DNA of 64,000 nucleotides from Streptomyces sp. NBC_01217 (GTDB lineage Bacteria; Actinomycetota; Actinomycetes; Streptomycetales; Streptomycetaceae), in contig NZ_CP108538.1 of assembly GCF_035994185.1 (NCBI RefSeq), positions 7,009,501 to 7,073,500 of the forward strand, read 5' to 3'. Shown here one piece after another: positions 1-64,000 of this stretch. A model generated the notes under the pieces. It worked only from the letters and a program-made list of their open reading frames with translations, did no database searches and was not told the origin of the DNA. Positions within the stretch are counted from its first letter, which is position 1; every line of letters begins with the position of its first letter. Position numbers and translations under genes: made by a program.

Positions 1-1
1 C

Positions 2-1279
2 GCGGTCGAGTGGGGCGTGGCACTGCACGAGCTGATGGACGCCCATCTCATCGAGGTGGTCTCCGGGACCGACCAGGACACCTTCCGCTACCGCATCCAT
101 GATCTGGTGCGGGTCTTCGCCCGTGAGCGCGCCCAGGCCGAGGAGCCGGAGCAGGAGATCTCCAGGGCCAGACACGAACTCATGGAGGTGTACCTCGGGC
201 TGGCGGTGCGGGCGCACCGGGCGGAGTACGGCGGCGACTACACCCTGCTGCACGGATCGGCCGCGCTGCGCCGCGAACCGCCCCTGATCCCACCGCTGCT
301 GTCCAGCAACCCCCTGCGGTGGATGGACAGCGAGCGGGCCAACCTGATCTGGGCCACCCGCGAGGCAGCACTCGCCGGAGCCGACGAGATCAGCTGGGAC
401 CTCGCGGTCACGGCGGTCACGCTGTTCGAGAGCCACGGCTACTACGACGAGTGGCTCATCACCCATACGGAGGCCCTGGAGGCCGTACGCAGGGCGGGCA
501 ACCGCCGCGGGGAGGTCGTGCTCCTGTCCTCGCTCGGGGCACTGAACATCTTCAAGCAGAACCTCGCGGAGGCGGGATGCCTGCTGCGGGAGGCGCTGAC
601 GGGCTTCGAGGACATGGGAGAGCACCACGGGAGAGTTCTCGTGCTGCGCAATCTGGCCTACCTGCAACGCGTACAGGGCAAGCGGGCGGAGGCACTGACC
701 ACCTATCACGAGGCGCTGACCGGGTGCCGGGAGGTCGGCGACCGGGCCGCCGAGGCACATGTGCTGATCAACATCGCGCAGCTCGGGCTGGCCGACGGCC
801 GCCCGCTGGAGGCGGGCACGCTCCTGGACAGCGCGCTGGCGATCTGCGCCGAGATAGGGGCACAGCGGGTCGCCTCACAGGCGCTGCTCCGCCGGGGCAT
901 GGCCTTTCTGGAGCTGGACAGGTTCGACGACGCCGAACGGATGCTGGATCGCGCCCTGGAGATCGTGCGGCTGCGCGGAGACCTGGAGGGCGAGGCACAT
1001 GTGGTCTGCGGACTGGGCATGACACGGCTGAGGCAGGACCGTCTGGAGGAGGCGTCCGCGCTGCTGCACACCGGAATGACGCTGGCCCAGTCCGCGGGCA
1101 GCCAGGCGCTGCGGGGGCGGGCACTGGTGGCTCTGGGCGATCTGCACCGGGCGCGCGGCGAGGACTCCCTGGCCGCACTGTCCTTCGAGGAGGCCCGCGC
1201 GCTCTTCCTGCAGATCGGCCTCGAAGAGGAACTGGAAGCTCTTTCCGTGGGCAGGGGGAAGATGCTCCGTGGCTGCTGA
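2..1279 (+). CDS. AfsR/SARP-family transcriptional regulator, C-terminal part (5' cut by window edge)
   Basis: The frame is open from base 2 with no convincing start, so this is the tail of a larger protein. The first visible residues form the winged-helix end of an NB-ARC ATPase module; the phrase HDLVRVFARERA is typical of AfsR-like regulators. From about residue 160 to the end there are repeated helical pairs with A/L/G spacing typical of tetratricopeptide repeats (for example EEASALLHTGMTLAQSAGSQ). In this family an N-terminal DNA-binding plus BTAD region precedes the ATPase; both would lie upstream. Such proteins activate secondary-metabolite promoters, and the position at the edge of an NRPS cluster fits a pathway-specific activator. 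The DNA-binding half is not visible, so SARP membership is inferred from the C-terminal half only. Confidence 0.75.
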   Translation, partial: AVEWGVALHELMDAHLIEVVSGTDQDTFRYRIHDLVRVFARERAQAEEPEQEISRARHELMEVYLGLAVRAHRAEYGGDYTLLHGSAALRREPPLIPPLLSSNPLRWMDSERANLIWATREAALAGADEISWDLAVTAVTLFESHGYYDEWLITHTEALEAVRRAGNRRGEVVLLSSLGALNIFKQNLAEAGCLLREALTGFEDMGEHHGRVLVLRNLAYLQRVQGKRAEALTTYHEALTGCREVGDRAAEAHVLINIAQLGLADGRPLEAGTLLDSALAICAEIGAQRVASQALLRRGMAFLELDRFDDAERMLDRALEIVRLRGDLEGEAHVVCGLGMTRLRQDRLEEASALLHTGMTLAQSAGSQALRGRALVALGDLHRARGEDSLAALSFEEARALFLQIGLEEELEALSVGRGKMLRGC

Positions 1280-1333
1280 GAAGAGTGCGCACCGAACCGC
1301 CGCCCCATCCGGACTCCCGGGCTGGAGGTCCAT

Positions 1334-2365
1334 GTGACAGCGCCGCCGTCCGCCCTTGCCGGGCGGATCCAGGTGGACCGCCTGGACAGCGTGCTGCTCC
1401 GCGGGAACCCGCTGGGTGATCCGAGTGAGCGCGAGCTCTGGATCTACCTGCCGCCCGGCTACGACCAGGACCCCCACCGCCGCTATCCGGTGGTCCACGT
1501 CCTGAGCGGCTTCGCGGGCACCGTGCCCATGTGGGGGAACACGGTGCCCTTCGGCCGGACCTTCCCCGAGCAGGTGGACGGGGTGATGGCCGGGGCGCCG
1601 GAGACCGCGTGCATCGTGGTGTTCGTCGACGGCTGGAACCGCTACGGCGGCTCCCAGTACGTCGACTCGACGGCCTCGGGCCCGTACCACTCGTATCTTT
1701 GCGAAGAGGTGGTCGCCCACGTCGACCGTACCTACCGCACCCTGGCGGCCAGGGATCACCGGGCGATCATGGGCAAGTCCTCCGGAGGATTCGGAGCGCT
1801 GGTCGCGGTCATGCTGCGCCCCGACCTCTTCGGGGCCGCGGCCTCGCACGCCGGAGACGCGCTCTATGAGCATGTGTATCTCCCGGAGTTCCGCAACGCC
1901 CTGCGGGCCCTTCGCCGGTACGGCGGGAGCACGGAGGCCTGGACCGAAGGCTTCACCACACGTCCGGGTTCCGAGCCGGAGGATCTGTCGGTGCTCGTGC
2001 TGCTGGCCATGGCCGCCGCCTTCTCGCCCGACGCCGACGGCAGGCCGACGCTGCCGTTCGATCCGGCGACGGGAATGCTGCGCCCCGATGTCTGGCAGCG
2101 GTGGCTGGACTGGGACCCGGTGCGGATGGCCGCACGTCACGCGGATGTCTGGCCGCGGCTGAGGGGGCTGTGGATCGACGCCGGGACCAGGGACGAGTAC
2201 TACCTCGACCTCGGTGCCGCGGCGCTGCGCCACAGTGTGCTGAAGGCCGGGCTGCCGCCGGAGGCGATGAGGTTCGACCTGGTGGAAGGCGCCGATCACG
2301 ACACGATCCGGGGCCGGATGGTCCGGTCCCTGGCCTGGCTCGCCGGGCGGATCGCGGAGCGCTGA
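1334..2365 (+). CDS. Putative esterase, alpha/beta hydrolase (esterase D / Fes type)
   Basis: A 343-residue serine hydrolase of the putative-esterase type (enterochelin esterase/antigen 85-like). The nucleophile elbow is G-K-S-S-G (Ser149). A likely acid lies in IDAGTRDEYY (Asp287) and the likely histidine in GADHDT (His322). There is no signal peptide, so it should act in the cytoplasm. The GTG start at 1334 is preceded by GGAGG at 1324-1328. The gene lies 54 bp behind the regulator on the same strand and ends at a strong hairpin. Esterases of this kind in peptide clusters may hydrolyse ester or lactone bonds, trim acyl intermediates or act in resistance; the sequence does not choose among these roles. 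The fold assignment is firm and the substrate unknown. Confidence 0.75.
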   Translation: MTAPPSALAGRIQVDRLDSVLLRGNPLGDPSERELWIYLPPGYDQDPHRRYPVVHVLSGFAGTVPMWGNTVPFGRTFPEQVDGVMAGAPETACIVVFVDGWNRYGGSQYVDSTASGPYHSYLCEEVVAHVDRTYRTLAARDHRAIMGKSSGGFGALVAVMLRPDLFGAAASHAGDALYEHVYLPEFRNALRALRRYGGSTEAWTEGFTTRPGSEPEDLSVLVLLAMAAAFSPDADGRPTLPFDPATGMLRPDVWQRWLDWDPVRMAARHADVWPRLRGLWIDAGTRDEYYLDLGAAALRHSVLKAGLPPEAMRFDLVEGADHDTIRGRMVRSLAWLAGRIAER

Positions 2366-2381
2366 CCCGGGTCGCCGACGG

Positions 2382-2426
2382 CGTGTGCCGAGCCCGGAAG
2401 GGGGTGGGCTCGGCACACGGGCTTTT
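2382..2426. terminator. Bidirectional intrinsic terminator between convergent genes
   Basis: A perfect 14-bp inverted repeat (2382-2395 with 2406-2419, arm CGTGTGCCGAGCCC) encloses a 10-nt loop and is followed by GGCTTTT. It sits exactly between the stop of the + strand esterase and the stop (2427-2429) of the - strand small gene, so it can serve both. Confidence 0.85.
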
Positions 2427-2624
2427 CTACCAGTGGGTCTCGCCGGGGTCGGTGACCGGCGGCGCGTCCTGGGTTTCGGACACGGGCGGCTCGGTGAGCG
2501 TGGCGGCCACCGGGTGCGCGGCAGAGGGGTGAGCGACCGCCCCGGTGACGAGGGCCAGCGCGGCCGCGGCCGGGACGGCCAGCGCGGCGAAGGTGCGGAG
2601 TACGGCAGGACGGGTGTGCTTCAC
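2427..2624 (-). CDS. Small secreted peptide (65 aa), unknown function
   Basis: A 65-residue protein starting at GTG (2622-2624), with a GGAGA ribosome site 7 nt upstream. Residues 1-35 look like a signal sequence: basic start (KHTR), a hydrophobic Ala/Leu/Val core around residues 11-31, then AHPSA. The rest is short, Pro/Thr/Glu-rich and without cysteines. It lies 40 bp behind the acyl-CoA dehydrogenase gene on the same strand and ends at the shared terminator, so it may be the last gene of the - strand operon. I recognise no family. It could be a tiny exported protein unrelated to the cluster. Confidence 0.55.
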   Translation of the reverse strand: MKHTRPAVLRTFAALAVPAAAALALVTGAVAHPSAAHPVAATLTEPPVSETQDAPPVTDPGETHW

Positions 2625-2664
2625 GTCGGGTCTCCAGATTCGATGAGTGTGTACGGTTCCTCGG

Positions 2665-3891
2665 TCAGTCGTGGTGCCCGAGGGGATACGCGGGTACGTC
2701 CAGGGCCTCCAGCCGGGAGAGCAGCTCGTCGCTGACAGGGTCACGCCGGTCGAGCCCCGATGCCACCAGATCGGCGAGCACCTCGTCGGTCCCGCCGCCG
2801 AGCCGGGAGAGCCGCGCGTCGCGCCACAGCCGCTCCACGGGAAAGTTCGTCGAGTAGCCGCGGGCACCGAAGATCTGCAGAGCGGTGTCGATGATGCGGC
2901 CCGTGATGTCACCGGCGGTCAGCTTGAGCGCCGAGATCTCGTGCGCGGGCATCCTGCCGCTGCGCTGGGCCACGCCCACCAGTTCGGCCAGCCGGCTCTC
3001 CAGGTTCCACAGCTCCGCGCGGCAGGTGGCCAGCCGGTGCCGGATCGCCTGCTTGTCCATGATGCGGGCGTCCCCGGTCGTCCGCCGCCGCGCGTAGGCG
3101 ACGGCCAGACGCAGCGCGGTGTCCGCCGCCGCGGTGAGCTGCGCGCAGATCGCCAGGCGCTCGAACTGCAGCAGATGTGTCGCGTAGAGAAGACCGATGC
3201 TCGGCTTGCCCAGCAGCGCGTCCGACTGCAGTGTGGCGTCGAAGGTCACCTGCCCGGCGTCGCAGCCGCGCAGCCCGACGGTGTCGAAGAAGCCGTCGAC
3301 GCTGACTCCCGGGTGGTCGAGCGGCAGCAGGAACAGGCTGAGATCGCTCACATGGGCCGGATTCTCCGGCTTGGCCAGGACCAGGATGTAGTCGGCCCGG
3401 CCCACGTTGGAGATGTAGCGCTTGCAGCCGCGCAGCCGCCAACCGCCTTCCACGGCGGTCGCGGTGGTGCGCAGCCCGCGCAGGTTCGACCCGCCGTGCG
3501 GTTCGGTGGCCCCGAAGCAGCCGATCGTCTTTCCGTCCAGGGCCTCCTCCAGCAGGGAGAGCTGGTAGGGAGTCTCCCCGAGCCAGCGCAGTGCGCCGAT
3601 GAAGATCTCACTGTGCCCCATGGCCACGACGGCCGCCCCGCTGCTGGACCGGTACAACTCCTGGGCCATCGTCACCAGTTGTGGGAGCCCCTGCTCCGCC
3701 CCGTGCTCCCAGCGGCGCCGGAACACTCCGGCACGGCCCAGCGCGGCGGGGACCTCCCGCGGGGTGTGCCGCTCCTGCTCCCAGCGCTCGAAGTCCTTCT
3801 CGTCGAAGGCGGCCAGCGCGTCGTTGACCTGGTTGCGGAACTCGTGCAGCTGGGAGTTCTCCTGGGCTTCCCTCACAGGTATCCGGGTCAC
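2665..3891 (-). CDS. Acyl-CoA dehydrogenase family flavoprotein
   Basis: A 408-residue FAD enzyme of the acyl-CoA dehydrogenase family, expected to introduce a double bond into an acyl thioester. The FAD/substrate middle-domain signature CFGATEPHGGSN is at about 125-136 and the C-terminal IFGARGYSTNFPVERLWRDAR at about 343-363. The medium-chain-type catalytic Glu of the YEGT motif is absent (GGGT instead). The isovaleryl/long-chain-type position is filled by Glu244 in QFERLAI, so the enzyme is probably active with the base on the alternative helix. The GTG start overlaps the upstream aminotransferase stop as GTGA, with GGAG just before it. It shares the operon with a fatty-acyl-AMP ligase and ACP, so an ACP-bound acyl substrate is more likely than acyl-CoA. 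That substrate is an inference. Confidence 0.85.
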   Translation of the reverse strand: MTRIPVREAQENSQLHEFRNQVNDALAAFDEKDFERWEQERHTPREVPAALGRAGVFRRRWEHGAEQGLPQLVTMAQELYRSSSGAAVVAMGHSEIFIGALRWLGETPYQLSLLEEALDGKTIGCFGATEPHGGSNLRGLRTTATAVEGGWRLRGCKRYISNVGRADYILVLAKPENPAHVSDLSLFLLPLDHPGVSVDGFFDTVGLRGCDAGQVTFDATLQSDALLGKPSIGLLYATHLLQFERLAICAQLTAAADTALRLAVAYARRRTTGDARIMDKQAIRHRLATCRAELWNLESRLAELVGVAQRSGRMPAHEISALKLTAGDITGRIIDTALQIFGARGYSTNFPVERLWRDARLSRLGGGTDEVLADLVASGLDRRDPVSDELLSRLEALDVPAYPLGHHD

Positions 3892-4784
3892 GGGAGCTCC
3901 TTCAGCCAGTCGGGGTAGCCGCTGCCGTGGACGGCACCGCGGAGGTCCTCGGTCAGCGCGGTGGTGAGTTCTCCGGGAACACCGGCGCCGATGGTGCGCC
4001 CGTCGACGGAGACGACCGGTACGACACCTGCGGCGGTTCCGGTCAGGAAGCACTCGTCGGCCAGGTACAGATCGCTGCGCACCAGGTTCTCCTCGCGGAC
4101 CGCGACGCCGCGCGCCGCCGCCAGCGTCATGACCGAGTCCCTGGTGATGCCGCCGAGCGCACCGCTGGTCGTGGGCGGCGTGCTCAGTACCCCGCCACGT
4201 ACCGTGAAGAGGTTGTGCACCCAGCCGTCGGCGACATGGCCGTCCCCGTTGAGCAGGATCGCCTCGTGATAGCCCGAGCGCACGGCCTCGCTCTGGGCGA
4301 GGAAGGCGTTCAGGTACTGCCCGGTGGCTTTCGCCGCGGGGGGAAGGGAGTTGGCCGACATGCGCCGGAAGCTGGAGATCTGGGCGGTGACGCCCTGCGT
4401 GGGCGCCTCGCCGGCCAGCGGGCCGTGCGCACTGGGGATGACCGCCGCGTGGAACGGTGCGGCGAGCGGATTCGGGCCGTCGCCGAGGAACACGATCGGC
4501 CGCAGATAGCAGTCCCCGAGACCGTTGGCCGCCACCACCTCGGCACAGGCCCGGGTCAGCTCGTCGACGGAGTAGGGCAAGGACACCCCGTAGACAGCGG
4601 CTGATCTGGCCAGGCGGTCGAGATGGTCGGTCAGACGGAAGGCCACGGTCCCGCGGCTCGTGCGGTGACAGCGAATGCCCTCGAAGAATCCGATGCCGTA
4701 ATGCAGGCCCAACACACTGACATGGACGTTCGCGTCCTCCCACGCGACGATCTCACCGTCGAGCCAGATCGACTTGGCCGTCAT
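3888..4784 (-). CDS. Class IV (branched-chain/D-amino-acid type) aminotransferase
   Basis: A 298-residue PLP enzyme of fold type IV, resembling IlvE. The PLP lysine is in AAKATGQYLN (Lys152), followed by SEAVRSGYHEAILLNGDG. The usual Glu that contacts the PLP ring nitrogen (in SEGAGENLF) is replaced by Asp186 in ADGWVHNLF, and the GEN turn is lost, so specificity may differ from ordinary branched-chain aminotransferases. I chose the ATG at 4782-4784 because AAAGGGGG lies about 8 nt before it; a GTG nine bases upstream would leave no room for a ribosome site. It lies 43 bp behind the acyl-AMP ligase and overlaps the dehydrogenase gene. In this operon it probably installs or removes an amino group on the acyl precursor, or supplies an amino acid. 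Confidence 0.8.
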   Translation of the reverse strand: MTAKSIWLDGEIVAWEDANVHVSVLGLHYGIGFFEGIRCHRTSRGTVAFRLTDHLDRLARSAAVYGVSLPYSVDELTRACAEVVAANGLGDCYLRPIVFLGDGPNPLAAPFHAAVIPSAHGPLAGEAPTQGVTAQISSFRRMSANSLPPAAKATGQYLNAFLAQSEAVRSGYHEAILLNGDGHVADGWVHNLFTVRGGVLSTPPTTSGALGGITRDSVMTLAAARGVAVREENLVRSDLYLADECFLTGTAAGVVPVVSVDGRTIGAGVPGELTTALTEDLRGAVHGSGYPDWLKELP

Positions 4785-4827
4785 CCAGAGCACCCCCTTT
4801 CAGTGAAGTTGATGGGCGGACAGCCGA

Positions 4828-6480
4828 CTACTTGAGTTCCGCGACGGTGCGGGGTGCCACGTCGCCGTTCTCGACCAGTTCGCGGCACCGGGCGCGCTGG
4901 ACCTTTCCGGAGGTCGTCCGGGGAATGGTGCGGGGTCGCACCACCCGGACCGAGGTCAGCCGGGTGCCGAGGACGCGGCTGACGCAGGAGCGGATCTCCC
5001 GGGCGAGCGCCGTCATGTCATCGCGTGCGGCGTCCGATGTGTGGACCCGCTCCACCTCGACCAGCAGGCCGAAGCGGGTGTCGTCGCCAGGATCGCGGAA
5101 GGCGGCACAGGCGCGCACCACGTTGTTGCCGACGTCCTGGACGACCGCCTCGACGTCCTCGGCGAAGATGTTCCGCCCGGCCAGGGCGATCACCTCGTTG
5201 CGGCGGCCGATCACATAGAGCTCCCCCTCGTGGACGAAGCCGCCGTCACCGGTGTCGTGCCACGGGCCCGTCGAGGCCTGGAAGCCGTCGGTGGTCTGAT
5301 ACCCGGCGAAGCGTGACGCCCCGCCGAGATGGATCGGCGTCGGCTCCGCTCCCGTGCGCAGCTTCAGGCTCACCCCGGTCAGCGGCACACCGAGCGAGAC
5401 ATGCCCGCCGGGGCCCAGCTTCGGCCCGCGCCCCACCGGAGTGGTGGTCGTGCCGACCACGCCCTCGGCCAGGCCGTAGCTCGGCTGGATCGCCTCCCAG
5501 GGGAAGCCGTGCGGGCCGGCCGCCCGGTGGAAGTCGAGCAGGCTCTGCCACTGCAGCCGTTCCCCGCCGCTCAGGGACACCCGCATCCTGGAGAGGTCGA
5601 GCTTCTCCTCGTAGGGCACCGCGGCGGCGAGACGGTAGGCGAAGTTGGGTGCGGCGGTGATCGTCGCCCGCTCCTGGGAGAGCGAGGTCAGCCAGCTGGA
5701 CGGCCGGCCGGCGAAGGTCGAGGGCGTCGACAGCACGATGTCGATGCGGGCGGACAGCCCGCTGAGGAACATGGCCACCAGACCCATGTCGTGGTAAAGC
5801 GGCAGCCAGGAGACCATGCGGTCCTCACCCGGCACCATGGCCATGGAGCTGGTGCCCAGCACATGGAGGTGACCGGCGAGCGTCCGCCCGTCGATGACGA
5901 CACCCTTGGGGGTGCCGATGCTCCCGGAGGTGAACTGGACCAGGGCCCTGTCCGGGATGGCGTGGTCGGGGATGCTGACATGGCCGTGGTCCGGCATGGT
6001 CAGCGCGGACTGGTGCAGCAACTGCGTACCCGGGGGCAACGGCAGTGTGTCCGCGTCCTCGTCGCTGACGAAGAACGCGCAGCCCATGGTGGCCAGAACC
6101 GCGCCGATACCGCCCGACTGCGACAGCCGGCCGGCGCGCAGCGGTGGTACGGACACCAGGCAGCCGCCCGCCATCCAGGTACCCAGCACGGTCAGTACGG
6201 AGGCGAGGTCGTTGGTGACGACACAGGCGACCGGGGTGCCCGGAGTCACCCCGGCCCTGCTCAGCCGGGCAGCCGTCACGGCTGCCCGCTGGGTGAGTTC
6301 CGGGTAGCTCAGCCGCACGACCGATCTGCCGTCGGACAGGGTGACCCCGTGGTCCTTGGCCCGGTGCGGCCGGACGATCTCCTCAAGACTGGCATGCACG
6401 GCCGGGTGCGGCGCCCCGTGGATGACGGTCTCGTCGTCCTTCGCCTCCGCATGCGACTCGCCACGCAGGACCGTCGTCAT
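4828..6480 (-). CDS. Fatty-acyl-AMP ligase / acyl-ACP synthetase (AMP-binding enzyme)
   Basis: A 550-residue ANL-superfamily enzyme that should activate a carboxylic acid as its adenylate and load it on the ACP encoded two genes upstream. The P-loop motif FTSGSIGTPKGV is at about 183-194. WLPLYHDMGLV (225-235) and SYGLAEG are typical of fatty-acyl-AMP ligases rather than amino-acid A domains. GRRNEVIALAGRNIFAEDVE marks the hinge, and TTSGKVQR near the C terminus carries the catalytic lysine. The ATG start overlaps the upstream stop (ATGA). In lipopeptide clusters such ligases prepare the N-terminal acyl group for a condensation domain. The exact acid cannot be read from the sequence. Confidence 0.88.
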   Translation of the reverse strand: MTTVLRGESHAEAKDDETVIHGAPHPAVHASLEEIVRPHRAKDHGVTLSDGRSVVRLSYPELTQRAAVTAARLSRAGVTPGTPVACVVTNDLASVLTVLGTWMAGGCLVSVPPLRAGRLSQSGGIGAVLATMGCAFFVSDEDADTLPLPPGTQLLHQSALTMPDHGHVSIPDHAIPDRALVQFTSGSIGTPKGVVIDGRTLAGHLHVLGTSSMAMVPGEDRMVSWLPLYHDMGLVAMFLSGLSARIDIVLSTPSTFAGRPSSWLTSLSQERATITAAPNFAYRLAAAVPYEEKLDLSRMRVSLSGGERLQWQSLLDFHRAAGPHGFPWEAIQPSYGLAEGVVGTTTTPVGRGPKLGPGGHVSLGVPLTGVSLKLRTGAEPTPIHLGGASRFAGYQTTDGFQASTGPWHDTGDGGFVHEGELYVIGRRNEVIALAGRNIFAEDVEAVVQDVGNNVVRACAAFRDPGDDTRFGLLVEVERVHTSDAARDDMTALAREIRSCVSRVLGTRLTSVRVVRPRTIPRTTSGKVQRARCRELVENGDVAPRTVAELK

Positions 6481-7052
6481 GAGGCGCTGCCCGGGCGCAT
6501 GCCGGAACTGAAGGTGTCGGTGGCGTGCAGTTCCGTCATGGTCCGCTCGTCGGCGGCCAGGGCCCGGTCGATGACCGACTCCAGCTTCGGATTGCTCAGG
6601 GCGCGGCGCTGCAGTTCCTCGTTGATGTACGAGACGTGCCAGAGCTCGTCCTTGAGGATGCCCCGCAGGGTCCTGCGGATGACCGAGGGGATGTCCTTGA
6701 CGTCCAGGTGCTCCTCGTACTGCGCACAGCCGCGGCGCTCGGAGACCCAGGTGAGGGCGAGGAACTCGTCCAGCGAGCGGGGTATGCCGAAGTGCTGGGC
6801 GAGCAGGGTCTGGTACGGCTCGTCGACCTCGTGGATCTCGCCGCCCATGTCCTGGATGGCCTTGGTCCACAACCAGGCGTGCACGGCCTCGTCGCGAAGA
6901 TGGCGGCTCAGGTCGTTGCGCAGCTGGAGGTTGTCCGCCAGCCGGCCCAGTCGCATGATCGCGCCCGCGCCGTGGACCTCGGCCGCTCGGTACTGGTTGA
7001 GGAGTGCCAGGGGCTCCAACTCGTCCTGGCCAACCGTCTGCTGAGTGTTCAC
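6477..7052 (-). CDS. Ferritin-like diiron protein, probable oxygenase/desaturase
   Basis: A 191-residue helical protein with a full set of four-helix-bundle diiron ligands: Glu25 (RAAEVHG), Glu55 and His58 (DEAVH), Glu105 (SERRG), and Glu136 and His139 (DELWH). This E/ExxH/E/ExxH spacing is that of ferritin-like oxidases such as MiaE- or desaturase-type enzymes. The protein lies between an ACP and an acyl-AMP ligase and is coupled to both by 4-bp overlaps (GTGA and ATGA). An oxidative step on an ACP-bound acyl chain (desaturation, hydroxylation, N-oxygenation or decarboxylation) is therefore the most economical role. I do not recognise a characterised homologue. The GTG start (7050-7052) is chosen because it overlaps the ACP stop and because only out-of-frame residues of the ACP gene lie upstream. 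Confidence 0.72.
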   Translation of the reverse strand: MNTQQTVGQDELEPLALLNQYRAAEVHGAGAIMRLGRLADNLQLRNDLSRHLRDEAVHAWLWTKAIQDMGGEIHEVDEPYQTLLAQHFGIPRSLDEFLALTWVSERRGCAQYEEHLDVKDIPSVIRRTLRGILKDELWHVSYINEELQRRALSNPKLESVIDRALAADERTMTELHATDTFSSGMRPGSAS

Positions 7053-7303
7053 GCGGGCTCTCCGATCACGCCCGAGGACAGGATCTTCGCCACGCCCCCG
7101 ACGGTCTGGAAGTCCCTGAGCGACGTCACGTTCAGCTGCTGCCCGGTCTCCTGGTGCACCGCGGCCAGGAGTTCGGCCGCGTCCAGCGAGTCGAAGCCCA
7201 GGTCCTCCACCAGATTTGTGTCGGGGGTGACGTCCTTCAAGGAGATCGGGCGGCCTCGGCAAATCAGCCGCGCAATAATTTCAACTGCCTGATCCTCTGT
7301 CAT
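7049..7303 (-). CDS. Stand-alone acyl carrier protein
   Basis: An 84-residue acyl carrier protein with the 4'-phosphopantetheine site at Ser39 in EDLGFDSLDAAELL. It is slightly longer than a typical ACP because of a short C-terminal tail. The ATG at 7301-7303 follows AAAGGAG with a 5-nt gap, which decides it over an upstream TTG at 7324. It is the first gene of the leftward operon and faces the divergent promoter region. It should carry the acyl group installed by the neighbouring acyl-AMP ligase while the diiron protein, aminotransferase and dehydrogenase modify it. Delivery to an NRPS condensation domain is an inference. Confidence 0.88.
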   Translation of the reverse strand: MTEDQAVEIIARLICRGRPISLKDVTPDTNLVEDLGFDSLDAAELLAAVHQETGQQLNVTSLRDFQTVGGVAKILSSGVIGEPA

Positions 7304-7528
7304 TTCGGCTCCTTTGTTGGGCAACCGTTCTGCGGTCAGGAGCGTTTCAGCCGGAAGTTCGGCAAGTCAAGGGGGGATTGGCGGCGAATAGCGAACCGAT
7401 AGCGGCGGCCCGAGCGGCAGATGGAAGAAGGATAGGTGGCAGATGGACGCGTCCATATGCTGGTGACGAAAACCAAGCCGCCAGCAGATTCCGGCATTTG
7501 TGAGACGCACGGGAGAGAGGTGGGAGCA
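7304..7528. promoter_or_regulatory. Divergent promoter region with 11-bp-spaced heptamers (possible SARP box)
   Basis: These 225 bp separate the leftward acyl operon from the rightward NRPS operon and must hold both promoters. Three related heptamers recur with exact 11-bp periodicity: TCAGGAG at 7336, TCAGCCG at 7347 and TTCGGCA at 7358. SARP activators bind heptamer direct repeats with 4-bp spacers, and an AfsR/SARP-type gene lies at the window's left end. The match is by eye and the repeats are imperfect. I see no convincing -10/-35 pair. Confidence 0.4.
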
Positions 7529-7756
7529 ATGTCCGAGGACACGCCCCAGGTCGAGCGCTACAGCGTCGTGGTCAATCACGAGGAGCAGTACTCCATCTGG
7601 CGTGAAGGGCGCCCGCTGCCCGACGGCTGGAGTGCGGAAGGCGTCTCGGGGACGAAGGAGGAGTGCCTGGAGCGGATCGAGAAGATCTGGGTGGATATGC
7701 GCCCGCTGAGTCTGCGGATTCAAATGGATCAGCGGGCCGTTAATAGCGCGGGTTGA
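7529..7756 (+). CDS. MbtH-like protein 1
   Basis: A 75-residue MbtH-family chaperone that binds and activates NRPS adenylation domains. The family signature is intact: NHEEQYSIW near the start, PDGW in the middle, [14 protein letters not shown] at the end. The ATG at 7529 follows GAGAGAGGTGGGAG; in-frame codons further upstream lack the family pattern. It is the first gene of the rightward operon and precedes the Ser-specific NRPS by 26 bp. A second MbtH gene starts the next transcription unit, so each NRPS set seems to carry its own partner. Confidence 0.93.
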
Positions 7757-7782
7757 GCCGGGGCGGGGGATCGGGAAAGAAA

Positions 7783-10700
7783 ATGGATTCGAAGGATCTG
7801 TCGGCCGGCCGCACACAATCGGAAGCGCGGCGTCTACTCCTGCAGCAGCGCCTGCGCGGCCGCGCCGGAGCATCCAGGAAATCTGCTCAGGAACGAATCC
7901 AGCGACGCGCGGCCGGATCCCGAATTCCCCTCTCGCCCCATCAGCAGAGTATGTGGGTGATGGACCGTGTCCTTCCGGACCGGGCGCTCTACAACGCCCA
8001 TCAGGCCGTTCGGCTGACCGGGCCGCTGGATGCGGCGGCCCTTCAGGTCTGCCTGGCCGCGAGCGTCCGCCGGCACGAGGCGCTGCGTACGACGTTTCCC
8101 GCCACGGGTGACGCCGAGCAGATCGTCCACGAAGAACTCGCACCGGACTTCGCGGTCGTCGAGGTGCCGGAGACCGTCGACGTCTCCGAGTCCGCCGACG
8201 TCCCGGACGCGGAGACCGGCTCCTGGCGCGCTGTCCAGCGGCTTGCCGAGGCGGAGGTGCGGCGCCCCTTCGACCTCGCCGAAGGCCCGCTGTTCCGCAT
8301 CCGCGTCTACCGCATCACCGCCACCGACCACCTGCTGCTCCTGGTGCTGCACCACGTCGTGACCGACGGCTGGTCCTTCGACCTGCTCCTGGAGGAGCTG
8401 GCGGTGGGATACCCCGCCGCGGGCGGCGGCCTGCCGGGCGTCGTGGAGTCGTTCGACCGTGAACTGGGCCCGCTGCGCGCCCAGTACGGCGACTACACGG
8501 CCTGGCTGCGGCAGCGCGAGGCCGACGGCACCCTTGCCGCCGGTCTCGACTACTGGCGAGGGCTGCTTGCCGACATCCCCCAGACGCTGGACCTGCCCAT
8601 GGACCGGCCCCGCCCGGCCTCGCTCTCCTACCGGGGCGGTCTGGCCCGGCACACGCTGCCGCCCGCTCTGGGCGAGGCGGTCCGCGCCTGCGCACGACAG
8701 CACGGCGTGAGCCTGTTCACGCTGCTGCTCACCGGGTACAAGGTGCTGTTGCACCGCTACTCCGGGCAGCGCGCCTTCAACGTCGGCACGGTGGTCGCCG
8801 GGCGGTCCTTCACCGAGACCCAGCGGATGGTCGGGCTCTTCGCCAATACGGTCGCGCTGCCGGCCACGATCGGCCCGGACGACACCTTCGCCGGGCTGCT
8901 CCACCGGGAACACACGTTGCTGCTCCGCGCGATGGAGCGCCAGGAGATCGCCTTCGGCCAGGTGATCGACGCGCTGCGGCCCCAGCGCGACCCCGCCAGG
9001 AACCCGTTGTTCCAGGCCTTCTTCCTGCACCGCGACCCGAGCCACGGCACATGGCGGCTGCCCGGCCTCGATGTGCGTCCCGCGGAGTTCGACGGCGGAC
9101 TGACCAAGTTCGACCTGTCCCTGTCCACCGCCGACGACGGTGTGGATATCGACGTACATCTCGCCTACATGAGCGAGCTGTTCGATCCGCGGACGGCCGA
9201 ACGCCTGCTGAGGCACTACGCGTATCTGCTGTCGGGGCTGGTCGCCGCCCCGGACGCACCGGTCGCGGATTGCGATCCCCTCCCCGCCGTCGAGCGGGAG
9301 GCGCTGCTCGCGGCGTCCTCGGGAGCGGTGCTGCCGCGCCCCGCGGTCACCCTGGTGGAGCTGCTGGAACAGGCCGCGGCGCAGCACCCGGACGCGGTGG
9401 CCGTCAGTCTCGGACAGGCCCGGCTGACGTACGCCGAACTGCACGCCCGGGCGGACGCGCTGGCCCGGAAGCTGCTGGCCTGCGGGGCGGCGCCCGACCA
9501 GCCGGTCGGCATCTGCCTGGAACGCTCCCCGGACCTCCTGGTCGCGGTGCTCGCGGTGCTCAGGTCGGGCGCCGCCTATCTGCCGCTCGACCCCGGATAC
9601 CCGGCGGCGCGCCTCTCCTACATGCTGGCCGACTCCGGGGCCCGGATCCTGCTGGGTACGTCCGGACAGGCCGACGTCATACCGGACTTCGACGGCGCAC
9701 GCCTGGCGGTCGCGGAGGCGGTGGAGCAGGAGTCGGCGGAGCAGGAATCGGCGGAGCGCGCGGCCGGGCAGGCTCCGGATCCGGCGCACCTGGCGTACGT
9801 GATCTACACATCCGGCTCCACCGGCCGTCCCAAGGGCGTCCAGATCAGCCACGAGAGCATAGTCAACCGCCTGCTGTGGATGCAGGAGGAGTACGGGCTC
9901 ACACCCTCGGACCGGGTACTGCAGAAGACGCCCGTCAGCTTCGACGTATCGACCTGGGAACTCTTCTGGCCGCTGATGACCGGAGCGGAACTGGTCCTGG
10001 CCGCGCCCGGTGGGCACCTGAACCCCCGCTACCTCGCCGGGCTGATCAGGCAACGGCGGATCACCGTCTGCCACTTCGTACCCTCACTGCTCGGGACCTT
10101 TCTGGAGGAGCCCTCATCGACCGGCTGCGACTCGCTGCGCCTGGTCGTCTGCAGCGGCGAGGCACTGGTCCCGGAGCTGGCCCGGCAGGCGCTCGGGGCG
10201 CTCCCCGGCGCCCGGCTGGAGAACCTGTACGGCCCCACCGAGGCGACGGTGGACGTCACGTCGTGGCACTGCGCACCGGACGGGCCCCACGACACCGTGC
10301 CGATCGGCCGAGCCATCGCGAACACGCGGTGCCTGGTCCTGGACGAACGGATGCGGCCGGTGCCTCCCGGTGTCGTCGGCGAACTCTTCCTCGGGGGGAC
10401 CGGCCTGGCACGCGGATACCTCGGCAGGCCCGCACTGACCGCGGAGCGCTTCGTGCCCGACCCGTGGAGCACGGAGAAGGGCGCCAGGCTCTACCGCACC
10501 GGTGACACCGCCCGGGTCCGGCCGGACGGTGTGATCGACTACTGCGGCCGTACGGACGCACAGATCAAGGTCAACGGGGTACGCGTCGAACTCGGCGAGA
10601 TCGAGTCGCGGCTGCGCGAACTGCCCGGTGTGCGGGACGCCGTGGTGGTGCAGCACCGGGACGGTACGGGGCGGAGCAGGCTCGTGGCCCATGTGGTGCT

Positions 10701-11136
10701 GCGCACCCAGGACCCGGCCGGACCGGAAGGCCTGCGCGACGCGCTCGCACAGCAGCTGCCGCGCGCCCTGGTACCGAGCGCGTTCGTGTGCCACGGCGAA
10801 CTTCCCAGGAGCCCGGCCGGCAAGGCCGACCGGACGGCCCTCGCGGGGCTCGCCCCCGAACTCCCGTCCTCGCGGCGGGAGTCCAGTCCGCAGTACGCGA
10901 CCGCGACCGAGGCCGCGCTGGCCGGAATCTGGTCCGGAGTGCTGGGCTCCGGGCCGCTGGGCCCCACGGACAACTTCTTCGAGGCCGGCGGCGACTCGCT
11001 GATGGCGATCACCTGCTGCACCCGCATGGCGCAGGCCGGCTTCGAGGTCGAACCACAGCTCTTCCTGAGGCTTCAGACGGTACGTCAGGTCGCTGAGCAC
11101 ATCGACCGGGACACCCCTCGGAAGGAGATGGCCTAG
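7783..11136 (+). CDS. NRPS module C-A-T, serine-specific
   Basis: A 1117-residue single-module synthetase. The condensation domain carries the intact HHVVTDG motif at about 190-196. The adenylation domain has A3 ([14 protein letters not shown]) at about 672. By-eye alignment to GrsA-PheA gives the pocket code DVWHVSLVD plus the A10 lysine, a classic serine code. The thiolation domain ends the protein with its pantetheine serine in FFEAGGDSL (about 1072). I chose the ATG at 7783 because GGGAAAG lies 3-9 nt before it; a TTG 30 bp upstream overlapping the MbtH stop is possible. The gene is coupled to the following exporter gene by a one-base overlap (TAGTG). The C domain could accept an acyl starter or an upstream peptide; the sequence does not decide. 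Confidence 0.93.
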   Translation: MDSKDLSAGRTQSEARRLLLQQRLRGRAGASRKSAQERIQRRAAGSRIPLSPHQQSMWVMDRVLPDRALYNAHQAVRLTGPLDAAALQVCLAASVRRHEALRTTFPATGDAEQIVHEELAPDFAVVEVPETVDVSESADVPDAETGSWRAVQRLAEAEVRRPFDLAEGPLFRIRVYRITATDHLLLLVLHHVVTDGWSFDLLLEELAVGYPAAGGGLPGVVESFDRELGPLRAQYGDYTAWLRQREADGTLAAGLDYWRGLLADIPQTLDLPMDRPRPASLSYRGGLARHTLPPALGEAVRACARQHGVSLFTLLLTGYKVLLHRYSGQRAFNVGTVVAGRSFTETQRMVGLFANTVALPATIGPDDTFAGLLHREHTLLLRAMERQEIAFGQVIDALRPQRDPARNPLFQAFFLHRDPSHGTWRLPGLDVRPAEFDGGLTKFDLSLSTADDGVDIDVHLAYMSELFDPRTAERLLRHYAYLLSGLVAAPDAPVADCDPLPAVEREALLAASSGAVLPRPAVTLVELLEQAAAQHPDAVAVSLGQARLTYAELHARADALARKLLACGAAPDQPVGICLERSPDLLVAVLAVLRSGAAYLPLDPGYPAARLSYMLADSGARILLGTSGQADVIPDFDGARLAVAEAVEQESAEQESAERAAGQAPDPAHLAYVIYTSGSTGRPKGVQISHESIVNRLLWMQEEYGLTPSDRVLQKTPVSFDVSTWELFWPLMTGAELVLAAPGGHLNPRYLAGLIRQRRITVCHFVPSLLGTFLEEPSSTGCDSLRLVVCSGEALVPELARQALGALPGARLENLYGPTEATVDVTSWHCAPDGPHDTVPIGRAIANTRCLVLDERMRPVPPGVVGELFLGGTGLARGYLGRPALTAERFVPDPWSTEKGARLYRTGDTARVRPDGVIDYCGRTDAQIKVNGVRVELGEIESRLRELPGVRDAVVVQHRDGTGRSRLVAHVVLRTQDPAGPEGLRDALAQQLPRALVPSAFVCHGELPRSPAGKADRTALAGLAPELPSSRRESSPQYATATEAALAGIWSGVLGSGPLGPTDNFFEAGGDSLMAITCCTRMAQAGFEVEPQLFLRLQTVRQVAEHIDRDTPRKEMA

Positions 11137-12380
11137 TGCTGCGCGTACTGGCTGTCCGCGACGCACGGAACTACCTCGTCGGCCAGCTGTTCTCCATTTT
11201 CGGGGACAGCATGCTGTGGCTGGCGATGGGCGTATGGGTGAAGGAACTCACCGGCAGCAGCAGCGCCGCCGGTCTGACCATGTTCGCCTTTGTCGCGGGG
11301 GAGTTGCTGGCTCCCCTCAGCGGTCTGCTGGTCGACCGGGTCCGGCGCAAGCCGCTGCTCGTCGTCACCAACCTGCTCAGCGCGGTGCTGGTACTGCCAC
11401 TGCTCCTGGTCGAGGACAGCAGCGGCGTCTGGATCGTCTACGCGGTGATGTTCGCCTACGGCGTGGCCACGGCCACGCTCGATGCCGGGCAGACGGCGAT
11501 ACTGCCCGAGCTGCTTCCCGAGGAGCTGCTGGCCCAGGCCAACGGCTTCATCCAGGTGGCACGGCAGGGATTCCGCCTGGTCGCCCCGCTGCTGGGCGCC
11601 GGTGCGGTGGTGCTGGTCGGTGCGCACTGGGTGGTCGTGGCCGACGCCGCCACCTTCGCCGTCGCCACGCTCTCCCTCCTCTTCGTACGCGGCGGCCGGT
11701 CCGCGCCCCGCTCCGGCGGGAGTACGGGGAGCGAGGACAAGGGCGAGAGCTGGACGACTGAGATGCTGCTCGGGCTCCGTCACATCCGCAGGACTCCCGC
11801 ACTGCGCCAGATCCTCGTCGCCAGCACCATGACGCTCTCCGTGTTCGGCTTCGCGCAGACGGTGCTGTACACGGTCGTGGACAAGGGGCTGGGAAGGCCC
11901 TCGGCCTTCGTCGGTGTGCTGATCAGCATCCAGGGCGTCGGAGCGCTCGCGGCCGGGCTGACGGCCGCGGCGGTCATCAGACGTCTCGGCGAGAAGCGGA
12001 CGGCGACGATCGGCTTCGCCTGCTACTCCGCCGGTGTGCTGCTGCTCGCCCCTTCCGGGCTGGCCGCCGTGGCTCCGGGCGCGGTGCTCTGCGGCTTCGC
12101 CGTGCCCTGGATCCTCGTCCCGATGCTGACGCTGAGTCAGCGGATGACACCGTCGGATCTGCAGGGGCGGGTCCATGCCGCCTTCAACGTGGTCGGCGGT
12201 GTGCCGCAGACGGTCTCCATCGCGCTGGGGGCGGCCCTGACGGCGGCCCTGGACTACCGGATCGTGCTGTCGCTGATGTTCGTGGTGACTCTCTCCTCCA
12301 GCGTCTACCTGGGCACGCGCAGGCCGGCGGCGCCCGAACCGGAGCCGGTCCCGGCCGTACGACCGGCGCCACTTCCGTGA
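11136..12380 (+). CDS. MFS transporter (EntS/MFS_3-like exporter)
   Basis: A 414-residue integral membrane protein with ten to twelve hydrophobic segments. It has the MFS loop signature GLLVDRVRRKPLLVVTNLL after helix 2 and a long polar loop near residues 185-210. The overall pattern resembles the enterobactin-exporter branch. It starts with GTG overlapping the TAG stop of the Ser NRPS by one base, behind a GGAAGGAGA ribosome site. Embedded in the NRPS operon, it most likely exports the peptide and so gives self-protection. The family call is solid; the transported compound is inferred from context. Confidence 0.88.
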   Translation: MLRVLAVRDARNYLVGQLFSIFGDSMLWLAMGVWVKELTGSSSAAGLTMFAFVAGELLAPLSGLLVDRVRRKPLLVVTNLLSAVLVLPLLLVEDSSGVWIVYAVMFAYGVATATLDAGQTAILPELLPEELLAQANGFIQVARQGFRLVAPLLGAGAVVLVGAHWVVVADAATFAVATLSLLFVRGGRSAPRSGGSTGSEDKGESWTTEMLLGLRHIRRTPALRQILVASTMTLSVFGFAQTVLYTVVDKGLGRPSAFVGVLISIQGVGALAAGLTAAAVIRRLGEKRTATIGFACYSAGVLLLAPSGLAAVAPGAVLCGFAVPWILVPMLTLSQRMTPSDLQGRVHAAFNVVGGVPQTVSIALGAALTAALDYRIVLSLMFVVTLSSSVYLGTRRPAAPEPEPVPAVRPAPLP

Positions 12381-12438
12381 CCGGCGAACCCGCCGGGAAA
12401 TGAGTCCACACCGTTCGCAGACCATGAGGGGAGAGCTG

Positions 12439-14277
12439 ATGGAGAGCAACACGGCCACGTTGACACATGAGGTGTTTGCGGGGTGGGCGCGGGAGCGGCC
12501 GGATGGGGTGGCTGTGGTGTCGGGTGGGCGGTCGTTGTCTTTTGGTGAGGTGGATGCGTGGGCTGATCGTTTGGCGGGTGTGTTGCGGTCGGCTGGTGTG
12601 GGTCCTGAGGTGCGGGTGGGGGTGTGTCTGCCGCGGTCGGTGGAGTGGGTGGTTGCGGTGTTGGGGGTGTTGAAGTCGGGTGGTGCGTATGTGCCGTTGG
12701 ATCCGGAGTATCCGTCGGCGCGGTTGGAGTTCATGCTGTCGGACTCGGGTGCGGCTGTGGTGGTGGGTGCGGGGGAGGTTGCTGAGGGGCTGGGTGCGGT
12801 GTGCGGTGTGCCGGTGGTGGCGCCCGATGCCGAGGGAGGTGTGGAAGGTCCGGGTCCGGTGGCGGGGAATCTGGCGTACGTCATCTACACCTCGGGATCG
12901 ACCGGCCGGCCCAAGGGCGTCCAGATCACCCACGCCTCGCTGAGCAACGTCCTGGCCGGGTCCGCCGCCCCGCTGGAGGTCGGTCCGGGGCGGCGCACCC
13001 TGCAATGCGTGTCGTTCAGCTTCGACATCTCGGTCGTGGACACCCTGGCCACACTGACGAACGGCGGCACGCTCGTGATCGCGGCCAAGGAGGACGTCTC
13101 CTCGCCCGACCGGCTGGCCGCCCGGCTGCTGGACGAGCACATCCACACGGTCGTGCTGCCGCCCTCGATCCTCGCCACCCTGGTCGACCGGGAGTTCCCC
13201 GAGCTCGCCGTGGTGGTCTCCGGCGGTGAGGCGTGCCCGCCCAAGCTGGCGGCCTCGTTCGCCACCCGGCACCGGTTCGTCAATGGCTACGGCCCGACCG
13301 AGACCACGGTCGCCGCCTCTCTCTTCCCCGTCGCCCCGGAGCTCGGGGAGCTGGCCTCGGTGCCCATCGGCGCGGCCATGGAGGGGGTTTCGCTGTATCT
13401 CGCGGAGGAAGGGGCGGGCGCGGTCCCGCCCGGCGGCACCGGTGAGATCTGCATCGGCGGCGCGGGTGTCGCCCGCGGCTACCTCGACCGCCCGGCACTG
13501 ACCGCGGCGGCCTTCGTCCCTGACCCCTTCTCCGTGACACCGGGCTCCCGGATGTACCGCTCGGGAGACCTGGGCACGGTCCTGCCCGACGGCAATCTGG
13601 AGTTCCGCGGCCGCGCCGACCACCAGGTCAAGATACGCGGCCACCGGATCGAGCTGAACGAGATCGAACGGGCCCTGGAACGCCACCCGTCCGTCGCCCA
13701 GGCGGCGGTGGTGGTCAGCGAGTCCGGCCTCCTGGGCCGGCAGGTCCTCGCGTTCGTCGTACCCGTGCCGGGAGACTCCCCGGCGTCCGCCGTGCTCACA
13801 GGGGGACAGCTGCGGCGCAGCCTCTCCGACGACCTGCCCGACTACATGCTGCCGAACTCCATCACCCTGCTCGACGAGTTCCCGCTGACGGCCAACCGGA
13901 AGATCGACCGCGACGCCCTGATGTCCCGGGGCTCCTCCCCGCGGCGGCGCACCACGGAGCCCGTACCGCCGCGCACACCGGTCGAGAAGGACCTGGTGGA
14001 GATCTGGCAGGAGGTACTGGGACAGCCGGAGATCGGGACCCGGGACGACTTCTTCGAACTGGGCGGCCACTCGCTGCTCGCCGCCCAGGTGGTCGCCCGG
14101 ATCGAGAAGACCTACGGCGTGAACCTCTCGCTCCAGACGCTGCTGGCGAACGGGCGCACGGTCGCGGACCTGGCCGGGGCGGTCTCCCGGGCCGTGGCCG
14201 ACGGAGGAACCCAACGCCCGCGCATCACCCGAATCAAGCGCCAGGCCCGGCGCGCAGCGCCCGGGCAGCTCAGCTGA
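12439..14277 (+). CDS. Stand-alone NRPS A-T didomain (substrate unassigned)
   Basis: A 612-residue adenylation-thiolation didomain without a condensation domain. A3 ([14 protein letters not shown]) is near 148, and the T-domain serine is in FFELGGHSLL at about 545. The pocket residues read by eye are DIVVVGGVA plus Lys (A10 motif NRKID instead of the usual NGKID); I cannot assign an amino acid. The ATG at 12439 follows GAGGGGAGA; an ATG at 12400 has a poor ribosome site. Residues from about 11 to 168 are encoded by a G/T-skewed segment duplicated in the next gene. Such didomains often tether an amino acid for P450 beta-hydroxylation before transfer to the main line. A P450 and two type II thioesterases follow two to four genes downstream, which supports that reading without proving it. 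Confidence 0.88.
   Translation: MESNTATLTHEVFAGWARERPDGVAVVSGGRSLSFGEVDAWADRLAGVLRSAGVGPEVRVGVCLPRSVEWVVAVLGVLKSGGAYVPLDPEYPSARLEFMLSDSGAAVVVGAGEVAEGLGAVCGVPVVAPDAEGGVEGPGPVAGNLAYVIYTSGSTGRPKGVQITHASLSNVLAGSAAPLEVGPGRRTLQCVSFSFDISVVDTLATLTNGGTLVIAAKEDVSSPDRLAARLLDEHIHTVVLPPSILATLVDREFPELAVVVSGGEACPPKLAASFATRHRFVNGYGPTETTVAASLFPVAPELGELASVPIGAAMEGVSLYLAEEGAGAVPPGGTGEICIGGAGVARGYLDRPALTAAAFVPDPFSVTPGSRMYRSGDLGTVLPDGNLEFRGRADHQVKIRGHRIELNEIERALERHPSVAQAAVVVSESGLLGRQVLAFVVPVPGDSPASAVLTGGQLRRSLSDDLPDYMLPNSITLLDEFPLTANRKIDRDALMSRGSSPRRRTTEPVPPRTPVEKDLVEIWQEVLGQPEIGTRDDFFELGGHSLLAAQVVARIEKTYGVNLSLQTLLANGRTVADLAGAVSRAVADGGTQRPRITRIKRQARRAAPGQLS
12469..12941. repeat. G/T-skewed duplicated segment 1, copy A (GRINS-like)
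   Basis: This 473-bp segment is identical, as far as I can read, to 15703-16175. It encodes the N-terminal A subdomain from its first strand to just past motif A3. Codons end almost only in G or T, unlike the C-rich third positions of the sequence that follows. Confidence 0.9.
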
Positions 14278-14304
14278 CCGCCAACCAGATGTGGAGGAGT
14301 GGGC

Positions 14305-17300
14305 ATGGAGCTCACTGAGGATACTTTCGTCGTACCGGCGTCCTACGCCCAGCGGCGGTTGTGGTTTCTCGAGCAGATGGAGGGCGGCGGAGCTGCCTGG
14401 AACATCCAGGCGGTGCTCCGTCTGCGCGGCACCCTGGACACCGGCATGCTGCAGACGGCGGTGAACGCGGTCGTCCGGCGCCATGAGGCGCTGCGTACGA
14501 CCTTCGCCGCGGAGGACGGCGCCCCGGTCCAGGTGGTGTGGCCCTGGTCCGGCGTCGAGCTCCGGTCCGTGATGTGCGACGACAGCATCGATCCGGCGGC
14601 CGCCGCGGACGAGTGGCTGTCGCGGGAGTGGCAGCGGCCGTTCGACATCGAGGCCGGTCCGCTGTTCCGGGCCGCGTTGCTGCGCCTGGGCGAGCAGGAA
14701 CACCGGCTCGCCCTGGGCCTGCACCATCTCATCGCCGACGGCTGGTCGCTCCAGGTCCTCTACCAGGAGGTGATCGAGAACTACCGGCGTCTGCAGAGCG
14801 GGGAGCCGGCGCTCGGCGAGGACCTGGAGATCCAGTACCCGGACTTCTCCATGTGGGAGCGGGAGAACCTCACACCCGAGACGCTGGAGACGTCCATGGA
14901 GGTGTGGCGCCAGCGGCTGAAGGGCGCCGGGGACACGGTGGAGATCCCCGCCGACCGCCGCCGTACCCCGGACACGGTCGCCCGGGGAACCATGCTGCTC
15001 ACCACACTGCCGGGCGACCTGGTCGAGGACATCCGCGCGTTCGCGGCCGAGCGGGGCGCCACCGTGTTCATGGTGCTGCTGGCCGCCTTCGACACCCTGT
15101 TGCACCGGTACACCGGGCAGACCGACGTGATGGTGGGCGTCCCGGTGGCCAACCGCGCCCAGCCCGGGCTCGACGAGCTGATCGGCTGCTTCGTCAACAC
15201 CCTTGTCGTACGCGGCGACCTGGACGGCGACCCCAGCTTCGAGGAGCTGCTCACCCGGGTCCGCGAGGTGTCCCTGGAGGCGATCGAGCACCAGGAGGTG
15301 CCGCTGGAGTGGCTCGTGGAGGAGCTGCGCCCCGGCCGCGACCGGGCCAGGCAGCCCTTCTTCCAGGCGGTGCTGCATCTGGCGGAGGTGTCGCTCAGGA
15401 CCATCCGCCTCGACGGACTCACCGTCGACGTGGTGCGGATGGACACCCAGGCCCCGGGCGTCGACCTGGCGCTGACCCTGGTGGAGACCGAGACCGGGCT
15501 CGCCGCCGCCTGGGAGTACGACGCCGCCCTCTTCGACGGCGCGAGCATCGAGCGCATGCAGGCGCACTTCCGGACCCTGCTGGAAGCGGCCGTGGCGGAG
15601 CCCGCACTGCGCCTGTCGGAGCTGCGGATGCTCGGCGACGCCGAGCACGAGGAACTGGTGGCCCCCGGACCCGCCGCCGTACCCGACGCGCCCCTGCTGC
15701 ACGAGGTGTTTGCGGGGTGGGCGCGGGAGCGGCCGGATGGGGTGGCTGTGGTGTCGGGTGGGCGGTCGTTGTCTTTTGGTGAGGTGGATGCGTGGGCTGA
15801 TCGTTTGGCGGGTGTGTTGCGGTCGGCTGGTGTGGGTCCTGAGGTGCGGGTGGGGGTGTGTCTGCCGCGGTCGGTGGAGTGGGTGGTTGCGGTGTTGGGG
15901 GTGTTGAAGTCGGGTGGTGCGTATGTGCCGTTGGATCCGGAGTATCCGTCGGCGCGGTTGGAGTTCATGCTGTCGGACTCGGGTGCGGCTGTGGTGGTGG
16001 GTGCGGGGGAGGTTGCTGAGGGGCTGGGTGCGGTGTGCGGTGTGCCGGTGGTGGCGCCCGATGCCGAGGGAGGTGTGGAAGGTCCGGGTCCGGTGGCGGG
16101 GAATCTGGCGTACGTCATCTACACCTCGGGATCGACCGGCCGGCCCAAGGGCGTCCAGATCACCCACGCCTCGCTCGCCGGTGTCATGGCGGCGCAACGG
16201 GCGGGACTCCCGCTCGGCCCCGACGACGTCATGCTGCAGTTCTGCTCACCCAGCTTCGACGCCTCGATGTTCGAGATCGGCCTCGCCGTCGGCGCCGGAT
16301 CCGCCCTCGTGCTGGGGACCCGGGACGAACTCGTCCCCGGCGCGCCACTGGCCGCGCTGATGCGCCGGCACCAGGTCACCGCCTGGACGGCCCCGCCGTC
16401 CGCCATCGCCGCGACCGGGGCGGCGGACGTCCCGAGCCTGCGGGTCGTGATGGCCGGTGGCGAGGTGCTCACCACAGGGATGGTTCAGCACTGGACCGGC
16501 CAGGCGCGGTGCTTCAACCTCTACGGCCCCACCGAGGCGACGATCTACGCCACCGCCCACCGGGTACGGGCGTCCGGCGGCGAGGCGTCGCTGCCGATCG
16601 GAACCGCCATCCCCGGATACAGCGCCCTGGTCCTGGACGCCGAGTTGCGTCCGGTGCCCGCGAACGTCGTGGGTGAGCTGTACCTGGGCGGCGTCGGGAC
16701 GGCCCGTGGCTATCTCGGACGGCCCGGGCTCACCGCGGAGCGCTTCGTCCCCGACCCCCATTCCCGTGAACCCGGCAGCCGGCTCTACCGGACCGGTGAC
16801 CTGGCCCGCAGGCGGGCCGACGGGGAGCTGGAGTTCGTCGGACGGGCCGACGACCAGATCAAGATCCGCGGCTTCCGGGTCGAGCTCGGCGAGATCGAGT
16901 CCGTACTCACCGGCCACCCCGGCGTGCGCGAGTGCGCGGTCGTCGCCCGCGAGGACTCCCTGGGCGTCGTCGGGCTGACGGCCTGCGTGGTACGGGAGGC
17001 GAGCGAGGCGCCGGTGAGCGCACAGGAGCTGCGCGTCCATCTGGGCAGCAGGCTCCCCGAGCACTTCTCCCCGGCCGGTTACCTCTTCCTGGAGAGCCTG
17101 CCGTTCACCAGCAACGGCAAGGCCGACCGGGCCGCCCTGACCGCGCTGCTCGACGAGTCCGCCGAACGGCCGCGCATCGGCGCTACGGAGTACGAGGCGC
17201 CGCGGACCCCGCTGGAGGAGATGATCGCGGGCATCTGGCAGGAAGTGCTCGGCGTCGAACAGGTCGGTATCCACGACGACTTCTTCGAGAAGGGCGGGCA

Positions 17301-17457
17301 CTCCCTGCTCGCGGCACAGGTCATCGCACGGATCAGGGCGGCGACCGGCGTGGACGTGTCGGTACGGATGCTCTTCGAGCACCGGGTGCTGTCCGAGCTC
17401 ACCGAGGCGATCATGGAGTGCGCGCTCGACCGGGAGCAGCCGGACGGTGCCCGGTGA
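14305..17457 (+). CDS. NRPS module C-A-T (substrate unassigned)
   Basis: A 1050-residue single module. The C domain has an intact HHLIADG near 140, the A domain has A3 near 605, and the T-domain serine is in [10 protein letters not shown] near 1000. The pocket read by eye is DAFTMGLIY plus Lys, which matches no code I can assign confidently. The ATG at 14305 is preceded by GGAGGA with 6-nt spacing, better than the in-frame GTG six bases upstream. The A-domain N-terminal half (residues about 467-624) is the second copy of the G/T-skewed duplication, so this A domain shares an identical front half with the preceding A-T protein but has a different specificity core. Its stop overlaps the following thioesterase start (GTGA). 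Confidence 0.9.
15703..16175. repeat. G/T-skewed duplicated segment 1, copy B (GRINS-like)
   Basis: The second copy of 12469-12941, displaced by 3234 bp, roughly one module. Identity begins abruptly at GAGGTGTTTGCG and ends abruptly after CACGCCTCGCT, just downstream of A3. The flanking C-domain linker and specificity region are not shared. Confidence 0.9.
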
Positions 17458-18239
17458 GTACGGCGCTGCGTTCACCCTGGCTGATGGAGTGGCCGGCCCC
17501 GGAGGCGGCCGAGCACCTGCTGGTGTGCTGTCACCACGCGGGCGGCGGGGCGGGACAGTTCCGCCGCTGGCAGGAGCTGCTCGGCCCGCGCACCGCGGTT
17601 CTGGCGCTGCAGCTTCCCGGGCGCCAGAACCGCTGGGAGGAGCCCGTGCTCCGGACCATGGACGAGGTCGTGACGGGGGCGCTGACCGCGCTGCTGCCCC
17701 GGCTCGACCTCCCCTACACGGTCTTCGGGCACAGCATGGGCGGCATCGTGGGATTCGAGCTGGCCCGGCGGCTGGGCACCGAATACGGCCTGTGGCCGGA
17801 GCGGCTGATCGTCTCGGCGACGCGGCCCCCCGACCGGCACCGAGGCGATCTGGACCTCGGCGCCTACGACGACGACCATGTGGTCCGCCACTTCGTGGAC
17901 AACGGCACGCTGCCGCCCTGGGTGCTGGACGACCCGGATCTCCAGAAGCTGCTGCTGCCGCCCCTGCGTGGGGACTTCGCGGTCTGCGACGAGTACCGGT
18001 ACCGCCCGGGGCCGCCGCTGGCCTGTCCGCTGACGCTCTGCGGCGGGACCGAGGACGACGGTGTCGTCGAGGCCGACCTGGAGGACTGGCGGGAGTACAC
18101 CCGCGCGGGCTGGGAGCGGCGGATGTTCCCCGGCAGGCACCTCTTCTACCTGGAACCCGAATCGGGGCTGCTGCCCTTCGTAGCGCAACTGCTGAGCGAC
18201 GGCCCTGCCGCGCAGCGCCCCCAGGAGGAACAGTCATGA
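17454..18239 (+). CDS. Type II thioesterase 1
   Basis: A 261-residue alpha/beta hydrolase of the GrsT/RifR type. The nucleophile is in GHSMGG (Ser94) and the catalytic His probably in GRHLFYL. FCCHHAGGGAGQF-like and PGRQNRWEEP segments are characteristic of editing thioesterases. It starts with GTG overlapping the NRPS stop, and its own stop overlaps the P450 start (ATGA after an AGGAGGA site). Type II enzymes remove stalled or wrong groups from carrier proteins. Next to a P450 and a stand-alone A-T protein, it might instead release or shuttle the hydroxylated amino acid. Confidence 0.88.
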   Translation: MSTALRSPWLMEWPAPEAAEHLLVCCHHAGGGAGQFRRWQELLGPRTAVLALQLPGRQNRWEEPVLRTMDEVVTGALTALLPRLDLPYTVFGHSMGGIVGFELARRLGTEYGLWPERLIVSATRPPDRHRGDLDLGAYDDDHVVRHFVDNGTLPPWVLDDPDLQKLLLPPLRGDFAVCDEYRYRPGPPLACPLTLCGGTEDDGVVEADLEDWREYTRAGWERRMFPGRHLFYLEPESGLLPFVAQLLSDGPAAQRPQEEQS

Positions 18240-19474
18240 CCACGTCCGACCTCGTTGACCCCACCTCCGTGGATGTCGCGGACCCCCAGCTGCACAGCGA
18301 GGGCGATCTGCTTCCGGTGTGGCGCTGGATGCGCCGCAACGACCCGGTGCGGTGGAACGTCCGGCCGAACGGTGTGGCCTACTGGTCCGTCAGCACCCAT
18401 GCCGAGGCTGTGCGGGTGCTGCGCGACAGCAAGACGTTCTCCTCGGAGCGCGGCATGCGCCTGGGCGGGGACCTCCGGGCGGCGGAGGCCGCCTCCCGCA
18501 AGATGCTCATCGTCACGGACCCGCCGCGGCACGGCGCCATCCGGCGCATCATCAGTTCGGTGTTCACCGCGCGCACGGTGCACCGGCTGGAACAGAACAT
18601 GCGGCAGACCGTCACCGCGAGCCTGGACCAGGCACTGGAGGACGGGACGTGCGACTTCGTCCAGGTCGCCTCCAGGCTGCCGGTCTCGGTCATCTGCGAT
18701 CTGCTCGGGGTCCCGCGCAAGGACTGGGACTTCATGCTGGACCGCACCACCGTGGCCTTCGGCGCGGTCGACGAGCAGGGCGCCCCCGCGGTGGCCGCCG
18801 TAGAGGCGCACGCCGAGATCCTGCTGTACTACTCCGAGCTGGTCCAGCAGCGCCGGCGCGATCCCCGCGAGGACGTGGTCACCGCCCTGGTCCAGGGCGA
18901 GGTCGACGGGAAACCGCTCAGCGACGAGGAGATCTTCCTCAACTGCGACGGCCTGATCTCCGGCGGCAACGAGACCACCAGGCACGCCGCTGTCGGCGGT
19001 CTGCTGGCCCTCGCCGCCGACCCCGACCAGTGGCATTCCCTGCGTGCCCGGCCCGAACTCCTGCCCACGGCGGTCGACGAGATCCTGCGCTGGACCTCGC
19101 CGGGCGCACACACCCTGCGTACCGCCACCCGCGACACCGAGCTGGCCGGACGGAAGATCCTGGCAGGGCAGTCGGTCGTCGTGTGGGGGCTGTCGGCGAA
19201 CCGGGACGAATCGGTCTTCGACGAGCCGGATGTCTTCCGGATCGACCGCAAGCCCAACCGCCATCTCACCTTCGGACACGGCGCCCACTACTGCCTCGGG
19301 GGCGCCCTGGCGATGAACGAACTCCGTGTCCTGTACGAGGAGTTGACCCGACGGGTGGCCGGTGTCCAGATGGCGGGACCGGTGCGCAGGGTGCGGTCCA
19401 ACCACATCGCCGGATTCGAGGAGGCCGTGGTCGCGCTGGAGCCCGCCGCGGCGTCCGGGGAGGGACTCGGATGA
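18236..19474 (+). CDS. Cytochrome P450 (probable carrier-bound amino-acid hydroxylase)
   Basis: A 412-residue class I bacterial P450 with the I-helix oxygen-binding motif GGNETTRHA, the ExxR motif in DEILRW, and the heme-binding loop FGHGAHYCLGG with Cys353 as the axial ligand. It has no membrane anchor, so it is soluble and would need ferredoxin partners encoded elsewhere. The AGGAGGAACAG ribosome site before ATG 18236 is nearly perfect. It is sandwiched between two type II thioesterase genes and follows NRPS genes with a stand-alone A-T didomain. That is the arrangement seen for P450s that beta-hydroxylate PCP-tethered amino acids (NovI, NikQ types). The substrate is inferred from context only. 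Confidence 0.92.
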   Translation: MTTSDLVDPTSVDVADPQLHSEGDLLPVWRWMRRNDPVRWNVRPNGVAYWSVSTHAEAVRVLRDSKTFSSERGMRLGGDLRAAEAASRKMLIVTDPPRHGAIRRIISSVFTARTVHRLEQNMRQTVTASLDQALEDGTCDFVQVASRLPVSVICDLLGVPRKDWDFMLDRTTVAFGAVDEQGAPAVAAVEAHAEILLYYSELVQQRRRDPREDVVTALVQGEVDGKPLSDEEIFLNCDGLISGGNETTRHAAVGGLLALAADPDQWHSLRARPELLPTAVDEILRWTSPGAHTLRTATRDTELAGRKILAGQSVVVWGLSANRDESVFDEPDVFRIDRKPNRHLTFGHGAHYCLGGALAMNELRVLYEELTRRVAGVQMAGPVRRVRSNHIAGFEEAVVALEPAAASGEGLG

Positions 19475-20226
19475 CACAGGAGGACATCGTCTGGGACATC
19501 CGCCCGGACCTCCCGGCAAAGGCCCCGCGCCTGCTGCTGCTCAGCCACGCCGGCGGCAGCGCACACGCCTACCTGGAGTGGGAACCCCTGCTCCCGTCGC
19601 ACATCGGCCTCCTGATCGGCCAGTACCCGGGACGCGGCGCCCGCTACGCGGAGCCCCTCCCGGCGGGGATGCCCGATCTGGTGGACCCCATCCACGAGGC
19701 CGTGCGGGACATACCCCGCCTCCATGTGCTCGGCCACAGCATGGGAGCCCTGGTGGCGTTCGAACTCGCACTCCGCAGGGAGCGGGAGGGACGGCCGCTG
19801 TCCGGACTGATCCTCTCCGCCGCCCGGGGAGCGCAGATGCCCAATCCCCGGCCGGTGCTCCCCGCCGGGCTGAGCGACGAGGAACTCGTCACCGAGCTGA
19901 AGGTCCGCGGCGGCACGCCGGACGAGATCCTGGACGACCCGGACATGCGCCGCATGGTGCTGCGCGTCATGCGCGCCGACTTCGCCGTCGACGACGACTA
20001 CCGCTACGCCGGGCCCATGCCCGCGCTGAGCTGCCCGCTGACGGTTCTCGGCGGTGAGGACGACCCGGTCGTGCCGACCGCCGAACTCAAGGCGTGGCAC
20101 CAGCTCACCAGCGGCCCGGGAGACACCCTGATGTTTCCCGGTGGCCACTTCTACTTCTCGGACGACCTGGAGACGGTGCTCGCCGCAGTCGCCCGCATCC
20201 TGCCCGCAGACCGGAGGAAGCCATGA
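19471..20226 (+). CDS. Type II thioesterase 2
   Basis: A 251-residue GrsT/RifR-type thioesterase, a second and divergent one in the same operon. Motifs are LSHAGGSAHAY near the start, the nucleophile GHSMGA at about 87-92, VLGGEDDPVV carrying the usual acid, and GGHFYF with the catalytic His. Both ends overlap the neighbouring genes as ATGA, so it is translated with the P450 and the TauD-like oxygenase. One of the two thioesterases may edit the assembly line while the other hydrolyses a hydroxylated aminoacyl-PCP; the sequence does not show which. Confidence 0.88.
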   Translation: MTQEDIVWDIRPDLPAKAPRLLLLSHAGGSAHAYLEWEPLLPSHIGLLIGQYPGRGARYAEPLPAGMPDLVDPIHEAVRDIPRLHVLGHSMGALVAFELALRREREGRPLSGLILSAARGAQMPNPRPVLPAGLSDEELVTELKVRGGTPDEILDDPDMRRMVLRVMRADFAVDDDYRYAGPMPALSCPLTVLGGEDDPVVPTAELKAWHQLTSGPGDTLMFPGGHFYFSDDLETVLAAVARILPADRRKP

Positions 20227-21260
20227 CCGAGCCGAGCCACCGCCCCGAGAAGCCCACGGAACTGGAGATCGGCTACGCCGCGGGCAAGCCCCCGCTGCTG
20301 CACTGCCCGGAACTCGGCACCGTGGCCGATGCCGTGGACTGGCTCCAGGAGCACCGCGAGGAGCTGCGCGCACAACTGCTGCGCTCCGGCTGCCTGATGC
20401 TGCGCGGTCTGCCCGCCAGGGACGCGGCCGGCTTCGCCGCGCTGCGTGACGTGCTCCTGCAGAAGAGGGCCGCGTACAAGGAGAAGGCGACACCGCGCAG
20501 CGACTTCGGGGACGACATCTACTCCTCGACCGATCTGCCGCCGGCCCAGCCGATCATGCTGCACAACGAGAACAGCTACACGCTCGACTTCCCCGGCACC
20601 CTGGTCTTCTTCTGCGTCCAGGCCCCCGAGGAAGGGGGCGCGACGACCGTCGGTGACATGCGCGAGGCGCTCCGGCTGGTCCCGGCCCCGCTGCGGGAGC
20701 GCTTCGCGGCGCAGGGCTGGATGCTGGAGCGCTCGTACTCCTCGTTCGCCGGCATGCCGTGGGAGAAGGCCTTCGGCACCGCCGACCGGAGCCAGGTCGA
20801 GGAGTACTGCCAGTACCACCGCATCGGCTGGAACTGGCTGGTCGAGGACGGGCTCCGCACCGCGCAGCGCCGGCCCGCGATCATCGCGCATCCGGCCACC
20901 GGGGAGCGGGTGTGGTTCAACCACGCCGCGTTCTGGAACTCCTGGTCCCTCGACGAGGACGTCCGTGAGGTGCTCCAGGAGGCGGGCGGAGCAGCCGGGC
21001 TGCCCTTCGAGACCCGCTTCGGGGACGGCGGTGAGATCACCGAGGCCGAGGCCGCGGCGCTGCGCCGGGCCTACGAGGCGGTCACCGTGCGCGAGTCCTG
21101 GCAGCCGGGCGACCTGCTGCTGGTCGACAACATCCTGTGCGCGCACGGCCGGGACGCCTTCAAGGGCGACCGGAAGATCCTGGTGGCGATGGGCGAACCG
21201 GTCCGCCTGCTGGACTGCAGCCCGAGTGTGTCGCCCTCCGCGGTCGGAATCCACGGGTGA
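20223..21260 (+). CDS. TauD/SyrP-like Fe(II)/2-oxoglutarate dioxygenase
   Basis: A 345-residue non-heme iron dioxygenase. The facial triad is His114-x-Glu116 in MLHNENSYT with distal His308 in CAHGRDAF. Arg317 is a plausible 2-oxoglutarate anchor. The first-half motif with Glu in place of Asp, plus the FFCVQAPEEGGATTVGDMR stretch, places it with SyrP-type enzymes, several of which hydroxylate amino acids such as Asp or Glu, often on carrier proteins. It is coupled by overlaps to the thioesterase before it and to the Gln-specific A-T didomain after it. Beta-hydroxylation of carrier-bound glutamine, or of the Asp activated by the next gene, is the simplest reading. Confidence 0.88.
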   Translation: MTEPSHRPEKPTELEIGYAAGKPPLLHCPELGTVADAVDWLQEHREELRAQLLRSGCLMLRGLPARDAAGFAALRDVLLQKRAAYKEKATPRSDFGDDIYSSTDLPPAQPIMLHNENSYTLDFPGTLVFFCVQAPEEGGATTVGDMREALRLVPAPLRERFAAQGWMLERSYSSFAGMPWEKAFGTADRSQVEEYCQYHRIGWNWLVEDGLRTAQRRPAIIAHPATGERVWFNHAAFWNSWSLDEDVREVLQEAGGAAGLPFETRFGDGGEITEAEAAALRRAYEAVTVRESWQPGDLLLVDNILCAHGRDAFKGDRKILVAMGEPVRLLDCSPSVSPSAVGIHG

Positions 21261-23065
21261 GCGCCATGCCGTACGTGGATCTCCTCGCCCGCCTCGCCGA
21301 CGTACCGGCGGACCGTGAGGCCGTGCGCCACCGCGACCGCAGTCTGACCTTCGGCGAACTGCGCACCGCCGCGGGCCGGGTGGCCCGCGCGCTCACCGAG
21401 CGGGGCGTGGGAACGGAGCAGGTGGTCGCGGTCTGCCTGCCCCGCGGAACGGACCTGGTGGTGGCCCTGCTCGGGGTGCTCGCGGCGGGCGCCGCCTATG
21501 TGCCGGTCGATCCGGCCCTGCCCCGGCTGCGGCGGCTCCATCTGCTGAACGACTCCGGCGCCTCGCTGGTCCTGGTCGCCGAGGCGTCGGCCACCACGGA
21601 CCACGACGACCTGCCGGTCCTGGCGCTGGACGGCCTCGTCGCGGACCGCGGTGACACGGGCACCCCGGGACAGGCGCCGGTGCACCCCGGCCAACTGGCC
21701 TACGTGATCTACACATCCGGGTCCACCGGGGAGCCCAAGGGGGTCCAGGTCTCGCGGGGCGCGGTGACGGCCCTGACACATGCGCTGGAACAGGCCGGGG
21801 TCGCCTCGGGCGACGGCGGGCGGGTCGGCTGGAACGCCTCCCCCTCCTTCGACGCGTCCGTACAGCAGTGGACCAGGCTGTGCCGGGGAGACACCCTGGT
21901 CATCGTCCCCGACGAGGCACGCGCGGATCCGGCCGCCCTGGCACGGCTGATCAGCGAACAGCGGCTGACCGCCCTGGACATCACCCCCTCACACCTCGAC
22001 ACCCTTCTCGACCACTGGCCCCACGACGACTCGTCGCCGCGCCTGTCCCTGCTGGTGGGCGGCGAGCCGGTCAGCGACGCGCTGTGGAAGCGGCTGACCG
22101 AGCTCGGCGTGCGCGGGGCGGCCACCGCCGTCAACCTCTACGGCCCCACCGAATGCACGGTGGACGCCACCGCCGGGTGGATCACCGAGGGGACGCAACC
22201 CCGGCTCGGGGAACCGCTGCCGGGCGTACGCCTGCGGCTGGCCGACACGCACGACCGTGCCGTGGCGGTGGGGGAGACCGGCGAGATCCAGCTGTCCGGA
22301 ACCGGCGTCGCCCGGGGCTACCGCGGCAAGCCCGCGCTGACCGCGGAGCGCTTCCGCCCCGATCCCGACGGCCCCGCGGGCGCGCGCTGCTACCGCACCG
22401 GCGACCTGGCCCGCCGGACACCGGACGGCACGCTGGAGTACGAGGGCCGCGCCGACCAGCAGGTCAAGCTGCGCGGATACCGCATCGAGCCCGGCGAGAT
22501 CGCGGCCGTGCTCGTCCGGCAGCCCGATGTCGTCGAAGCCGTGGTCCTGCTGCGGGACGACCTGCCCGGCGGCGCCGGCCTGGTCGGCTACTGCAGGCTC
22601 CGTTCCGGTGCCCCGGCCCCCGACCGCGAGGCCTGGCGGCACGCCTGCGAGGAGACCCTCCCGGACTACATGGTTCCGGCCGAGCTGATACCGGTGGACC
22701 GCTTCCCCCTGACGGCCAACGGCAAGCTGGACCGCGCCCGGCTCCCGCTCAGGGCCGACGATCCGGCCGAGGCGGAAGAAACCGCGGGCGACCGGCCCCG
22801 GGGCGAGATCGAGACGCTGATCGCCCAGGTGTGGTCGGACATCCTGGGCTCGGTCCGGATCAGCGCCACCGACAACTTTTTCCGGCTCGGCGGCCATTCC
22901 CTGCTCGCGATCAAGGTGGTCGCCCGGCTGAAGCGCGAACTCGGACTGTCGGTGCCGGTGACCGCTGTCTACGAGCATCCGCAGCTGCGCGCGCTGGCGG
23001 CCCACATTCAGACCACGACCGCCACCCCGGAGGGTGGCGAGGGACGGAGCGGACAGCATGGGTGA
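21257..23065 (+). CDS. Stand-alone NRPS A-T didomain, glutamine-specific
   Basis: A 602-residue A-T protein. A3 ([14 protein letters not shown]) is near 151 and the T-domain serine is in FFRLGGHSLL near 548. The pocket code read by eye is DAQDLGLVD plus Lys, one residue from the classic glutamine code. The start is GTG 21257 overlapping the dioxygenase stop (GTGA), as elsewhere in this operon; an ATG nine bases later is possible. Directly downstream is a C-A-T-C-T synthetase whose last module lacks an A domain. This protein is therefore a good candidate to charge that T domain in trans, perhaps after hydroxylation by the neighbouring dioxygenase. Its A domain closely resembles the first A domain of the 29700 gene. 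Confidence 0.9.
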   Translation: MSAMPYVDLLARLADVPADREAVRHRDRSLTFGELRTAAGRVARALTERGVGTEQVVAVCLPRGTDLVVALLGVLAAGAAYVPVDPALPRLRRLHLLNDSGASLVLVAEASATTDHDDLPVLALDGLVADRGDTGTPGQAPVHPGQLAYVIYTSGSTGEPKGVQVSRGAVTALTHALEQAGVASGDGGRVGWNASPSFDASVQQWTRLCRGDTLVIVPDEARADPAALARLISEQRLTALDITPSHLDTLLDHWPHDDSSPRLSLLVGGEPVSDALWKRLTELGVRGAATAVNLYGPTECTVDATAGWITEGTQPRLGEPLPGVRLRLADTHDRAVAVGETGEIQLSGTGVARGYRGKPALTAERFRPDPDGPAGARCYRTGDLARRTPDGTLEYEGRADQQVKLRGYRIEPGEIAAVLVRQPDVVEAVVLLRDDLPGGAGLVGYCRLRSGAPAPDREAWRHACEETLPDYMVPAELIPVDRFPLTANGKLDRARLPLRADDPAEAEETAGDRPRGEIETLIAQVWSDILGSVRISATDNFFRLGGHSLLAIKVVARLKRELGLSVPVTAVYEHPQLRALAAHIQTTTATPEGGEGRSGQHG

Positions 23066-26000
23066 CACCCGGACGTCCGGGCCCTCCCCCGAGCGGATCG
23101 CCTTCGAGCGCATGCTGCTCGCGCGGGCCGCGGCCGGGAAACAGGCAGCCAGGACACGCCCCGAGACACTCCCGGCCAGCTTCGGCCAGGAGCGCATGTG
23201 GCTCTCCGAGCAGCTGGACCCCGAGGCCTCGACGGAGACCACGGTGTTCGTCATCGGCCTTCGGGGCGATCTCGACGTACCGGCGCTGCGCGGGGCCATC
23301 ACCGACCTGGGCCGCAGGCACGAGGTGCTCCGTACGGTGGTCGCGCCGGACGGGGACCGGCTGGTGCAGCGGGTACTGCCCCCGGCCGAGGAGGCTCTCC
23401 CCGTCCTCGACCTGCCGCCCACCGCCGAGGCCGAGGCCGTGGAGGCCTTCGCCCGGCAGCAGCTCCGCCGCAAGCACGACCTGGCCACGGAACCGCCCGT
23501 CTCCTGGTCGCTGCTGCGCCGCACCGAGCGCGAGCACCATCTGGTGCTGCGGATGCATCACATGGCCGCCGACGGATGGTCGGAGGGTGTGCTGAACCGG
23601 GAGCTGTCGCTGCTGTACCGGGCCAGGGCCACGAAAGAACCGGCCCGGCTGCCCGAACTGGCCATCCAGTACGCGGACTTCGCCATCGGCCAACGGCAGA
23701 GGCAGTCCGGCGCGGGACTGGAGCGGGGACTGTCCTACTGGCGCCGACGGCTGTCGGGGGCGCCCGCCGCGGTGTCCCTGCCCTTCGACCGCACACCCGA
23801 CGAGGACAGCGGCCTGGAGTCGGGCACCTCCTTCGCGTCGATCCCGGGCAGCGTCGTCACGGACCTGGAGAAGGCGAGCGCCACTGAGGGCGCCTCCGGA
23901 TACATGGCGCTGCTCGCCGCCTTCGCGGTCACGCTGTGGCGCGGCTCCGGGCAGCAGGACCTGGTGATCGGCTCACCGGTGGCCGGCCGCGACCTGCCGG
24001 AGACGGAGAGCCTGATCGGGGTGTTCATCAACACGCTCCCGATGCGGGTCGAGGTCCGGCCGGGGGAATCCTTCCGCGCGCTGCTGCGGCGCGTCAGGGA
24101 AGCCACCCTGGACGACCTCGGGCACGCCGAGGTGCCCTTCGAGCGCGTGGTCGAGGCGACCGGGCCGAGCCGGGAGCCCGGCCGTCAGCCGCTGGTGCAG
24201 GTGATGTTCCAGCTGGACAACACCGACTTCGTGGAGCCGGAGTTCCCCGGTCTCGCCGTCTCCTACCGGCAGCTGTTCGCGGAGACGTCCGCGCTGGACC
24301 TGACGGTGAGCCTGGGACGCCGCGGTCCGGACTACGCCGCGGTCTGGAAGTACCGCTCCGGCCTCCTGGACGAAACCACCCTGCGGCTGCTCCAGGACCG
24401 GTTCCTGGGCGTCCTGCGCCAGGTCGCGGCGCAGCCCGACGCGCCGTTGAACACCCTGGAGCTGTTCGGGGACCGGGAGCGCGAACTGCTGTTCCCGCCG
24501 CCGCCCGCGTCCGACCGCGAGGCCCTGCCCACGACCTTCCTGCACGCCTTCGAGCAGTGGGCGCGGCGGACACCGGACCGGCCCGCGGTCAGGTTCGGCG
24601 AGGAGGAGCTGAGTTACGCCGCGCTCGACGCCCGCGTCAACCGCCTGGCACACCGTCTGCGGGAGCTCGGAGCCGGTCCTGAGACCCTGATCGGGCTGTG
24701 CGTCGAACGCGGAGTGGAGGCCCTCGTGGCCCTGCTCGCCGTCCTCAAGGCCGACGCCGCCTACGTACCGCTCGACCCGCGCCAGCCGGCGGCCAGGCTC
24801 GCCGCCATGCTGGAGGACGCCCCGCTCAGCGCCGTGCTCGCCACCGAGGCGCACCAGGACGCGCTGCCGGGACTCGACGTCCCCCTGCACCTCATCAGCG
24901 TGCTGGAGGCCGAGGCCGTCGGACACCCGGAGACCGGCACCGCCGCGCGCGTCGCCCCGGACAACCTGGCCTACGTGATCTTCACCTCCGGGTCGACCGG
25001 CAGGCCCAAGGGCGTGGCGGTCACCCACGCAGGACTGGCCAACTACCTCCTCCACGAACGCAACGACTTCCTGGACGGTCCGCCCGGCCGGAGGGACGCG
25101 CTCGTCGCCACCTCACTGGCGTTCGACCTCGTGCTCACGGGACTGCTCCTGCCCCTGGTGGCCGGGGGCTGCGTGACCCTGCTCCCCGAAGGCCGGGAGC
25201 TGGAGCGGATGTGCGCCGCGCTGGAGTCCGCCGATGCGCCATACGGGCTGATCAAGGTCACGCCCTCCCTCCTGGACGCGATCGACGGCCAGCTGCCGCC
25301 CGGGGTCACGCCCGCGGTGCGTCTGGCCGTCGTGGGCGGCGAGAAGCTGGACAGCGATCTGGTGGCGCGCTGGCGCCGACGCTGCCCGGACGGACGGGTG
25401 GTCAACCACTACGGCCCGACCGAGACGGTCATCGCCTGTGCCGCACACGAGGTCCCGGCCGGGGAGATCGCCGCGGGCACGGTGCCGATCGGCGTACCGA
25501 TGGCCGACATCCGGCTGCACGTACTCGACCGGGACGGTGCGCCGCTCGCCGTCGGTACGCCGGGAGAGCTGTACGTCGGCGGCGTGTGCCTGGCGCGCGG
25601 GTACATCCGCAATCCACGGGCCACCGCGGAGCGCTTCGTACCCGACCCGTTCACACCGGGCGAACGCCTCTACCGGACCGGCGACCTCGTCAGGCTCCGC
25701 CCCGACGGCCTGCTGGAGTACCTGGGCCGGATCGACGAACAGGTGAAGATCCGCGGCTACCGGGTGGAGCCCGGGGAGATCGCGGCCGTGCTGCGCACCC
25801 ACCCCGCGGTGAGCGCCGCCGCCGTGATCAGCAGGCGGGAGCCCTCCGGCGACCTGGCCCTGGTGGCATATCCGGTGCTCGTGCCCGGATCCGGTGCGAC
25901 CGCCGCTGAGTTGCACGCCCATCTCGCCGAGCGGCTGCCGGACTACCTCGTACCGCGGGACGTGGTGCTGCTGGAGAGGCTGCCGCTCACCGCGAACGGC

Positions 26001-28115
26001 AAACTGGACCGGGCGGGACTGCCCGAACCGGGCAGCGGCGACCGCATGCGCCGCGCCGCGATCGGTGCGGGGCCCGGCAGCGGCGGGCGGGGCCACGTGG
26101 CCCCGCGCACGCCGGTGGAGCAGAGCATCGCCTCGATCTGGTCCGAGGTGCTGGGCGTCGCGAACATCGGGGTGCACGACGACTTCTTCGCCCTGGGCGG
26201 GCACTCCCTGCTCGCCGCGCGGCTCGTCGCCCGGATCAGGCAGGCCTTTCCCCAGGTCCCCGCAGACACCCTGCTGCGGGACCTGCTGCGGCGGCCGACC
26301 GTGGCGGAGTTCACCTCCACGATGGGGCAACTGCTCCTGGCCGCGGCCATGGACGGGGGCACCGGCAAGGCCGCCGACACCATCGCCCCGGCGGACCGGA
26401 CCCGGCCCCAGCCGCTGACCCCCGCACAGGAGGGGCTCTGGCTGCTCGAACGCCTCCGCCCCGGCACGTACGAACAGGTGGTCCCGCTGGTCCTCGACCT
26501 GGAAGGCCCGCTGGACCGGACCGCCCTGGCCGAGGCGCTCGTCCGGGTGGTGCGACGGCACGAGGCGTTCCGGATGCGGTTCGCGGCAGTGGAGGGCCAT
26601 CCGGCCGCCACTGTTCTTCCCACCGACGGCCCGGCGCCCGAACTCGCCGAGCACGACGTGCGGAGCCCGGAAGCGGCGCAGCAACTGGTGCGCGAGCTGA
26701 TCGCCAGGCCCTTCGACCTGGCCGCCGGGCCACTGCTGCGGGCCGACCTGGTCCGGACCGGACCCGAACACCACATCCTCTGTATGACGATGCATCACAT
26801 CATTTCGGACGCCTGGTCCTGTCGAGTGCTGCTGCGCGATCTGGCGGCCTGCTACACGGAGCGGACCGGAGCGGAAGCGGCCGCGCTCCCGCCGCTCCCG
26901 GTGCAGCTGCTCGACCACATGGCCTGGCAGCGGGGCCGTATAGAGGACGGTTCGCTGAACACCGAACTCGCGTACTGGCGGGAGGCGCTCGCGGGACTGG
27001 AGAGCCTGCGGTTGCCGCTGGACCGGCCGCGCCCCGCGCAGCGCAGCGGCGCCGGTGCCTCCGTGGAACTCCGCATCCCCTCCGGGGCGGTCGACGGGCT
27101 GACACGGCTGGCCGGCCAGGAGCGGGCAACACCCGCGATGGTCCTGCTCGCCGCCTGGCAGGTCGTCCTGCACGGTGCGGCCGCGGGCCAGGAAGAGGTC
27201 ACCGTCGGCACCACGGCGGCCGTCCGGGTCCGGCCCGAGACCGAGGACCTGGTGGGATTCCTGCTCAACATGCTGGTGATCCGGGGCGACCTCTCCGGGC
27301 GACCCTCCTTCCGCACCGTGGTGGGCAGGGTCCGCGACCGCATGCTCCAGGCCTACGCCCACCAGGAGATCCCGCTGGACGAACTGGTACGGAAACTGGC
27401 CCCGCCGAGGCAGGAGTCCCAGCCCCCGTTCTTCCAGGTGCTGTTCGACTTCGACCACACGGACGACGAGGCCGGGCGGATGGCGGGGCTGCACGCGCGG
27501 GCCCTGTATCCGGAGATCCGCACCGCCAAGTACGACCTGGCCCTCTCCCTCAGGCTGCATTCGCACGAGCTGACGGGGGAACTCACCTACGACCAGGACG
27601 TCTTCGACCACGCATCGGCGGAGCACTTCACCGACGCCTTCCAGCACGTCCTGGAACGCATCGCCGCCGACGCGGATCTGCCGCTGACGGATCTCGCCGC
27701 GGACTTCGCGCCCGAGTGGACGCGGCCGCGCCCGGAGCCGGCCCCCACGGCAGGACGCGCCGGGCTTCGGGCGACGTACACCGAACCCGCCTCGGACACC
27801 GAGCGGGCCGTGGCGGAGATCTGGGGCGAGGCCCTGGAACTCGACCGCGTGGGTGCCGATGACAACTTCTTCCACCAGGGCGGCCATTCACTGCTGGCCA
27901 TGCGGGTCGTCGAACGGATGCGTGAGGCCTTCGACGTCGACCTGCCGACCGCTCTGATCTTCGAGGCACCGACACCGCGGTCCGCCGCGGCTCTGGTGGA
28001 GGCGGCGGTGACCGCCGAACTCGACCTGCTGGACGACGCCGAAGTGCAGCGACTGCTCGACGGCCCGGCCGGGGAAACGGATCTGCCCGCACCGCACAAC
28101 ACAACTACCCCATAG
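23058..28115 (+). CDS. NRPS C-A-T-C-T: aspartate module plus module lacking an A domain
   Basis: A 1685-residue synthetase. Domains in order are C1 (HHMAADG near 170), A (A3 near 638), T1 (FFALGGHSLL near 1043), C2 (HHIISDA near 1246) and T2 (FFHQGGHSLL near 1603). The A-domain pocket read by eye is DLTKVGHIA plus Lys, an aspartate-type code. No A-domain motif exists between C2 and T2 and there is no space for one, so T2 must be loaded by another protein. C2 has Ala in place of the final Gly of HHxxxDG; both histidines remain. The ATG at 23058 follows GGAGCGGA and overlaps the preceding gene by 8 bases. The O-methyltransferase gene begins 9 bp downstream. C-T modules fed in trans are known from other actinobacterial lipopeptides. 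Confidence 0.92.
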   Translation: MGDTRTSGPSPERIAFERMLLARAAAGKQAARTRPETLPASFGQERMWLSEQLDPEASTETTVFVIGLRGDLDVPALRGAITDLGRRHEVLRTVVAPDGDRLVQRVLPPAEEALPVLDLPPTAEAEAVEAFARQQLRRKHDLATEPPVSWSLLRRTEREHHLVLRMHHMAADGWSEGVLNRELSLLYRARATKEPARLPELAIQYADFAIGQRQRQSGAGLERGLSYWRRRLSGAPAAVSLPFDRTPDEDSGLESGTSFASIPGSVVTDLEKASATEGASGYMALLAAFAVTLWRGSGQQDLVIGSPVAGRDLPETESLIGVFINTLPMRVEVRPGESFRALLRRVREATLDDLGHAEVPFERVVEATGPSREPGRQPLVQVMFQLDNTDFVEPEFPGLAVSYRQLFAETSALDLTVSLGRRGPDYAAVWKYRSGLLDETTLRLLQDRFLGVLRQVAAQPDAPLNTLELFGDRERELLFPPPPASDREALPTTFLHAFEQWARRTPDRPAVRFGEEELSYAALDARVNRLAHRLRELGAGPETLIGLCVERGVEALVALLAVLKADAAYVPLDPRQPAARLAAMLEDAPLSAVLATEAHQDALPGLDVPLHLISVLEAEAVGHPETGTAARVAPDNLAYVIFTSGSTGRPKGVAVTHAGLANYLLHERNDFLDGPPGRRDALVATSLAFDLVLTGLLLPLVAGGCVTLLPEGRELERMCAALESADAPYGLIKVTPSLLDAIDGQLPPGVTPAVRLAVVGGEKLDSDLVARWRRRCPDGRVVNHYGPTETVIACAAHEVPAGEIAAGTVPIGVPMADIRLHVLDRDGAPLAVGTPGELYVGGVCLARGYIRNPRATAERFVPDPFTPGERLYRTGDLVRLRPDGLLEYLGRIDEQVKIRGYRVEPGEIAAVLRTHPAVSAAAVISRREPSGDLALVAYPVLVPGSGATAAELHAHLAERLPDYLVPRDVVLLERLPLTANGKLDRAGLPEPGSGDRMRRAAIGAGPGSGGRGHVAPRTPVEQSIASIWSEVLGVANIGVHDDFFALGGHSLLAARLVARIRQAFPQVPADTLLRDLLRRPTVAEFTSTMGQLLLAAAMDGGTGKAADTIAPADRTRPQPLTPAQEGLWLLERLRPGTYEQVVPLVLDLEGPLDRTALAEALVRVVRRHEAFRMRFAAVEGHPAATVLPTDGPAPELAEHDVRSPEAAQQLVRELIARPFDLAAGPLLRADLVRTGPEHHILCMTMHHIISDAWSCRVLLRDLAACYTERTGAEAAALPPLPVQLLDHMAWQRGRIEDGSLNTELAYWREALAGLESLRLPLDRPRPAQRSGAGASVELRIPSGAVDGLTRLAGQERATPAMVLLAAWQVVLHGAAAGQEEVTVGTTAAVRVRPETEDLVGFLLNMLVIRGDLSGRPSFRTVVGRVRDRMLQAYAHQEIPLDELVRKLAPPRQESQPPFFQVLFDFDHTDDEAGRMAGLHARALYPEIRTAKYDLALSLRLHSHELTGELTYDQDVFDHASAEHFTDAFQHVLERIAADADLPLTDLAADFAPEWTRPRPEPAPTAGRAGLRATYTEPASDTERAVAEIWGEALELDRVGADDNFFHQGGHSLLAMRVVERMREAFDVDLPTALIFEAPTPRSAAALVEAAVTAELDLLDDAEVQRLLDGPAGETDLPAPHNTTTP

Positions 28116-28124
28116 GAGCATTCC

Positions 28125-29195
28125 ATGACGACCACCGCGCAGACGAGCCTCCCGCCGACCGCCCGGCAGCCGCTGGACATGGACGGTCTGGCGTGGATCC
28201 TCTTCGGCCACGCCGCGTTCCAGTACCTCAACGCCGCCGTGGAGACCGAACTCCTCGACGAGCTCGTCAAAACTCCCGGCGTCACCAAGGAGGAACTCGC
28301 CGAGCGGCTCTCGCTCCAGGAACGGGCCATCGACATCCTGCTCCTCGGCACCACCGCCATGGGCCTCACGGTCAAGGAGAACGACCGTTACCGGCTGGCC
28401 GACGTACTGAAGGAGCTGACCGCCACCGAGGACTGGCAGCGCTTCAAGGACACGGTCGGTTTCGAGCAGTACGTCGTCTACGAGGGCCAGCTGGACTTCA
28501 CCGAGTCCCTGCGGACCAACACCAACGTCGGCCTGCGCCGGGTGCGCGGCACCGGCCGGGACCTCTACCACCGGCTGAGCGAGAACCCGCACATGGAGGC
28601 CGTGTTCTACCGCTACATGCGCTCGTGGTCGGAGCTGGCCAACCGCCACCTCGTCGACGCGCTGGACCTCGGTGACGCGCGGGCGCTGCTGGACTGCGGC
28701 GGCGGTGACGCGGTGAACTCGATCGCCCTGGCCGCGGCCAACAGCCACCTGCGGGCCACCGTGTTCGAGATCCCCGAGTCCTCGGTCATCACCCAGAAGA
28801 AGATCGCCGAAGCGGGCCTGGCGGAGCGGGTCGACGTCATCGCGGGCGACATGTTCGCCGATCCGTTCCCGGGCGGACACGATGTGATCCTCTTCGCCCA
28901 CCAGCTGGTGATCTGGACCCTGGAGGAGAACACCCGCCTGCTGGCGAAGGCGTACGAGGCGCTGCCCGAAGGCGGCAAGCTCGTCATCTTCAACTCGATG
29001 TCCAACGACGAGGGCGACGGCCCGGTCGTGGCGGCGCTGGACAGCGTGTACTTCGCCGCGATACCGGCCGAGGGCGGAATGATCTACTCCTGGAAGCAGC
29101 ACGAGGAGTGCCTGCAGAAGGCCGGCTTCGGCGAGTTCGAGCGGATCGACGTTCCGGGCTGGACGCCGCACGGCATCATCATCGCCACCAAGTAG
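28125..29195 (+). CDS. SAM-dependent O-methyltransferase
   Basis: A 356-residue methyltransferase of the plant-caffeate/acetylserotonin O-methyltransferase type. It has an N-terminal helical dimerisation region (about 20-110) and a C-terminal Rossmann domain. The SAM motif is ALLDCGGGDAVNS (about 187-199). A later acidic motif is VDVIAGDMF, and GGKLVIFNSM is in the usual post-motif III position. The ATG follows TAGGAG. It is the last gene before a 16-bp hairpin, so it closes this transcription unit. The substrate is not evident; a hydroxyl made by one of the cluster oxygenases, or an acid, would fit. Confidence 0.85.
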   Translation: MTTTAQTSLPPTARQPLDMDGLAWILFGHAAFQYLNAAVETELLDELVKTPGVTKEELAERLSLQERAIDILLLGTTAMGLTVKENDRYRLADVLKELTATEDWQRFKDTVGFEQYVVYEGQLDFTESLRTNTNVGLRRVRGTGRDLYHRLSENPHMEAVFYRYMRSWSELANRHLVDALDLGDARALLDCGGGDAVNSIALAAANSHLRATVFEIPESSVITQKKIAEAGLAERVDVIAGDMFADPFPGGHDVILFAHQLVIWTLEENTRLLAKAYEALPEGGKLVIFNSMSNDEGDGPVVAALDSVYFAAIPAEGGMIYSWKQHEECLQKAGFGEFERIDVPGWTPHGIIIATK

Positions 29196-29233
29196 CCGCC
29201 GATCGGTCACCGCAACCGCGGTAGGTCTCCCCG

Positions 29234-29270
29234 GCCCGTGGGCGAACCGCCTGCCGGTTCGCCCACGGGC
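29234..29270. terminator. Hairpin terminator after the O-methyltransferase
   Basis: A 16-bp perfect inverted repeat (29234-29249 with 29255-29270, core CCCGTGGGCGAACC) has a 5-nt loop and no U-tract, as is common in Streptomyces. It lies 38 bp past the methyltransferase stop and before the second MbtH gene, so it probably divides the rightward genes into two units. Confidence 0.7.
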
Positions 29271-29387
29271 AGCCCGCGCCCCCTTCCCGGCGCGCGCCCT
29301 TCTCATCGCCAAGAGCCGACGGGAATCCGACATGAACCGACCGAACACCCATCACCGCCGCCTGCCTGTGAGGACGGGAGCGGGCCG

Positions 29388-29603
29388 ATGGGCATGACGA
29401 ATCCGTTCGAGGACGAGACACGGCAGTACCTGGTACTCGTCAACGACGAGGAGCAGTACTCGTTGTGGCCGCGCGAGGTCACCGTGCCCGGAGGCTGGGC
29501 CGTCGGGCACGGGCCGGGCAGCCGGGCCGAGTGCCTTCAGTACGTCGAGCGCACCTGGACCGACATGCGGCCGGCGAGCCTGCGGCGGCGTTCGCAGCAG
29601 TAG
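29388..29603 (+). CDS. MbtH-like protein 2
   Basis: A 71-residue MbtH-family A-domain partner with NDEEQYSLWP, PGGW and CLQYVERTWTDMRP. The ATG at 29388 has GGGAG about 8 nt before it; a second in-frame ATG six bases on is possible. It is the first gene after the hairpin and precedes the 2066-residue NRPS by 96 bp, so it probably serves the downstream synthetases. The sequence differs widely from MbtH 1, which suggests the two came with different NRPS blocks rather than by recent duplication. Confidence 0.92.
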   Translation: MGMTNPFEDETRQYLVLVNDEEQYSLWPREVTVPGGWAVGHGPGSRAECLQYVERTWTDMRPASLRRRSQQ

Positions 29604-29699
29604 GACGCCGACAGCACCACAAGCAACAGTTCAGCGGTCGGCTCCCAGGCGCGGCCACCGCGACGAGACCATCCGGCCGTCCAGCCCGAGGAGCTGATC

Positions 29700-32600
29700 G
29701 TGGACAGTGGCGCAAGCGATGTCCTTGGGCGTTTCCGGGAGGCGGCGCTCAGGCATCCGGGACGCACCGCCGTCTCCACGCCCTCGGGCGACCTCACCTA
29801 CCGTGAGCTGGACGACCGGGTGGAGCGGATCGCCGCGGCCCTGCGCGAGCGGGCCGTGACACCCGGCGCGGCCGTGGCGGTCTGCCTCCCGCGCTGCGCG
29901 GACCTGGTCGCCGCGATGCTCGCCGTGTGGCGCACCGGGGCGGCGTACGTCCCCCTCGATCCGGCCCAGCCCGCCGGGCGGCTGGAGTTCCTGAGCAAGG
30001 ACGCCGGGGCATGCTGGGTGATCACCTCCGGCCGGCTGGACACCCCTCTGCCCAGGGACCTCGGACGCCTCGACCTGGACACCGGCCCCGGGCTCCGCCC
30101 TGACGGCCCCGGACCGGAGGCGCCGGAGCCCTCCTTCACGGGTGCATCACCGGCGTACATCATGCACACCTCGGGCACCACGGGGCGTCCCAAGGGGGTG
30201 GTGGTCACCCGTAACAACGTCGCGCATCTCCTGCGGGCCCTGGAGCGCAGCGGGCTCTTCCCCGAGGAGCCCTCGCGTGTGGTGTGGAACGCCGCCCCCG
30301 GATTCGACGCGTCCGTCCAGCAGTGGATCAGAGTCTGCCGGGGAGACACCCTGATCCTCCCCACGGACGAACTGCGCGACGACCCTGAGCTGTTCGCCGG
30401 TTTTCTGCGCGAGCAACGGGCCACCGACCTGGACGCGACACCTTCGCACTGGGAAGTGCTGCGTCCGCATCTGATCGAGGGCGGTTTCGGGAACACCGCG
30501 CTGCGGCTGTTCCTCGGCGGTGAGCCCGTGCCCGCCCCGATGTGGACGGACCTGGTGGAACTGACCGGACGCGGCCTGCTGAGCGCGGTCAATGTGTACG
30601 GACCCACCGAGTGCACGGTGGACGCCACCGCGGCTCGCATCGCCGGACCCGTGCCCCACATCGGCTCGGCACTGCCCGGAGTGCGCGCCCATGTGCTCGA
30701 CGCGGCGCTGGAGCCGGTGGCCGAGGGGCAGGTGGGGGAACTCCATCTCGCGGGCGAGGGGGTGGCCTCGGGCTATGCGGGACGCCCGGGCGCCACCGCC
30801 GAACGGTTTCTCGCCGACCCGCTGGGACCGCCCGGAAGCCGCATGTACCGGACGGGCGACTGCGTCCGGCGGCTGGCCGGAGGGCTGCTGGAGTACCTCG
30901 GACGGTCGGACCGGCAGGTGAAACTGCGCGGTCAGCGGATCGAACCCGGCGAGATCGAGGAGGTGCTGGCCCGGCACCCCGAGGTGGGAAGAGCCGTGGT
31001 CGTGGCACGCGAGGACCGCCCCGGTGACCGAAGGCTCGTCGCGTACGTCACCACGGGCGAGCGCGCCGGGCGGGCCGCGCTTCCCGCGTCACTCCGTGCG
31101 CACTGTGCCGCGTGGCTGCCGTCCTCCATGGTGCCCGCGGCCGTCCTGGTGCTCGATGGATTTCCCGTGACGGCGAACGGGAAGACGGACCTGTCGGCCC
31201 TGCCCGCACCCGAGTACGCGAGTGCCACGCGCGGGCGCGCACCCGCTTCCCTCCGGGAGACACTGCTGTGCCGGCTGTTCGCAGAGGTGCTCGGCGCCCA
31301 ACACGCCGATGCCGATACGCACTTCTTCGACGCGGGCGGCAACTCGCTCCTGGCGATGCGCCTGGTTGGCCGGGCCCGCGCTGAGAAGCTGGCGGAACTG
31401 ACGGTCCGTGATGTGTTCGAGGCGCCGACTCCGGCCGCGCTCGCAGACCGTCTCGGTACGGGGCCGGACGCGCGCGCCGACCGTCTCATTACGGGTCCGG
31501 CCCGGCGCCCCGAGCTGCGGCCCGTGCCGCGCCCCGACCCGCTGCCGCTCTCCCCGGCCCAGCGGCGCCTGTGGTTCCTGGACCAGCTGGAAGGACCCAA
31601 CCCGACCTACAACGAGCATGTGGCCTTCCGTTTCTCCGGCACTCTGGACGCGGCGGCGCTGGAGGCGGCCACGGGAGACGTCGTCGCCCGCCATGAGCCC
31701 CTTCGGACGGTGTTCCCCGGACACGGGGGCGAACCCCGCCAGCACATCCTGGGCCCCCGCACACACGCACCCCGCTTCGACGTACGCGAGGTGTCCGGGG
31801 ACGCACTGGCCGGGGCGCTGCGCGAGGCCGTCCGTACCCCCTTCGACCTGACCACCGAACCGCCCCTGCGCGCGGTTCTGTTCGTGCTCGACCAGCAGGT
31901 GTACGTACTGCTGCTGGTCATGCACCACATCGCGAGCGACGGATGGTCCCTGCGCCCGCTCGCGCGGGATCTGGCGGTGGCCTACCGGGCACGGCGCACG
32001 GGCGCACCGCCCGCGTGGTCACAACTCCCCGTCCAGTACGCCGACTACACACTGTGGCAGAGCGTACTGCTGGGCAGCGACGAGGACCCGGACAGTCTGA
32101 TGGCCAGTCAACTTGATTACTGGAAATCCGAATTGAAAGGACTTCCGGAAATCATTCCGTTGCCCGTCGACGGTCCCCGCGCGGTCGCGAAGACCCGGCC
32201 GGGAGGGTCCGTACCCTTCGCGTGCGACGCGGATCTGCACGGCGCGCTGGCCGCACTGGCACGGGAGCAGCGGTGCTCGCTGTTCATGGTGATGCAGGCG
32301 GCGCTCGCCGTCCTGCTGACGCGGCTGGGGGCCGGTTCGGACATCCCCATCGGGACCGTGACCGCCGGGCGGGACGATCCCCTGCTGGAGGACCTGGTCG
32401 GCTTCTTCGTCAACACACTGGTTCTGCGGACGGATACGTCCGGCGACCCCGGCTTCCGTGAACTGCTGTCCCGGGTAAGAGAGACAGGCCTCGCCGCCTC
32501 AGAGCATCAGGATCTGCCCTTCGACCGGCTCGTCGAGGCGCTGAACCCGGCACGCACGCAAGGGGGCCGGCCGCTCTTCCAGGTGCTGCTCGCCTTCCAG

Positions 32601-35600
32601 AACACGGACGAGGCGGTGTGGGACTTCGGGGATGTGGAGATGCAGACGCAGTCCGTGACCCCGGGCACCGCGAAGTTCGATCTCGCTCTGTCAGTCGGCG
32701 AATCGAGGACCGGGGACGCGTCACCGGGCGGCCTGAGCGGATTCCTCGAATACTCGGCCGACCTGTTCACCGCCCGTACGGCGGAAGGGATCTCGGCACG
32801 ACTCGTACAGGTGCTGGAAACGGCCGTCACCGACCCTGACCGGCCCATCGGGTCCTACGACCTGCTCACCGAAGGCGAGCGGCAACGCCTCCTGGACGAG
32901 TGGAACACCACCACCGACACGACGCCGGTCCGCTCGCTCCTCGAACGGTTCGAGGAGCAGGCCGGGTCCGCCCCGGACTCCACAGCGGTGCTCTTCGAGC
33001 AGGAGCGGGTCTCGTACGCGGAGCTCGACACCCGGGCGAACCGGCTGGCCGCCCATCTGCTCGCGCGCGGCGTCGGCCCCGGCGCGGTCGTCGCCTCGGC
33101 GCTGACCAGGTCCGTGGAGCTGATCGTAGCCGTGCTCGCGGTCATGAAGACGGGCGCCGCCTATCTGCCGGTGGACCCGGAGTATCCCGCGGAGCGCATC
33201 GCGCAGGTGCTGGACGACGCCGGACCGGCCCTGCTGCTGACGACGCGCGGCACGGCGCCGGGCATCGGCGCCACGGACGGACTCGTCCGGGTCGAACTGG
33301 ACGGGCCGGAGGCACGCGCGGCGATGCGCGACCACCGGCCACCGCAGCGCCCGCACGGCGGCCCGCGGGCGGTCCTCCACCGGGAGAGTCCCGCGTATGT
33401 GATCTACACATCGGGATCCACCGGGCGTCCCAAGGGCGTCGTGGTCACCCACGCGGGCCTCGCCAACCTTGCCGAGCACCAGGCCAGGACCCTGGGTGTC
33501 GTGCGCACCAGCCACGTCCTGCAGTTCGCCTCGCCCGGCTTCGACGCGTTCTTCTGGGAGGTGGCCATGGCGCTGTCCGCCGGGGCCGCGCTCGTCATGG
33601 CACCTGCCCGCAGACTGCTGCCCGGCCCGGACCTGCGCAGTGTGATCGCCCGGCACGGCGTCACCCATCTCACCCTCCCGCCCTCGGTGCTCGGCGCCCT
33701 GCCGCCCGACACCCTGACCGGCGTCCACACACTCGTCGTCGCCGGTGAGGCGCTCGGCGCGGAACAGGTCCGGCGCCGGCAGCCCGGCCGGACCCTGATC
33801 AACGCCTACGGCCCGACGGAGACCACCGTCTGCGCGAGCATGAGCGGCCCACTGACCGCCGACGGCAGAACACCGCCGATCGGCCGCCCGATCCGCAACA
33901 CCCGTCTGTACGTTCTCGACGAGCGGCTGCGCCCCGCCCCGACGGGGGTCGTGGGCGAGCTGTACATCGCCGGGGCCGGTCTGGCCCAGGGGTACCTGAA
34001 GAGGCCCGGGACGACAGCGGAACGGTTCGTCGCCGACCCCTACGGCGCCCCGGGCACGAGGATGTACCGCACCGGCGACCTGGCCCGCTGGAACACCGGC
34101 GGAGAGCTGGAGTTCGCGGGGCGCGTCGATCACCAGGTGAAGGTGCGCGGCCACCGGATCGAACTGACGGAGATCGAGGAACTGATCGCCGCCCACCCGG
34201 AGGTGTCCGGTGTCGCCGTGAAGGTCGACGGAGACCGCGACTTTGACCGGAGAATCATCTCCTACGTCGTCCCGAAGGCCCCGGCCACGGACTCGGCCCC
34301 GCCCACCGACAGCGAGCGCGTGGCCGAGTGGGGGAGGATCCACGACTCCGTGCACTCCGGCGGCCCGGCTGCCGACTTCGGCGAGGACTTCACCGGGTGG
34401 CACAGCAGCTACGACGGGGGAGTGATCGCCCCGCAGGAGATGCGGCAGTGGCGGGATGCCACGGTCCGCGACATCATCGCGCTCCGGCCCGCGAGGGTGC
34501 TCGAACTCGGCGTCGGGAGCGGTCTGTTGCTGTCCAGGATCGCACCGTCCACCGACACCTACTGGGGGTTCGACCTCTCCCGGGACGTGATCGGGAGGCT
34601 CCACCGCGAGGTGGCGCAGCGCCCGGAGCTGGACGGCCGGACCGTCCTGCGCTGTCAGGCGGCCGACGATGCCACCGGCATTCCCAGGGGATTCTTCGAC
34701 GTCGTGGTGCTCAACTCGGTGACGCAGTACTTCCCCAGCGGCGACTACCTCACGCGGGTACTGAAGCAGGCGGCCACGGCGCTCGCCCCCGGTGGATCCC
34801 TCTTCGTGGGCGATGTGCGCAACCTGAGGCTGCTGAGGTGCTTCCACGCGGCGACCGCCGCCCGCAGGACGGGAGCGGAGCCAGGGAGCCCCGCACATGA
34901 GCAGGCCGTGCGGCGGAGCCTGGCACGAGAGCAGGAACTGCTGGTGGCCCCGGACTTCTTCGGCGCACTGGCCGCCTCCTGCGGACTCTTCTCCTCCTGC
35001 GACGTACGACTGAAGCGCGGCGGCTACCACAACGAGCTGAGCCGTTACCGCTACGACGTGATCCTGCGGACATCCCCCATCCGGGGTGCGGCCACCCCCG
35101 TACCCGGGGTCAGGTGGGGCAAGGACGTCCACGCACTGCACGAGATCCGGGAACGGCTGCGGGCCGACCGCTCCACGGGCCTGCGCGTGCTGGGAATTCC
35201 CAACGCGCGGCTCTCCGAGGACCTCCGCACGCTCGGCATCACACGGCCCGACGCGGTGGACCCGGAGGAACTGGCGCGGTTTGCCGAGGGGTTGGGCCAC
35301 CGGGTGGCACTGCGCTGGTCCGAGGAGTCGGGGCCCGAATGCTTCGACGTGGTGATCGCCCCTCCCGGAGACGGCGTAACCGGTGATCCGCCCCTGCCCG
35401 CAGTGCCCGGACCCGGTTCGGGCCTCGACTCCTACGTCAACGTCCCTTTCGCGGCGCCCGACCGCAGCGGCCTCGGAGAGTCGGTCCTGAAGCACTGCGC
35501 GGCCGCCCTCCCCGCATTCATGGTGCCGTCGGCCGTCGTCGTCCTGGAGAGCCTCCCGCTGACACCCAACGGCAAGACCGACCGCCGCGCACTGCCCGCC

Positions 35601-35900
35601 CCGGACTTCGGCCGGAGCGCGGGCAGCCGCACAGCACGTACGCCGAGGGAGGCCGCGCTGTGCCGGATGTACGGGGAGATCCTCGGCCTCGGCGAGGTGG
35701 GGATCGACGACAGCTTCTTCGACCTGGGCGGTCACTCGCTGCTCGTGACACGTCTGGTCAGCCGTATCCGAGCCGCGTTCGGAGTGGAGGTTGCGGTGAG
35801 CACGGTCTTCGACGCACCCAGTGTGGCCGCCCTCGTGGACCGTCTTGACGACGTGCCCCGGGCACGGCCGGCACTGCGCCGGATGCGGCCCCGGAACTGA
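29700..35900 (+). CDS. NRPS A-T-C-A(nMT)-T: glutamine, then N-methyl-phenylalanine
   Basis: A 2066-residue synthetase that begins with an A domain. A1 (A3 near 152) has pocket DAQDLGVVD plus Lys, the exact glutamine code. T1 serine is in FFDAGGNSLL near 547, and C (HHIASDG) is near 742. A2 (A3 near 1233) has pocket DAWTVAAVC plus Lys, a phenylalanine code. A2 is interrupted after its GRVDHQVKVRG region by an N-methyltransferase domain (about 1537-1793) with SAM motif VLELGVGSGLLL, NSVTQYFP and the closing NELSRYRYDVIL. The C-terminal A subdomain resumes with LPLTPNGKTDRR, and T2 ([10 protein letters not shown] near 2008) ends the protein. The GTG start follows GAGGAG. Starting with A-T means it either initiates a chain or passes Gln to a C domain elsewhere. 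An N-methyl-Phe residue is predicted. Confidence 0.93.
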   Translation: MDSGASDVLGRFREAALRHPGRTAVSTPSGDLTYRELDDRVERIAAALRERAVTPGAAVAVCLPRCADLVAAMLAVWRTGAAYVPLDPAQPAGRLEFLSKDAGACWVITSGRLDTPLPRDLGRLDLDTGPGLRPDGPGPEAPEPSFTGASPAYIMHTSGTTGRPKGVVVTRNNVAHLLRALERSGLFPEEPSRVVWNAAPGFDASVQQWIRVCRGDTLILPTDELRDDPELFAGFLREQRATDLDATPSHWEVLRPHLIEGGFGNTALRLFLGGEPVPAPMWTDLVELTGRGLLSAVNVYGPTECTVDATAARIAGPVPHIGSALPGVRAHVLDAALEPVAEGQVGELHLAGEGVASGYAGRPGATAERFLADPLGPPGSRMYRTGDCVRRLAGGLLEYLGRSDRQVKLRGQRIEPGEIEEVLARHPEVGRAVVVAREDRPGDRRLVAYVTTGERAGRAALPASLRAHCAAWLPSSMVPAAVLVLDGFPVTANGKTDLSALPAPEYASATRGRAPASLRETLLCRLFAEVLGAQHADADTHFFDAGGNSLLAMRLVGRARAEKLAELTVRDVFEAPTPAALADRLGTGPDARADRLITGPARRPELRPVPRPDPLPLSPAQRRLWFLDQLEGPNPTYNEHVAFRFSGTLDAAALEAATGDVVARHEPLRTVFPGHGGEPRQHILGPRTHAPRFDVREVSGDALAGALREAVRTPFDLTTEPPLRAVLFVLDQQVYVLLLVMHHIASDGWSLRPLARDLAVAYRARRTGAPPAWSQLPVQYADYTLWQSVLLGSDEDPDSLMASQLDYWKSELKGLPEIIPLPVDGPRAVAKTRPGGSVPFACDADLHGALAALAREQRCSLFMVMQAALAVLLTRLGAGSDIPIGTVTAGRDDPLLEDLVGFFVNTLVLRTDTSGDPGFRELLSRVRETGLAASEHQDLPFDRLVEALNPARTQGGRPLFQVLLAFQNTDEAVWDFGDVEMQTQSVTPGTAKFDLALSVGESRTGDASPGGLSGFLEYSADLFTARTAEGISARLVQVLETAVTDPDRPIGSYDLLTEGERQRLLDEWNTTTDTTPVRSLLERFEEQAGSAPDSTAVLFEQERVSYAELDTRANRLAAHLLARGVGPGAVVASALTRSVELIVAVLAVMKTGAAYLPVDPEYPAERIAQVLDDAGPALLLTTRGTAPGIGATDGLVRVELDGPEARAAMRDHRPPQRPHGGPRAVLHRESPAYVIYTSGSTGRPKGVVVTHAGLANLAEHQARTLGVVRTSHVLQFASPGFDAFFWEVAMALSAGAALVMAPARRLLPGPDLRSVIARHGVTHLTLPPSVLGALPPDTLTGVHTLVVAGEALGAEQVRRRQPGRTLINAYGPTETTVCASMSGPLTADGRTPPIGRPIRNTRLYVLDERLRPAPTGVVGELYIAGAGLAQGYLKRPGTTAERFVADPYGAPGTRMYRTGDLARWNTGGELEFAGRVDHQVKVRGHRIELTEIEELIAAHPEVSGVAVKVDGDRDFDRRIISYVVPKAPATDSAPPTDSERVAEWGRIHDSVHSGGPAADFGEDFTGWHSSYDGGVIAPQEMRQWRDATVRDIIALRPARVLELGVGSGLLLSRIAPSTDTYWGFDLSRDVIGRLHREVAQRPELDGRTVLRCQAADDATGIPRGFFDVVVLNSVTQYFPSGDYLTRVLKQAATALAPGGSLFVGDVRNLRLLRCFHAATAARRTGAEPGSPAHEQAVRRSLAREQELLVAPDFFGALAASCGLFSSCDVRLKRGGYHNELSRYRYDVILRTSPIRGAATPVPGVRWGKDVHALHEIRERLRADRSTGLRVLGIPNARLSEDLRTLGITRPDAVDPEELARFAEGLGHRVALRWSEESGPECFDVVIAPPGDGVTGDPPLPAVPGPGSGLDSYVNVPFAAPDRSGLGESVLKHCAAALPAFMVPSAVVVLESLPLTPNGKTDRRALPAPDFGRSAGSRTARTPREAALCRMYGEILGLGEVGIDDSFFDLGGHSLLVTRLVSRIRAAFGVEVAVSTVFDAPSVAALVDRLDDVPRARPALRRMRPRN

Positions 35901-35938
35901 ACGCCGTCCCGATGGATCACGACCAGCAGGGGTGACCG

Positions 35939-36982
35939 ATGGATTTCAGCCTTTTCTACTTCGCGGACGACAGTACGCCGGACAACGGATCGGGGCGCTA
36001 CGAACTGTTGCTGGAAGGCGCACGGTTCGCCGACCGCAACGGATTCCGGGCGGTGTGGACCCCCGAGCGCCATTTCCATGCCTTCGGCGGGCTCTACCCC
36101 AACCCGGCTGTTGTCGGCGCGGCACTCGCGACGATCACCGAGAACATCTCCATCAGGGCCGGGAGCGTGGTCTCGCCACTGCATCACCCTCTGCGGATCG
36201 CCGAGGAGTGGTCGGTGGTCGACAACCTTTCGGGCGGGCGTATCGGAATCTCCTTCGCGTCCGGATGGCACCCCGCGGATTTCGCGCTGAGCCGGACGCC
36301 GTACAGCGATCGCAAACGCGTGACGATGGAGAGCGTCGAACAGGTACGCAGCCTGTGGCGCGGCGAGGCTCTGGACGTGGTGGACGGCAGCGGCCGGATG
36401 ACGGGCGTGCGGGCCTATCCGCCGCCCGTACAGCGGGAACTGCCGGTCTGGGTGACCAGCGCGGGAGAGACGGAGACGTTCCGTTCCGCGGCAGCCGCCC
36501 GGGCGGGCGTGCTCACGCATCTGCTGCATCAGGACCCCGACGCCCTGGCCGCGAACATCGCCGCTTACCGCAAGGTCGCCGGTCAGACGCACGAGGGCTG
36601 GTCAGGGCATGTCGTCCTGATGCTCCACACCTTCCTCGCCGACAGCCGTGAGGAGGCCCGCGCGGTCGTGGACCGGCCACTGCGCGACTACCTCAAGAGC
36701 TCCCTCCATCTCATCACCCGGTCGTTCCGGGAGGCCGATCGCGATTTCGACATCGACGATCTGGAGGAAGAGGACATCGAGTTCATCGTTTCCCGGTCCT
36801 TCGACACCTACTTCCATGAGCGAGGGCTCTTCGGCACGGTTGCCGATGCCGAAGCGACCGTGGAGCGCCTGCGCGCGATCGGCGTGGACGAGATCGCCTG
36901 CCTGATCGATTTCGGGGCCGACACGAAGACCGTACTGAATGGTTTGGGCCACATAAACGCACTGCGAAAAGCATGCGAATAG
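35939..36982 (+). CDS. Luciferase-like flavin monooxygenase (secondary-metabolism LLM family)
   Basis: A 347-residue FMN-dependent monooxygenase of the luciferase-like fold, in the natural-product subfamily that includes stand-alone and NRPS/PKS-embedded members. It starts directly with the barrel strand [10 protein letters not shown], then [41 protein letters not shown] and [16 protein letters not shown], all typical. The flavin would be supplied reduced from elsewhere. It lies between the Gln/N-Me-Phe NRPS and an NRPS with a glycine module. A family member, the skyllamycin enzyme Sky39, is tied to alpha-hydroxyglycine formation, so the same reaction on the Gly residue here is a reasonable inference. 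Other hydroxylations cannot be excluded. Confidence 0.88.
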
Positions 36983-37001
36983 GGCTGGGAGGCCGAGACA
37001 C

Positions 37002-40000
37002 GTGATCCCTCTGTCGTTTTCGCAGCTGCGGTTCTGGTTCCAGGACGAAATGGTCGACGGGAGCGAATCGCCCGTCGCCTCGCTCGCACTGCGCCTCACC
37101 GGCGCACTGGCCCCGGCGGCCCTGCGCGCTGCGCTGGGAGATGTCGTGACGCGACACGAGAGCCTGCGGACCGTCTTTCCCGCGACGGACGGAGTGCCTC
37201 AGCAGCTGATCCTTGGCGCGGAAAACGCGGCCGCACAACCTTTGTTGACAATGCATCAGGTCACGAAGGGCTCTCTTGAGCGGGCCGTTGCGGACACCGA
37301 GGCGCATGTCTTCGACCTCGCGCGGGAGACCCCGCTGCGGGCCGTACTGTTCGCCGCCGCACCCGATCACCACGTTCTGGTGGTCACCGTCCACCACATC
37401 GCCTTCGACGGCTGGTCCGTGACCCCGTTCCTCCACGATCTGTCCCACGCCTACCGGGCCCGGCTGGAGGGGCGGGCCCCGGCCTGGGACGAACTCCCCG
37501 TGCAGTACGCCGACTACACGCTGTGGCAGCGAGAGGTGCTGGGCGATCCGGAGGACCCGAAGAGCCTGTTCGCGCAGCAGCTCGACCACTGGCGGGGGAG
37601 GCTGGCCGAGCTGCCCGATGAGCTGGTCCTGCCGGCCGACCGCGCCCGTCCGGCGACCGCCTCGCGCCGGGCCGGAACGGTCCCCGTCCGTCTGGACCCG
37701 CACGTACACAGAGGCCTCGTCGAGTTGGCGCGTAAGCAGGAGGCCAGCCTGTTCATGGTGCTGCACGCCGGACTGGCGGGTGTGCTGCACCGGCTGGGTG
37801 CGGGTATGGACATTCCGGTGGGCAGCCCGGTCGCCGGGCGCACCGACGCCGGGTTGGAGGGCCTCATCGGCTGCTTCGTGAACACGGTGGTGATCCGCAC
37901 CGACACCTCCGGCGCCCCGTCCTTCCAGGAACTGCTGGGAAGGGTCCGCGGAGAGGTGCTGACCTCGTTGGAGCACCAGGACGTGCCCTTCGAGCAGGTC
38001 GTCGAAGCCGTCAACCCGAGACGTTCCGCCCGGCGGCACCCGTTGTTCCAGACCATGCTCAGCCTGCAGAACAACGCGGTCGCCACCGCCCGGTTTCCCG
38101 GCATCGGCATGGAGATGCTCGACATCGACGAGGTCGCGTCCGTCTCCTTCGATCTGCTCTTCGACCTGACCGAGGCCGACGGAGGGCTGGAAGGCCGGCT
38201 CATCTACGCCGAAGACCTCTTCGACGCCGCCACCGCCGAGCGCCTGGCCCGTTCCTACGAGCGCCTTCTGACACAGGCAGTGGCCTCCCCCCACCGGCCG
38301 ATCGGAGAGCTGGAGATCCTGTCCCCGTCCGACCGGCGGACGCTGCTCGAAGAATGGAACGGCCGCCCCCACCCCATTCCCTCCGGCTCCGTCGTGCACC
38401 GCTTCCGGGAACAGGTGGCCAGTGAGCCCGAAGCGGTCGCGGTCATCTGCGAGGACACCCGGCTGAGTTTCCGGGAGCTGGACGCGAGGGCGGATCGTCT
38501 CGCCCGGCAGCTGGTGCACCGGGGAGCCGGTCCCGAACGCCTGGTCGCGGTGGCGATGGAGCGTTCCGCCGGGCTGGTCGTCGCCATCCTGGCCGTTCTC
38601 AAGAGCGGCGCGGGCTACCTCCCGCTGGACCTGCGGAGTCCGGACACCCGTCTGCGTACCGTCCTGGAGGAGGCGCAACCCTGCCTCCTGCTCAGCGACG
38701 TACCCACCCAGGATCGGGCCACCACGCTGTCGCGGACGTACCACGGGGGCGCCCCGGTACTGCTCGCCGAAGAAGAAGCGTCGTCGCCCGAAGTGCTCAC
38801 GCCCGAAGTGCCCTTGCCCGAGGCCGAGGGGGAGCACGCGGCCTACGTGATGTACACCTCGGGGTCGACGGGACGGCCCAAGGGCGTCGTGGTGACCCAC
38901 CGCAACATCCTGGCCCTGGCGACCGACCCCTGCTGGGCGGGCAGTGGACACGACCGCGTACTCGCGCATGCACCGCACTCCTTCGACGCCTCCACCTATG
39001 AGCTGTGGGTGCCGTTGCTGAACGGCGGCACAGTGGTCCTGGTGCCGCCGGGCGACTCCGTGACGGAGGCGCTGGAGCGCACGGCTGCCGAACACGGCGC
39101 GACCGGCGCGTTCCTGACGGCGTCCCTGTTCGAGACCCTGGTCGCGGGCAAAAGCCCCGTCCTGAGCGGGCTGCGCGACGTGTGGGTGGGCGGGGAGGCG
39201 CCGTCGCCCGCGGCCGTGCGCCGGATGCGCGAGGAGTTCCCGGACACCGTGCTGACCAACGGCTACGGACCCACCGAGAACACCACCTTCACCACCTGCG
39301 CGCGCCTGGACCGGACCGGCGGCTCGGAGGGGACTCCGCCGATCGGCCGTCCGATGTCGAATACGCGGGTGTATGTGTTGGATGGGGGGTTGTTGCCGGT
39401 TCCGGTGGGTGTGGTGGGTGAGTTGTATGTGGGTGGTTCGGGTGTTGCTCGGGGGTATGTGGGTTTGCCGGGTGTGACGGCTGAGCGGTTTGTGGCGGAT
39501 CCGTTTGGTGGGGCGGGGGAGCGGTTGTATCGGACGGGGGATCTGGTGCGGTGGGTGGAGGGGGGTGTTCTGGTTTTTGTGGGGCGTGTTGATGATCAGG
39601 TGAAGGTGCGGGGTTTTCGGGTGGAGTTGGGTGAGGTGGAGTCGGTTCTGGGTGGTCATGGGTCGGTGGGGCGTTGTGTTGTGGTGTTGCGTGAGGTGCG
39701 GCCGGGTGAGTGTCGGTTGGTGGCGTATGTGGTGCCGGTGGGTTCGGGTGTGGTGGAGGGGTTGGAGCGGGAGCTTTCTGTGTGGGTGGGGGAGGTGTTG
39801 CCGGATTACATGGTGCCGGTTGTTGTGGTGGTGTCTGGTGGGTTGCCTTTGACGGTGAATGGGAAGGTGGACCGGGCGGCGTTGCCTGTTCCGGGGTTTG
39901 CGGCGCTTGCGGGTTCGCGGTTGCCGGGTACGCCGGTGGAGTCGTTGTTGTGTGAGCTGTTCGCCGAGATCCTGGGGCTGCCCCGGGTGGGCGTCGACGA

Positions 40001-43000
40001 CAACTTCTTCGACCTCGGAGGTCATTCGCTGCTGGCCGTCCGGCTGCTGAACCGGCTGCGTTCGACGCTGAGCACCGAGGTCGTCATGCATGCGATCTTC
40101 GAGGCGCCCACACCGGCCGCACTCGCCGCCCGGCTCACGGAATCGGGAATCCGCCGAGTGCCGCTGCGGCGCCGGACGCGGCCCGCGGCCCTGCCGCTCT
40201 CGTACGCACAGCTGCGGTTCTGGTTCCAGGCGGCCGCGTCCGACGGCGGTGAGTCACCCGCCATCACGACCGTGCTCCGGTTCTCCGGGCCACTCGACTC
40301 CGCCGCTCTGCGAAGGGCGCTGCAGGACGTGGTGACACGGCACGAGAGCCTGCGGTCCGTCTTCCCCGTGGTGGACGGCACACCCGGGCAACTGATCCTG
40401 GACCCGGACGCCACAGCCGCGTACATCCATCTCGCCACACGGCACGTGAAGGACGAGGAAGTCGCCCGGGCCGTGGCGGCGGACTCGGAACGTCCCTTCG
40501 ATCTCGCGCACGAGATCCCGCTGCGGGCTGCGCTCCTCGCCGAAGGCTCCGGCGACCACCTGCTCGTACTGACGATTCATCACATAGCCTTTGACGGCTG
40601 GTCGGCGGGGCCCTTCAGCCGGGATCTGCGCACGGCCTACGAGTCCAGGCTTGCGGGTCGGCCCCCCGAGTGGGTCGAACTTCCGGTCCAGTACGCGGAT
40701 TTCACGCTCTGGCAACGGGAACTGCTGGGCGTACCGGAGGATGCGGACAGCCTCTTTGCGCAACAACTGAACCACTGGAAACAGTCGTTGGCAGACCTGC
40801 CCGAAGAACTGTCCCTCCCGGCCGACCGACCACGTCCGGGCATCGCGTCGCACCGCGCGGGCGCCGTGGCACTGCGGCTGGACCCCGACAGTCACCGGCA
40901 GCTGACCGCACTCGCCCGGAAGGAGGGGGCGAGCCTGTTCATGGTGTTGCACGCCGCTCTGGCGGGCCTGCTGCTCCGCTGGGGGGCGGGCACGGACCTT
41001 CCGGTGGGCAGCCCCGTCGCCGGACGCACGGACGAGGCGATGGACGACCTCGTCGGCTGCTTCCTCAATACCGTCGTCATCCGGACCGACACAACGGGTG
41101 CCCCGTCCCTCACCGAGTTGATCCGCCGGGTACGGGAAGTGGTGCTCACCGGCCTGGCGAACCAGGACGTACCTTTCGAGCGCGTGGTGGAAGCCGTCAA
41201 CCCGTCACGGTCCGCGGCACGGCACCCGCTGTTCCAGGTGATGCTCAGCCTCCAGAACAACGAGGCCGCGTCCAACGGGCTGCCCGGCTCGACCGTGGAG
41301 CCGGTGGACGACGGCCGCTGTCCGCCCATGCCCTTCGATCTGCTCTTCGATCTGGCCGAGGCGGACGGCGGGCTGGAGGGTCTGCTCCATTACGCCGAGG
41401 ACCTCTTCGACCGGGCCACGGCCGAACGCCTGGTGTGCCAATTCGAAAACTTCCTGGTCCGGGCCGCCTCCGCCCCCTCGCGCCCGTTCGGGGAACTGGA
41501 GTTCCTGCCCGCGCAGGAGAGGCGCACGGTCCTCGAAGCGGGCATCGGTCCCGTACGGGAGGTGGCGGCGGAACCGTTCCCCACGTGGTTTCGCAGGCAA
41601 GCGGCCCGGACGCCCGACGCGACCGCGGTGCTGTGCGGCGACACGGCTCTCACCTATGCGGAGCTGAACACGCGCTCCAACCGCCTGGCACGGTGCCTGA
41701 TCGCGCACGGTGCGCGGCCCGACCGGCTCGTCGCGGTGGCCCTGGAACGCTCCGTCGACCTGCTCGTAGCCGTGCTGGCCGTGCACAAGACCGGGGCCGC
41801 CCATCTCCCCGTCGACCCGAGGCACCCGGAACATCGGGTCCACACGGTGCTCTCGGACGCCGAACCCGACCTGGTGCTCTCCGATCTCGCCGGCCGTGCC
41901 GCGCTCGGCGACGACAGCTGGCTCGCCCTGGACGACCCCCGGACCTCCGCCGCACTGGAGAGTCTGCCGGACCGGGACCTGGGCGCCGATGAGATACCCG
42001 GCCCCTTCGCTCCCGACAGCCCGGCCTACGTGACCTACACCTCGGGATCGACGGGGCGGCCGAAGGGCGTCGTCGTCACCCATCGAAACCTCGCCAACCT
42101 GCTGGACGCGATGCGCGAGCGGCTGCCCCTGCTCGCGGGGGACCGGCTGCTCGCCGTCACGACCGTCACGTTCGACATCGCCCACCTCGAACTCCTGCTG
42201 CCGCTCAGCACCGGCGCCTGTGTCGTCATCGCCTCCCACGACGACGTCAGGGACCCCCTCGTGCTCGGCAGGCTCATCGAGAAGCACTCGGTCACCGCGA
42301 TGCAGGCGACTCCCTCCCTCTGGGCGGGCCTGGTGGAAGGAGCCCCGCAGGCACTGGAAGGACTGCGGATCCTGGTGGGCGGCGAGGCGCTGCCGGCCAG
42401 GCTCGCGGGCGACCTGTGCGCTCTGGCCGCGGAGGTGACGAATGTCTACGGTCCGACCGAGACCACCATCTGGTCGACCGCGGCTCGCATCGACCCGAAG
42501 AAGGCGCGCATCGACCGGGAGGACCTGGTCGGCCCGCCGATCGGCCGTCCGATGTCGAATACGCGGGTGTATGTGTTGGATGGGGGGTTGTTGCCGGTTC
42601 CGGTGGGTGTGGTGGGTGAGTTGTATGTGGGTGGTTCGGGTGTTGCTCGGGGGTATGTGGGTTTGCCGGGTGTGACGGCTGAGCGGTTTGTGGCGGATCC
42701 GTTTGGTGGGGCGGGGGAGCGGTTGTATCGGACGGGGGATCTGGTGCGGTGGGTGGAGGGGGGTGTTCTGGTTTTTGTGGGGCGTGTTGATGATCAGGTG
42801 AAGGTGCGGGGTTTTCGGGTGGAGTTGGGTGAGGTGGAGTCGGTTCTGGGTGGTCATGGGTCGGTGGGGCGTTGTGTTGTGGTGTTGCGTGAGGTGCGGC
42901 CGGGTGAGTGTCGGCTGGTGGCGTATGTGGTGCCGGTGGGTTCGGGTGTGGTGGAGGGGTTGGAGCGGGAGCTTTCTGTGTGGGTGGGGGAGGTGTTGCC

Positions 43001-44783
43001 GGATTACATGGTGCCGGTTGTTGTGGTGGTGTCTGGTGGGTTGCCTTTGACGGTGAATGGGAAGGTGGACCGGGCGGCGTTGCCTGTTCCGGGGTTTGCG
43101 GCGCTTGCGGGTTCGCGGTTGCCGGGTACGCCGGTGGAGTCGTTGTTGTGTGAGCTGTTCGCCGAGATCCTGGGGCTGCCCCGGGTCGGTGTCGACGACA
43201 ACTTCTTCGACCTCGGAGGCGACAGCATCGTCTCCATCCGTCTGGTGGCCCGTGCACGGGCCCGGGGCCTGGTGGTCTCCGCGCGCGATGTCTTCCGCTA
43301 CAGGACGGTCGCCGCGCTGGCCGGGCATGTGCGCGAGCGGACCCCCAAGCCGGCCGGAGCGGCGCAGGCGAAGGCCGTGGCCATGGACAGGAGCGACCCC
43401 ATCACGCTCACCCCAATCATCCAGTGGCAGCGCGACCGCGGCGGACCGGTCGACGGATTCCATCAGTCGGTGCTCGTGCGGACCCCGGCGGACCTGCGGA
43501 TACCGGAGCTGCGCAAGGTCCTTCAGACTTTGCTCGACCGCCACGACGCTCTGCGCATACGGCTGGAACGGAAGCCGGACTGGCGGCTCGACATACTGCC
43601 GCGCGGCACCCTGTCGGCGGGCGGACTTCTCGTACGCGTCGATGTCGCCGAACGCTCCGCCGCCGAACTGCCGCGGATCATCCGCGCGGAGACCGAGACC
43701 GCGCGAGCACGCCTCGCACCGGGCTCCGGACACATGGTCCAGGCCGTGTGGTTCGACGCGGGACGAGGACACTCGGGCCGGCTCCTCCTGATGATCAACC
43801 ACCTCGTCGTGGACGGGGTCTCCTGGCGCGTACTCCTGCAGGGACTGCGCACCGTGTGGCAGTCCCAATCCGGGGCGCGGACTCCCCCCGACAAGGCGGC
43901 GGACTCCTCGTCAGCCTCCGCCTCCTCCTCCGCCACCTCCTTCGGGGAGTGGAGCAGGATCCTGAAGCGGAACGCGCTCGAACGGTCCGGCGAGCTTGCC
44001 TTCTGGACCGGACTCGTCGAGGACACCGGCGATCTCGTCGAGGGTGTCGCCCTCGCCGCCGAACGCGATGTCCTGCGTACACAGGGAAAGGTCACCCGCG
44101 TCCTGCCCGCGGACCACACGGAGAGCCTGCTGACACGGGTGCCGACCGCGATGGGCACCGGCATCAACGCCGTCCTGCTCGCCGCGCTGGGCGAGGCGAT
44201 CCGGCGCTGGCGCACCCGGCACTTCCCGGCCTGCACCGCACCGTTCCTGGTCGATGTGGAGGGACACGGACGGGAGGAGATCGCCGACGACCTCGATCTG
44301 TCCACGACCGTCGGCTGGTTCACCAGCATGTTCCCCGTACGTCTCGAAAGCCGGGCGGACGCCCCGGCGGACGCCGCGCGGGCCATCGAGGACCGGCTCG
44401 CCGCCATGCCGGACAAGGGACTCGGCTACGGACTGCTGCGCTACCTCAACCCGGACACCGCGCCGACGCTCAGCAAACTTCCCCGGGCACAGGTCCTCTT
44501 CAACTACCTCGGCCGGTTCGACCGCCCGGACGGCACCGACTGGGGACTCGCTCCGGAGGCCGAAGCGGTCGGCGGTGGTGGCGATCCCGATCTGCCGCTC
44601 ACCCATCTCCTGGAGATCTCCGCGATCGCCATGAACCAGGACAACGGGCCGGAGCTGCACGTCACATGGGCCTACCCCACCACCCACCTCGGACACGCAC
44701 AGGTCGAAGAACTCGCCGACGAGTGGATCGCCGCCCTGAAGACATTCGTCACCGGTGCACACCAGAGGGGAGAGAGCGCATGA
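37002..44783 (+). CDS. NRPS C-A-T-C-A-T-E: valine-like residue, then glycine with epimerase domain
   Basis: A 2593-residue bimodular synthetase. Domains are C1 (HHIAFDG near 132), A1 (A3 near 616), T1 ([10 protein letters not shown] near 1007), C2 (HHIAFDG near 1193), A2 (A3 near 1677), T2 ([10 protein letters not shown] near 2072) and E (about 2130-2580). A1 pocket by eye is DAYFWGGTF plus Lys, close to valine codes. A2 pocket is DILQLGVIW plus Lys, a glycine code. The E domain keeps [28 protein letters not shown] and FNYLGRFD, with NHLVVDG where HHxxxDG is usual. T2 has the GGDS form typical before E domains. An E domain after a glycine A domain is odd. Both A domains share a near-identical G/T-skewed C-terminal part. 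GTG start with GGGAGG 9 nt upstream. Confidence 0.92.
39336..39988. repeat. G/T-skewed duplicated segment 2, copy A (GRINS-like)
   Basis: A 653-bp segment repeated at 42534-43186 with one synonymous difference (T at 39717, C at 42915). It covers A-domain motifs from the IGRP(M)SNT turn through A10 and the start of the T domain. Base counts for 39421-39480 are G 30, T 20, C 6, A 4, against C 24, G 15, T 11, A 10 in the upstream stretch 38041-38100 of the same gene. Confidence 0.92.
42534..43186. repeat. G/T-skewed duplicated segment 2, copy B (GRINS-like)
   Basis: The second copy of 39336-39988, 3198 bp downstream in the same gene. Homology continues with two more changes to the FFDLGG motif of the T domain. 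There copy A runs into GGHSLL and copy B into GGDSIV. Confidence 0.92.
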
Positions 44784-47700
44784 CCGCCCCGCACGAGACG
44801 CACGAGACGCACGAGACGCACGAGACGCACGAGACGCACGAGACGTGCGAAACCCGCCCGGCGCCACTCCAGCAGGGCCTGCTCTACCACACCGCCTTCG
44901 ACACCGGCGGACAGGACGTGTACACGACCCAGTTGGTCCTCGACCTGGAGGGGGAGCTGGAAACCGCCGTACTGCGCCAGGCCTGCCGCGTACTGCTGCG
45001 GCGACACGACAGCCTGCGCTCAGGGTACCGCACCGACGAACTCGGCGAACCCGTGCGGTTCGTGGTGCCGCAGGTGTCCCTCCCCTGGCGGGAGGCGGCC
45101 GTGACGGAGCACGATCCCGCCGTACGGGAGAAGGAGGCCGCCCGGATCGCGCAGGAGGAGCGCCTTCGGAGGTTCGACCTGGGCAGCCCGCCGCTGATCC
45201 GCTTTCTGCTGATCCGGTTTACACCGACGCGGTGGCGGTTCGTGCTGACCAACCACCACGTCATTCTCGACGGCTGGTCCACCTCGCTCCTCCTGGACGA
45301 ACTGGCCCTGCTGTGCGGGGCGGGAGGCGAAGCCGCGCGACTGCCCCCGGCCCCCGACTACACCTCCTACCTGGACTGGCTCGCCGACGCGGACGCGCAT
45401 TTGGACGACACCCGGCAGGCCTGGGCCGAAGCGCTGGACGGCGTCGACGGACCCACCTTGGTGGCACCGGAGGCCGCCGGGAGGGAGGCAGTGGTTCCGG
45501 AGCGGGTCCTGAGAACACTGCCGACCGCCCGCACCGCGCTTCTGACGGACCGGGCACGGCACTGCGGAGTGACGCTCAACACCGTGATGCAGGTGGCATG
45601 GGCGCTGGTCCTGCGGCAGCTGACCGGGCGTGACGACATCCTGCTCGGCATGACCGTCTCGGGGCGTGCCGCGGATGTCGAGGGCATCGAGACGATGGTG
45701 GGCCTGCTGATCAACACCCTGCCGGCCAGGGTGCGGTTCGGGCCCGATGACACCCTGCTGAGCGTGCTGGAGAGAGTGCAGGACGAGCAGATCGACCTGA
45801 TCGAACACCATCACGTGGGGCTGACGGACATCCTGCGCCGGACCGGCCTCGGAACGCTCTTCGACACCACAACAGCGTTCGAGAACTACCCCTCGGGGGA
45901 GGGGAGTTCCGCACTCGGGGGCGCACGGCTCGTCGGTGCGGGCGGGTTCGACGCCACGCACTATCCGCTGTCCCTCGTCTGCATGCCCGGTGAGCGACTG
46001 GGCATACGGCTCGACTACCGGTCGGACCTGTTCGACCGCGCGGAGGCGCAGCGGTACGCCGAGTGGTTCGTACGGGTGCTGGACGCGGTCATCGACGACC
46101 CCGGACAGGCTGTCGACGGGCTCTCCCTCCTGTCGGCGCAGGAGCGCCGGCAGCTGCTCGTGGAGTGGAACGACACCGGCACCGAGGTGCCCGGGGCGAC
46201 GTTGCCCGACCTGATCGAGGCCGCGGCTGCCGGGGCCCCCGACGCTCCCGCGGTCGTGCACGAGGGGTCCGTACTCACCTACGGAGAACTCGACCGGCGC
46301 GCCGACCGGTTCGCCCGGCTCCTCCTGGAACAGGGCTGCGGGCCGGAGACCCTGGTGGCACTGGCGCTGCCCAGGACACCTGACATGGTGGTCGCCCTGC
46401 TTGCCGTCATCAAGACGGGGGCCGCCTATGTGCCCGTCGATGTGCGCTACCCGGTGGACCGGATCGCGCATGTCCTCGCGGACGCCCGGCCGGGCGTCGC
46501 CGTTGTGGTCAAGGCCGTGGAGTCCCTGCTGCCGGACGGCACACCCCGCATCGTCATGGACGACGAGCCGGTGCTGCGGCACATCGCCTCCCGACCGGAC
46601 GGCGCCGTCCGGAACACCGGACAGCGCGCGCGACTGACACCTCGTCATCCCGCTTATGTCATCTACACCTCGGGTTCCACCGGGGTCCCCAAGGGCGTGG
46701 TGGTCGAACACGCCAATGCCGTCAATCTCGTCGCCGCCGTCCGGGACCGCTTCGGTCCCGCCGGGATGGCGCGGGTGCTCGCTTCGACCTCCCTGAGCTT
46801 CGACGTCTCGGTCTTCGAGATCACCACCACACTCGCCCTGGGCGGCTGCCTGGAACTCGTCGACGACCTCTTCTCGCTTCTGCAGCACGGCCGGTGGGAG
46901 GGAAGTCTCTTCAGCGGCGTCCCCTCGGCGATGGCGACCGTACTGGCCAGTGGTGACACGGAACTGTCGGCACGCCATGTGGTGGTCGGCGGCGAGGCGG
47001 TCCCGCGGAGCCTGCTGGACGAGTTCCGTGCGCGGATACCCGGCTGCGTCGTCTCCAACCTCTACGGACCCACCGAGACGACCACGTTCTCCACGTCGTG
47101 GCAGAGCCGTGAAGGACCGGACGAGGGTGCCGTGCCCATCGGCCGTCCCGTGCCGAACACCCGGGTGTACGTGCTGGACCCGCGGCTCCGGCCGGTTCCC
47201 GTCGGATCGCCGGGTGAGCTCTACATCGCCGGGGCGGGCGTCACCCGCGGCTATCTGGGCCGTGCCGCACTCACCTCGGAGCGCTTCGTGGCCTGCCCGT
47301 TCGGCGCCCCGGGAGGCAGGATGTACCGGACCGGCGACCGGGTGCGGTGGCAGGCGGACGGCACCCTGGTGTACCTCGGCCGCTTCGACGACCAGGTGAA
47401 GATCCGCGGCCACCGCGTCGAACCCGGCGAGGTGGAGTCCGCCCTGCTGCGGCACGAGCAGGTGGCGCAGGCGGCCGTGATCGTGCGGGAGGACCGGGCA
47501 GGCGATCCCCGGCTGGTCGGATACGTCGTGGCCGCCCGGCCGGAGACGGCCGTGCACGCGGCGGAACTGCGCCGCTTCGTCGGAGCGACCCTGCCGGACT
47601 ACATGGTGCCCGCGACTCTCGTGCAGCTGACCGCGTTCCCGCTGCTGCCCAACGGCAAGCTGGACCGGTCCGCGCTGCCCCGGCCGGTGTACGGGCAGGA

Positions 47701-48682
47701 GAGCCCCGGCCGCGGGCCCGGCAATGCCCGCGAGGAGATGCTGTGCACCCTGTTCGCGGAGGTGCTCGGGGTGGACGGCGTGGGCGTCGACGACGGCTTC
47801 TTCGATCTGGGCGGCCACTCGCTCCTGGCGACGAAACTGGTCAGCCGGGTCAGGAGAACCCTGGGTATCGAACTCTCCATCCGTGCCCTCTTCGAGGCAC
47901 CCACGGTGGCCGCGCTGGCCCGGCTGCTCGACGACGGCGGCAGCGGCACGGGGCTCGATGTGCTTCTGCCGCTGCGGAGCGGCGGCGGTTCACGACCGCT
48001 GTTCTGCGTCCATGCGGCGAGTGGCCTGGCGTGGCCGTACGCCCGCCTGCTCCCGCGTATCGCCCCGGACGTTCCGGTCTACGGCCTGCAGTCACGCGGT
48101 GTCGCCGACCCGGACTCCGCGGCGGCGACGCCGCACGACATGGTGCGGGAGTACGCGGACCGGATGCGGTCGGTCCAGAGAGAGGGGCCGTACCGGCTGC
48201 TCGGCTGGTCGGTGGGCGGAAACATCGCGTTCGCCCTGGCGGCCCATCTGGTCGAAGCGGGCGAACGTGTGGAATGGCTGGCCCTGCTGGACTCCTATCC
48301 GCCGCCGGAGACGACATCGCTCCCCGGCGTGGACGAGATGGGTGCCCAGGTGCTCAAGGGAATCGGCTTCGCTCCGGACGGCACACCATCGGCGCAGCTG
48401 TCGGCGCTCGGCGAGCGCGCGGTGGAAGGCGTACGCAGGACGGCGGATCTCGCCGTGGAGGTCCTGCGGACCACGCCCCCGCGGACATCGGGGTTCGACG
48501 TCATCCACTTCCGTGCGGCAGCGGACCCGGACCGGCCCCACGCCGAGCCGAAGGCCTGGGAGTCCTTCAGCGACGGACATCTTGCCGTGCACGAAATCGA
48601 CTGCGACCACTACCGGATGCTGGATTCCGCACCCCTCGCGGAAATCGGCAGAATCCTGGCCGAGCGGACGGTGGAACAATGA
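44780..48682 (+). CDS. NRPS termination module C-A-T-TE
   Basis: A 1300-residue final module. After a His-Glu-Thr repeat tail the C domain opens with [10 protein letters not shown] and carries HHVILDG near 160. That opening is typical of C domains that follow an E domain (DCL type), which fits the E domain ending the previous protein. A3 is near 626. The pocket read by eye is DVFSVGLTF plus Lys, which I cannot assign. The T-domain serine is in [10 protein letters not shown] near 1013. The type I thioesterase has its nucleophile in GWSVGG (Ser1144), acid in LLDSYPP and His in CDHYRML. It is the only TE domain fused to an NRPS here, so it should release or cyclise the product. The ATG overlaps the preceding stop (ATGA) behind GGGAGAG. 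Confidence 0.93.
44792..44845 (+). repeat. Six tandem 9-bp units encoding (His-Glu-Thr)6
   Basis: Six perfect copies of CACGAGACG run in frame at codons 5-22 of the terminal NRPS, followed by a degenerate seventh unit (TGCGAAACC). The repeat sits before the first C-domain strand, where donor-side linkers normally lie. Confidence 0.95.
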
Positions 48683-50424
48683 GCGCCTCCGGTATCGTCC
48701 GGCTGCCCCGCCAGGTCGCCGATGCCCATGTGGACGAGCTTGTCGCCCTCGACCCGGTACTCGGGACGACGCTCGGCGCGAAGGAGAGTTCCGCACGGCT
48801 CCCCGATTTCTCTCCCGAGGGAGCCCAAGGACTCGCGGATCTGGCCCGCCGCACACTCGGCCGGCTCGAAGGGGCCGAACGCGCACCGGGGGCCGACAGC
48901 GCGGTGGAGAGACGCTGTGCGCGTCTGTTGCGGGAGAGGCTCGACGCCGGACTGGCCCTGCACGAGGCCGGGGAACACCTGCGCACGGTGGGCAACATGA
49001 GCACCCCCGTGCACGCCGTGCGCAGGGCCTTCACACTGATGCCGGCCGGCACCGAGGAGGACTGGGCGGCGATCGGCGAACGCCTGCGGACCGTACCCAC
49101 CGCACTCGCGGGCTACCGCACCTCACTGGAATCCGGTCTGAGCCACAAGCAGCACGGAGCACCGGGCCCGACCGCCGCACTCATCGGGCAGCTCACCGAG
49201 TGGACATCCGGGCCCCGCCCCAATACGCGGAACACACCTCGCCGGGGGTGGTTCGAGGAGTTCGTCACGGACGGCCCCGTACGGCTGCGCGCCGGGCTCG
49301 GCTCCGCGGCCCGCGAGGCCACCGAAGCGGTCGTCGGACTGCGCGACTGGCTCCGCGACGTCTACGCACCGGCTGTCGCGGGCACGCCCGACACCGTGGG
49401 CCGCGAGCGCTACGCCCGCTGGGCACGCCACCACACCGGCACGGACCTCGATCTGGACGAGGCCTACGCGTACGGCTGGTCGGAATACCACCGCATCCAC
49501 AGTGAGATGAGAGCAGCGGCCGGTGATGTGCTGCCCGGAGCCGCGACACCCTGGGCGGCCCTGAAGCACCTGGACGAGCACGGCGCGCATGTGGACGGCG
49601 TCGATGCCGTGCGGTCCTGGCTCCAGGAACTGATGGACGAAACCATCGCCGCCGTCGACGGCACCCACTTCGAACTCGCCGACCGCTTACGCAGGGTGGA
49701 GTCCCGCATCGCCCCGCCGGGCAGCGCCGCGGCCCCGTACTACACACCGCCGTCGCAGGACTTCTCCCGTCCCGGCCGCACCTGGCTGCCGACCATGGGC
49801 GAGAACCGCTTCCCCGTGTACGACCTGGTGTCCACCTGGTATCACGAAGGCGTACCCGGCCACCATCTGCAGCTCGCCCAGTGGGTGCATGTCGCCGATG
49901 AACTCTCCCGCTACCAGACCTCGGTGGGCATGGTCAGTGCCAACTGCGAGGGCTGGGCGCTCTATGCCGAGCGGCTGATGGACGAGCTCGGCTTCCTCAC
50001 CGACGCGGAGCGCAGACTCGGCTACCTGGACAGCCAGATGATGCGCGCCCTTCGCGTGATCGTGGACATCGGAATGCACCTGGGCCTGAGAATTCCCCCG
50101 GATTCCCCCTTCCGCCCCGGTGAGCGCTGGACCCCCGGCCTCGCCAGGGAATTCTTCGGCCGGCACAGCAGCAGGCCCGATGAATTCATCGACAGTGAGC
50201 TGACCCGCTATCTCTCCAGGCCCGCACAGGCCATCGGCTACAAACTCGGTGAACGGGCCTGGCTGCTCGGCCGCGAGAACGCCCGCCGCGCACAAGGCCC
50301 GGCGTTCGACGCGAAAGCCTGGCACATGGCGGCACTCTCGATGGGAAATCTCGGCCTGGGCGATCTGGTGGACGAACTGTCAATGATCCAGCCGGACCGT
50401 GGGAACGAGGTGGAGGCGCCATGA
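48679..50424 (+). CDS. DUF885-family zinc metallopeptidase-like protein
   Basis: A 581-residue, mostly helical protein of the DUF885 type. Its metal site is the HEGVPGHH motif (His389, Glu390, His396 region), with a downstream [11 protein letters not shown] segment carrying the likely third ligand. There is no signal peptide or membrane segment, so it is probably cytoplasmic. It is translationally coupled on both sides (ATGA with the terminal NRPS and again with the following A-T gene), so it belongs to the operon rather than being a bystander. Peptidase-like zinc chemistry is the family expectation. Removal of a protecting residue or leader, or cleavage of the peptide in self-defence, would fit, but nothing in the sequence settles it. 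Confidence 0.78.
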
Positions 50425-52292
50425 CCGAACGGCTGCCTGAGCGGTGTGGGTATGAGTTTGTCGGGGATTGGGTGGGTGGGGGTGGGGTTGCGTTGGTGGG
50501 GGAGGGGGTGGAGTGGTCGTACGGGGAGTTGGGTCGGCGTGTGGGTGTGTTGGCGGGGGTGTTGCGGGGGTGGGGTGTTGGTCCTGAGGTGAGGGTGGGG
50601 GTGTGTTTGGGGCGGGGTGTTGATGTGGTGGTGGCGGTGTTGGGGGTGTGGCGGGCTGGGGGTGTGGTGGTTCCGTTGGATCCGGGTTATCCGGTGGGGC
50701 GGTTGGGTTTCATGGTGGGGGATGCGGTGCCTGGTGTGGTGGTGACGTCGGGGTGTTGGGTGGGGCGATTGCCGGTGGGTTGTGGTGTGGTGTTGGTGGA
50801 GGAGGTGGACTGGTCGTCGGGTGAGGTGTTCTCGGGTGATGCGGGTGTGGTTCCGGCGAATGCCGCGTACGTGGTGTACACCTCGGGATCGACGGGCCGG
50901 CCCAAGGGCGTCGTCGTACCGCACCGCGGACTGGGCGCCGTGGTCACCGAACAGCGGCGCCGCTTCGGAATCCGCCGTGAGGACCGGGTGCTGTCCTTCT
51001 CCTCGCCGAGCTTCGACGCCTGGATCTTCGAACTGCTCCTCGCCTTCGGTTCCGGAGCCTGCCTCTGCACGCTGCCCTGGCCCGAGCCCGATCTGCTCCG
51101 GCTCGCCGGTCATTTGCGACGCACCGGAGTGACCGCGGCGATGTTCCCGCCCGCCGCCCTGTCCGTCCTGGAGGGCGAGGACCTGCCCGACCTGCGGATC
51201 ATCATGGTCACCGGAGAAGTCTGCCCGCCCGCCGTGGCCCGCAGATGGGCCTTCGAGCGGGCCTTCTACAACTGCTACGGGCCGACCGAGACCACCATCT
51301 GGGCCGCCTGCCACGGCCCCCACGACCAACCCGACCACCCCGACGGGGCCTCGGTGCCCATCGGCACCCCGGTCGCAGGCGTCCGGGCACATGTGCTCGA
51401 CGAGCAGGGCCGCCCGGTGGCCCATGGGGAGAGCGGCGAACTCTGCGTCGGCGGTGGCGTCGTCACCCGGGGATACCTCGGGCAGCCCGGGCTGACGGCC
51501 GAGCGCTTCGTCCCCGATCCGTTCGCCGGGGAGCCGGGCGCCCGGATGTACCGGACCGGCGACCGGGTCCGGTGGGACGACGAAGGACGGCTCCGCTTCG
51601 GCGGCCGCCTCGACCGGCAGGTGCAGATCCGCGGCTTCCGCGTCGAACCCGCCGAAGTGGAGGCCCGGCTGCGCGCCCTGCCCGGAGTCGAGGACGCAGC
51701 CGTGGTCGCCCACGGAGACGTCGAGGACAGCAGCGGAATCCGGCTGGCCGCGTTCGCCGTCCCCACCGCGGCGGTTGACGGCCTGCCGCAGCAGCTGATC
51801 ACCGCACTCGCGGCGGAGCTGCCGTCCCACATGGTCCCCGAAACCATCGTCCTGCTCGGCGAGTTGCCGCGCACGGTCAACGGGAAGACCGATCAGGAAG
51901 CGCTGCGCACGAGAGCGGCACGGACGGCGCGCACATCCGGCCGGGAGCCGGGGCGGACGGACACCCCGGCCACGGACACCGAACGGACCTTGGCCGGCAT
52001 CTGGCAGGAACTCTTCGCCCGTGACGGGCTCGGCGCCGGCGCCGACTTCTTCGAACTGGGCGGGCATTCCCTGATCGCCGCCCGCTGCGCGGCACGGGTA
52101 CGGACCCGGCTGGCGGTGGAGCTGACACCGCGCGACATCTACGACGCTCCCGTACTGCGCGATCTGGCCGCTGTCGTCGACGGCCTCGGCCGCGGCCCGT
52201 TCGCCGCCCGGGCCCGCACCATCCCCCGCGCCCCGCGCGAGGGATTCCGCCGTGACCTGCCCAACGACAGCAAGGAGTCCCCCGAGCGATGA
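50421..52292 (+). CDS. Stand-alone NRPS A-T didomain (substrate unassigned)
   Basis: A 623-residue A-T protein with A3 ([14 protein letters not shown]) near 151, the A10 lysine in TVNGKTDQ, and the T-domain serine in FFELGGHSLI near 550. The pocket read by eye is DAFMMTCIW plus Lys, not an amino-acid code I know. The front of the A domain is unusually short and Gly/Val-rich because it is encoded by a G/T-skewed repeat shared with the next gene. The ATG overlaps the DUF885 stop. With no C domain it must pass its residue to another protein; the adjacent C-A-T protein is the obvious partner. It could equally hold an amino acid while the downstream cassette modifies it. Confidence 0.87.
   Translation: MTERLPERCGYEFVGDWVGGGGVALVGEGVEWSYGELGRRVGVLAGVLRGWGVGPEVRVGVCLGRGVDVVVAVLGVWRAGGVVVPLDPGYPVGRLGFMVGDAVPGVVVTSGCWVGRLPVGCGVVLVEEVDWSSGEVFSGDAGVVPANAAYVVYTSGSTGRPKGVVVPHRGLGAVVTEQRRRFGIRREDRVLSFSSPSFDAWIFELLLAFGSGACLCTLPWPEPDLLRLAGHLRRTGVTAAMFPPAALSVLEGEDLPDLRIIMVTGEVCPPAVARRWAFERAFYNCYGPTETTIWAACHGPHDQPDHPDGASVPIGTPVAGVRAHVLDEQGRPVAHGESGELCVGGGVVTRGYLGQPGLTAERFVPDPFAGEPGARMYRTGDRVRWDDEGRLRFGGRLDRQVQIRGFRVEPAEVEARLRALPGVEDAAVVAHGDVEDSSGIRLAAFAVPTAAVDGLPQQLITALAAELPSHMVPETIVLLGELPRTVNGKTDQEALRTRAARTARTSGREPGRTDTPATDTERTLAGIWQELFARDGLGAGADFFELGGHSLIAARCAARVRTRLAVELTPRDIYDAPVLRDLAAVVDGLGRGPFAARARTIPRAPREGFRRDLPNDSKESPER
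50435..50905. repeat. G/T-skewed duplicated segment 3, copy A (GRINS-like)
   Basis: A 471-bp segment repeated at 53689-54165. The copies differ by one 6-bp indel near 50475 and one synonymous base (A at 50768, G at 54028). It encodes the A-domain N-terminal part up to motif A3 and ends within the PKG codons. Confidence 0.9.
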
Positions 52293-55200
52293 ACAGCACC
52301 GCAGCCCCGCTCGGCCGCAGCGCCTACGTCATGCCCGCCTCCTTCGCGCAGGAGCGCATGTGGATGATCGAGCAGATGGAGGACGACGCCCCGGACTACA
52401 ACATCCAGATGGGCCTCCGTTTCACCGGTCCGCTGGACACCCCGGTGCTGGAACGCGCCATGACGGAGGTCTTCGCACGGCACGACGTACTGCGCACCAC
52501 GTTCACCACCGAGAACGAACGCCTCTTCCAGGTGATCTCCCCGGCCAGCTCGCCCGTGCACATCGAACACGTCGACCTCACGGACGCCCGCGACCCCGAG
52601 GCGGAACTGCACAGGTTCCGGCTGCGGGAACTGCGCAGCCCCTTCGATCTGGAGCGCGGACCACTGGTGCGGAACTACCTGGTCAAGGTGGCCGAGCAGA
52701 GCAGTGTCCTGCTCATGGTGATGGACCACATCGTGGGCGACGCATGGTCCCAGCGTGTGCTCCAGAACGAACTCGCCACACTGCACCGCGCGTTCCTGCG
52801 CGGCGAACCCAGCCCGCTCCCCGACCTGGCGATCCAGTACGCCGACTACGCGATCTGGCAGCGGGAGCAGCTGGACAGCGGCGAGCTCGACGGACAGATC
52901 GCCTTCTGGCGCCGCAAGCTCGGCGAGAACCCGCCGCAACGAGTCGACCTCCGCGCCGAGCCCGGACGGCGCCAGGGACGTCACGGCGATCTGCGCTTCC
53001 CGCTCCCGCTCGATCTCATGGAGAGGACCGACGCCTGGGCCCGCGGCGAAGGAGCATCGCTCAACGCCGCGCTGCTGGCCCTGTTCAGCCTGCTGCTCGC
53101 CGGACGCAGCGGCCTGCGCGACCTCGCCGTCGGCAACCTGACCAGCAACCGACCGCAGCCGGAGCTGGAGGAGCTGATCGGATTCTTCGTCAACTGCGTC
53201 GTCCTGCGCCTGGATCTCTCCGGCGACCCGAGCCTGCGCGAACTGACCCTGCGCTCCAGGAACACGGCCCTCGAAGCCTACGCACACCAGGAGGTCCCCT
53301 TCGAGCGCGTGGTCGAGGAGCTCCACCCCGTCCGAGAACCCGGCCGGCAGCCGCTGTGCGATGTGATGTTCCAGCTCAGCGACGTGGACATCGAAACGGT
53401 CCGCTACGAGGGGCTCGATGTGGCGGTCCTGCCCGTGGAGAGTGCCCCCGCACCGATCGACCTTCTGCTGTCCGTGATGAAGGAGGGCGGGCAGTACGAG
53501 GCCGTCTGGGACTACGACACCGACCTGCTCGACGCGGCCACCATCACCCGTCTGCAACAGGGGTTCGAGGAGCTGCTGCACCTGCTGGCCGCCGACCCCG
53601 AGGTCCGGATCGGCGAGCTGGACGCGATGGGATCCGCCGAACGCAGCTTGCTCCTCGACGACTTGAGCGGTCGCGGCATTCCCGCCGAGCCTGAGCGGTG
53701 TGGGTATGAGTTTGTCGGGGATTGGGTGGGTGTGGGTGAGGGTGGGGTTGCGTTGGTGGGGGAGGGGGTGGAGTGGTCGTACGGGGAGTTGGGTCGGCGT
53801 GTGGGTGTGTTGGCGGGGGTGTTGCGGGGGTGGGGTGTTGGTCCTGAGGTGAGGGTGGGGGTGTGTTTGGGGCGGGGTGTTGATGTGGTGGTGGCGGTGT
53901 TGGGGGTGTGGCGGGCTGGGGGTGTGGTGGTTCCGTTGGATCCGGGTTATCCGGTGGGGCGGTTGGGTTTCATGGTGGGGGATGCGGTGCCTGGTGTGGT
54001 GGTGACGTCGGGGTGTTGGGTGGGGCGGTTGCCGGTGGGTTGTGGTGTGGTGTTGGTGGAGGAGGTGGACTGGTCGTCGGGTGAGGTGTTCTCGGGTGAT
54101 GCGGGTGTGGTTCCGGCGAATGCCGCGTACGTGGTGTACACCTCGGGATCGACGGGCCGGCCCAAAGGTGTTGTCGTATCGCACCGCGGACTGGGCGGAC
54201 TGGTGGCCGAGGCCGCGACACGCTTCGGCGTCACCACCGACGACCGCGTCCTGTCCTTCTCCTCGCCGAGCTTCGACGCCTGGATCTACGAGCTGTTCAT
54301 CGCGCTCGCGCACGGGGCGCGGCTGTGCGTGCCGCCCGTGAGCGAGGAGACCGGCGCGGTGCTGCTCGAAGAGCTGCCGGACTGGCTCCGTGCCCAGCAC
54401 GTCACCGTGGCGACACTGCCGCCCTCCCTGCTCGCGGCATGGACGGACGAGGACCTCCCCGAACTCCGCGTGCTGTCATCCGTGGGCGAGACCTGCGCCC
54501 CGGCCGTCGCCGAGCACTGGTCCCGGGGGCGGGTGCTCGTCAACGGCTACGGACCGACCGAGACCACCGTCGGCGCCACCCACCACCGCATCACCGAGGG
54601 ACCGGTCGGATCCCATATCCCGATCGGCACGCCGTTCCCCGGCACCCGGGTCTACGTACTGGACGCCGAGACACGCCTGGTGCCGCACGGCGTGGCGGGC
54701 GAGCTGTGCGTCGGAGGGCCCGCGGTGGCGCGCGGATACGGCGGCCGGCCGGGCCTGACGGCCGAGCGCTTCGTGCCCGATCCGTTCGCCGGGGAGCCGG
54801 GTGCCCGGATGTACCGGACCGGCGACCGGGTCTGGTGGGACGACGAAGGACGGCTCTGCTTCGGCGGCCGCCTCGACCGGCAGGTGCAGATCCGCGGCTT
54901 CCGCGTCGAACCCGCCGAGGTCGAAGCCGTACTGACCCGCTGTCCGGAGATTTCCGAGGCTGTCGTCGTCCCCCGCGAGGACGCCGCAGGCGGGCGGGAA
55001 CTGGTGGCCTTCGTGACCGCCGCGCCGCACCGTACCGCCGAACCGGAAAAGCTCCGTGAGGCATGCGGCGAGGCGCTCCCGGCGCCCTGGATCCCCGCAC
55101 GGATCACCGTTCTCGACACGCTGCCACGACTGCCCAACGGCAAGACCGACCGCGACCTGCTGGCCGGTACCGGCCCGGTGGCCGAGCCGGAGCACCGGGA

Positions 55201-55459
55201 CACCGGCGGCGGCGCGCCCCTCAGCCCGCTGGAGCAGCTGGTCGCGGACATCTGGGGCGAGGTGTTCGACCGCAAGGACCTCGGCCGCGACACCGACTTC
55301 TTCGACCTGGGCGGTCACTCGCTGCTCGCCTCACGGATCATCGCGCGCATCCGGGCCGAACTGAACCTGCCGGTACCCGTACGCACCCTGTTCAACTCCC
55401 CGGTGCTCTGCGAATTCGTCACCGCCCTCGTCGCCCTCGAAGCCGGGCACCACGAGTAG
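52289..55459 (+). CDS. NRPS module C-A-T (substrate unassigned; degenerate C3 motif)
   Basis: A 1056-residue single module. In the C domain the core motif reads DHIVGDA (about 147-153) instead of HHxxxDG. The second, catalytic His is kept, while the first His and last Gly are changed. The rest of the domain looks normal (SFAQERMWMIEQM at the start). A3 is near 617. The pocket read by eye is DAYTSVGVG plus Lys, unassigned. The A10 motif is LPNGKTDR, and the T-domain serine is in [10 protein letters not shown] near 1010. The front of the A domain is copy B of G/T-skewed repeat 3. It overlaps the A-T gene upstream (ATGA) and is followed after 51 bp by the five-gene cassette. It ends without TE or E. 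Confidence 0.9.
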   Translation: MNSTAAPLGRSAYVMPASFAQERMWMIEQMEDDAPDYNIQMGLRFTGPLDTPVLERAMTEVFARHDVLRTTFTTENERLFQVISPASSPVHIEHVDLTDARDPEAELHRFRLRELRSPFDLERGPLVRNYLVKVAEQSSVLLMVMDHIVGDAWSQRVLQNELATLHRAFLRGEPSPLPDLAIQYADYAIWQREQLDSGELDGQIAFWRRKLGENPPQRVDLRAEPGRRQGRHGDLRFPLPLDLMERTDAWARGEGASLNAALLALFSLLLAGRSGLRDLAVGNLTSNRPQPELEELIGFFVNCVVLRLDLSGDPSLRELTLRSRNTALEAYAHQEVPFERVVEELHPVREPGRQPLCDVMFQLSDVDIETVRYEGLDVAVLPVESAPAPIDLLLSVMKEGGQYEAVWDYDTDLLDAATITRLQQGFEELLHLLAADPEVRIGELDAMGSAERSLLLDDLSGRGIPAEPERCGYEFVGDWVGVGEGGVALVGEGVEWSYGELGRRVGVLAGVLRGWGVGPEVRVGVCLGRGVDVVVAVLGVWRAGGVVVPLDPGYPVGRLGFMVGDAVPGVVVTSGCWVGRLPVGCGVVLVEEVDWSSGEVFSGDAGVVPANAAYVVYTSGSTGRPKGVVVSHRGLGGLVAEAATRFGVTTDDRVLSFSSPSFDAWIYELFIALAHGARLCVPPVSEETGAVLLEELPDWLRAQHVTVATLPPSLLAAWTDEDLPELRVLSSVGETCAPAVAEHWSRGRVLVNGYGPTETTVGATHHRITEGPVGSHIPIGTPFPGTRVYVLDAETRLVPHGVAGELCVGGPAVARGYGGRPGLTAERFVPDPFAGEPGARMYRTGDRVWWDDEGRLCFGGRLDRQVQIRGFRVEPAEVEAVLTRCPEISEAVVVPREDAAGGRELVAFVTAAPHRTAEPEKLREACGEALPAPWIPARITVLDTLPRLPNGKTDRDLLAGTGPVAEPEHRDTGGGAPLSPLEQLVADIWGEVFDRKDLGRDTDFFDLGGHSLLASRIIARIRAELNLPVPVRTLFNSPVLCEFVTALVALEAGHHE
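53689..54165. repeat. G/T-skewed duplicated segment 3, copy B (GRINS-like)
   Basis: A 477-bp partner of 50435-50905, displaced by 3254-3260 bp. It carries two extra codons relative to copy A. Identity stops inside the codons for PKG; after that the two genes diverge and return to C-rich codon use. Confidence 0.9.
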
Positions 55460-55510
55460 CCCCGCACCGACCGGCCGACCTTCATCCCTTCCGAACGAAA
55501 GGCCGCAGTC

Positions 55511-56422
55511 ATGCTGGCGTCCACGCTCCTGACCGCCCTGGACCTGCCGGACCACGACTCCACGCACCTCACCGCCTCGGGCATGCACTTCCCCGACGGC
55601 GCCGACTACCGGACCGAGGTTCCGGTGGTGAACAGCATCGTCACCTTCCGGGCACTGGTCCGGCGCACCGCCGCACACCACCTCGTCGTCAACCGGGTCA
55701 CCGAGACCCTGGGCATGTTCCGGCACACCCGGACGGAGATCACCGAGTACGTGAACTGCGCGCGGGACGAAGGCATCGCCCTGATCATGTCCGTCGGACC
55801 TCGTGCTTCGTACGACACCAGTGCGACCCGCGCGGCGCCGCACGGCAGCTACCTCGGCTATCGGCTGCGCGGCATGGACCAGATCCGCCGCGCCGTGGAC
55901 GACGTGCTGCGCGGAATCGAACTCGGCGTACGAGGATTCGTGGTCTACGACGAGGGGCTGCTGTCCGTCCTGGGCGAGGCCCGCCGCCGTGAACTGCTGC
56001 CGCCCGACGTGTGGTTCAAGGCCTCCGCCCACATGGGCTGCGGGAATCCCGTATCGGCCCGGCTGCTCGAACGCCTCGGCGCGGACAGTGTCAATCCCGT
56101 GCGTGACCTGTCCCTGGACATGCTCCGGGCCATACGCGGCCAGCTCTCCGTACCGATCGATCTGCATACGGACAACCCGCCCAGCTCGGGCGGGTTCGTG
56201 CGGACGTACGAGGCACCCGACATGGTGCGCGTGGCACGGCCCGTGTACCTCAAGTCCGGAAACTCGATGCTGCGCGAGCACGGCCAGTTCACCGACGCGA
56301 GCGACGGCGAACGCATGGCGGACCAGGTCGCCATCGTGCGGGAAACACTGGAGCGGTTCGCGCCGGAACTCACCCAGAGCCCCGCACAGGCGGCCCTCGG
56401 CCGTCAGGTGGACGTCGCATGA
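55511..56422 (+). CDS. U32-peptidase-like TIM-barrel protein
   Basis: A 303-residue protein that resembles the U32 'peptidase' family. The segment VWFKASAHMGCGNPVSARLLERLGADSVNPVRDLSLDML and the closing VYLKSGNS are the recognisable parts. Characterised U32 relatives (UbiU/UbiV, RlhA) bind a 4Fe-4S cluster with four cysteines; here I see only two (NCARDEG and HMGCGN), so that cluster is unlikely in its usual form. The ATG follows GAAAGG. It opens a run of five genes joined by ATGA or GTGA overlaps, so it should act in the same pathway as the ProA-, ThiM-, ATP-grasp- and aminotransferase-like proteins. The reaction is unknown. The family assignment is moderate because it rests on pattern memory, not a search. 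Confidence 0.55.
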   Translation: MLASTLLTALDLPDHDSTHLTASGMHFPDGADYRTEVPVVNSIVTFRALVRRTAAHHLVVNRVTETLGMFRHTRTEITEYVNCARDEGIALIMSVGPRASYDTSATRAAPHGSYLGYRLRGMDQIRRAVDDVLRGIELGVRGFVVYDEGLLSVLGEARRRELLPPDVWFKASAHMGCGNPVSARLLERLGADSVNPVRDLSLDMLRAIRGQLSVPIDLHTDNPPSSGGFVRTYEAPDMVRVARPVYLKSGNSMLREHGQFTDASDGERMADQVAIVRETLERFAPELTQSPAQAALGRQVDVA

Positions 56423-57681
56423 GCGCCACGAACGGTACGGCGCAGGACGTCCGCGCCGTACGCGCCGCGTCCCGTGCCGCCGCCGACCTGACCCCGCAGG
56501 ACAAGCAGCGCGTTCTGCACCGCATCGCGGCACTGACCGAGGCCCGGCTCGACGACATCGTCGCCGCCAACAGGGCGGAGGCCGAAGCGACACAGGCCCG
56601 CGCGGGCAGCGACCGTCCGGCGGGCCGCGCCCTGCTGCGCCGCCCGCGCCTGACCCGGATCCTGCAAGGCATCCGGGAACTCGCCGATACCGAGGACCCG
56701 GCCGGCTCCTTGAGGGACATCACCGTGCAGCCCAACGGCCTGCTCGTCGGCCGCATGCGCGTCCCGCTCGGGGTCCTGGCCGTCATCTACGAGAGCCGCC
56801 CCGAGGTGACGCTCGAAGCCGCCGCGCTCGCCGTCAAGAGCGGGAACGCCGTGCTGCTGCGGGGAAGCGCCGACTGCGCGGGAACCGACACGCTCCTGGC
56901 CGAAGTGGCGCGCGAGGCCCTGCGGACCGAGGGTCTGAACCCCGACATCGTGCGCCGGCCGCACTCCACGGACCGGTCCGCGGTCTGGGACCTGGTCACC
57001 GGGGACGAGGCGATCGACCTCGTGGTCGCCCGGGGCGGAGAGACGTTCCTCGAAGAACTGCGCAACCGCTCGCGCTACCCCGTGCTCAGCTCCGGCGGCG
57101 GCAACTGCCACATCTACGTCGACGCGGAGGCCGATCAGGACGCCGCCTCCCGCATCGTGGCCAACGCCAAGCTCTCCGACCCCGGCATGTGCAACGCCGT
57201 CGAGACGCTCCTGATCCACGCGGCCCACACGGCCGGCTACCTGCCGCGGCTGCTCGGCGAGCTGACGGACGCCGGGGTGGAACTGCGGGGCTGCGCCGTG
57301 GCCGCCGCCGCCCACCCCGCCGTTGAACCGGCCACCGACGACGACTGGGCCACCGAATACCTGGCCCCGGTCCTGGCGGTGCGCGTGGTGTCCGGCCTGG
57401 AGGAGGCGATGGCACACATCGCCACGTACGGCACCGGGCATTCCGAAGCCATAGTCACCACCCGGCTCGACCACGCCCGCCGCTTCCAGTACGCCGTCGA
57501 CGCCGCGGCCGTGTACGTCAACGCCTCCACCCGGTTCACCTACGGCTACACGTTCGGCATCGGTCCGATGCTCGGCATATCGACCCAGAAGCTGCACGCC
57601 CGAGGACCGCTGGGCGTACGGGACCTGATGGCGCAGAAGTACGTCATCACCGGCGACGGCCACACCAGGGAGACCGCATGA
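56419..57681 (+). CDS. ProA-like gamma-glutamyl-phosphate reductase homologue
   Basis: A 420-residue NADPH-dependent acyl-phosphate reductase of the aldehyde-dehydrogenase fold, full length for ProA. The catalytic Cys258 is in PGMCNAVETLL. GTGHSEAIVTT and VNASTRF are present, and the C-terminal STQKLHARGPLG is conserved. The segment after VNASTRF reads TYGYTFGIGPMLGIS, where ProA proteins normally have TDG...GAEIGIS, so acidic residues near the active site are lost. That suggests a substrate other than glutamyl phosphate. Housekeeping proA normally sits beside proB or obg; here it is coupled to biosynthetic genes on both sides. The expected reaction is reduction of an acyl phosphate to an aldehyde. 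Confidence 0.87.
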   Translation: MSATNGTAQDVRAVRAASRAAADLTPQDKQRVLHRIAALTEARLDDIVAANRAEAEATQARAGSDRPAGRALLRRPRLTRILQGIRELADTEDPAGSLRDITVQPNGLLVGRMRVPLGVLAVIYESRPEVTLEAAALAVKSGNAVLLRGSADCAGTDTLLAEVAREALRTEGLNPDIVRRPHSTDRSAVWDLVTGDEAIDLVVARGGETFLEELRNRSRYPVLSSGGGNCHIYVDAEADQDAASRIVANAKLSDPGMCNAVETLLIHAAHTAGYLPRLLGELTDAGVELRGCAVAAAAHPAVEPATDDDWATEYLAPVLAVRVVSGLEEAMAHIATYGTGHSEAIVTTRLDHARRFQYAVDAAAVYVNASTRFTYGYTFGIGPMLGISTQKLHARGPLGVRDLMAQKYVITGDGHTRETA

Positions 57682-58505
57682 CGACGAGTTCCGTGCCGGC
57701 CCACGAGCGGAGCCTCGACAGCGGTCCGCTCGCATCGATCAGGGAGCGGCGCCCCCTGATCCACCTGATCGCCAACCTGGTGTCCATGGCCGCCTGCGCC
57801 CAGGCGGTGAATTCGCTCGGCGCCGCCAGCCTCTTCGCCCATGTACCCGAAGAGGCCGTGGAGGTGGCGCTGTCGGCCGACGCCGTCGTGATCAACATCG
57901 GTACGTCGGTGCCCGGTTTCGGTGACACGGCCGTGGCCGTGGCGGTGGCCTGCGCCGGAGCCGGCATTCCCGTCGTGCTCGACCCGCTCGGTGCGGGCGC
58001 CAGTTCCTACCGCGCCGGCCTGGTGCGCAGACTGGTGGAGACCGGCGCCATCACGCTCGTCTCCGGGAACGCTGCGGAACTCGCCGCCCTTGCGGGGATC
58101 GGCGCCAGGTCACGCGGCGCGGACTCGCTCTCCACCGCGCTGCCGCCCGAGGAGGTCGCGGCCCGGGCGGCGGCCCGCACCGGCGCGGTGGTCAGCATGT
58201 CGGGCCGCGTGGACCGGGTGAGCGACGGGACGCGCACGGCGGGGATCACCGGCGGCCACCCGGTCATGGGACGGGTGGTGGGTACCGGCAGCGTACGGAC
58301 GTCCGTGCTGGGGGCGTTCCTGTCGGTCGGCGCCGACGACCCGTTCGCGGCGGCACTGGCCGGAACCCGGGCCTTCTCGCTCGCCGGTGAACGCGCCGCC
58401 GCCGCGGGCGGCGGACCGGGCCACTTCTTCGCCGAGCTCTACAACGTCCTCGACACGTTCGACGACGCCGACATCGCGGCGGCCGGAAAGGGGATCGAAT
58501 CGTGA
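57678..58505 (+). CDS. ThiM-like (hydroxyethylthiazole kinase family) protein
   Basis: A 275-residue ribokinase-fold protein resembling hydroxyethylthiazole kinase: PLIHLIANLVSMAACAQAVNSLGA at the N terminus, VINIGT, VVLDPLGAGASSYR, SGNAAELAALAG, and the nucleotide/anion-hole region GHPVMGRVVGTGSVRTSV. ThiM has a cysteine after that GTG; here it is Ser. The N-terminal NITN substrate motif is also altered (IANL). No other thiamine gene is nearby, so thiamine salvage is unlikely. In this coupled cassette it may phosphorylate a pathway intermediate, perhaps a hydroxyl or a carboxylate that the ProA-like enzyme then reduces. That link is an inference; carboxylate kinases are normally of the amino-acid kinase fold. 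Confidence 0.8.
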   Translation: MTTSSVPAHERSLDSGPLASIRERRPLIHLIANLVSMAACAQAVNSLGAASLFAHVPEEAVEVALSADAVVINIGTSVPGFGDTAVAVAVACAGAGIPVVLDPLGAGASSYRAGLVRRLVETGAITLVSGNAAELAALAGIGARSRGADSLSTALPPEEVAARAAARTGAVVSMSGRVDRVSDGTRTAGITGGHPVMGRVVGTGSVRTSVLGAFLSVGADDPFAAALAGTRAFSLAGERAAAAGGGPGHFFAELYNVLDTFDDADIAAAGKGIES

Positions 58506-59854
58506 GGATCCTGTTGGTGCACGACCTGGGCGGCCCGGCGCCCGCGTACACACTGCCGGCCCTGCGCGCCCGCTCCGACGTGACGGTTTACGTCCCGCGG
58601 CCCGGCCAATGGGCCGCGACGGCGCCCGGCGTGCCCGACAACGGCGCGGTCACCGTCCTGCTCGACGAAGGGGGCTGGGACCTCGGCGAGGAGGACGAGG
58701 CCGTCCGCAGGATCGTGGACGCGGCCCGGCGGTGCGCGGCGGACGCGGTCCTCACCTTCAGCGAACTGTGGGCGGTGCCGACCGCCCGCGCCGCGGAGCG
58801 ACTCGGGCTGCGGGGCGCGTCGGCCGACGGCGCCCTGCGGGCGCGGGACAAGCTCCTGATGCGTGAGGCACTGGCCGCGGCCGGATTCCGCAGCCCCGTG
58901 TTCGCCGCGATCGGCGGACCGGCCGATGTGGTGGACGTCCTCAAGGCCTCCGGCCCCGGTGGAGTCCTCGTCAAGCCGCGGTTCGGCATGTCCGCCGTCG
59001 GGATCAGGCTCGTCGAGAACGCCGACGAGGCCGAGCGGGTCCTGGCGGAGAGCCGGGCCGGATACACCGCCTTCGGCATGCCCGTCGACCCCGCCCGGGC
59101 CATGCTCGCCGAGAGCCGATTCCTCGGCGACACCAGCGGCTGGTACACCCGGCCCGGCCTCGGCGACCAGGTCTGCGTCGAGGGACTCGTCGTACGCGGA
59201 ACCCATCTCCCCCTGGGGATCACGGACGTGATGCCGAAGGTGCCGCCCTTCACCCAGAGCGCCCACATCTCGCCCACCTCCCTGACCCCGGACGCACAGC
59301 GCATCGTCCTCGACACCGCCCGCCGGGCCGTCGACGCCCTCGGTCTCGACACCTGCGGCACGCACGTGGAGCTGAAGCTCATGGCGGACGGACGGTGCGA
59401 GGTCATCGAGATCGCTGCCCGCTACCCGGGCCGCACCATCGTCGAGCAGAGCGACCGGGCCTACGGCACCGACCTCGTGGGCCACCTCGTGGACGCGCTG
59501 ACGGACCCGGGACACCCCCTGCCACCGGCCCTGGAACCCGCCCAGGACATCGGCGGCACCGCGGCCGCGACCCTGCACCTGTACGCCAGCGAGTATCTGC
59601 GGGACCTGCCCACCCCGTTCGCGTACGCCGGAATCGAGCCGCCGCCCGCCTCGCTCGTCGATCCGGCGGTACGCATCGTGGCCTTCGACGAACGCGGTCA
59701 CGGCTGGCGCGTCCCCCAGGCCGGCGACGAACAGCCCCACTGGATCGCCCGCATGTATCTGGAGGGTGCCTCGGTGGACGCCGTGTGCCGGAGCGTGAAC
59801 CGGATCCGGTACGAGACCCGCCTGCGCCGACCCGTGGGAGCGGCCCTCTCATGA
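58502..59854 (+). CDS. ATP-grasp ligase (carboxylate-amine/thiol ligase type)
   Basis: A 450-residue ATP-grasp protein. The N-terminal pre-ATP-grasp region starts with the strand MRILLVHDLG. The ATP lysine is in VLVKPRFGMSAVG (about 155-167), and the metal-binding end reads ELKLMADGRCEVIEIAARYPGR, where Glu-x-Ala replaces the usual Glu-x-Asn. The carnosine-synthase/biotin-carboxylase-like branch of the superfamily forms an acyl phosphate and transfers it to an amine. It starts at GTG overlapping the ThiM-like stop and overlaps the aminotransferase gene at its end. Together with the ProA-like reductase and an aminotransferase it suggests acyl activation, reduction and amination of a dicarboxylic amino acid. 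I see no LysW-type carrier protein in the cassette. Confidence 0.85.
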   Translation: MRILLVHDLGGPAPAYTLPALRARSDVTVYVPRPGQWAATAPGVPDNGAVTVLLDEGGWDLGEEDEAVRRIVDAARRCAADAVLTFSELWAVPTARAAERLGLRGASADGALRARDKLLMREALAAAGFRSPVFAAIGGPADVVDVLKASGPGGVLVKPRFGMSAVGIRLVENADEAERVLAESRAGYTAFGMPVDPARAMLAESRFLGDTSGWYTRPGLGDQVCVEGLVVRGTHLPLGITDVMPKVPPFTQSAHISPTSLTPDAQRIVLDTARRAVDALGLDTCGTHVELKLMADGRCEVIEIAARYPGRTIVEQSDRAYGTDLVGHLVDALTDPGHPLPPALEPAQDIGGTAAATLHLYASEYLRDLPTPFAYAGIEPPPASLVDPAVRIVAFDERGHGWRVPQAGDEQPHWIARMYLEGASVDAVCRSVNRIRYETRLRRPVGAALS

Positions 59855-61161
59855 CGGACCACGACATCCCCGCCGATCAGCTGTTCCCGGGCACCGGGGA
59901 CTCCGTCCTCGACTCCATGAGCTTCCTCAGCGAGGTGGCCGAACGCCATCCGGGCGCCGTGTCGTTCGCCGCCGGGCGCCCCTACGAGGGCTACTTCGAC
60001 CCGGAGAGCATCCCGCGCCACATCGAGACCTACCGGCGCTACCTGCGCGACACGGCCGGGCTCGACGACACCGTGGTACGGCAACGGCTCATGCAGTACG
60101 GATCCACGAAGGGAATCGCGCGGGAGGTGCTCGCCGAGCACCTGCTGCGCGACGAGGGCATCGACGCCGACGTGGACGCGATCGTGACGACCGTCGGCTG
60201 CCAGGAGGCCATGTACATCACGGCCCGTGCACTGCACAGCCGCCCCGAGGACGTACTGCTCGCAGTCTCGCCCACGTACTCCGGTTTCCTGGGCGCCGCC
60301 GCCCTGGCCGGAATCCGCGTGCTGCCGGTGGCGGACTCCCCGGACGGCATGGACCTGGACGACCTGTCCAGGACGGTACGTTCCGCCCGGGCGGCCGGCC
60401 TGCGTCCCCGCGCCCTGTACGTCGTACCGGACTTCGCCAACCCCTCGGGCATGTCCCTGGACGAGCGGACCCGCTCACACCTCCTGGCACTGGCCGGCGA
60501 ACTGGACCTGCTCATCGTCGAGGACAGCCCCTACCGGCTGATCGGCGGCGAGGGACGGCGGGCCTCGCTGAAGGCACGGGACACCGAGCGCAGGGTCCTG
60601 CACCTGGGCAGTTTCGCGAAAACCGTCTTTCCCGGTGTGCGGGTGGGCTACTGCGTCGCCGATCAGCGGACGGACGACGGAGGCGTCCTCGCGGACCGGC
60701 TGGCACGGATCAAGAGCATGGTGACGGTCAACACCTCACCGGTCACCCAGGCGATCGTCGCGGGGTGTCTGCTGGAACACGACTTCAGCCTCGAATCCGC
60801 CAACACCCGTGAGACCGCCGCCTACCGGCGCAACCTGACACACCTTCTGGAAGGCCTGACAGCACGCTTCGGACCCGACGCCCACGAGGAGCACGGCGTG
60901 TCCTGGAACGTACCCACGGGCGGCTTCTTCGCGGTCCTCACAACGGACTTCACCGTGGACGACGCCCTGCTGGAGCACTCGGCGGACCGCTACGGAGTGC
61001 TGTGGACCCCCATGCACCACTTCTTCCACGGGGGCCCGCAGCCGTCCGGGATGAGACTGTCCTGCAGCTCCCTCTCACCGGCGGAGATCGACACGGGCCT
61101 GGACCGGCTCGCGGCGATGGTGGCCGGGGTCCGGGCCGGATGCCGCGGAGGAGACCGGTGA
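59851..61161 (+). CDS. PLP-dependent aminotransferase, fold type I (2-aminoadipate/MocR-like)
   Basis: A 436-residue class I/II aminotransferase. The PLP Schiff-base lysine is Lys257 in GSFAKTVFPGVRVGY. Asn197 in PDFANPSG is the expected contact to the PLP phenol oxygen, and VEDSPYRLI carries the ring-binding Asp. RLSCSSLSP near the C terminus contains the carboxylate-binding Arg. There is no N-terminal GntR domain, so it is an enzyme rather than a MocR regulator. It is the last gene of the five-gene cassette and of the cluster proper, coupled to the ATP-grasp gene by ATGA. It likely converts an aldehyde or keto intermediate to an amine; direction and substrate are not evident. Confidence 0.88.
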   Translation: MTDHDIPADQLFPGTGDSVLDSMSFLSEVAERHPGAVSFAAGRPYEGYFDPESIPRHIETYRRYLRDTAGLDDTVVRQRLMQYGSTKGIAREVLAEHLLRDEGIDADVDAIVTTVGCQEAMYITARALHSRPEDVLLAVSPTYSGFLGAAALAGIRVLPVADSPDGMDLDDLSRTVRSARAAGLRPRALYVVPDFANPSGMSLDERTRSHLLALAGELDLLIVEDSPYRLIGGEGRRASLKARDTERRVLHLGSFAKTVFPGVRVGYCVADQRTDDGGVLADRLARIKSMVTVNTSPVTQAIVAGCLLEHDFSLESANTRETAAYRRNLTHLLEGLTARFGPDAHEEHGVSWNVPTGGFFAVLTTDFTVDDALLEHSADRYGVLWTPMHHFFHGGPQPSGMRLSCSSLSPAEIDTGLDRLAAMVAGVRAGCRGGDR

Positions 61162-61225
61162 CCGCCTTTACGCCCGCACGGGCGAGCGATGGAATGGCAG
61201 ATCCTGAGCGAGACGGGGGAAAGCA

Positions 61226-61471
61226 GTGGCGGAGCACAAAAGATCCGCTCTATTGGCAAGCGTGCTCCTGCTGACGGCAACTGCGCTCACCGGCTGCGCC
61301 GTAAGCCCCGTCGCCGACGCGAAGGCCGAGGCATCCAAGACCCCCGGGATCCGCACCGACACCGCGCCGCTGGCCGAGCGCCTGCCGAAGCTCGGCCGGA
61401 TCGTCTCGGCCCACTGGCAGCAGGAGGCTCCCGGCGCTGACAGCCGGGTGCCCGGCCCCACGGAACTGTGA
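61226..61471 (+). CDS. Small putative lipoprotein (81 aa)
   Basis: An 81-residue protein with a lipoprotein signal: KR near the start, a Leu/Ala-rich core and the lipobox LTGC (Cys24). The mature part is short and Ala/Pro-rich with no domain I recognise. The GTG start at 61226 follows GGGGGAAAG. It lies 64 bp past the aminotransferase, and its role in the cluster is unclear; it may belong to the neighbouring chromosome. Confidence 0.55.
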   Translation: MAEHKRSALLASVLLLTATALTGCAVSPVADAKAEASKTPGIRTDTAPLAERLPKLGRIVSAHWQQEAPGADSRVPGPTEL

Positions 61472-62089
61472 TCAGCCGCTTGCTCGTCTCAACCTCGGCT
61501 CGTGGCCACGGAATCCGCGCTGGGCTTTTGCTCCTGCTCGACCGCGAGGTGGACGTTGCGGCCGACCGGCGAGGTGCTGCGCGCGAGGCGTTCGTTGCGA
61601 CCTGCCCAGCAGCGGCTGAGAGACTGGGGCCCATGGATGCGATAGAGCGGTTCCGGCTGGCGGTCACGGAGTGGGCGGCCGGCGGTGCGGGGGCGCCGGC
61701 AGCCGCCGCGGCCGCACACGAACTGGCTGGCGGCACCGCTTTGCGCACAGCCGTACTCGTGGAGGGGACCAGCGACCAGGTGGCGCTCGAAGTGCTGGCT
61801 GCGCGTCACGGCCGCGCCCTCGGTGCGCAGGGCATCGCCGTCATCCCGCTCGGAGGTGCGACCAACATCGGCAGATTCATGAGTCTGCTGGGTCCTCAGG
61901 GGCTCGACGTCGCACTGGCGGGACTGTGTGACGCCGGCGAGGAACGCCACTTTGCGCGGGCCCTGGAGCGGGCAGGTCTCGGCCGCGACCTTGCTCGCGC
62001 CGACATGGAGCCGCTCGGCTTCTACGTGTGCGTCGCCGACCTGGAAGAGGAGCTGATCCGCTCCCTAGTGTCTCGTGATCCTGTTCATG

Positions 62090-62944
62090 TCAGTTCGAGT
62101 TGTTATTGACGAGTTTCTTCACGTTGGTCGCGACGAGTCGGACCTTCGCGAGGACCTCGCCGGCGGTCGCGGTCCAAGTGAACGGTTTCGCTGTCGTGTT
62201 CCAGGAGTTGATGTAGTCGCGGATCTGTTTGATCAGGACGTTGACGCTGGAGAACGTGCCGCGGCGGATGGACTGCCGGGTCAGGATTCCGAACCAGATC
62301 TCGATCTGGTTCAGCCACGAGGAGCCGACGGGAGTGAAATGGAAGTGGATGTGCGGGTTCTTGACCAGCCACTCCTTGACCTCGGGTGTGGTGTGCGTCG
62401 AGAGGTTGTCCAGGACGACATGGATGTCCTTCCCGGCGTGCGGTTTCACCGCCTTCTTCAAGAAGGCCAGGAAATCCTTGCCGTTCCGGGTCGGCCTGCA
62501 CTCGCCGAGCACTTCACCAGTGGTGACGTTCAGGGCGGCGAACAGGTTCGTGGTGCCGTGCCGGACGTAGTCGGCGGTGCGCTGCTCGCTCGCCGCGAAG
62601 GCGACCGGCAGCACCGGCTGGGTCCGGTCCAGCGCCTGGATCTGCGTCTTCTCGTCGATCGAGAGGACCACCGCGGCGCCCGGCGGGGCCAGATACAGGC
62701 CGATCACGTCGGCCACCTTCTCCGCGAACGCGGGATCTTTGGAAATCTTGAAGGTGCCGGACCGGTGCGGCTTCAGGCTTTCCTCGCGCCAGACGCGCGC
62801 GATGTAGTGCCAGGACACGGTGATGTTCTCGGTTCGCTCCAGGTACTTCGCCAACTCCCGTGTGGACCAGTGCGAAAGCCCTGTGCCGTCCGGCGGCGTC
62901 ATGCGCGTCAGCGCGATCACTCGGGACCGCACCCGCGCCGGCAC
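62090..62944 (-). CDS. IS630 transposase, catalytic C-terminal part
   Basis: A 284-residue frame carrying the DDE catalytic core: the first Asp in VLSIDEKTQI, the second in HVVLDNLSTHT and the Glu in SSWLNQIEIWFG, with spacing typical of IS630/Tc1 transposases. It lacks the N-terminal DNA-binding part, which is encoded in another frame just upstream with a 28-bp overlap. The catalytic triad is intact, so a fused product could be active if the frame change is bypassed. Confidence 0.85.
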   Translation of the reverse strand: MPARVRSRVIALTRMTPPDGTGLSHWSTRELAKYLERTENITVSWHYIARVWREESLKPHRSGTFKISKDPAFAEKVADVIGLYLAPPGAAVVLSIDEKTQIQALDRTQPVLPVAFAASEQRTADYVRHGTTNLFAALNVTTGEVLGECRPTRNGKDFLAFLKKAVKPHAGKDIHVVLDNLSTHTTPEVKEWLVKNPHIHFHFTPVGSSWLNQIEIWFGILTRQSIRRGTFSSVNVLIKQIRDYINSWNTTAKPFTWTATAGEVLAKVRLVATNVKKLVNNNSN

Positions 62945-63201
62945 CTGTTCCCGCGCGCCACCGGGACGCTCCCTTCCAGCCCGGCCAGGCCCTGCTCGGC
63001 ATAGCGGATCTTCCAGCGGTCCACGGTCGGCAGCGACACCCCGAGCAGCTCCGCAATGTCCTTGCGCCGACGCCCCTCACTCGACCACAGCACGATCCGG
63101 CCGCGCGTAGCGATGTCCGCAGGAACGTCCCGACTGTTCACCAACTCCCGCAACTCGGCGGCCTGTTCCACGGAGATCTCCACACCAAGAGACCCTGTCA
63201 C
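62917..63201 (-). CDS. IS630 transposase, N-terminal helix-turn-helix part (other frame)
   Basis: A 94-residue frame with the family's DNA-binding region: RRRKDIAELLGVSLPTVDRWKIRYAEQGLAGLEG is a helix-turn-helix followed by the linker that normally continues into the catalytic domain. The frame leaves homology at about residue 75-80 and ends at TGA 62917-62919, while homology goes on in the catalytic frame. I see no A6/A7 slippery run in the overlap, so either a single-base indel or an unusual frameshift explains the split. Confidence 0.8.
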   Translation of the reverse strand: MTGSLGVEISVEQAAELRELVNSRDVPADIATRGRIVLWSSEGRRRKDIAELLGVSLPTVDRWKIRYAEQGLAGLEGSVPVARGNRCRRGCGPE

Positions 63202-63578
63202 ACAAGATCAAGTAACGCTGACGGAATCACGAGACACTAGGCGCGGCCTCCGTGCAACAGGTCATCGACGCCCAGGGCGACCTGCGGGCATTCCGTATCT
63301 TCCAGAAACAGCCCGCCCAGCGGGAGAGGAAAGTCGAGCAGCAGCTGCGGCGCTTCATGGGTACCATCAGCGGCCGGAAGAGCCAGTACGCACGATCGCT
63401 CACCGATGACCTGGACCTGACCCAAGTACCACGGCCGCTGGACCGCCTGCTTGCGCATCTGTATCAGTGAGCCGAACAGGGCTGTCGATTCCGCTGATCG
63501 GTGGCTTGGGAACTGGTGGAAGACGAAGAGGATCTCCACGCGGGAAAAGCTCGGCGTAGCAGGTTCCTACCTCTTCTG

Positions 63579-63860
63579 TCAGCGTAGTGCCCGGATGAGG
63601 ATGGCCGCTCGGTGGAGTGCGGCTCGGTAGGCGATGGCGAGTTTGTCGCACCGTGTGGCCAGGCCGCGCCACTGCTTGAGGCGGTTGATGCAGTGTTGGA
63701 CAGTGCTGCTCGTGCGCCTCGGTGTCGAAGCCGAGTGGGCGCCCGCCTTTGCGGCCCCGCCGCAGGCGGTGTCTGATCTGGTCGGACAGCTGGGGAATTA
63801 CCGCGTTGATGCCGCGCCGTCGTAGGCGGCCGCGGATGGCGCGGAAGGCGCTGCATGCCG
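63579..63860 (-). pseudogene. IS5-family transposase remnant (C-terminal, frameshifted)
   Basis: Reading leftward from about 63860, one frame gives FRAIRGRLRRRGINAVIPQLSDQIRHRLRRGRKGGRPLGFDTEAH. After a frame change near 63690, the next frame gives CINRLKQWRGLATRCDKLAIAYRAALHRAAILI and stops at 63579-63581. Together these are the end of an IS5-family transposase. The N-terminal half is missing and no terminal repeat is visible, so it is a decayed fragment. Nothing recognisable lies between 63861 and the window end. Confidence 0.7.
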
Positions 63861-64000
63861 TTCCGCTCGATTTGCTCCGGCGGTCAGCCGGTCATATCGT
63901 CACTTACGGTCAGGGGGGGGAGATCACGGTAGCCGGGCAGCCCCGTGTCATTCCCGCAGGATCTGCCAGCCGGTTACGTCGGGCCGCCTTGAAGCATTGA

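What the first reader, a model, noticed from the sequence alone, without database searches (positions are those of the whole stretch)
12469..54165. All three repeat pairs avoid the specificity pocket: a possible subdomain-swap engine in an NRPS cluster
Pairs 1 and 3 stop just after A3; pair 2 starts after the last pocket residues. The segment that determines the substrate is always left divergent between identical flanks. Copies lie 3.2-3.26 kb apart, about one module. This would let homologous recombination exchange pocket cores without disturbing domain interfaces. GRINS were described mainly for PKSs, so a clean NRPS case with such boundaries is worth attention.
Basis: inference. Interest (0 to 1): 0.82.

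Follow-up and report, generated by a model that had tools for sequence, protein, structure and literature searches.

The report
Copied flanks around NRPS selectivity pockets
In this peptide-antibiotic gene cluster, pieces of neighbouring enzyme modules that flank the amino-acid-selecting pocket keep being copied over one another while the pockets stay in place, and the copied pieces have a lopsided base make-up whose direction follows chromosome replication.

Summary
The repeats are real. Pair 1 is 473 nt without mismatch, pair 2 is 653 nt with one, pair 3 about 470 nt with two and a 6-nt indel. All three exclude the selectivity pocket. Only pair 3 has near-identical DNA on both sides of a divergent core.

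The six copies carry strong positive GC and TA skew. They meet the identity and skew criteria of GRINS, but are short and not in a PKS.

Relatives show the opposite of core swapping. Cores match their positional orthologues (pair 1, 9 of 9 other genomes; pair 2, 6 of 6 other clusters; pair 3, 2 of 2 proteins), while flanks are homogenised within genomes, independently in several lineages. In 27 other NRPS loci with such tracts the pocket is under-covered (p about 0.001), yet 9 of 27 touch it.

Unexpected: the orthologous tract in Micromonospora LH3U1 has mirror-image skew. In 36 of 40 genomes with strongly skewed NRPS/PKS segments the sign follows replication (leading strand G+T-rich), head-on genes included. 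Agreement rises from 54% of bases at weak skew to 98.5% at strong skew. I found no statement of this in the held papers searched; the founding GRINS paper was not available.

The parts
12400..14277 (+). g2: stand-alone A-T gene (no C domain); carries copy 1 of pair 1
   Evidence: Pfam AMP-binding, AMP-binding_C, PP-binding
14299..17457 (+). g3: C-A-T gene; carries copy 2 of pair 1
   Evidence: Pfam
12469..12941 (+). Pair 1 copy 1: N flank of A domain, from A-domain start to just after A3; GC skew +0.43, TA skew +0.49
15703..16175 (+). Pair 1 copy 2, identical to copy 1
12942..13400 (+). g2 pocket core, GC skew near 0; orthologous by position in 9 other genomes
16176..16630 (+). g3 pocket core, GC skew near 0; orthologous by position in 9 other genomes
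37002..44783 (+). g7: C-A-T-C-A-T-E; carries both copies of pair 2
   Evidence: Pfam; epimerisation-type reading of the last domain from motifs and the GGDSI carrier
39336..39988 (+). Pair 2 copy 1: C flank, from after the pocket through the A subdomain to the T domain; GC skew +0.54, TA skew +0.59
42534..43186 (+). Pair 2 copy 2
38856..39335 (+). g7a A3 to pocket core, GC skew about 0; nearest relatives are positional orthologues
42039..42533 (+). g7b A3 to pocket core, GC skew about 0; nearest relatives are positional orthologues
50421..52292 (+). g9: stand-alone A-T gene; carries copy 1 of pair 3
   Evidence: Pfam
52289..55459 (+). g10: C-A-T gene; carries copy 2 of pair 3
   Evidence: Pfam
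50435..50905 (+). Pair 3 copy 1: N flank; GC skew +0.64, TA skew +0.61
53689..54165 (+). Pair 3 copy 2; GC skew +0.64, TA skew +0.61
51472..51655 (+). Pair 3 second patch (around A7), 94.6% identical to 54735-54918, no skew
54735..54918 (+). Pair 3 second patch, other copy

Best explanation
The repeats are tracts of recurrent intragenic gene conversion (concerted evolution) between neighbouring modules. They behave like GRINS, but in NRPS adenylation domains.

SHOWN by comparison: the parts of the A domain before A3 or after A5 are homogenised with the neighbour's copy, independently in different genomes, while the pocket core stays with its own module. In many of the copied tracts A and C have been replaced by G and T on one strand. 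The strand that becomes G+T-rich is, in most genomes, the replication leading strand, whichever way the gene is transcribed.

INFERRED: conversions that overwrite the pocket are removed by selection because the module would then load the wrong amino acid. The outer ends sit where homology between the two modules ends. The skew comes from a replication-coupled, strand-biased mutation process. One candidate is repair of single-strand gaps on the lagging-strand template, by switching to the paralogous module and by error-prone synthesis.

The net effect is upkeep of alike domain interfaces, not exchange of specificities.
For: Pair 2, seven module pairs counting the window: core identity within a cluster 0.45-0.50; window cores to positional orthologues 0.71-0.75. 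C flank and A subdomain are 0.99-1.00 within the window and within G290, both strongly skewed, but 0.82-0.83 and 0.71 between the two; the other five clusters are unskewed at 0.71-0.81. Pair 1, the window and nine others: core within pair 0.28-0.35, orthologous core 0.72-0.84. N flank within pair, nine measurable including the window: 1.00 (window), 0.99, 0.96, 0.94, 0.91, 0.87, 0.77, 0.70, 0.59, against 0.51-0.78 to the window's orthologue; within exceeds between in 7 of 9. DNA of LH3U1: the same tract (profile 2-173) in two runs 99.7% and 99.2% identical (N flank 0.97 overall), skew -0.34/-0.33. Pair 3: g9 against g10 N flank 0.99, but 0.87-0.88 to two other strains. The six copies are the GC-skew >= +0.30 runs of the NRPS genes, apart from one run that overlaps the first 58 nt of g1. 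Substitutions at sites conserved in five orthologues: C>G 0.37, C>T 0.29, A>G 0.23, A>T 0.11, reverse changes at most 0.024; core control roughly balanced. P(repeat|skewed) 0.34 against 0.020. Polarity.
Against: No conversion event was seen directly; ancestors are inferred. Two of nine pair-1 genomes show no N-flank homogenisation beyond the orthologue level (Salinispora 0.59, GD-15H 0.70), and five of seven pair-2 clusters show none. Homogenised tracts without skew are common (62% of repeat bases are skewed), so skew is not required. 66% of skewed bases had no >=90% copy in the DNA fetched. Polarity exceptions: G015, G171, G184 and G208 of 40. Skewed tracts alone do not spare the pocket significantly.
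Confidence: 0.85

Rival explanations
1. Subdomain-swap engine: the identical flanks are landing sites through which pocket cores are exchanged between modules.
For: Core exchange between A2/A3 and A5/A6 is a documented mode of NRPS evolution (Baunach 2021, passages; Booth 2022, passages). Pair 3, and L025 A1 against A3 in another cluster, have near-identical DNA on both sides of a divergent core. P0015 (NPDC059534) is an A-T protein with a g2-like N-terminus joined to a g3-type core, C flank and A subdomain (0.94/0.95/0.91 to P0014), as a crossover in the N flank would give.
Against: Cores match their positional orthologues in 9 of 9 (pair 1), 6 of 6 (pair 2) and 2 of 2 (pair 3) comparisons with the window. 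Pairs 1 and 2 have only one identical flank. P0015 looks like a direct-repeat deletion that loses a module, and could be an assembly artefact.
Confidence: 0.07
2. Recent whole-module duplication followed by rapid divergence or replacement of everything except the tracts.
For: Copies lie about one module apart. g9 and g10 are each other's nearest relatives in core (0.51) and C flank (0.80) among the A domains compared.
Against: g2/g3 and g7a/g7b are separate lineages in each relative examined, with flanks homogenised to different sequences in different genomes. Boundaries of pair 1 and the start of pair 2 are sharp to the base.
Confidence: 0.05
3. Skew set by transcription or by protein composition (V/G-rich), not by replication; homogenisation is then a side effect of low complexity.
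For: The window tracts are co-directional; the pair 1 N flank is 35% V+G, and changes such as L>V, A>V, R>G are the commonest in the pair 2 tract.
Against: Head-on genes carry the opposite coding-strand skew: LH3U1; the 8.73-Mb NRPS of the window's own genome, G294 and G064; 9 of 10 head-on PKS genomes with segments. Third codon positions are the most extreme (window pair 2: G 0.67, C 0.04, A 0.00, T 0.29).
Confidence: 0.08
4. Assembly artefact: identical flanks produced by mis-assembly.
For: Repeats of 0.5 kb can mislead short-read assemblies.
Against: The genome is in 2 contigs with completeness 100. The two copies of pairs 2 and 3 differ by single bases and an indel. The same tracts recur in other genomes.
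Confidence: 0.02

Closest known systems
[quoted passage not shown] Nivina et al. 2021, not held; known here through passages of PMC10394414, PMC9899208 and PMC11907408)
   Same: Near-identical intragenic repeats in an assembly line with GC and TA skew above 25%, linked to gene conversion.
   Different: NRPS A domains, not PKS; 0.47-0.65 kb rather than about 1 kb; inner ends lie either side of the pocket; both skew polarities are seen at the same orthologous tract.
Concerted evolution of NRPS/PKS domains (Medema et al. 2014, PMC4256081, passages)
   Same: Domains of one cluster resemble each other more than their orthologues; reported for A domains and most C domains of the CDA/daptomycin/A54145 group.
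   Different: Here it acts on sub-domain tracts and leaves the pocket core evolving by position.
A-core subdomain recombination (Baunach 2021, PMC8097286; Booth 2022, PMC9205934; passages)
   Same: Similar boundaries, around A2/A3 and A5/A6.
   Different: In those cases the core is imported and the flanks stay. Here the flanks are copied and the core stays.
Replication-strand composition skew of bacterial chromosomes (general knowledge, recalled)
   Same: Leading strand rich in G and T.
   Different: Here it is local and extreme, in partly repeated tracts of assembly-line genes, with little preference at weak skew (54% of bases at threshold 0.10).

Membership tests
GRINS | Over 80-90% identity to another region of the same assembly line | tested here: met
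   99.6-100% over ungapped columns in all three pairs; pair 3 also has a 6-nt indel
GRINS | GC and TA skew both above 25% (or above 0.15 in absolute value in the azalomycin method) | tested here: met
   +0.43..+0.64 and +0.49..+0.61 in all six copies; the second patch of pair 3 fails
GRINS | Length about 1 kb (at least 500 bp in the azalomycin method) | tested here: not met
   Pairs 1 and 3 are 471-477 nt; only pair 2 (653 nt) exceeds 500; length criteria from passages
GRINS | Located in an assembly-line PKS | tested here: not met
   All copies lie in NRPS A domains, pair 2 reaching the T domain
GRINS | Associated with gene conversion | tested here: met
   Within-genome identity above orthologue identity in the tracts but not in the cores; inferred from comparison, no event observed
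A-core subdomain swap | Near-identical DNA on both sides of a divergent core | tested here: not met
   True only for pair 3; pairs 1 and 2 one-sided
A-core subdomain swap | Core closer to another module or cluster than to its positional orthologue | tested here: not met
   Cores follow position in 9/9, 6/6 and 2/2 comparisons with the window
Concerted evolution of NRPS domains | Paralogous tracts more alike within a genome than between orthologues | tested here: met
   Window and G290 for pair 2 (2 of 7 clusters); 7 of 9 genomes for pair 1 and the window for pair 3

The most novel reading that the evidence does not exclude
The intense skew of GRINS-type tracts in NRPS and PKS genes is written by the replication fork. 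Tracts that undergo module-to-module conversion suffer a one-strand A,C to G,T sweep on the leading strand (the lagging-strand template), so the same orthologous tract is G+T-rich in a co-directional genome and C+A-rich in a head-on one. Selection on the pocket then carves out where conversion can spread.
Probability: 0.7. Interest if true: 0.75.

Novelty: new variant of a known kind. Interest (0 to 1): 0.6.

Why it matters
It corrects the direction of the inference for engineers. In the relatives examined, nature keeps the pocket and re-copies the interfaces, so homogenised flanks mark interchangeable interfaces rather than past pocket swaps. The polarity rule gives the origin of GRINS, which from memory was called unknown by its describers, a concrete handle: skew sign is predictable from gene orientation relative to the origin, so replication-coupled models can be tested against transcription-coupled ones in a laboratory Streptomyces.

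Tried and rejected
Core swapping was rejected after the orthologue tests. The idea that only skewed tracts spare the pocket was rejected: among skewed-only tracts the depletion is not significant (11 loci, p = 0.16), while it is for unskewed ones (21 loci, p = 0.002). Clustering of upstream tract ends at A3 was not significant (p = 0.18). In the first survey table three hits (L017, L020, L028) were artefacts of A domains split by a methyltransferase insert and compared with themselves; I removed them by requiring copies at least 600 nt apart. No other genome of 392 sampled from the genus had a g2 match at E <= 1e-150, and the best match outside the window's own genome among 394 of the class was 5.9e-124; 3 of 160 genomes of the genus of L060 (Micromonospora arborensis) had an orthologue. 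Pocket codes were only read by eye from the alignment with recalled GrsA numbering; they differ within each pair (g7b resembles the glycine code, recalled), and no substrate is claimed. A PDB alignment did not print 1AMU. My first co-directional/head-on sorting of the PKS loci used longest ORFs and misplaced L234 and L244; one search repeats it with the strand of the AT hit, and the report uses. No structure was predicted.
Full report
WHAT IS THERE. Pfam scans give an NRPS region: g1 C-A-T 7753-11136; an MFS gene; g2 A-T 12400-14277; g3 C-A-T 14299-17457; thioesterase, P450 and TauD-type ORFs; g4 A-T; g5 C-A-T-C-T; an O-methyltransferase; g6 A-T-C-A-MT-T; a luciferase-like monooxygenase 35939-36982; g7 C-A-T-C-A-T-E 37002-44783; g8 C-A-T-TE; a DUF885 protein; g9 A-T 50421-52292; g10 C-A-T 52289-55459.

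THE REPEATS. Exact 30-mer chaining and base-by-base comparison give the coordinates in the parts list. Identity in 60-nt windows falls from about 1.0 to mostly 0.4-0.8 at the ends. In profile coordinates (A3 at 150, A4 at 194, A5 at 287) the tracts cover 3-167, 312-527 and 1-158. Only pair 3 has a second patch past the core (351-411), and its A3-A4 region decays gradually (0.80, 0.77, 0.72) rather than ending sharply.

SKEW. In 150-nt windows there are eight runs of GC skew >= +0.30. Six coincide with the six copies; two lie at 7371-7810, the second overlapping the first 58 nt of g1. Negative runs are weaker (to -0.33) and not at the repeats. Copies have GC skew +0.43 to +0.64 and TA skew +0.49 to +0.61; cores have GC skew -0.08 to +0.01. 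Third codon positions of the pair 2 tract are G 0.67, C 0.04, A 0.00, T 0.29, against G 0.38, C 0.56, A 0.03, T 0.03 in ten unskewed orthologous modules.

WHO MOVED? Six homologous clusters carry the g7a/g7b pair (four genomes; Streptomyces sp. TSRI0281 and S. hydrogenans). In all six the cores match the window's by position (0.71-0.75 nt identity), and in all seven clusters the two cores of one cluster differ (0.45-0.50). Only in the window and G290 is the C flank homogenised (0.99-1.00) and skewed, and the two genomes' versions differ (0.82-0.83, 0.71). For pair 1, a protein search (only 7994 candidates scored, best 120 listed) gave nine other g2/g3 pairs from Streptomyces, Micromonospora, Salinispora and one JGI contig. 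I paired them by organism name and equal contig length, not by reading the DNA, except LH3U1; cores 0.28-0.35 within pair, 0.72-0.84 to the window's orthologue; N flanks up to 0.99 within pair, 0.51-0.78 to the window's. S. polyrhachis has a partial g2 and gives no within-pair N value. Of the nine measurable pairs including the window, seven are more alike within than between. For pair 3 two proteins stood out in the list (P0122 of S. avidinii, P0124 of NPDC059534); both keep the g9- or g10-type core (0.90, 0.76). So flanks are copied and cores stay.

IS POCKET-SPARING GENERAL? In 163 further loci (60 chosen by C-domain hits, 80 by a monooxygenase, 10 from the same genome, 13 chosen by similarity to the pair 2 tract) 27 have near-identical A-domain tracts (>=150 nt, >=95%). 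Mean pocket coverage is 0.110 against 0.254 for random rotation (p = 0.0011); 0.099 against 0.226 (p = 0.0105) in the 20 loci not chosen by the tract. Several loci look homologous to each other, so the p values are optimistic. In 9 of 27 loci a tract touches pocket positions. For skewed tracts alone the depletion is not significant (11 loci, p = 0.16).

THE MIRROR IMAGE. The other two genomes of that search have N-flank identity 0.84 and 0.82 and GC skew -0.13 to -0.20. LH3U1's dnaA lies at 1 kb and the tracts at 4.63 Mb of 7.09 Mb on the + strand, that is head-on if termination is opposite the origin. The window's tracts are co-directional (dnaA 4.57 Mb, tracts 7.02-7.06 Mb, + strand).

POLARITY TEST. 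Skewed segments are >=300 nt with GC and TA skew both >=0.28 in the same direction. NRPS-region loci: 18 of 19 genomes with such segments agree with 'leading strand G+T-rich', G015 being the exception; G019 (contig 1.6 Mb, dnaA not sought) also had a segment and was not counted. Head-on genes, by the strand of homology hits, in G000 (another NRPS at 8.73 Mb, where two 350-nt segments disagree), G294, G064 and G908 follow replication, not coding. An independent PKS set (40 loci) sorted by the strand of the AT hit: co-directional 15 of 17 genomes with segments (of 20; 47,840 bp against 1,050), head-on 9 of 10 (of 14; 42,900 bp against 7,020; G171 the exception). Pooled, the fraction of bases agreeing rises with the skew threshold: 0.539 at 0.10, 0.676 at 0.15, 0.806 at 0.20, 0.937 at 0.28, 0.966 at 0.35, 0.985 at 0.45; at 0.28, 36 of 40 genomes, the exceptions being G015, G171, G184 and G208. 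Limits: replichores are set by dnaA alone, and chromosomes are treated as circular only where dnaA is near a contig end; some genomes are probably close relatives (G031 and G154 look alike).

MECHANISM. Shown by comparison: recurrent homogenisation of flanks; strand-biased A,C to G,T substitution in the pair 2 tract; sign following fork direction. Inferred: selection against pocket conversion; lesion or gap repair on the lagging-strand template as the common source of conversion and mutation. Skew and repetition are associated (P(repeat|skewed) 0.34 against 0.020; 17 of 18 genomes enriched) but separable.

LITERATURE. Seen as passages only: Booth 2022, Baunach 2021, Medema 2014, PMC10394414, PMC9899208, PMC11907408, PMC11537254. 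Concerted evolution of NRPS domains, A-core recombination and shared skew in duplicated NRPS genes are in print. A full-text search for 'intense nucleotide skews' found 3 papers, all on PKSs. A search for GRINS, 'leading strand' and polyketide listed ten of 197 papers, none holding both GRINS and 'leading strand'. The founding GRINS paper is not held, so priority on polarity is open; from memory its abstract calls the mechanism unknown and mentions other gene families.

CHECK. 

Noticed in passing
G000:C1:8725001-8760000 (L121, L122): Another NRPS of the same genome, transcribed head-on, has long repeats (1059 nt at 0.999, 1169 nt at 1.0) and mostly C/A-rich coding strands, the opposite polarity to the window cluster.
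   Followed up: partly
window 7753-28115 and 50421-55459 against 29700-48682: The cluster may be composite: g6-g8 find positional orthologues in the homologous clusters, whereas the best relatives of g1-g5 and g9-g10 lie in other loci.
   Followed up: partly
protein P0015 (Streptomyces sp. NPDC059534): A-T protein with a g2-like start and a g3-type core, consistent with a deletion between the two N-flank repeats; an assembly artefact is not excluded.
   Followed up: partly
window 44790-44845: Short repeat of 9-nt period just after the end of g7 at 44783 (seen as shared 30-mers at offsets 9 and 18).
   Followed up: no
window 43152-44783: The epimerisation-type domain reads [10 protein letters not shown] where HHxxxDG is usual (recalled), and follows an A domain whose pocket, read by eye, resembles a glycine code.
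   Followed up: no
window 55511-61161: U32-peptidase-like, aldehyde-dehydrogenase, hydroxyethylthiazole-kinase-like, ATP-grasp and aminotransferase genes follow g10; they may belong to a separate pathway.
   Followed up: no
window 62090-62944: DDE_3 transposase-type ORF on the minus strand beyond the cluster.
   Followed up: no
L132 (G197:C1:7163488-7183487): Several A domains of one NRPS share skewed flanks (profile about 2-163 and 311-428) with no tract over the pocket; a good second case.
   Followed up: partly
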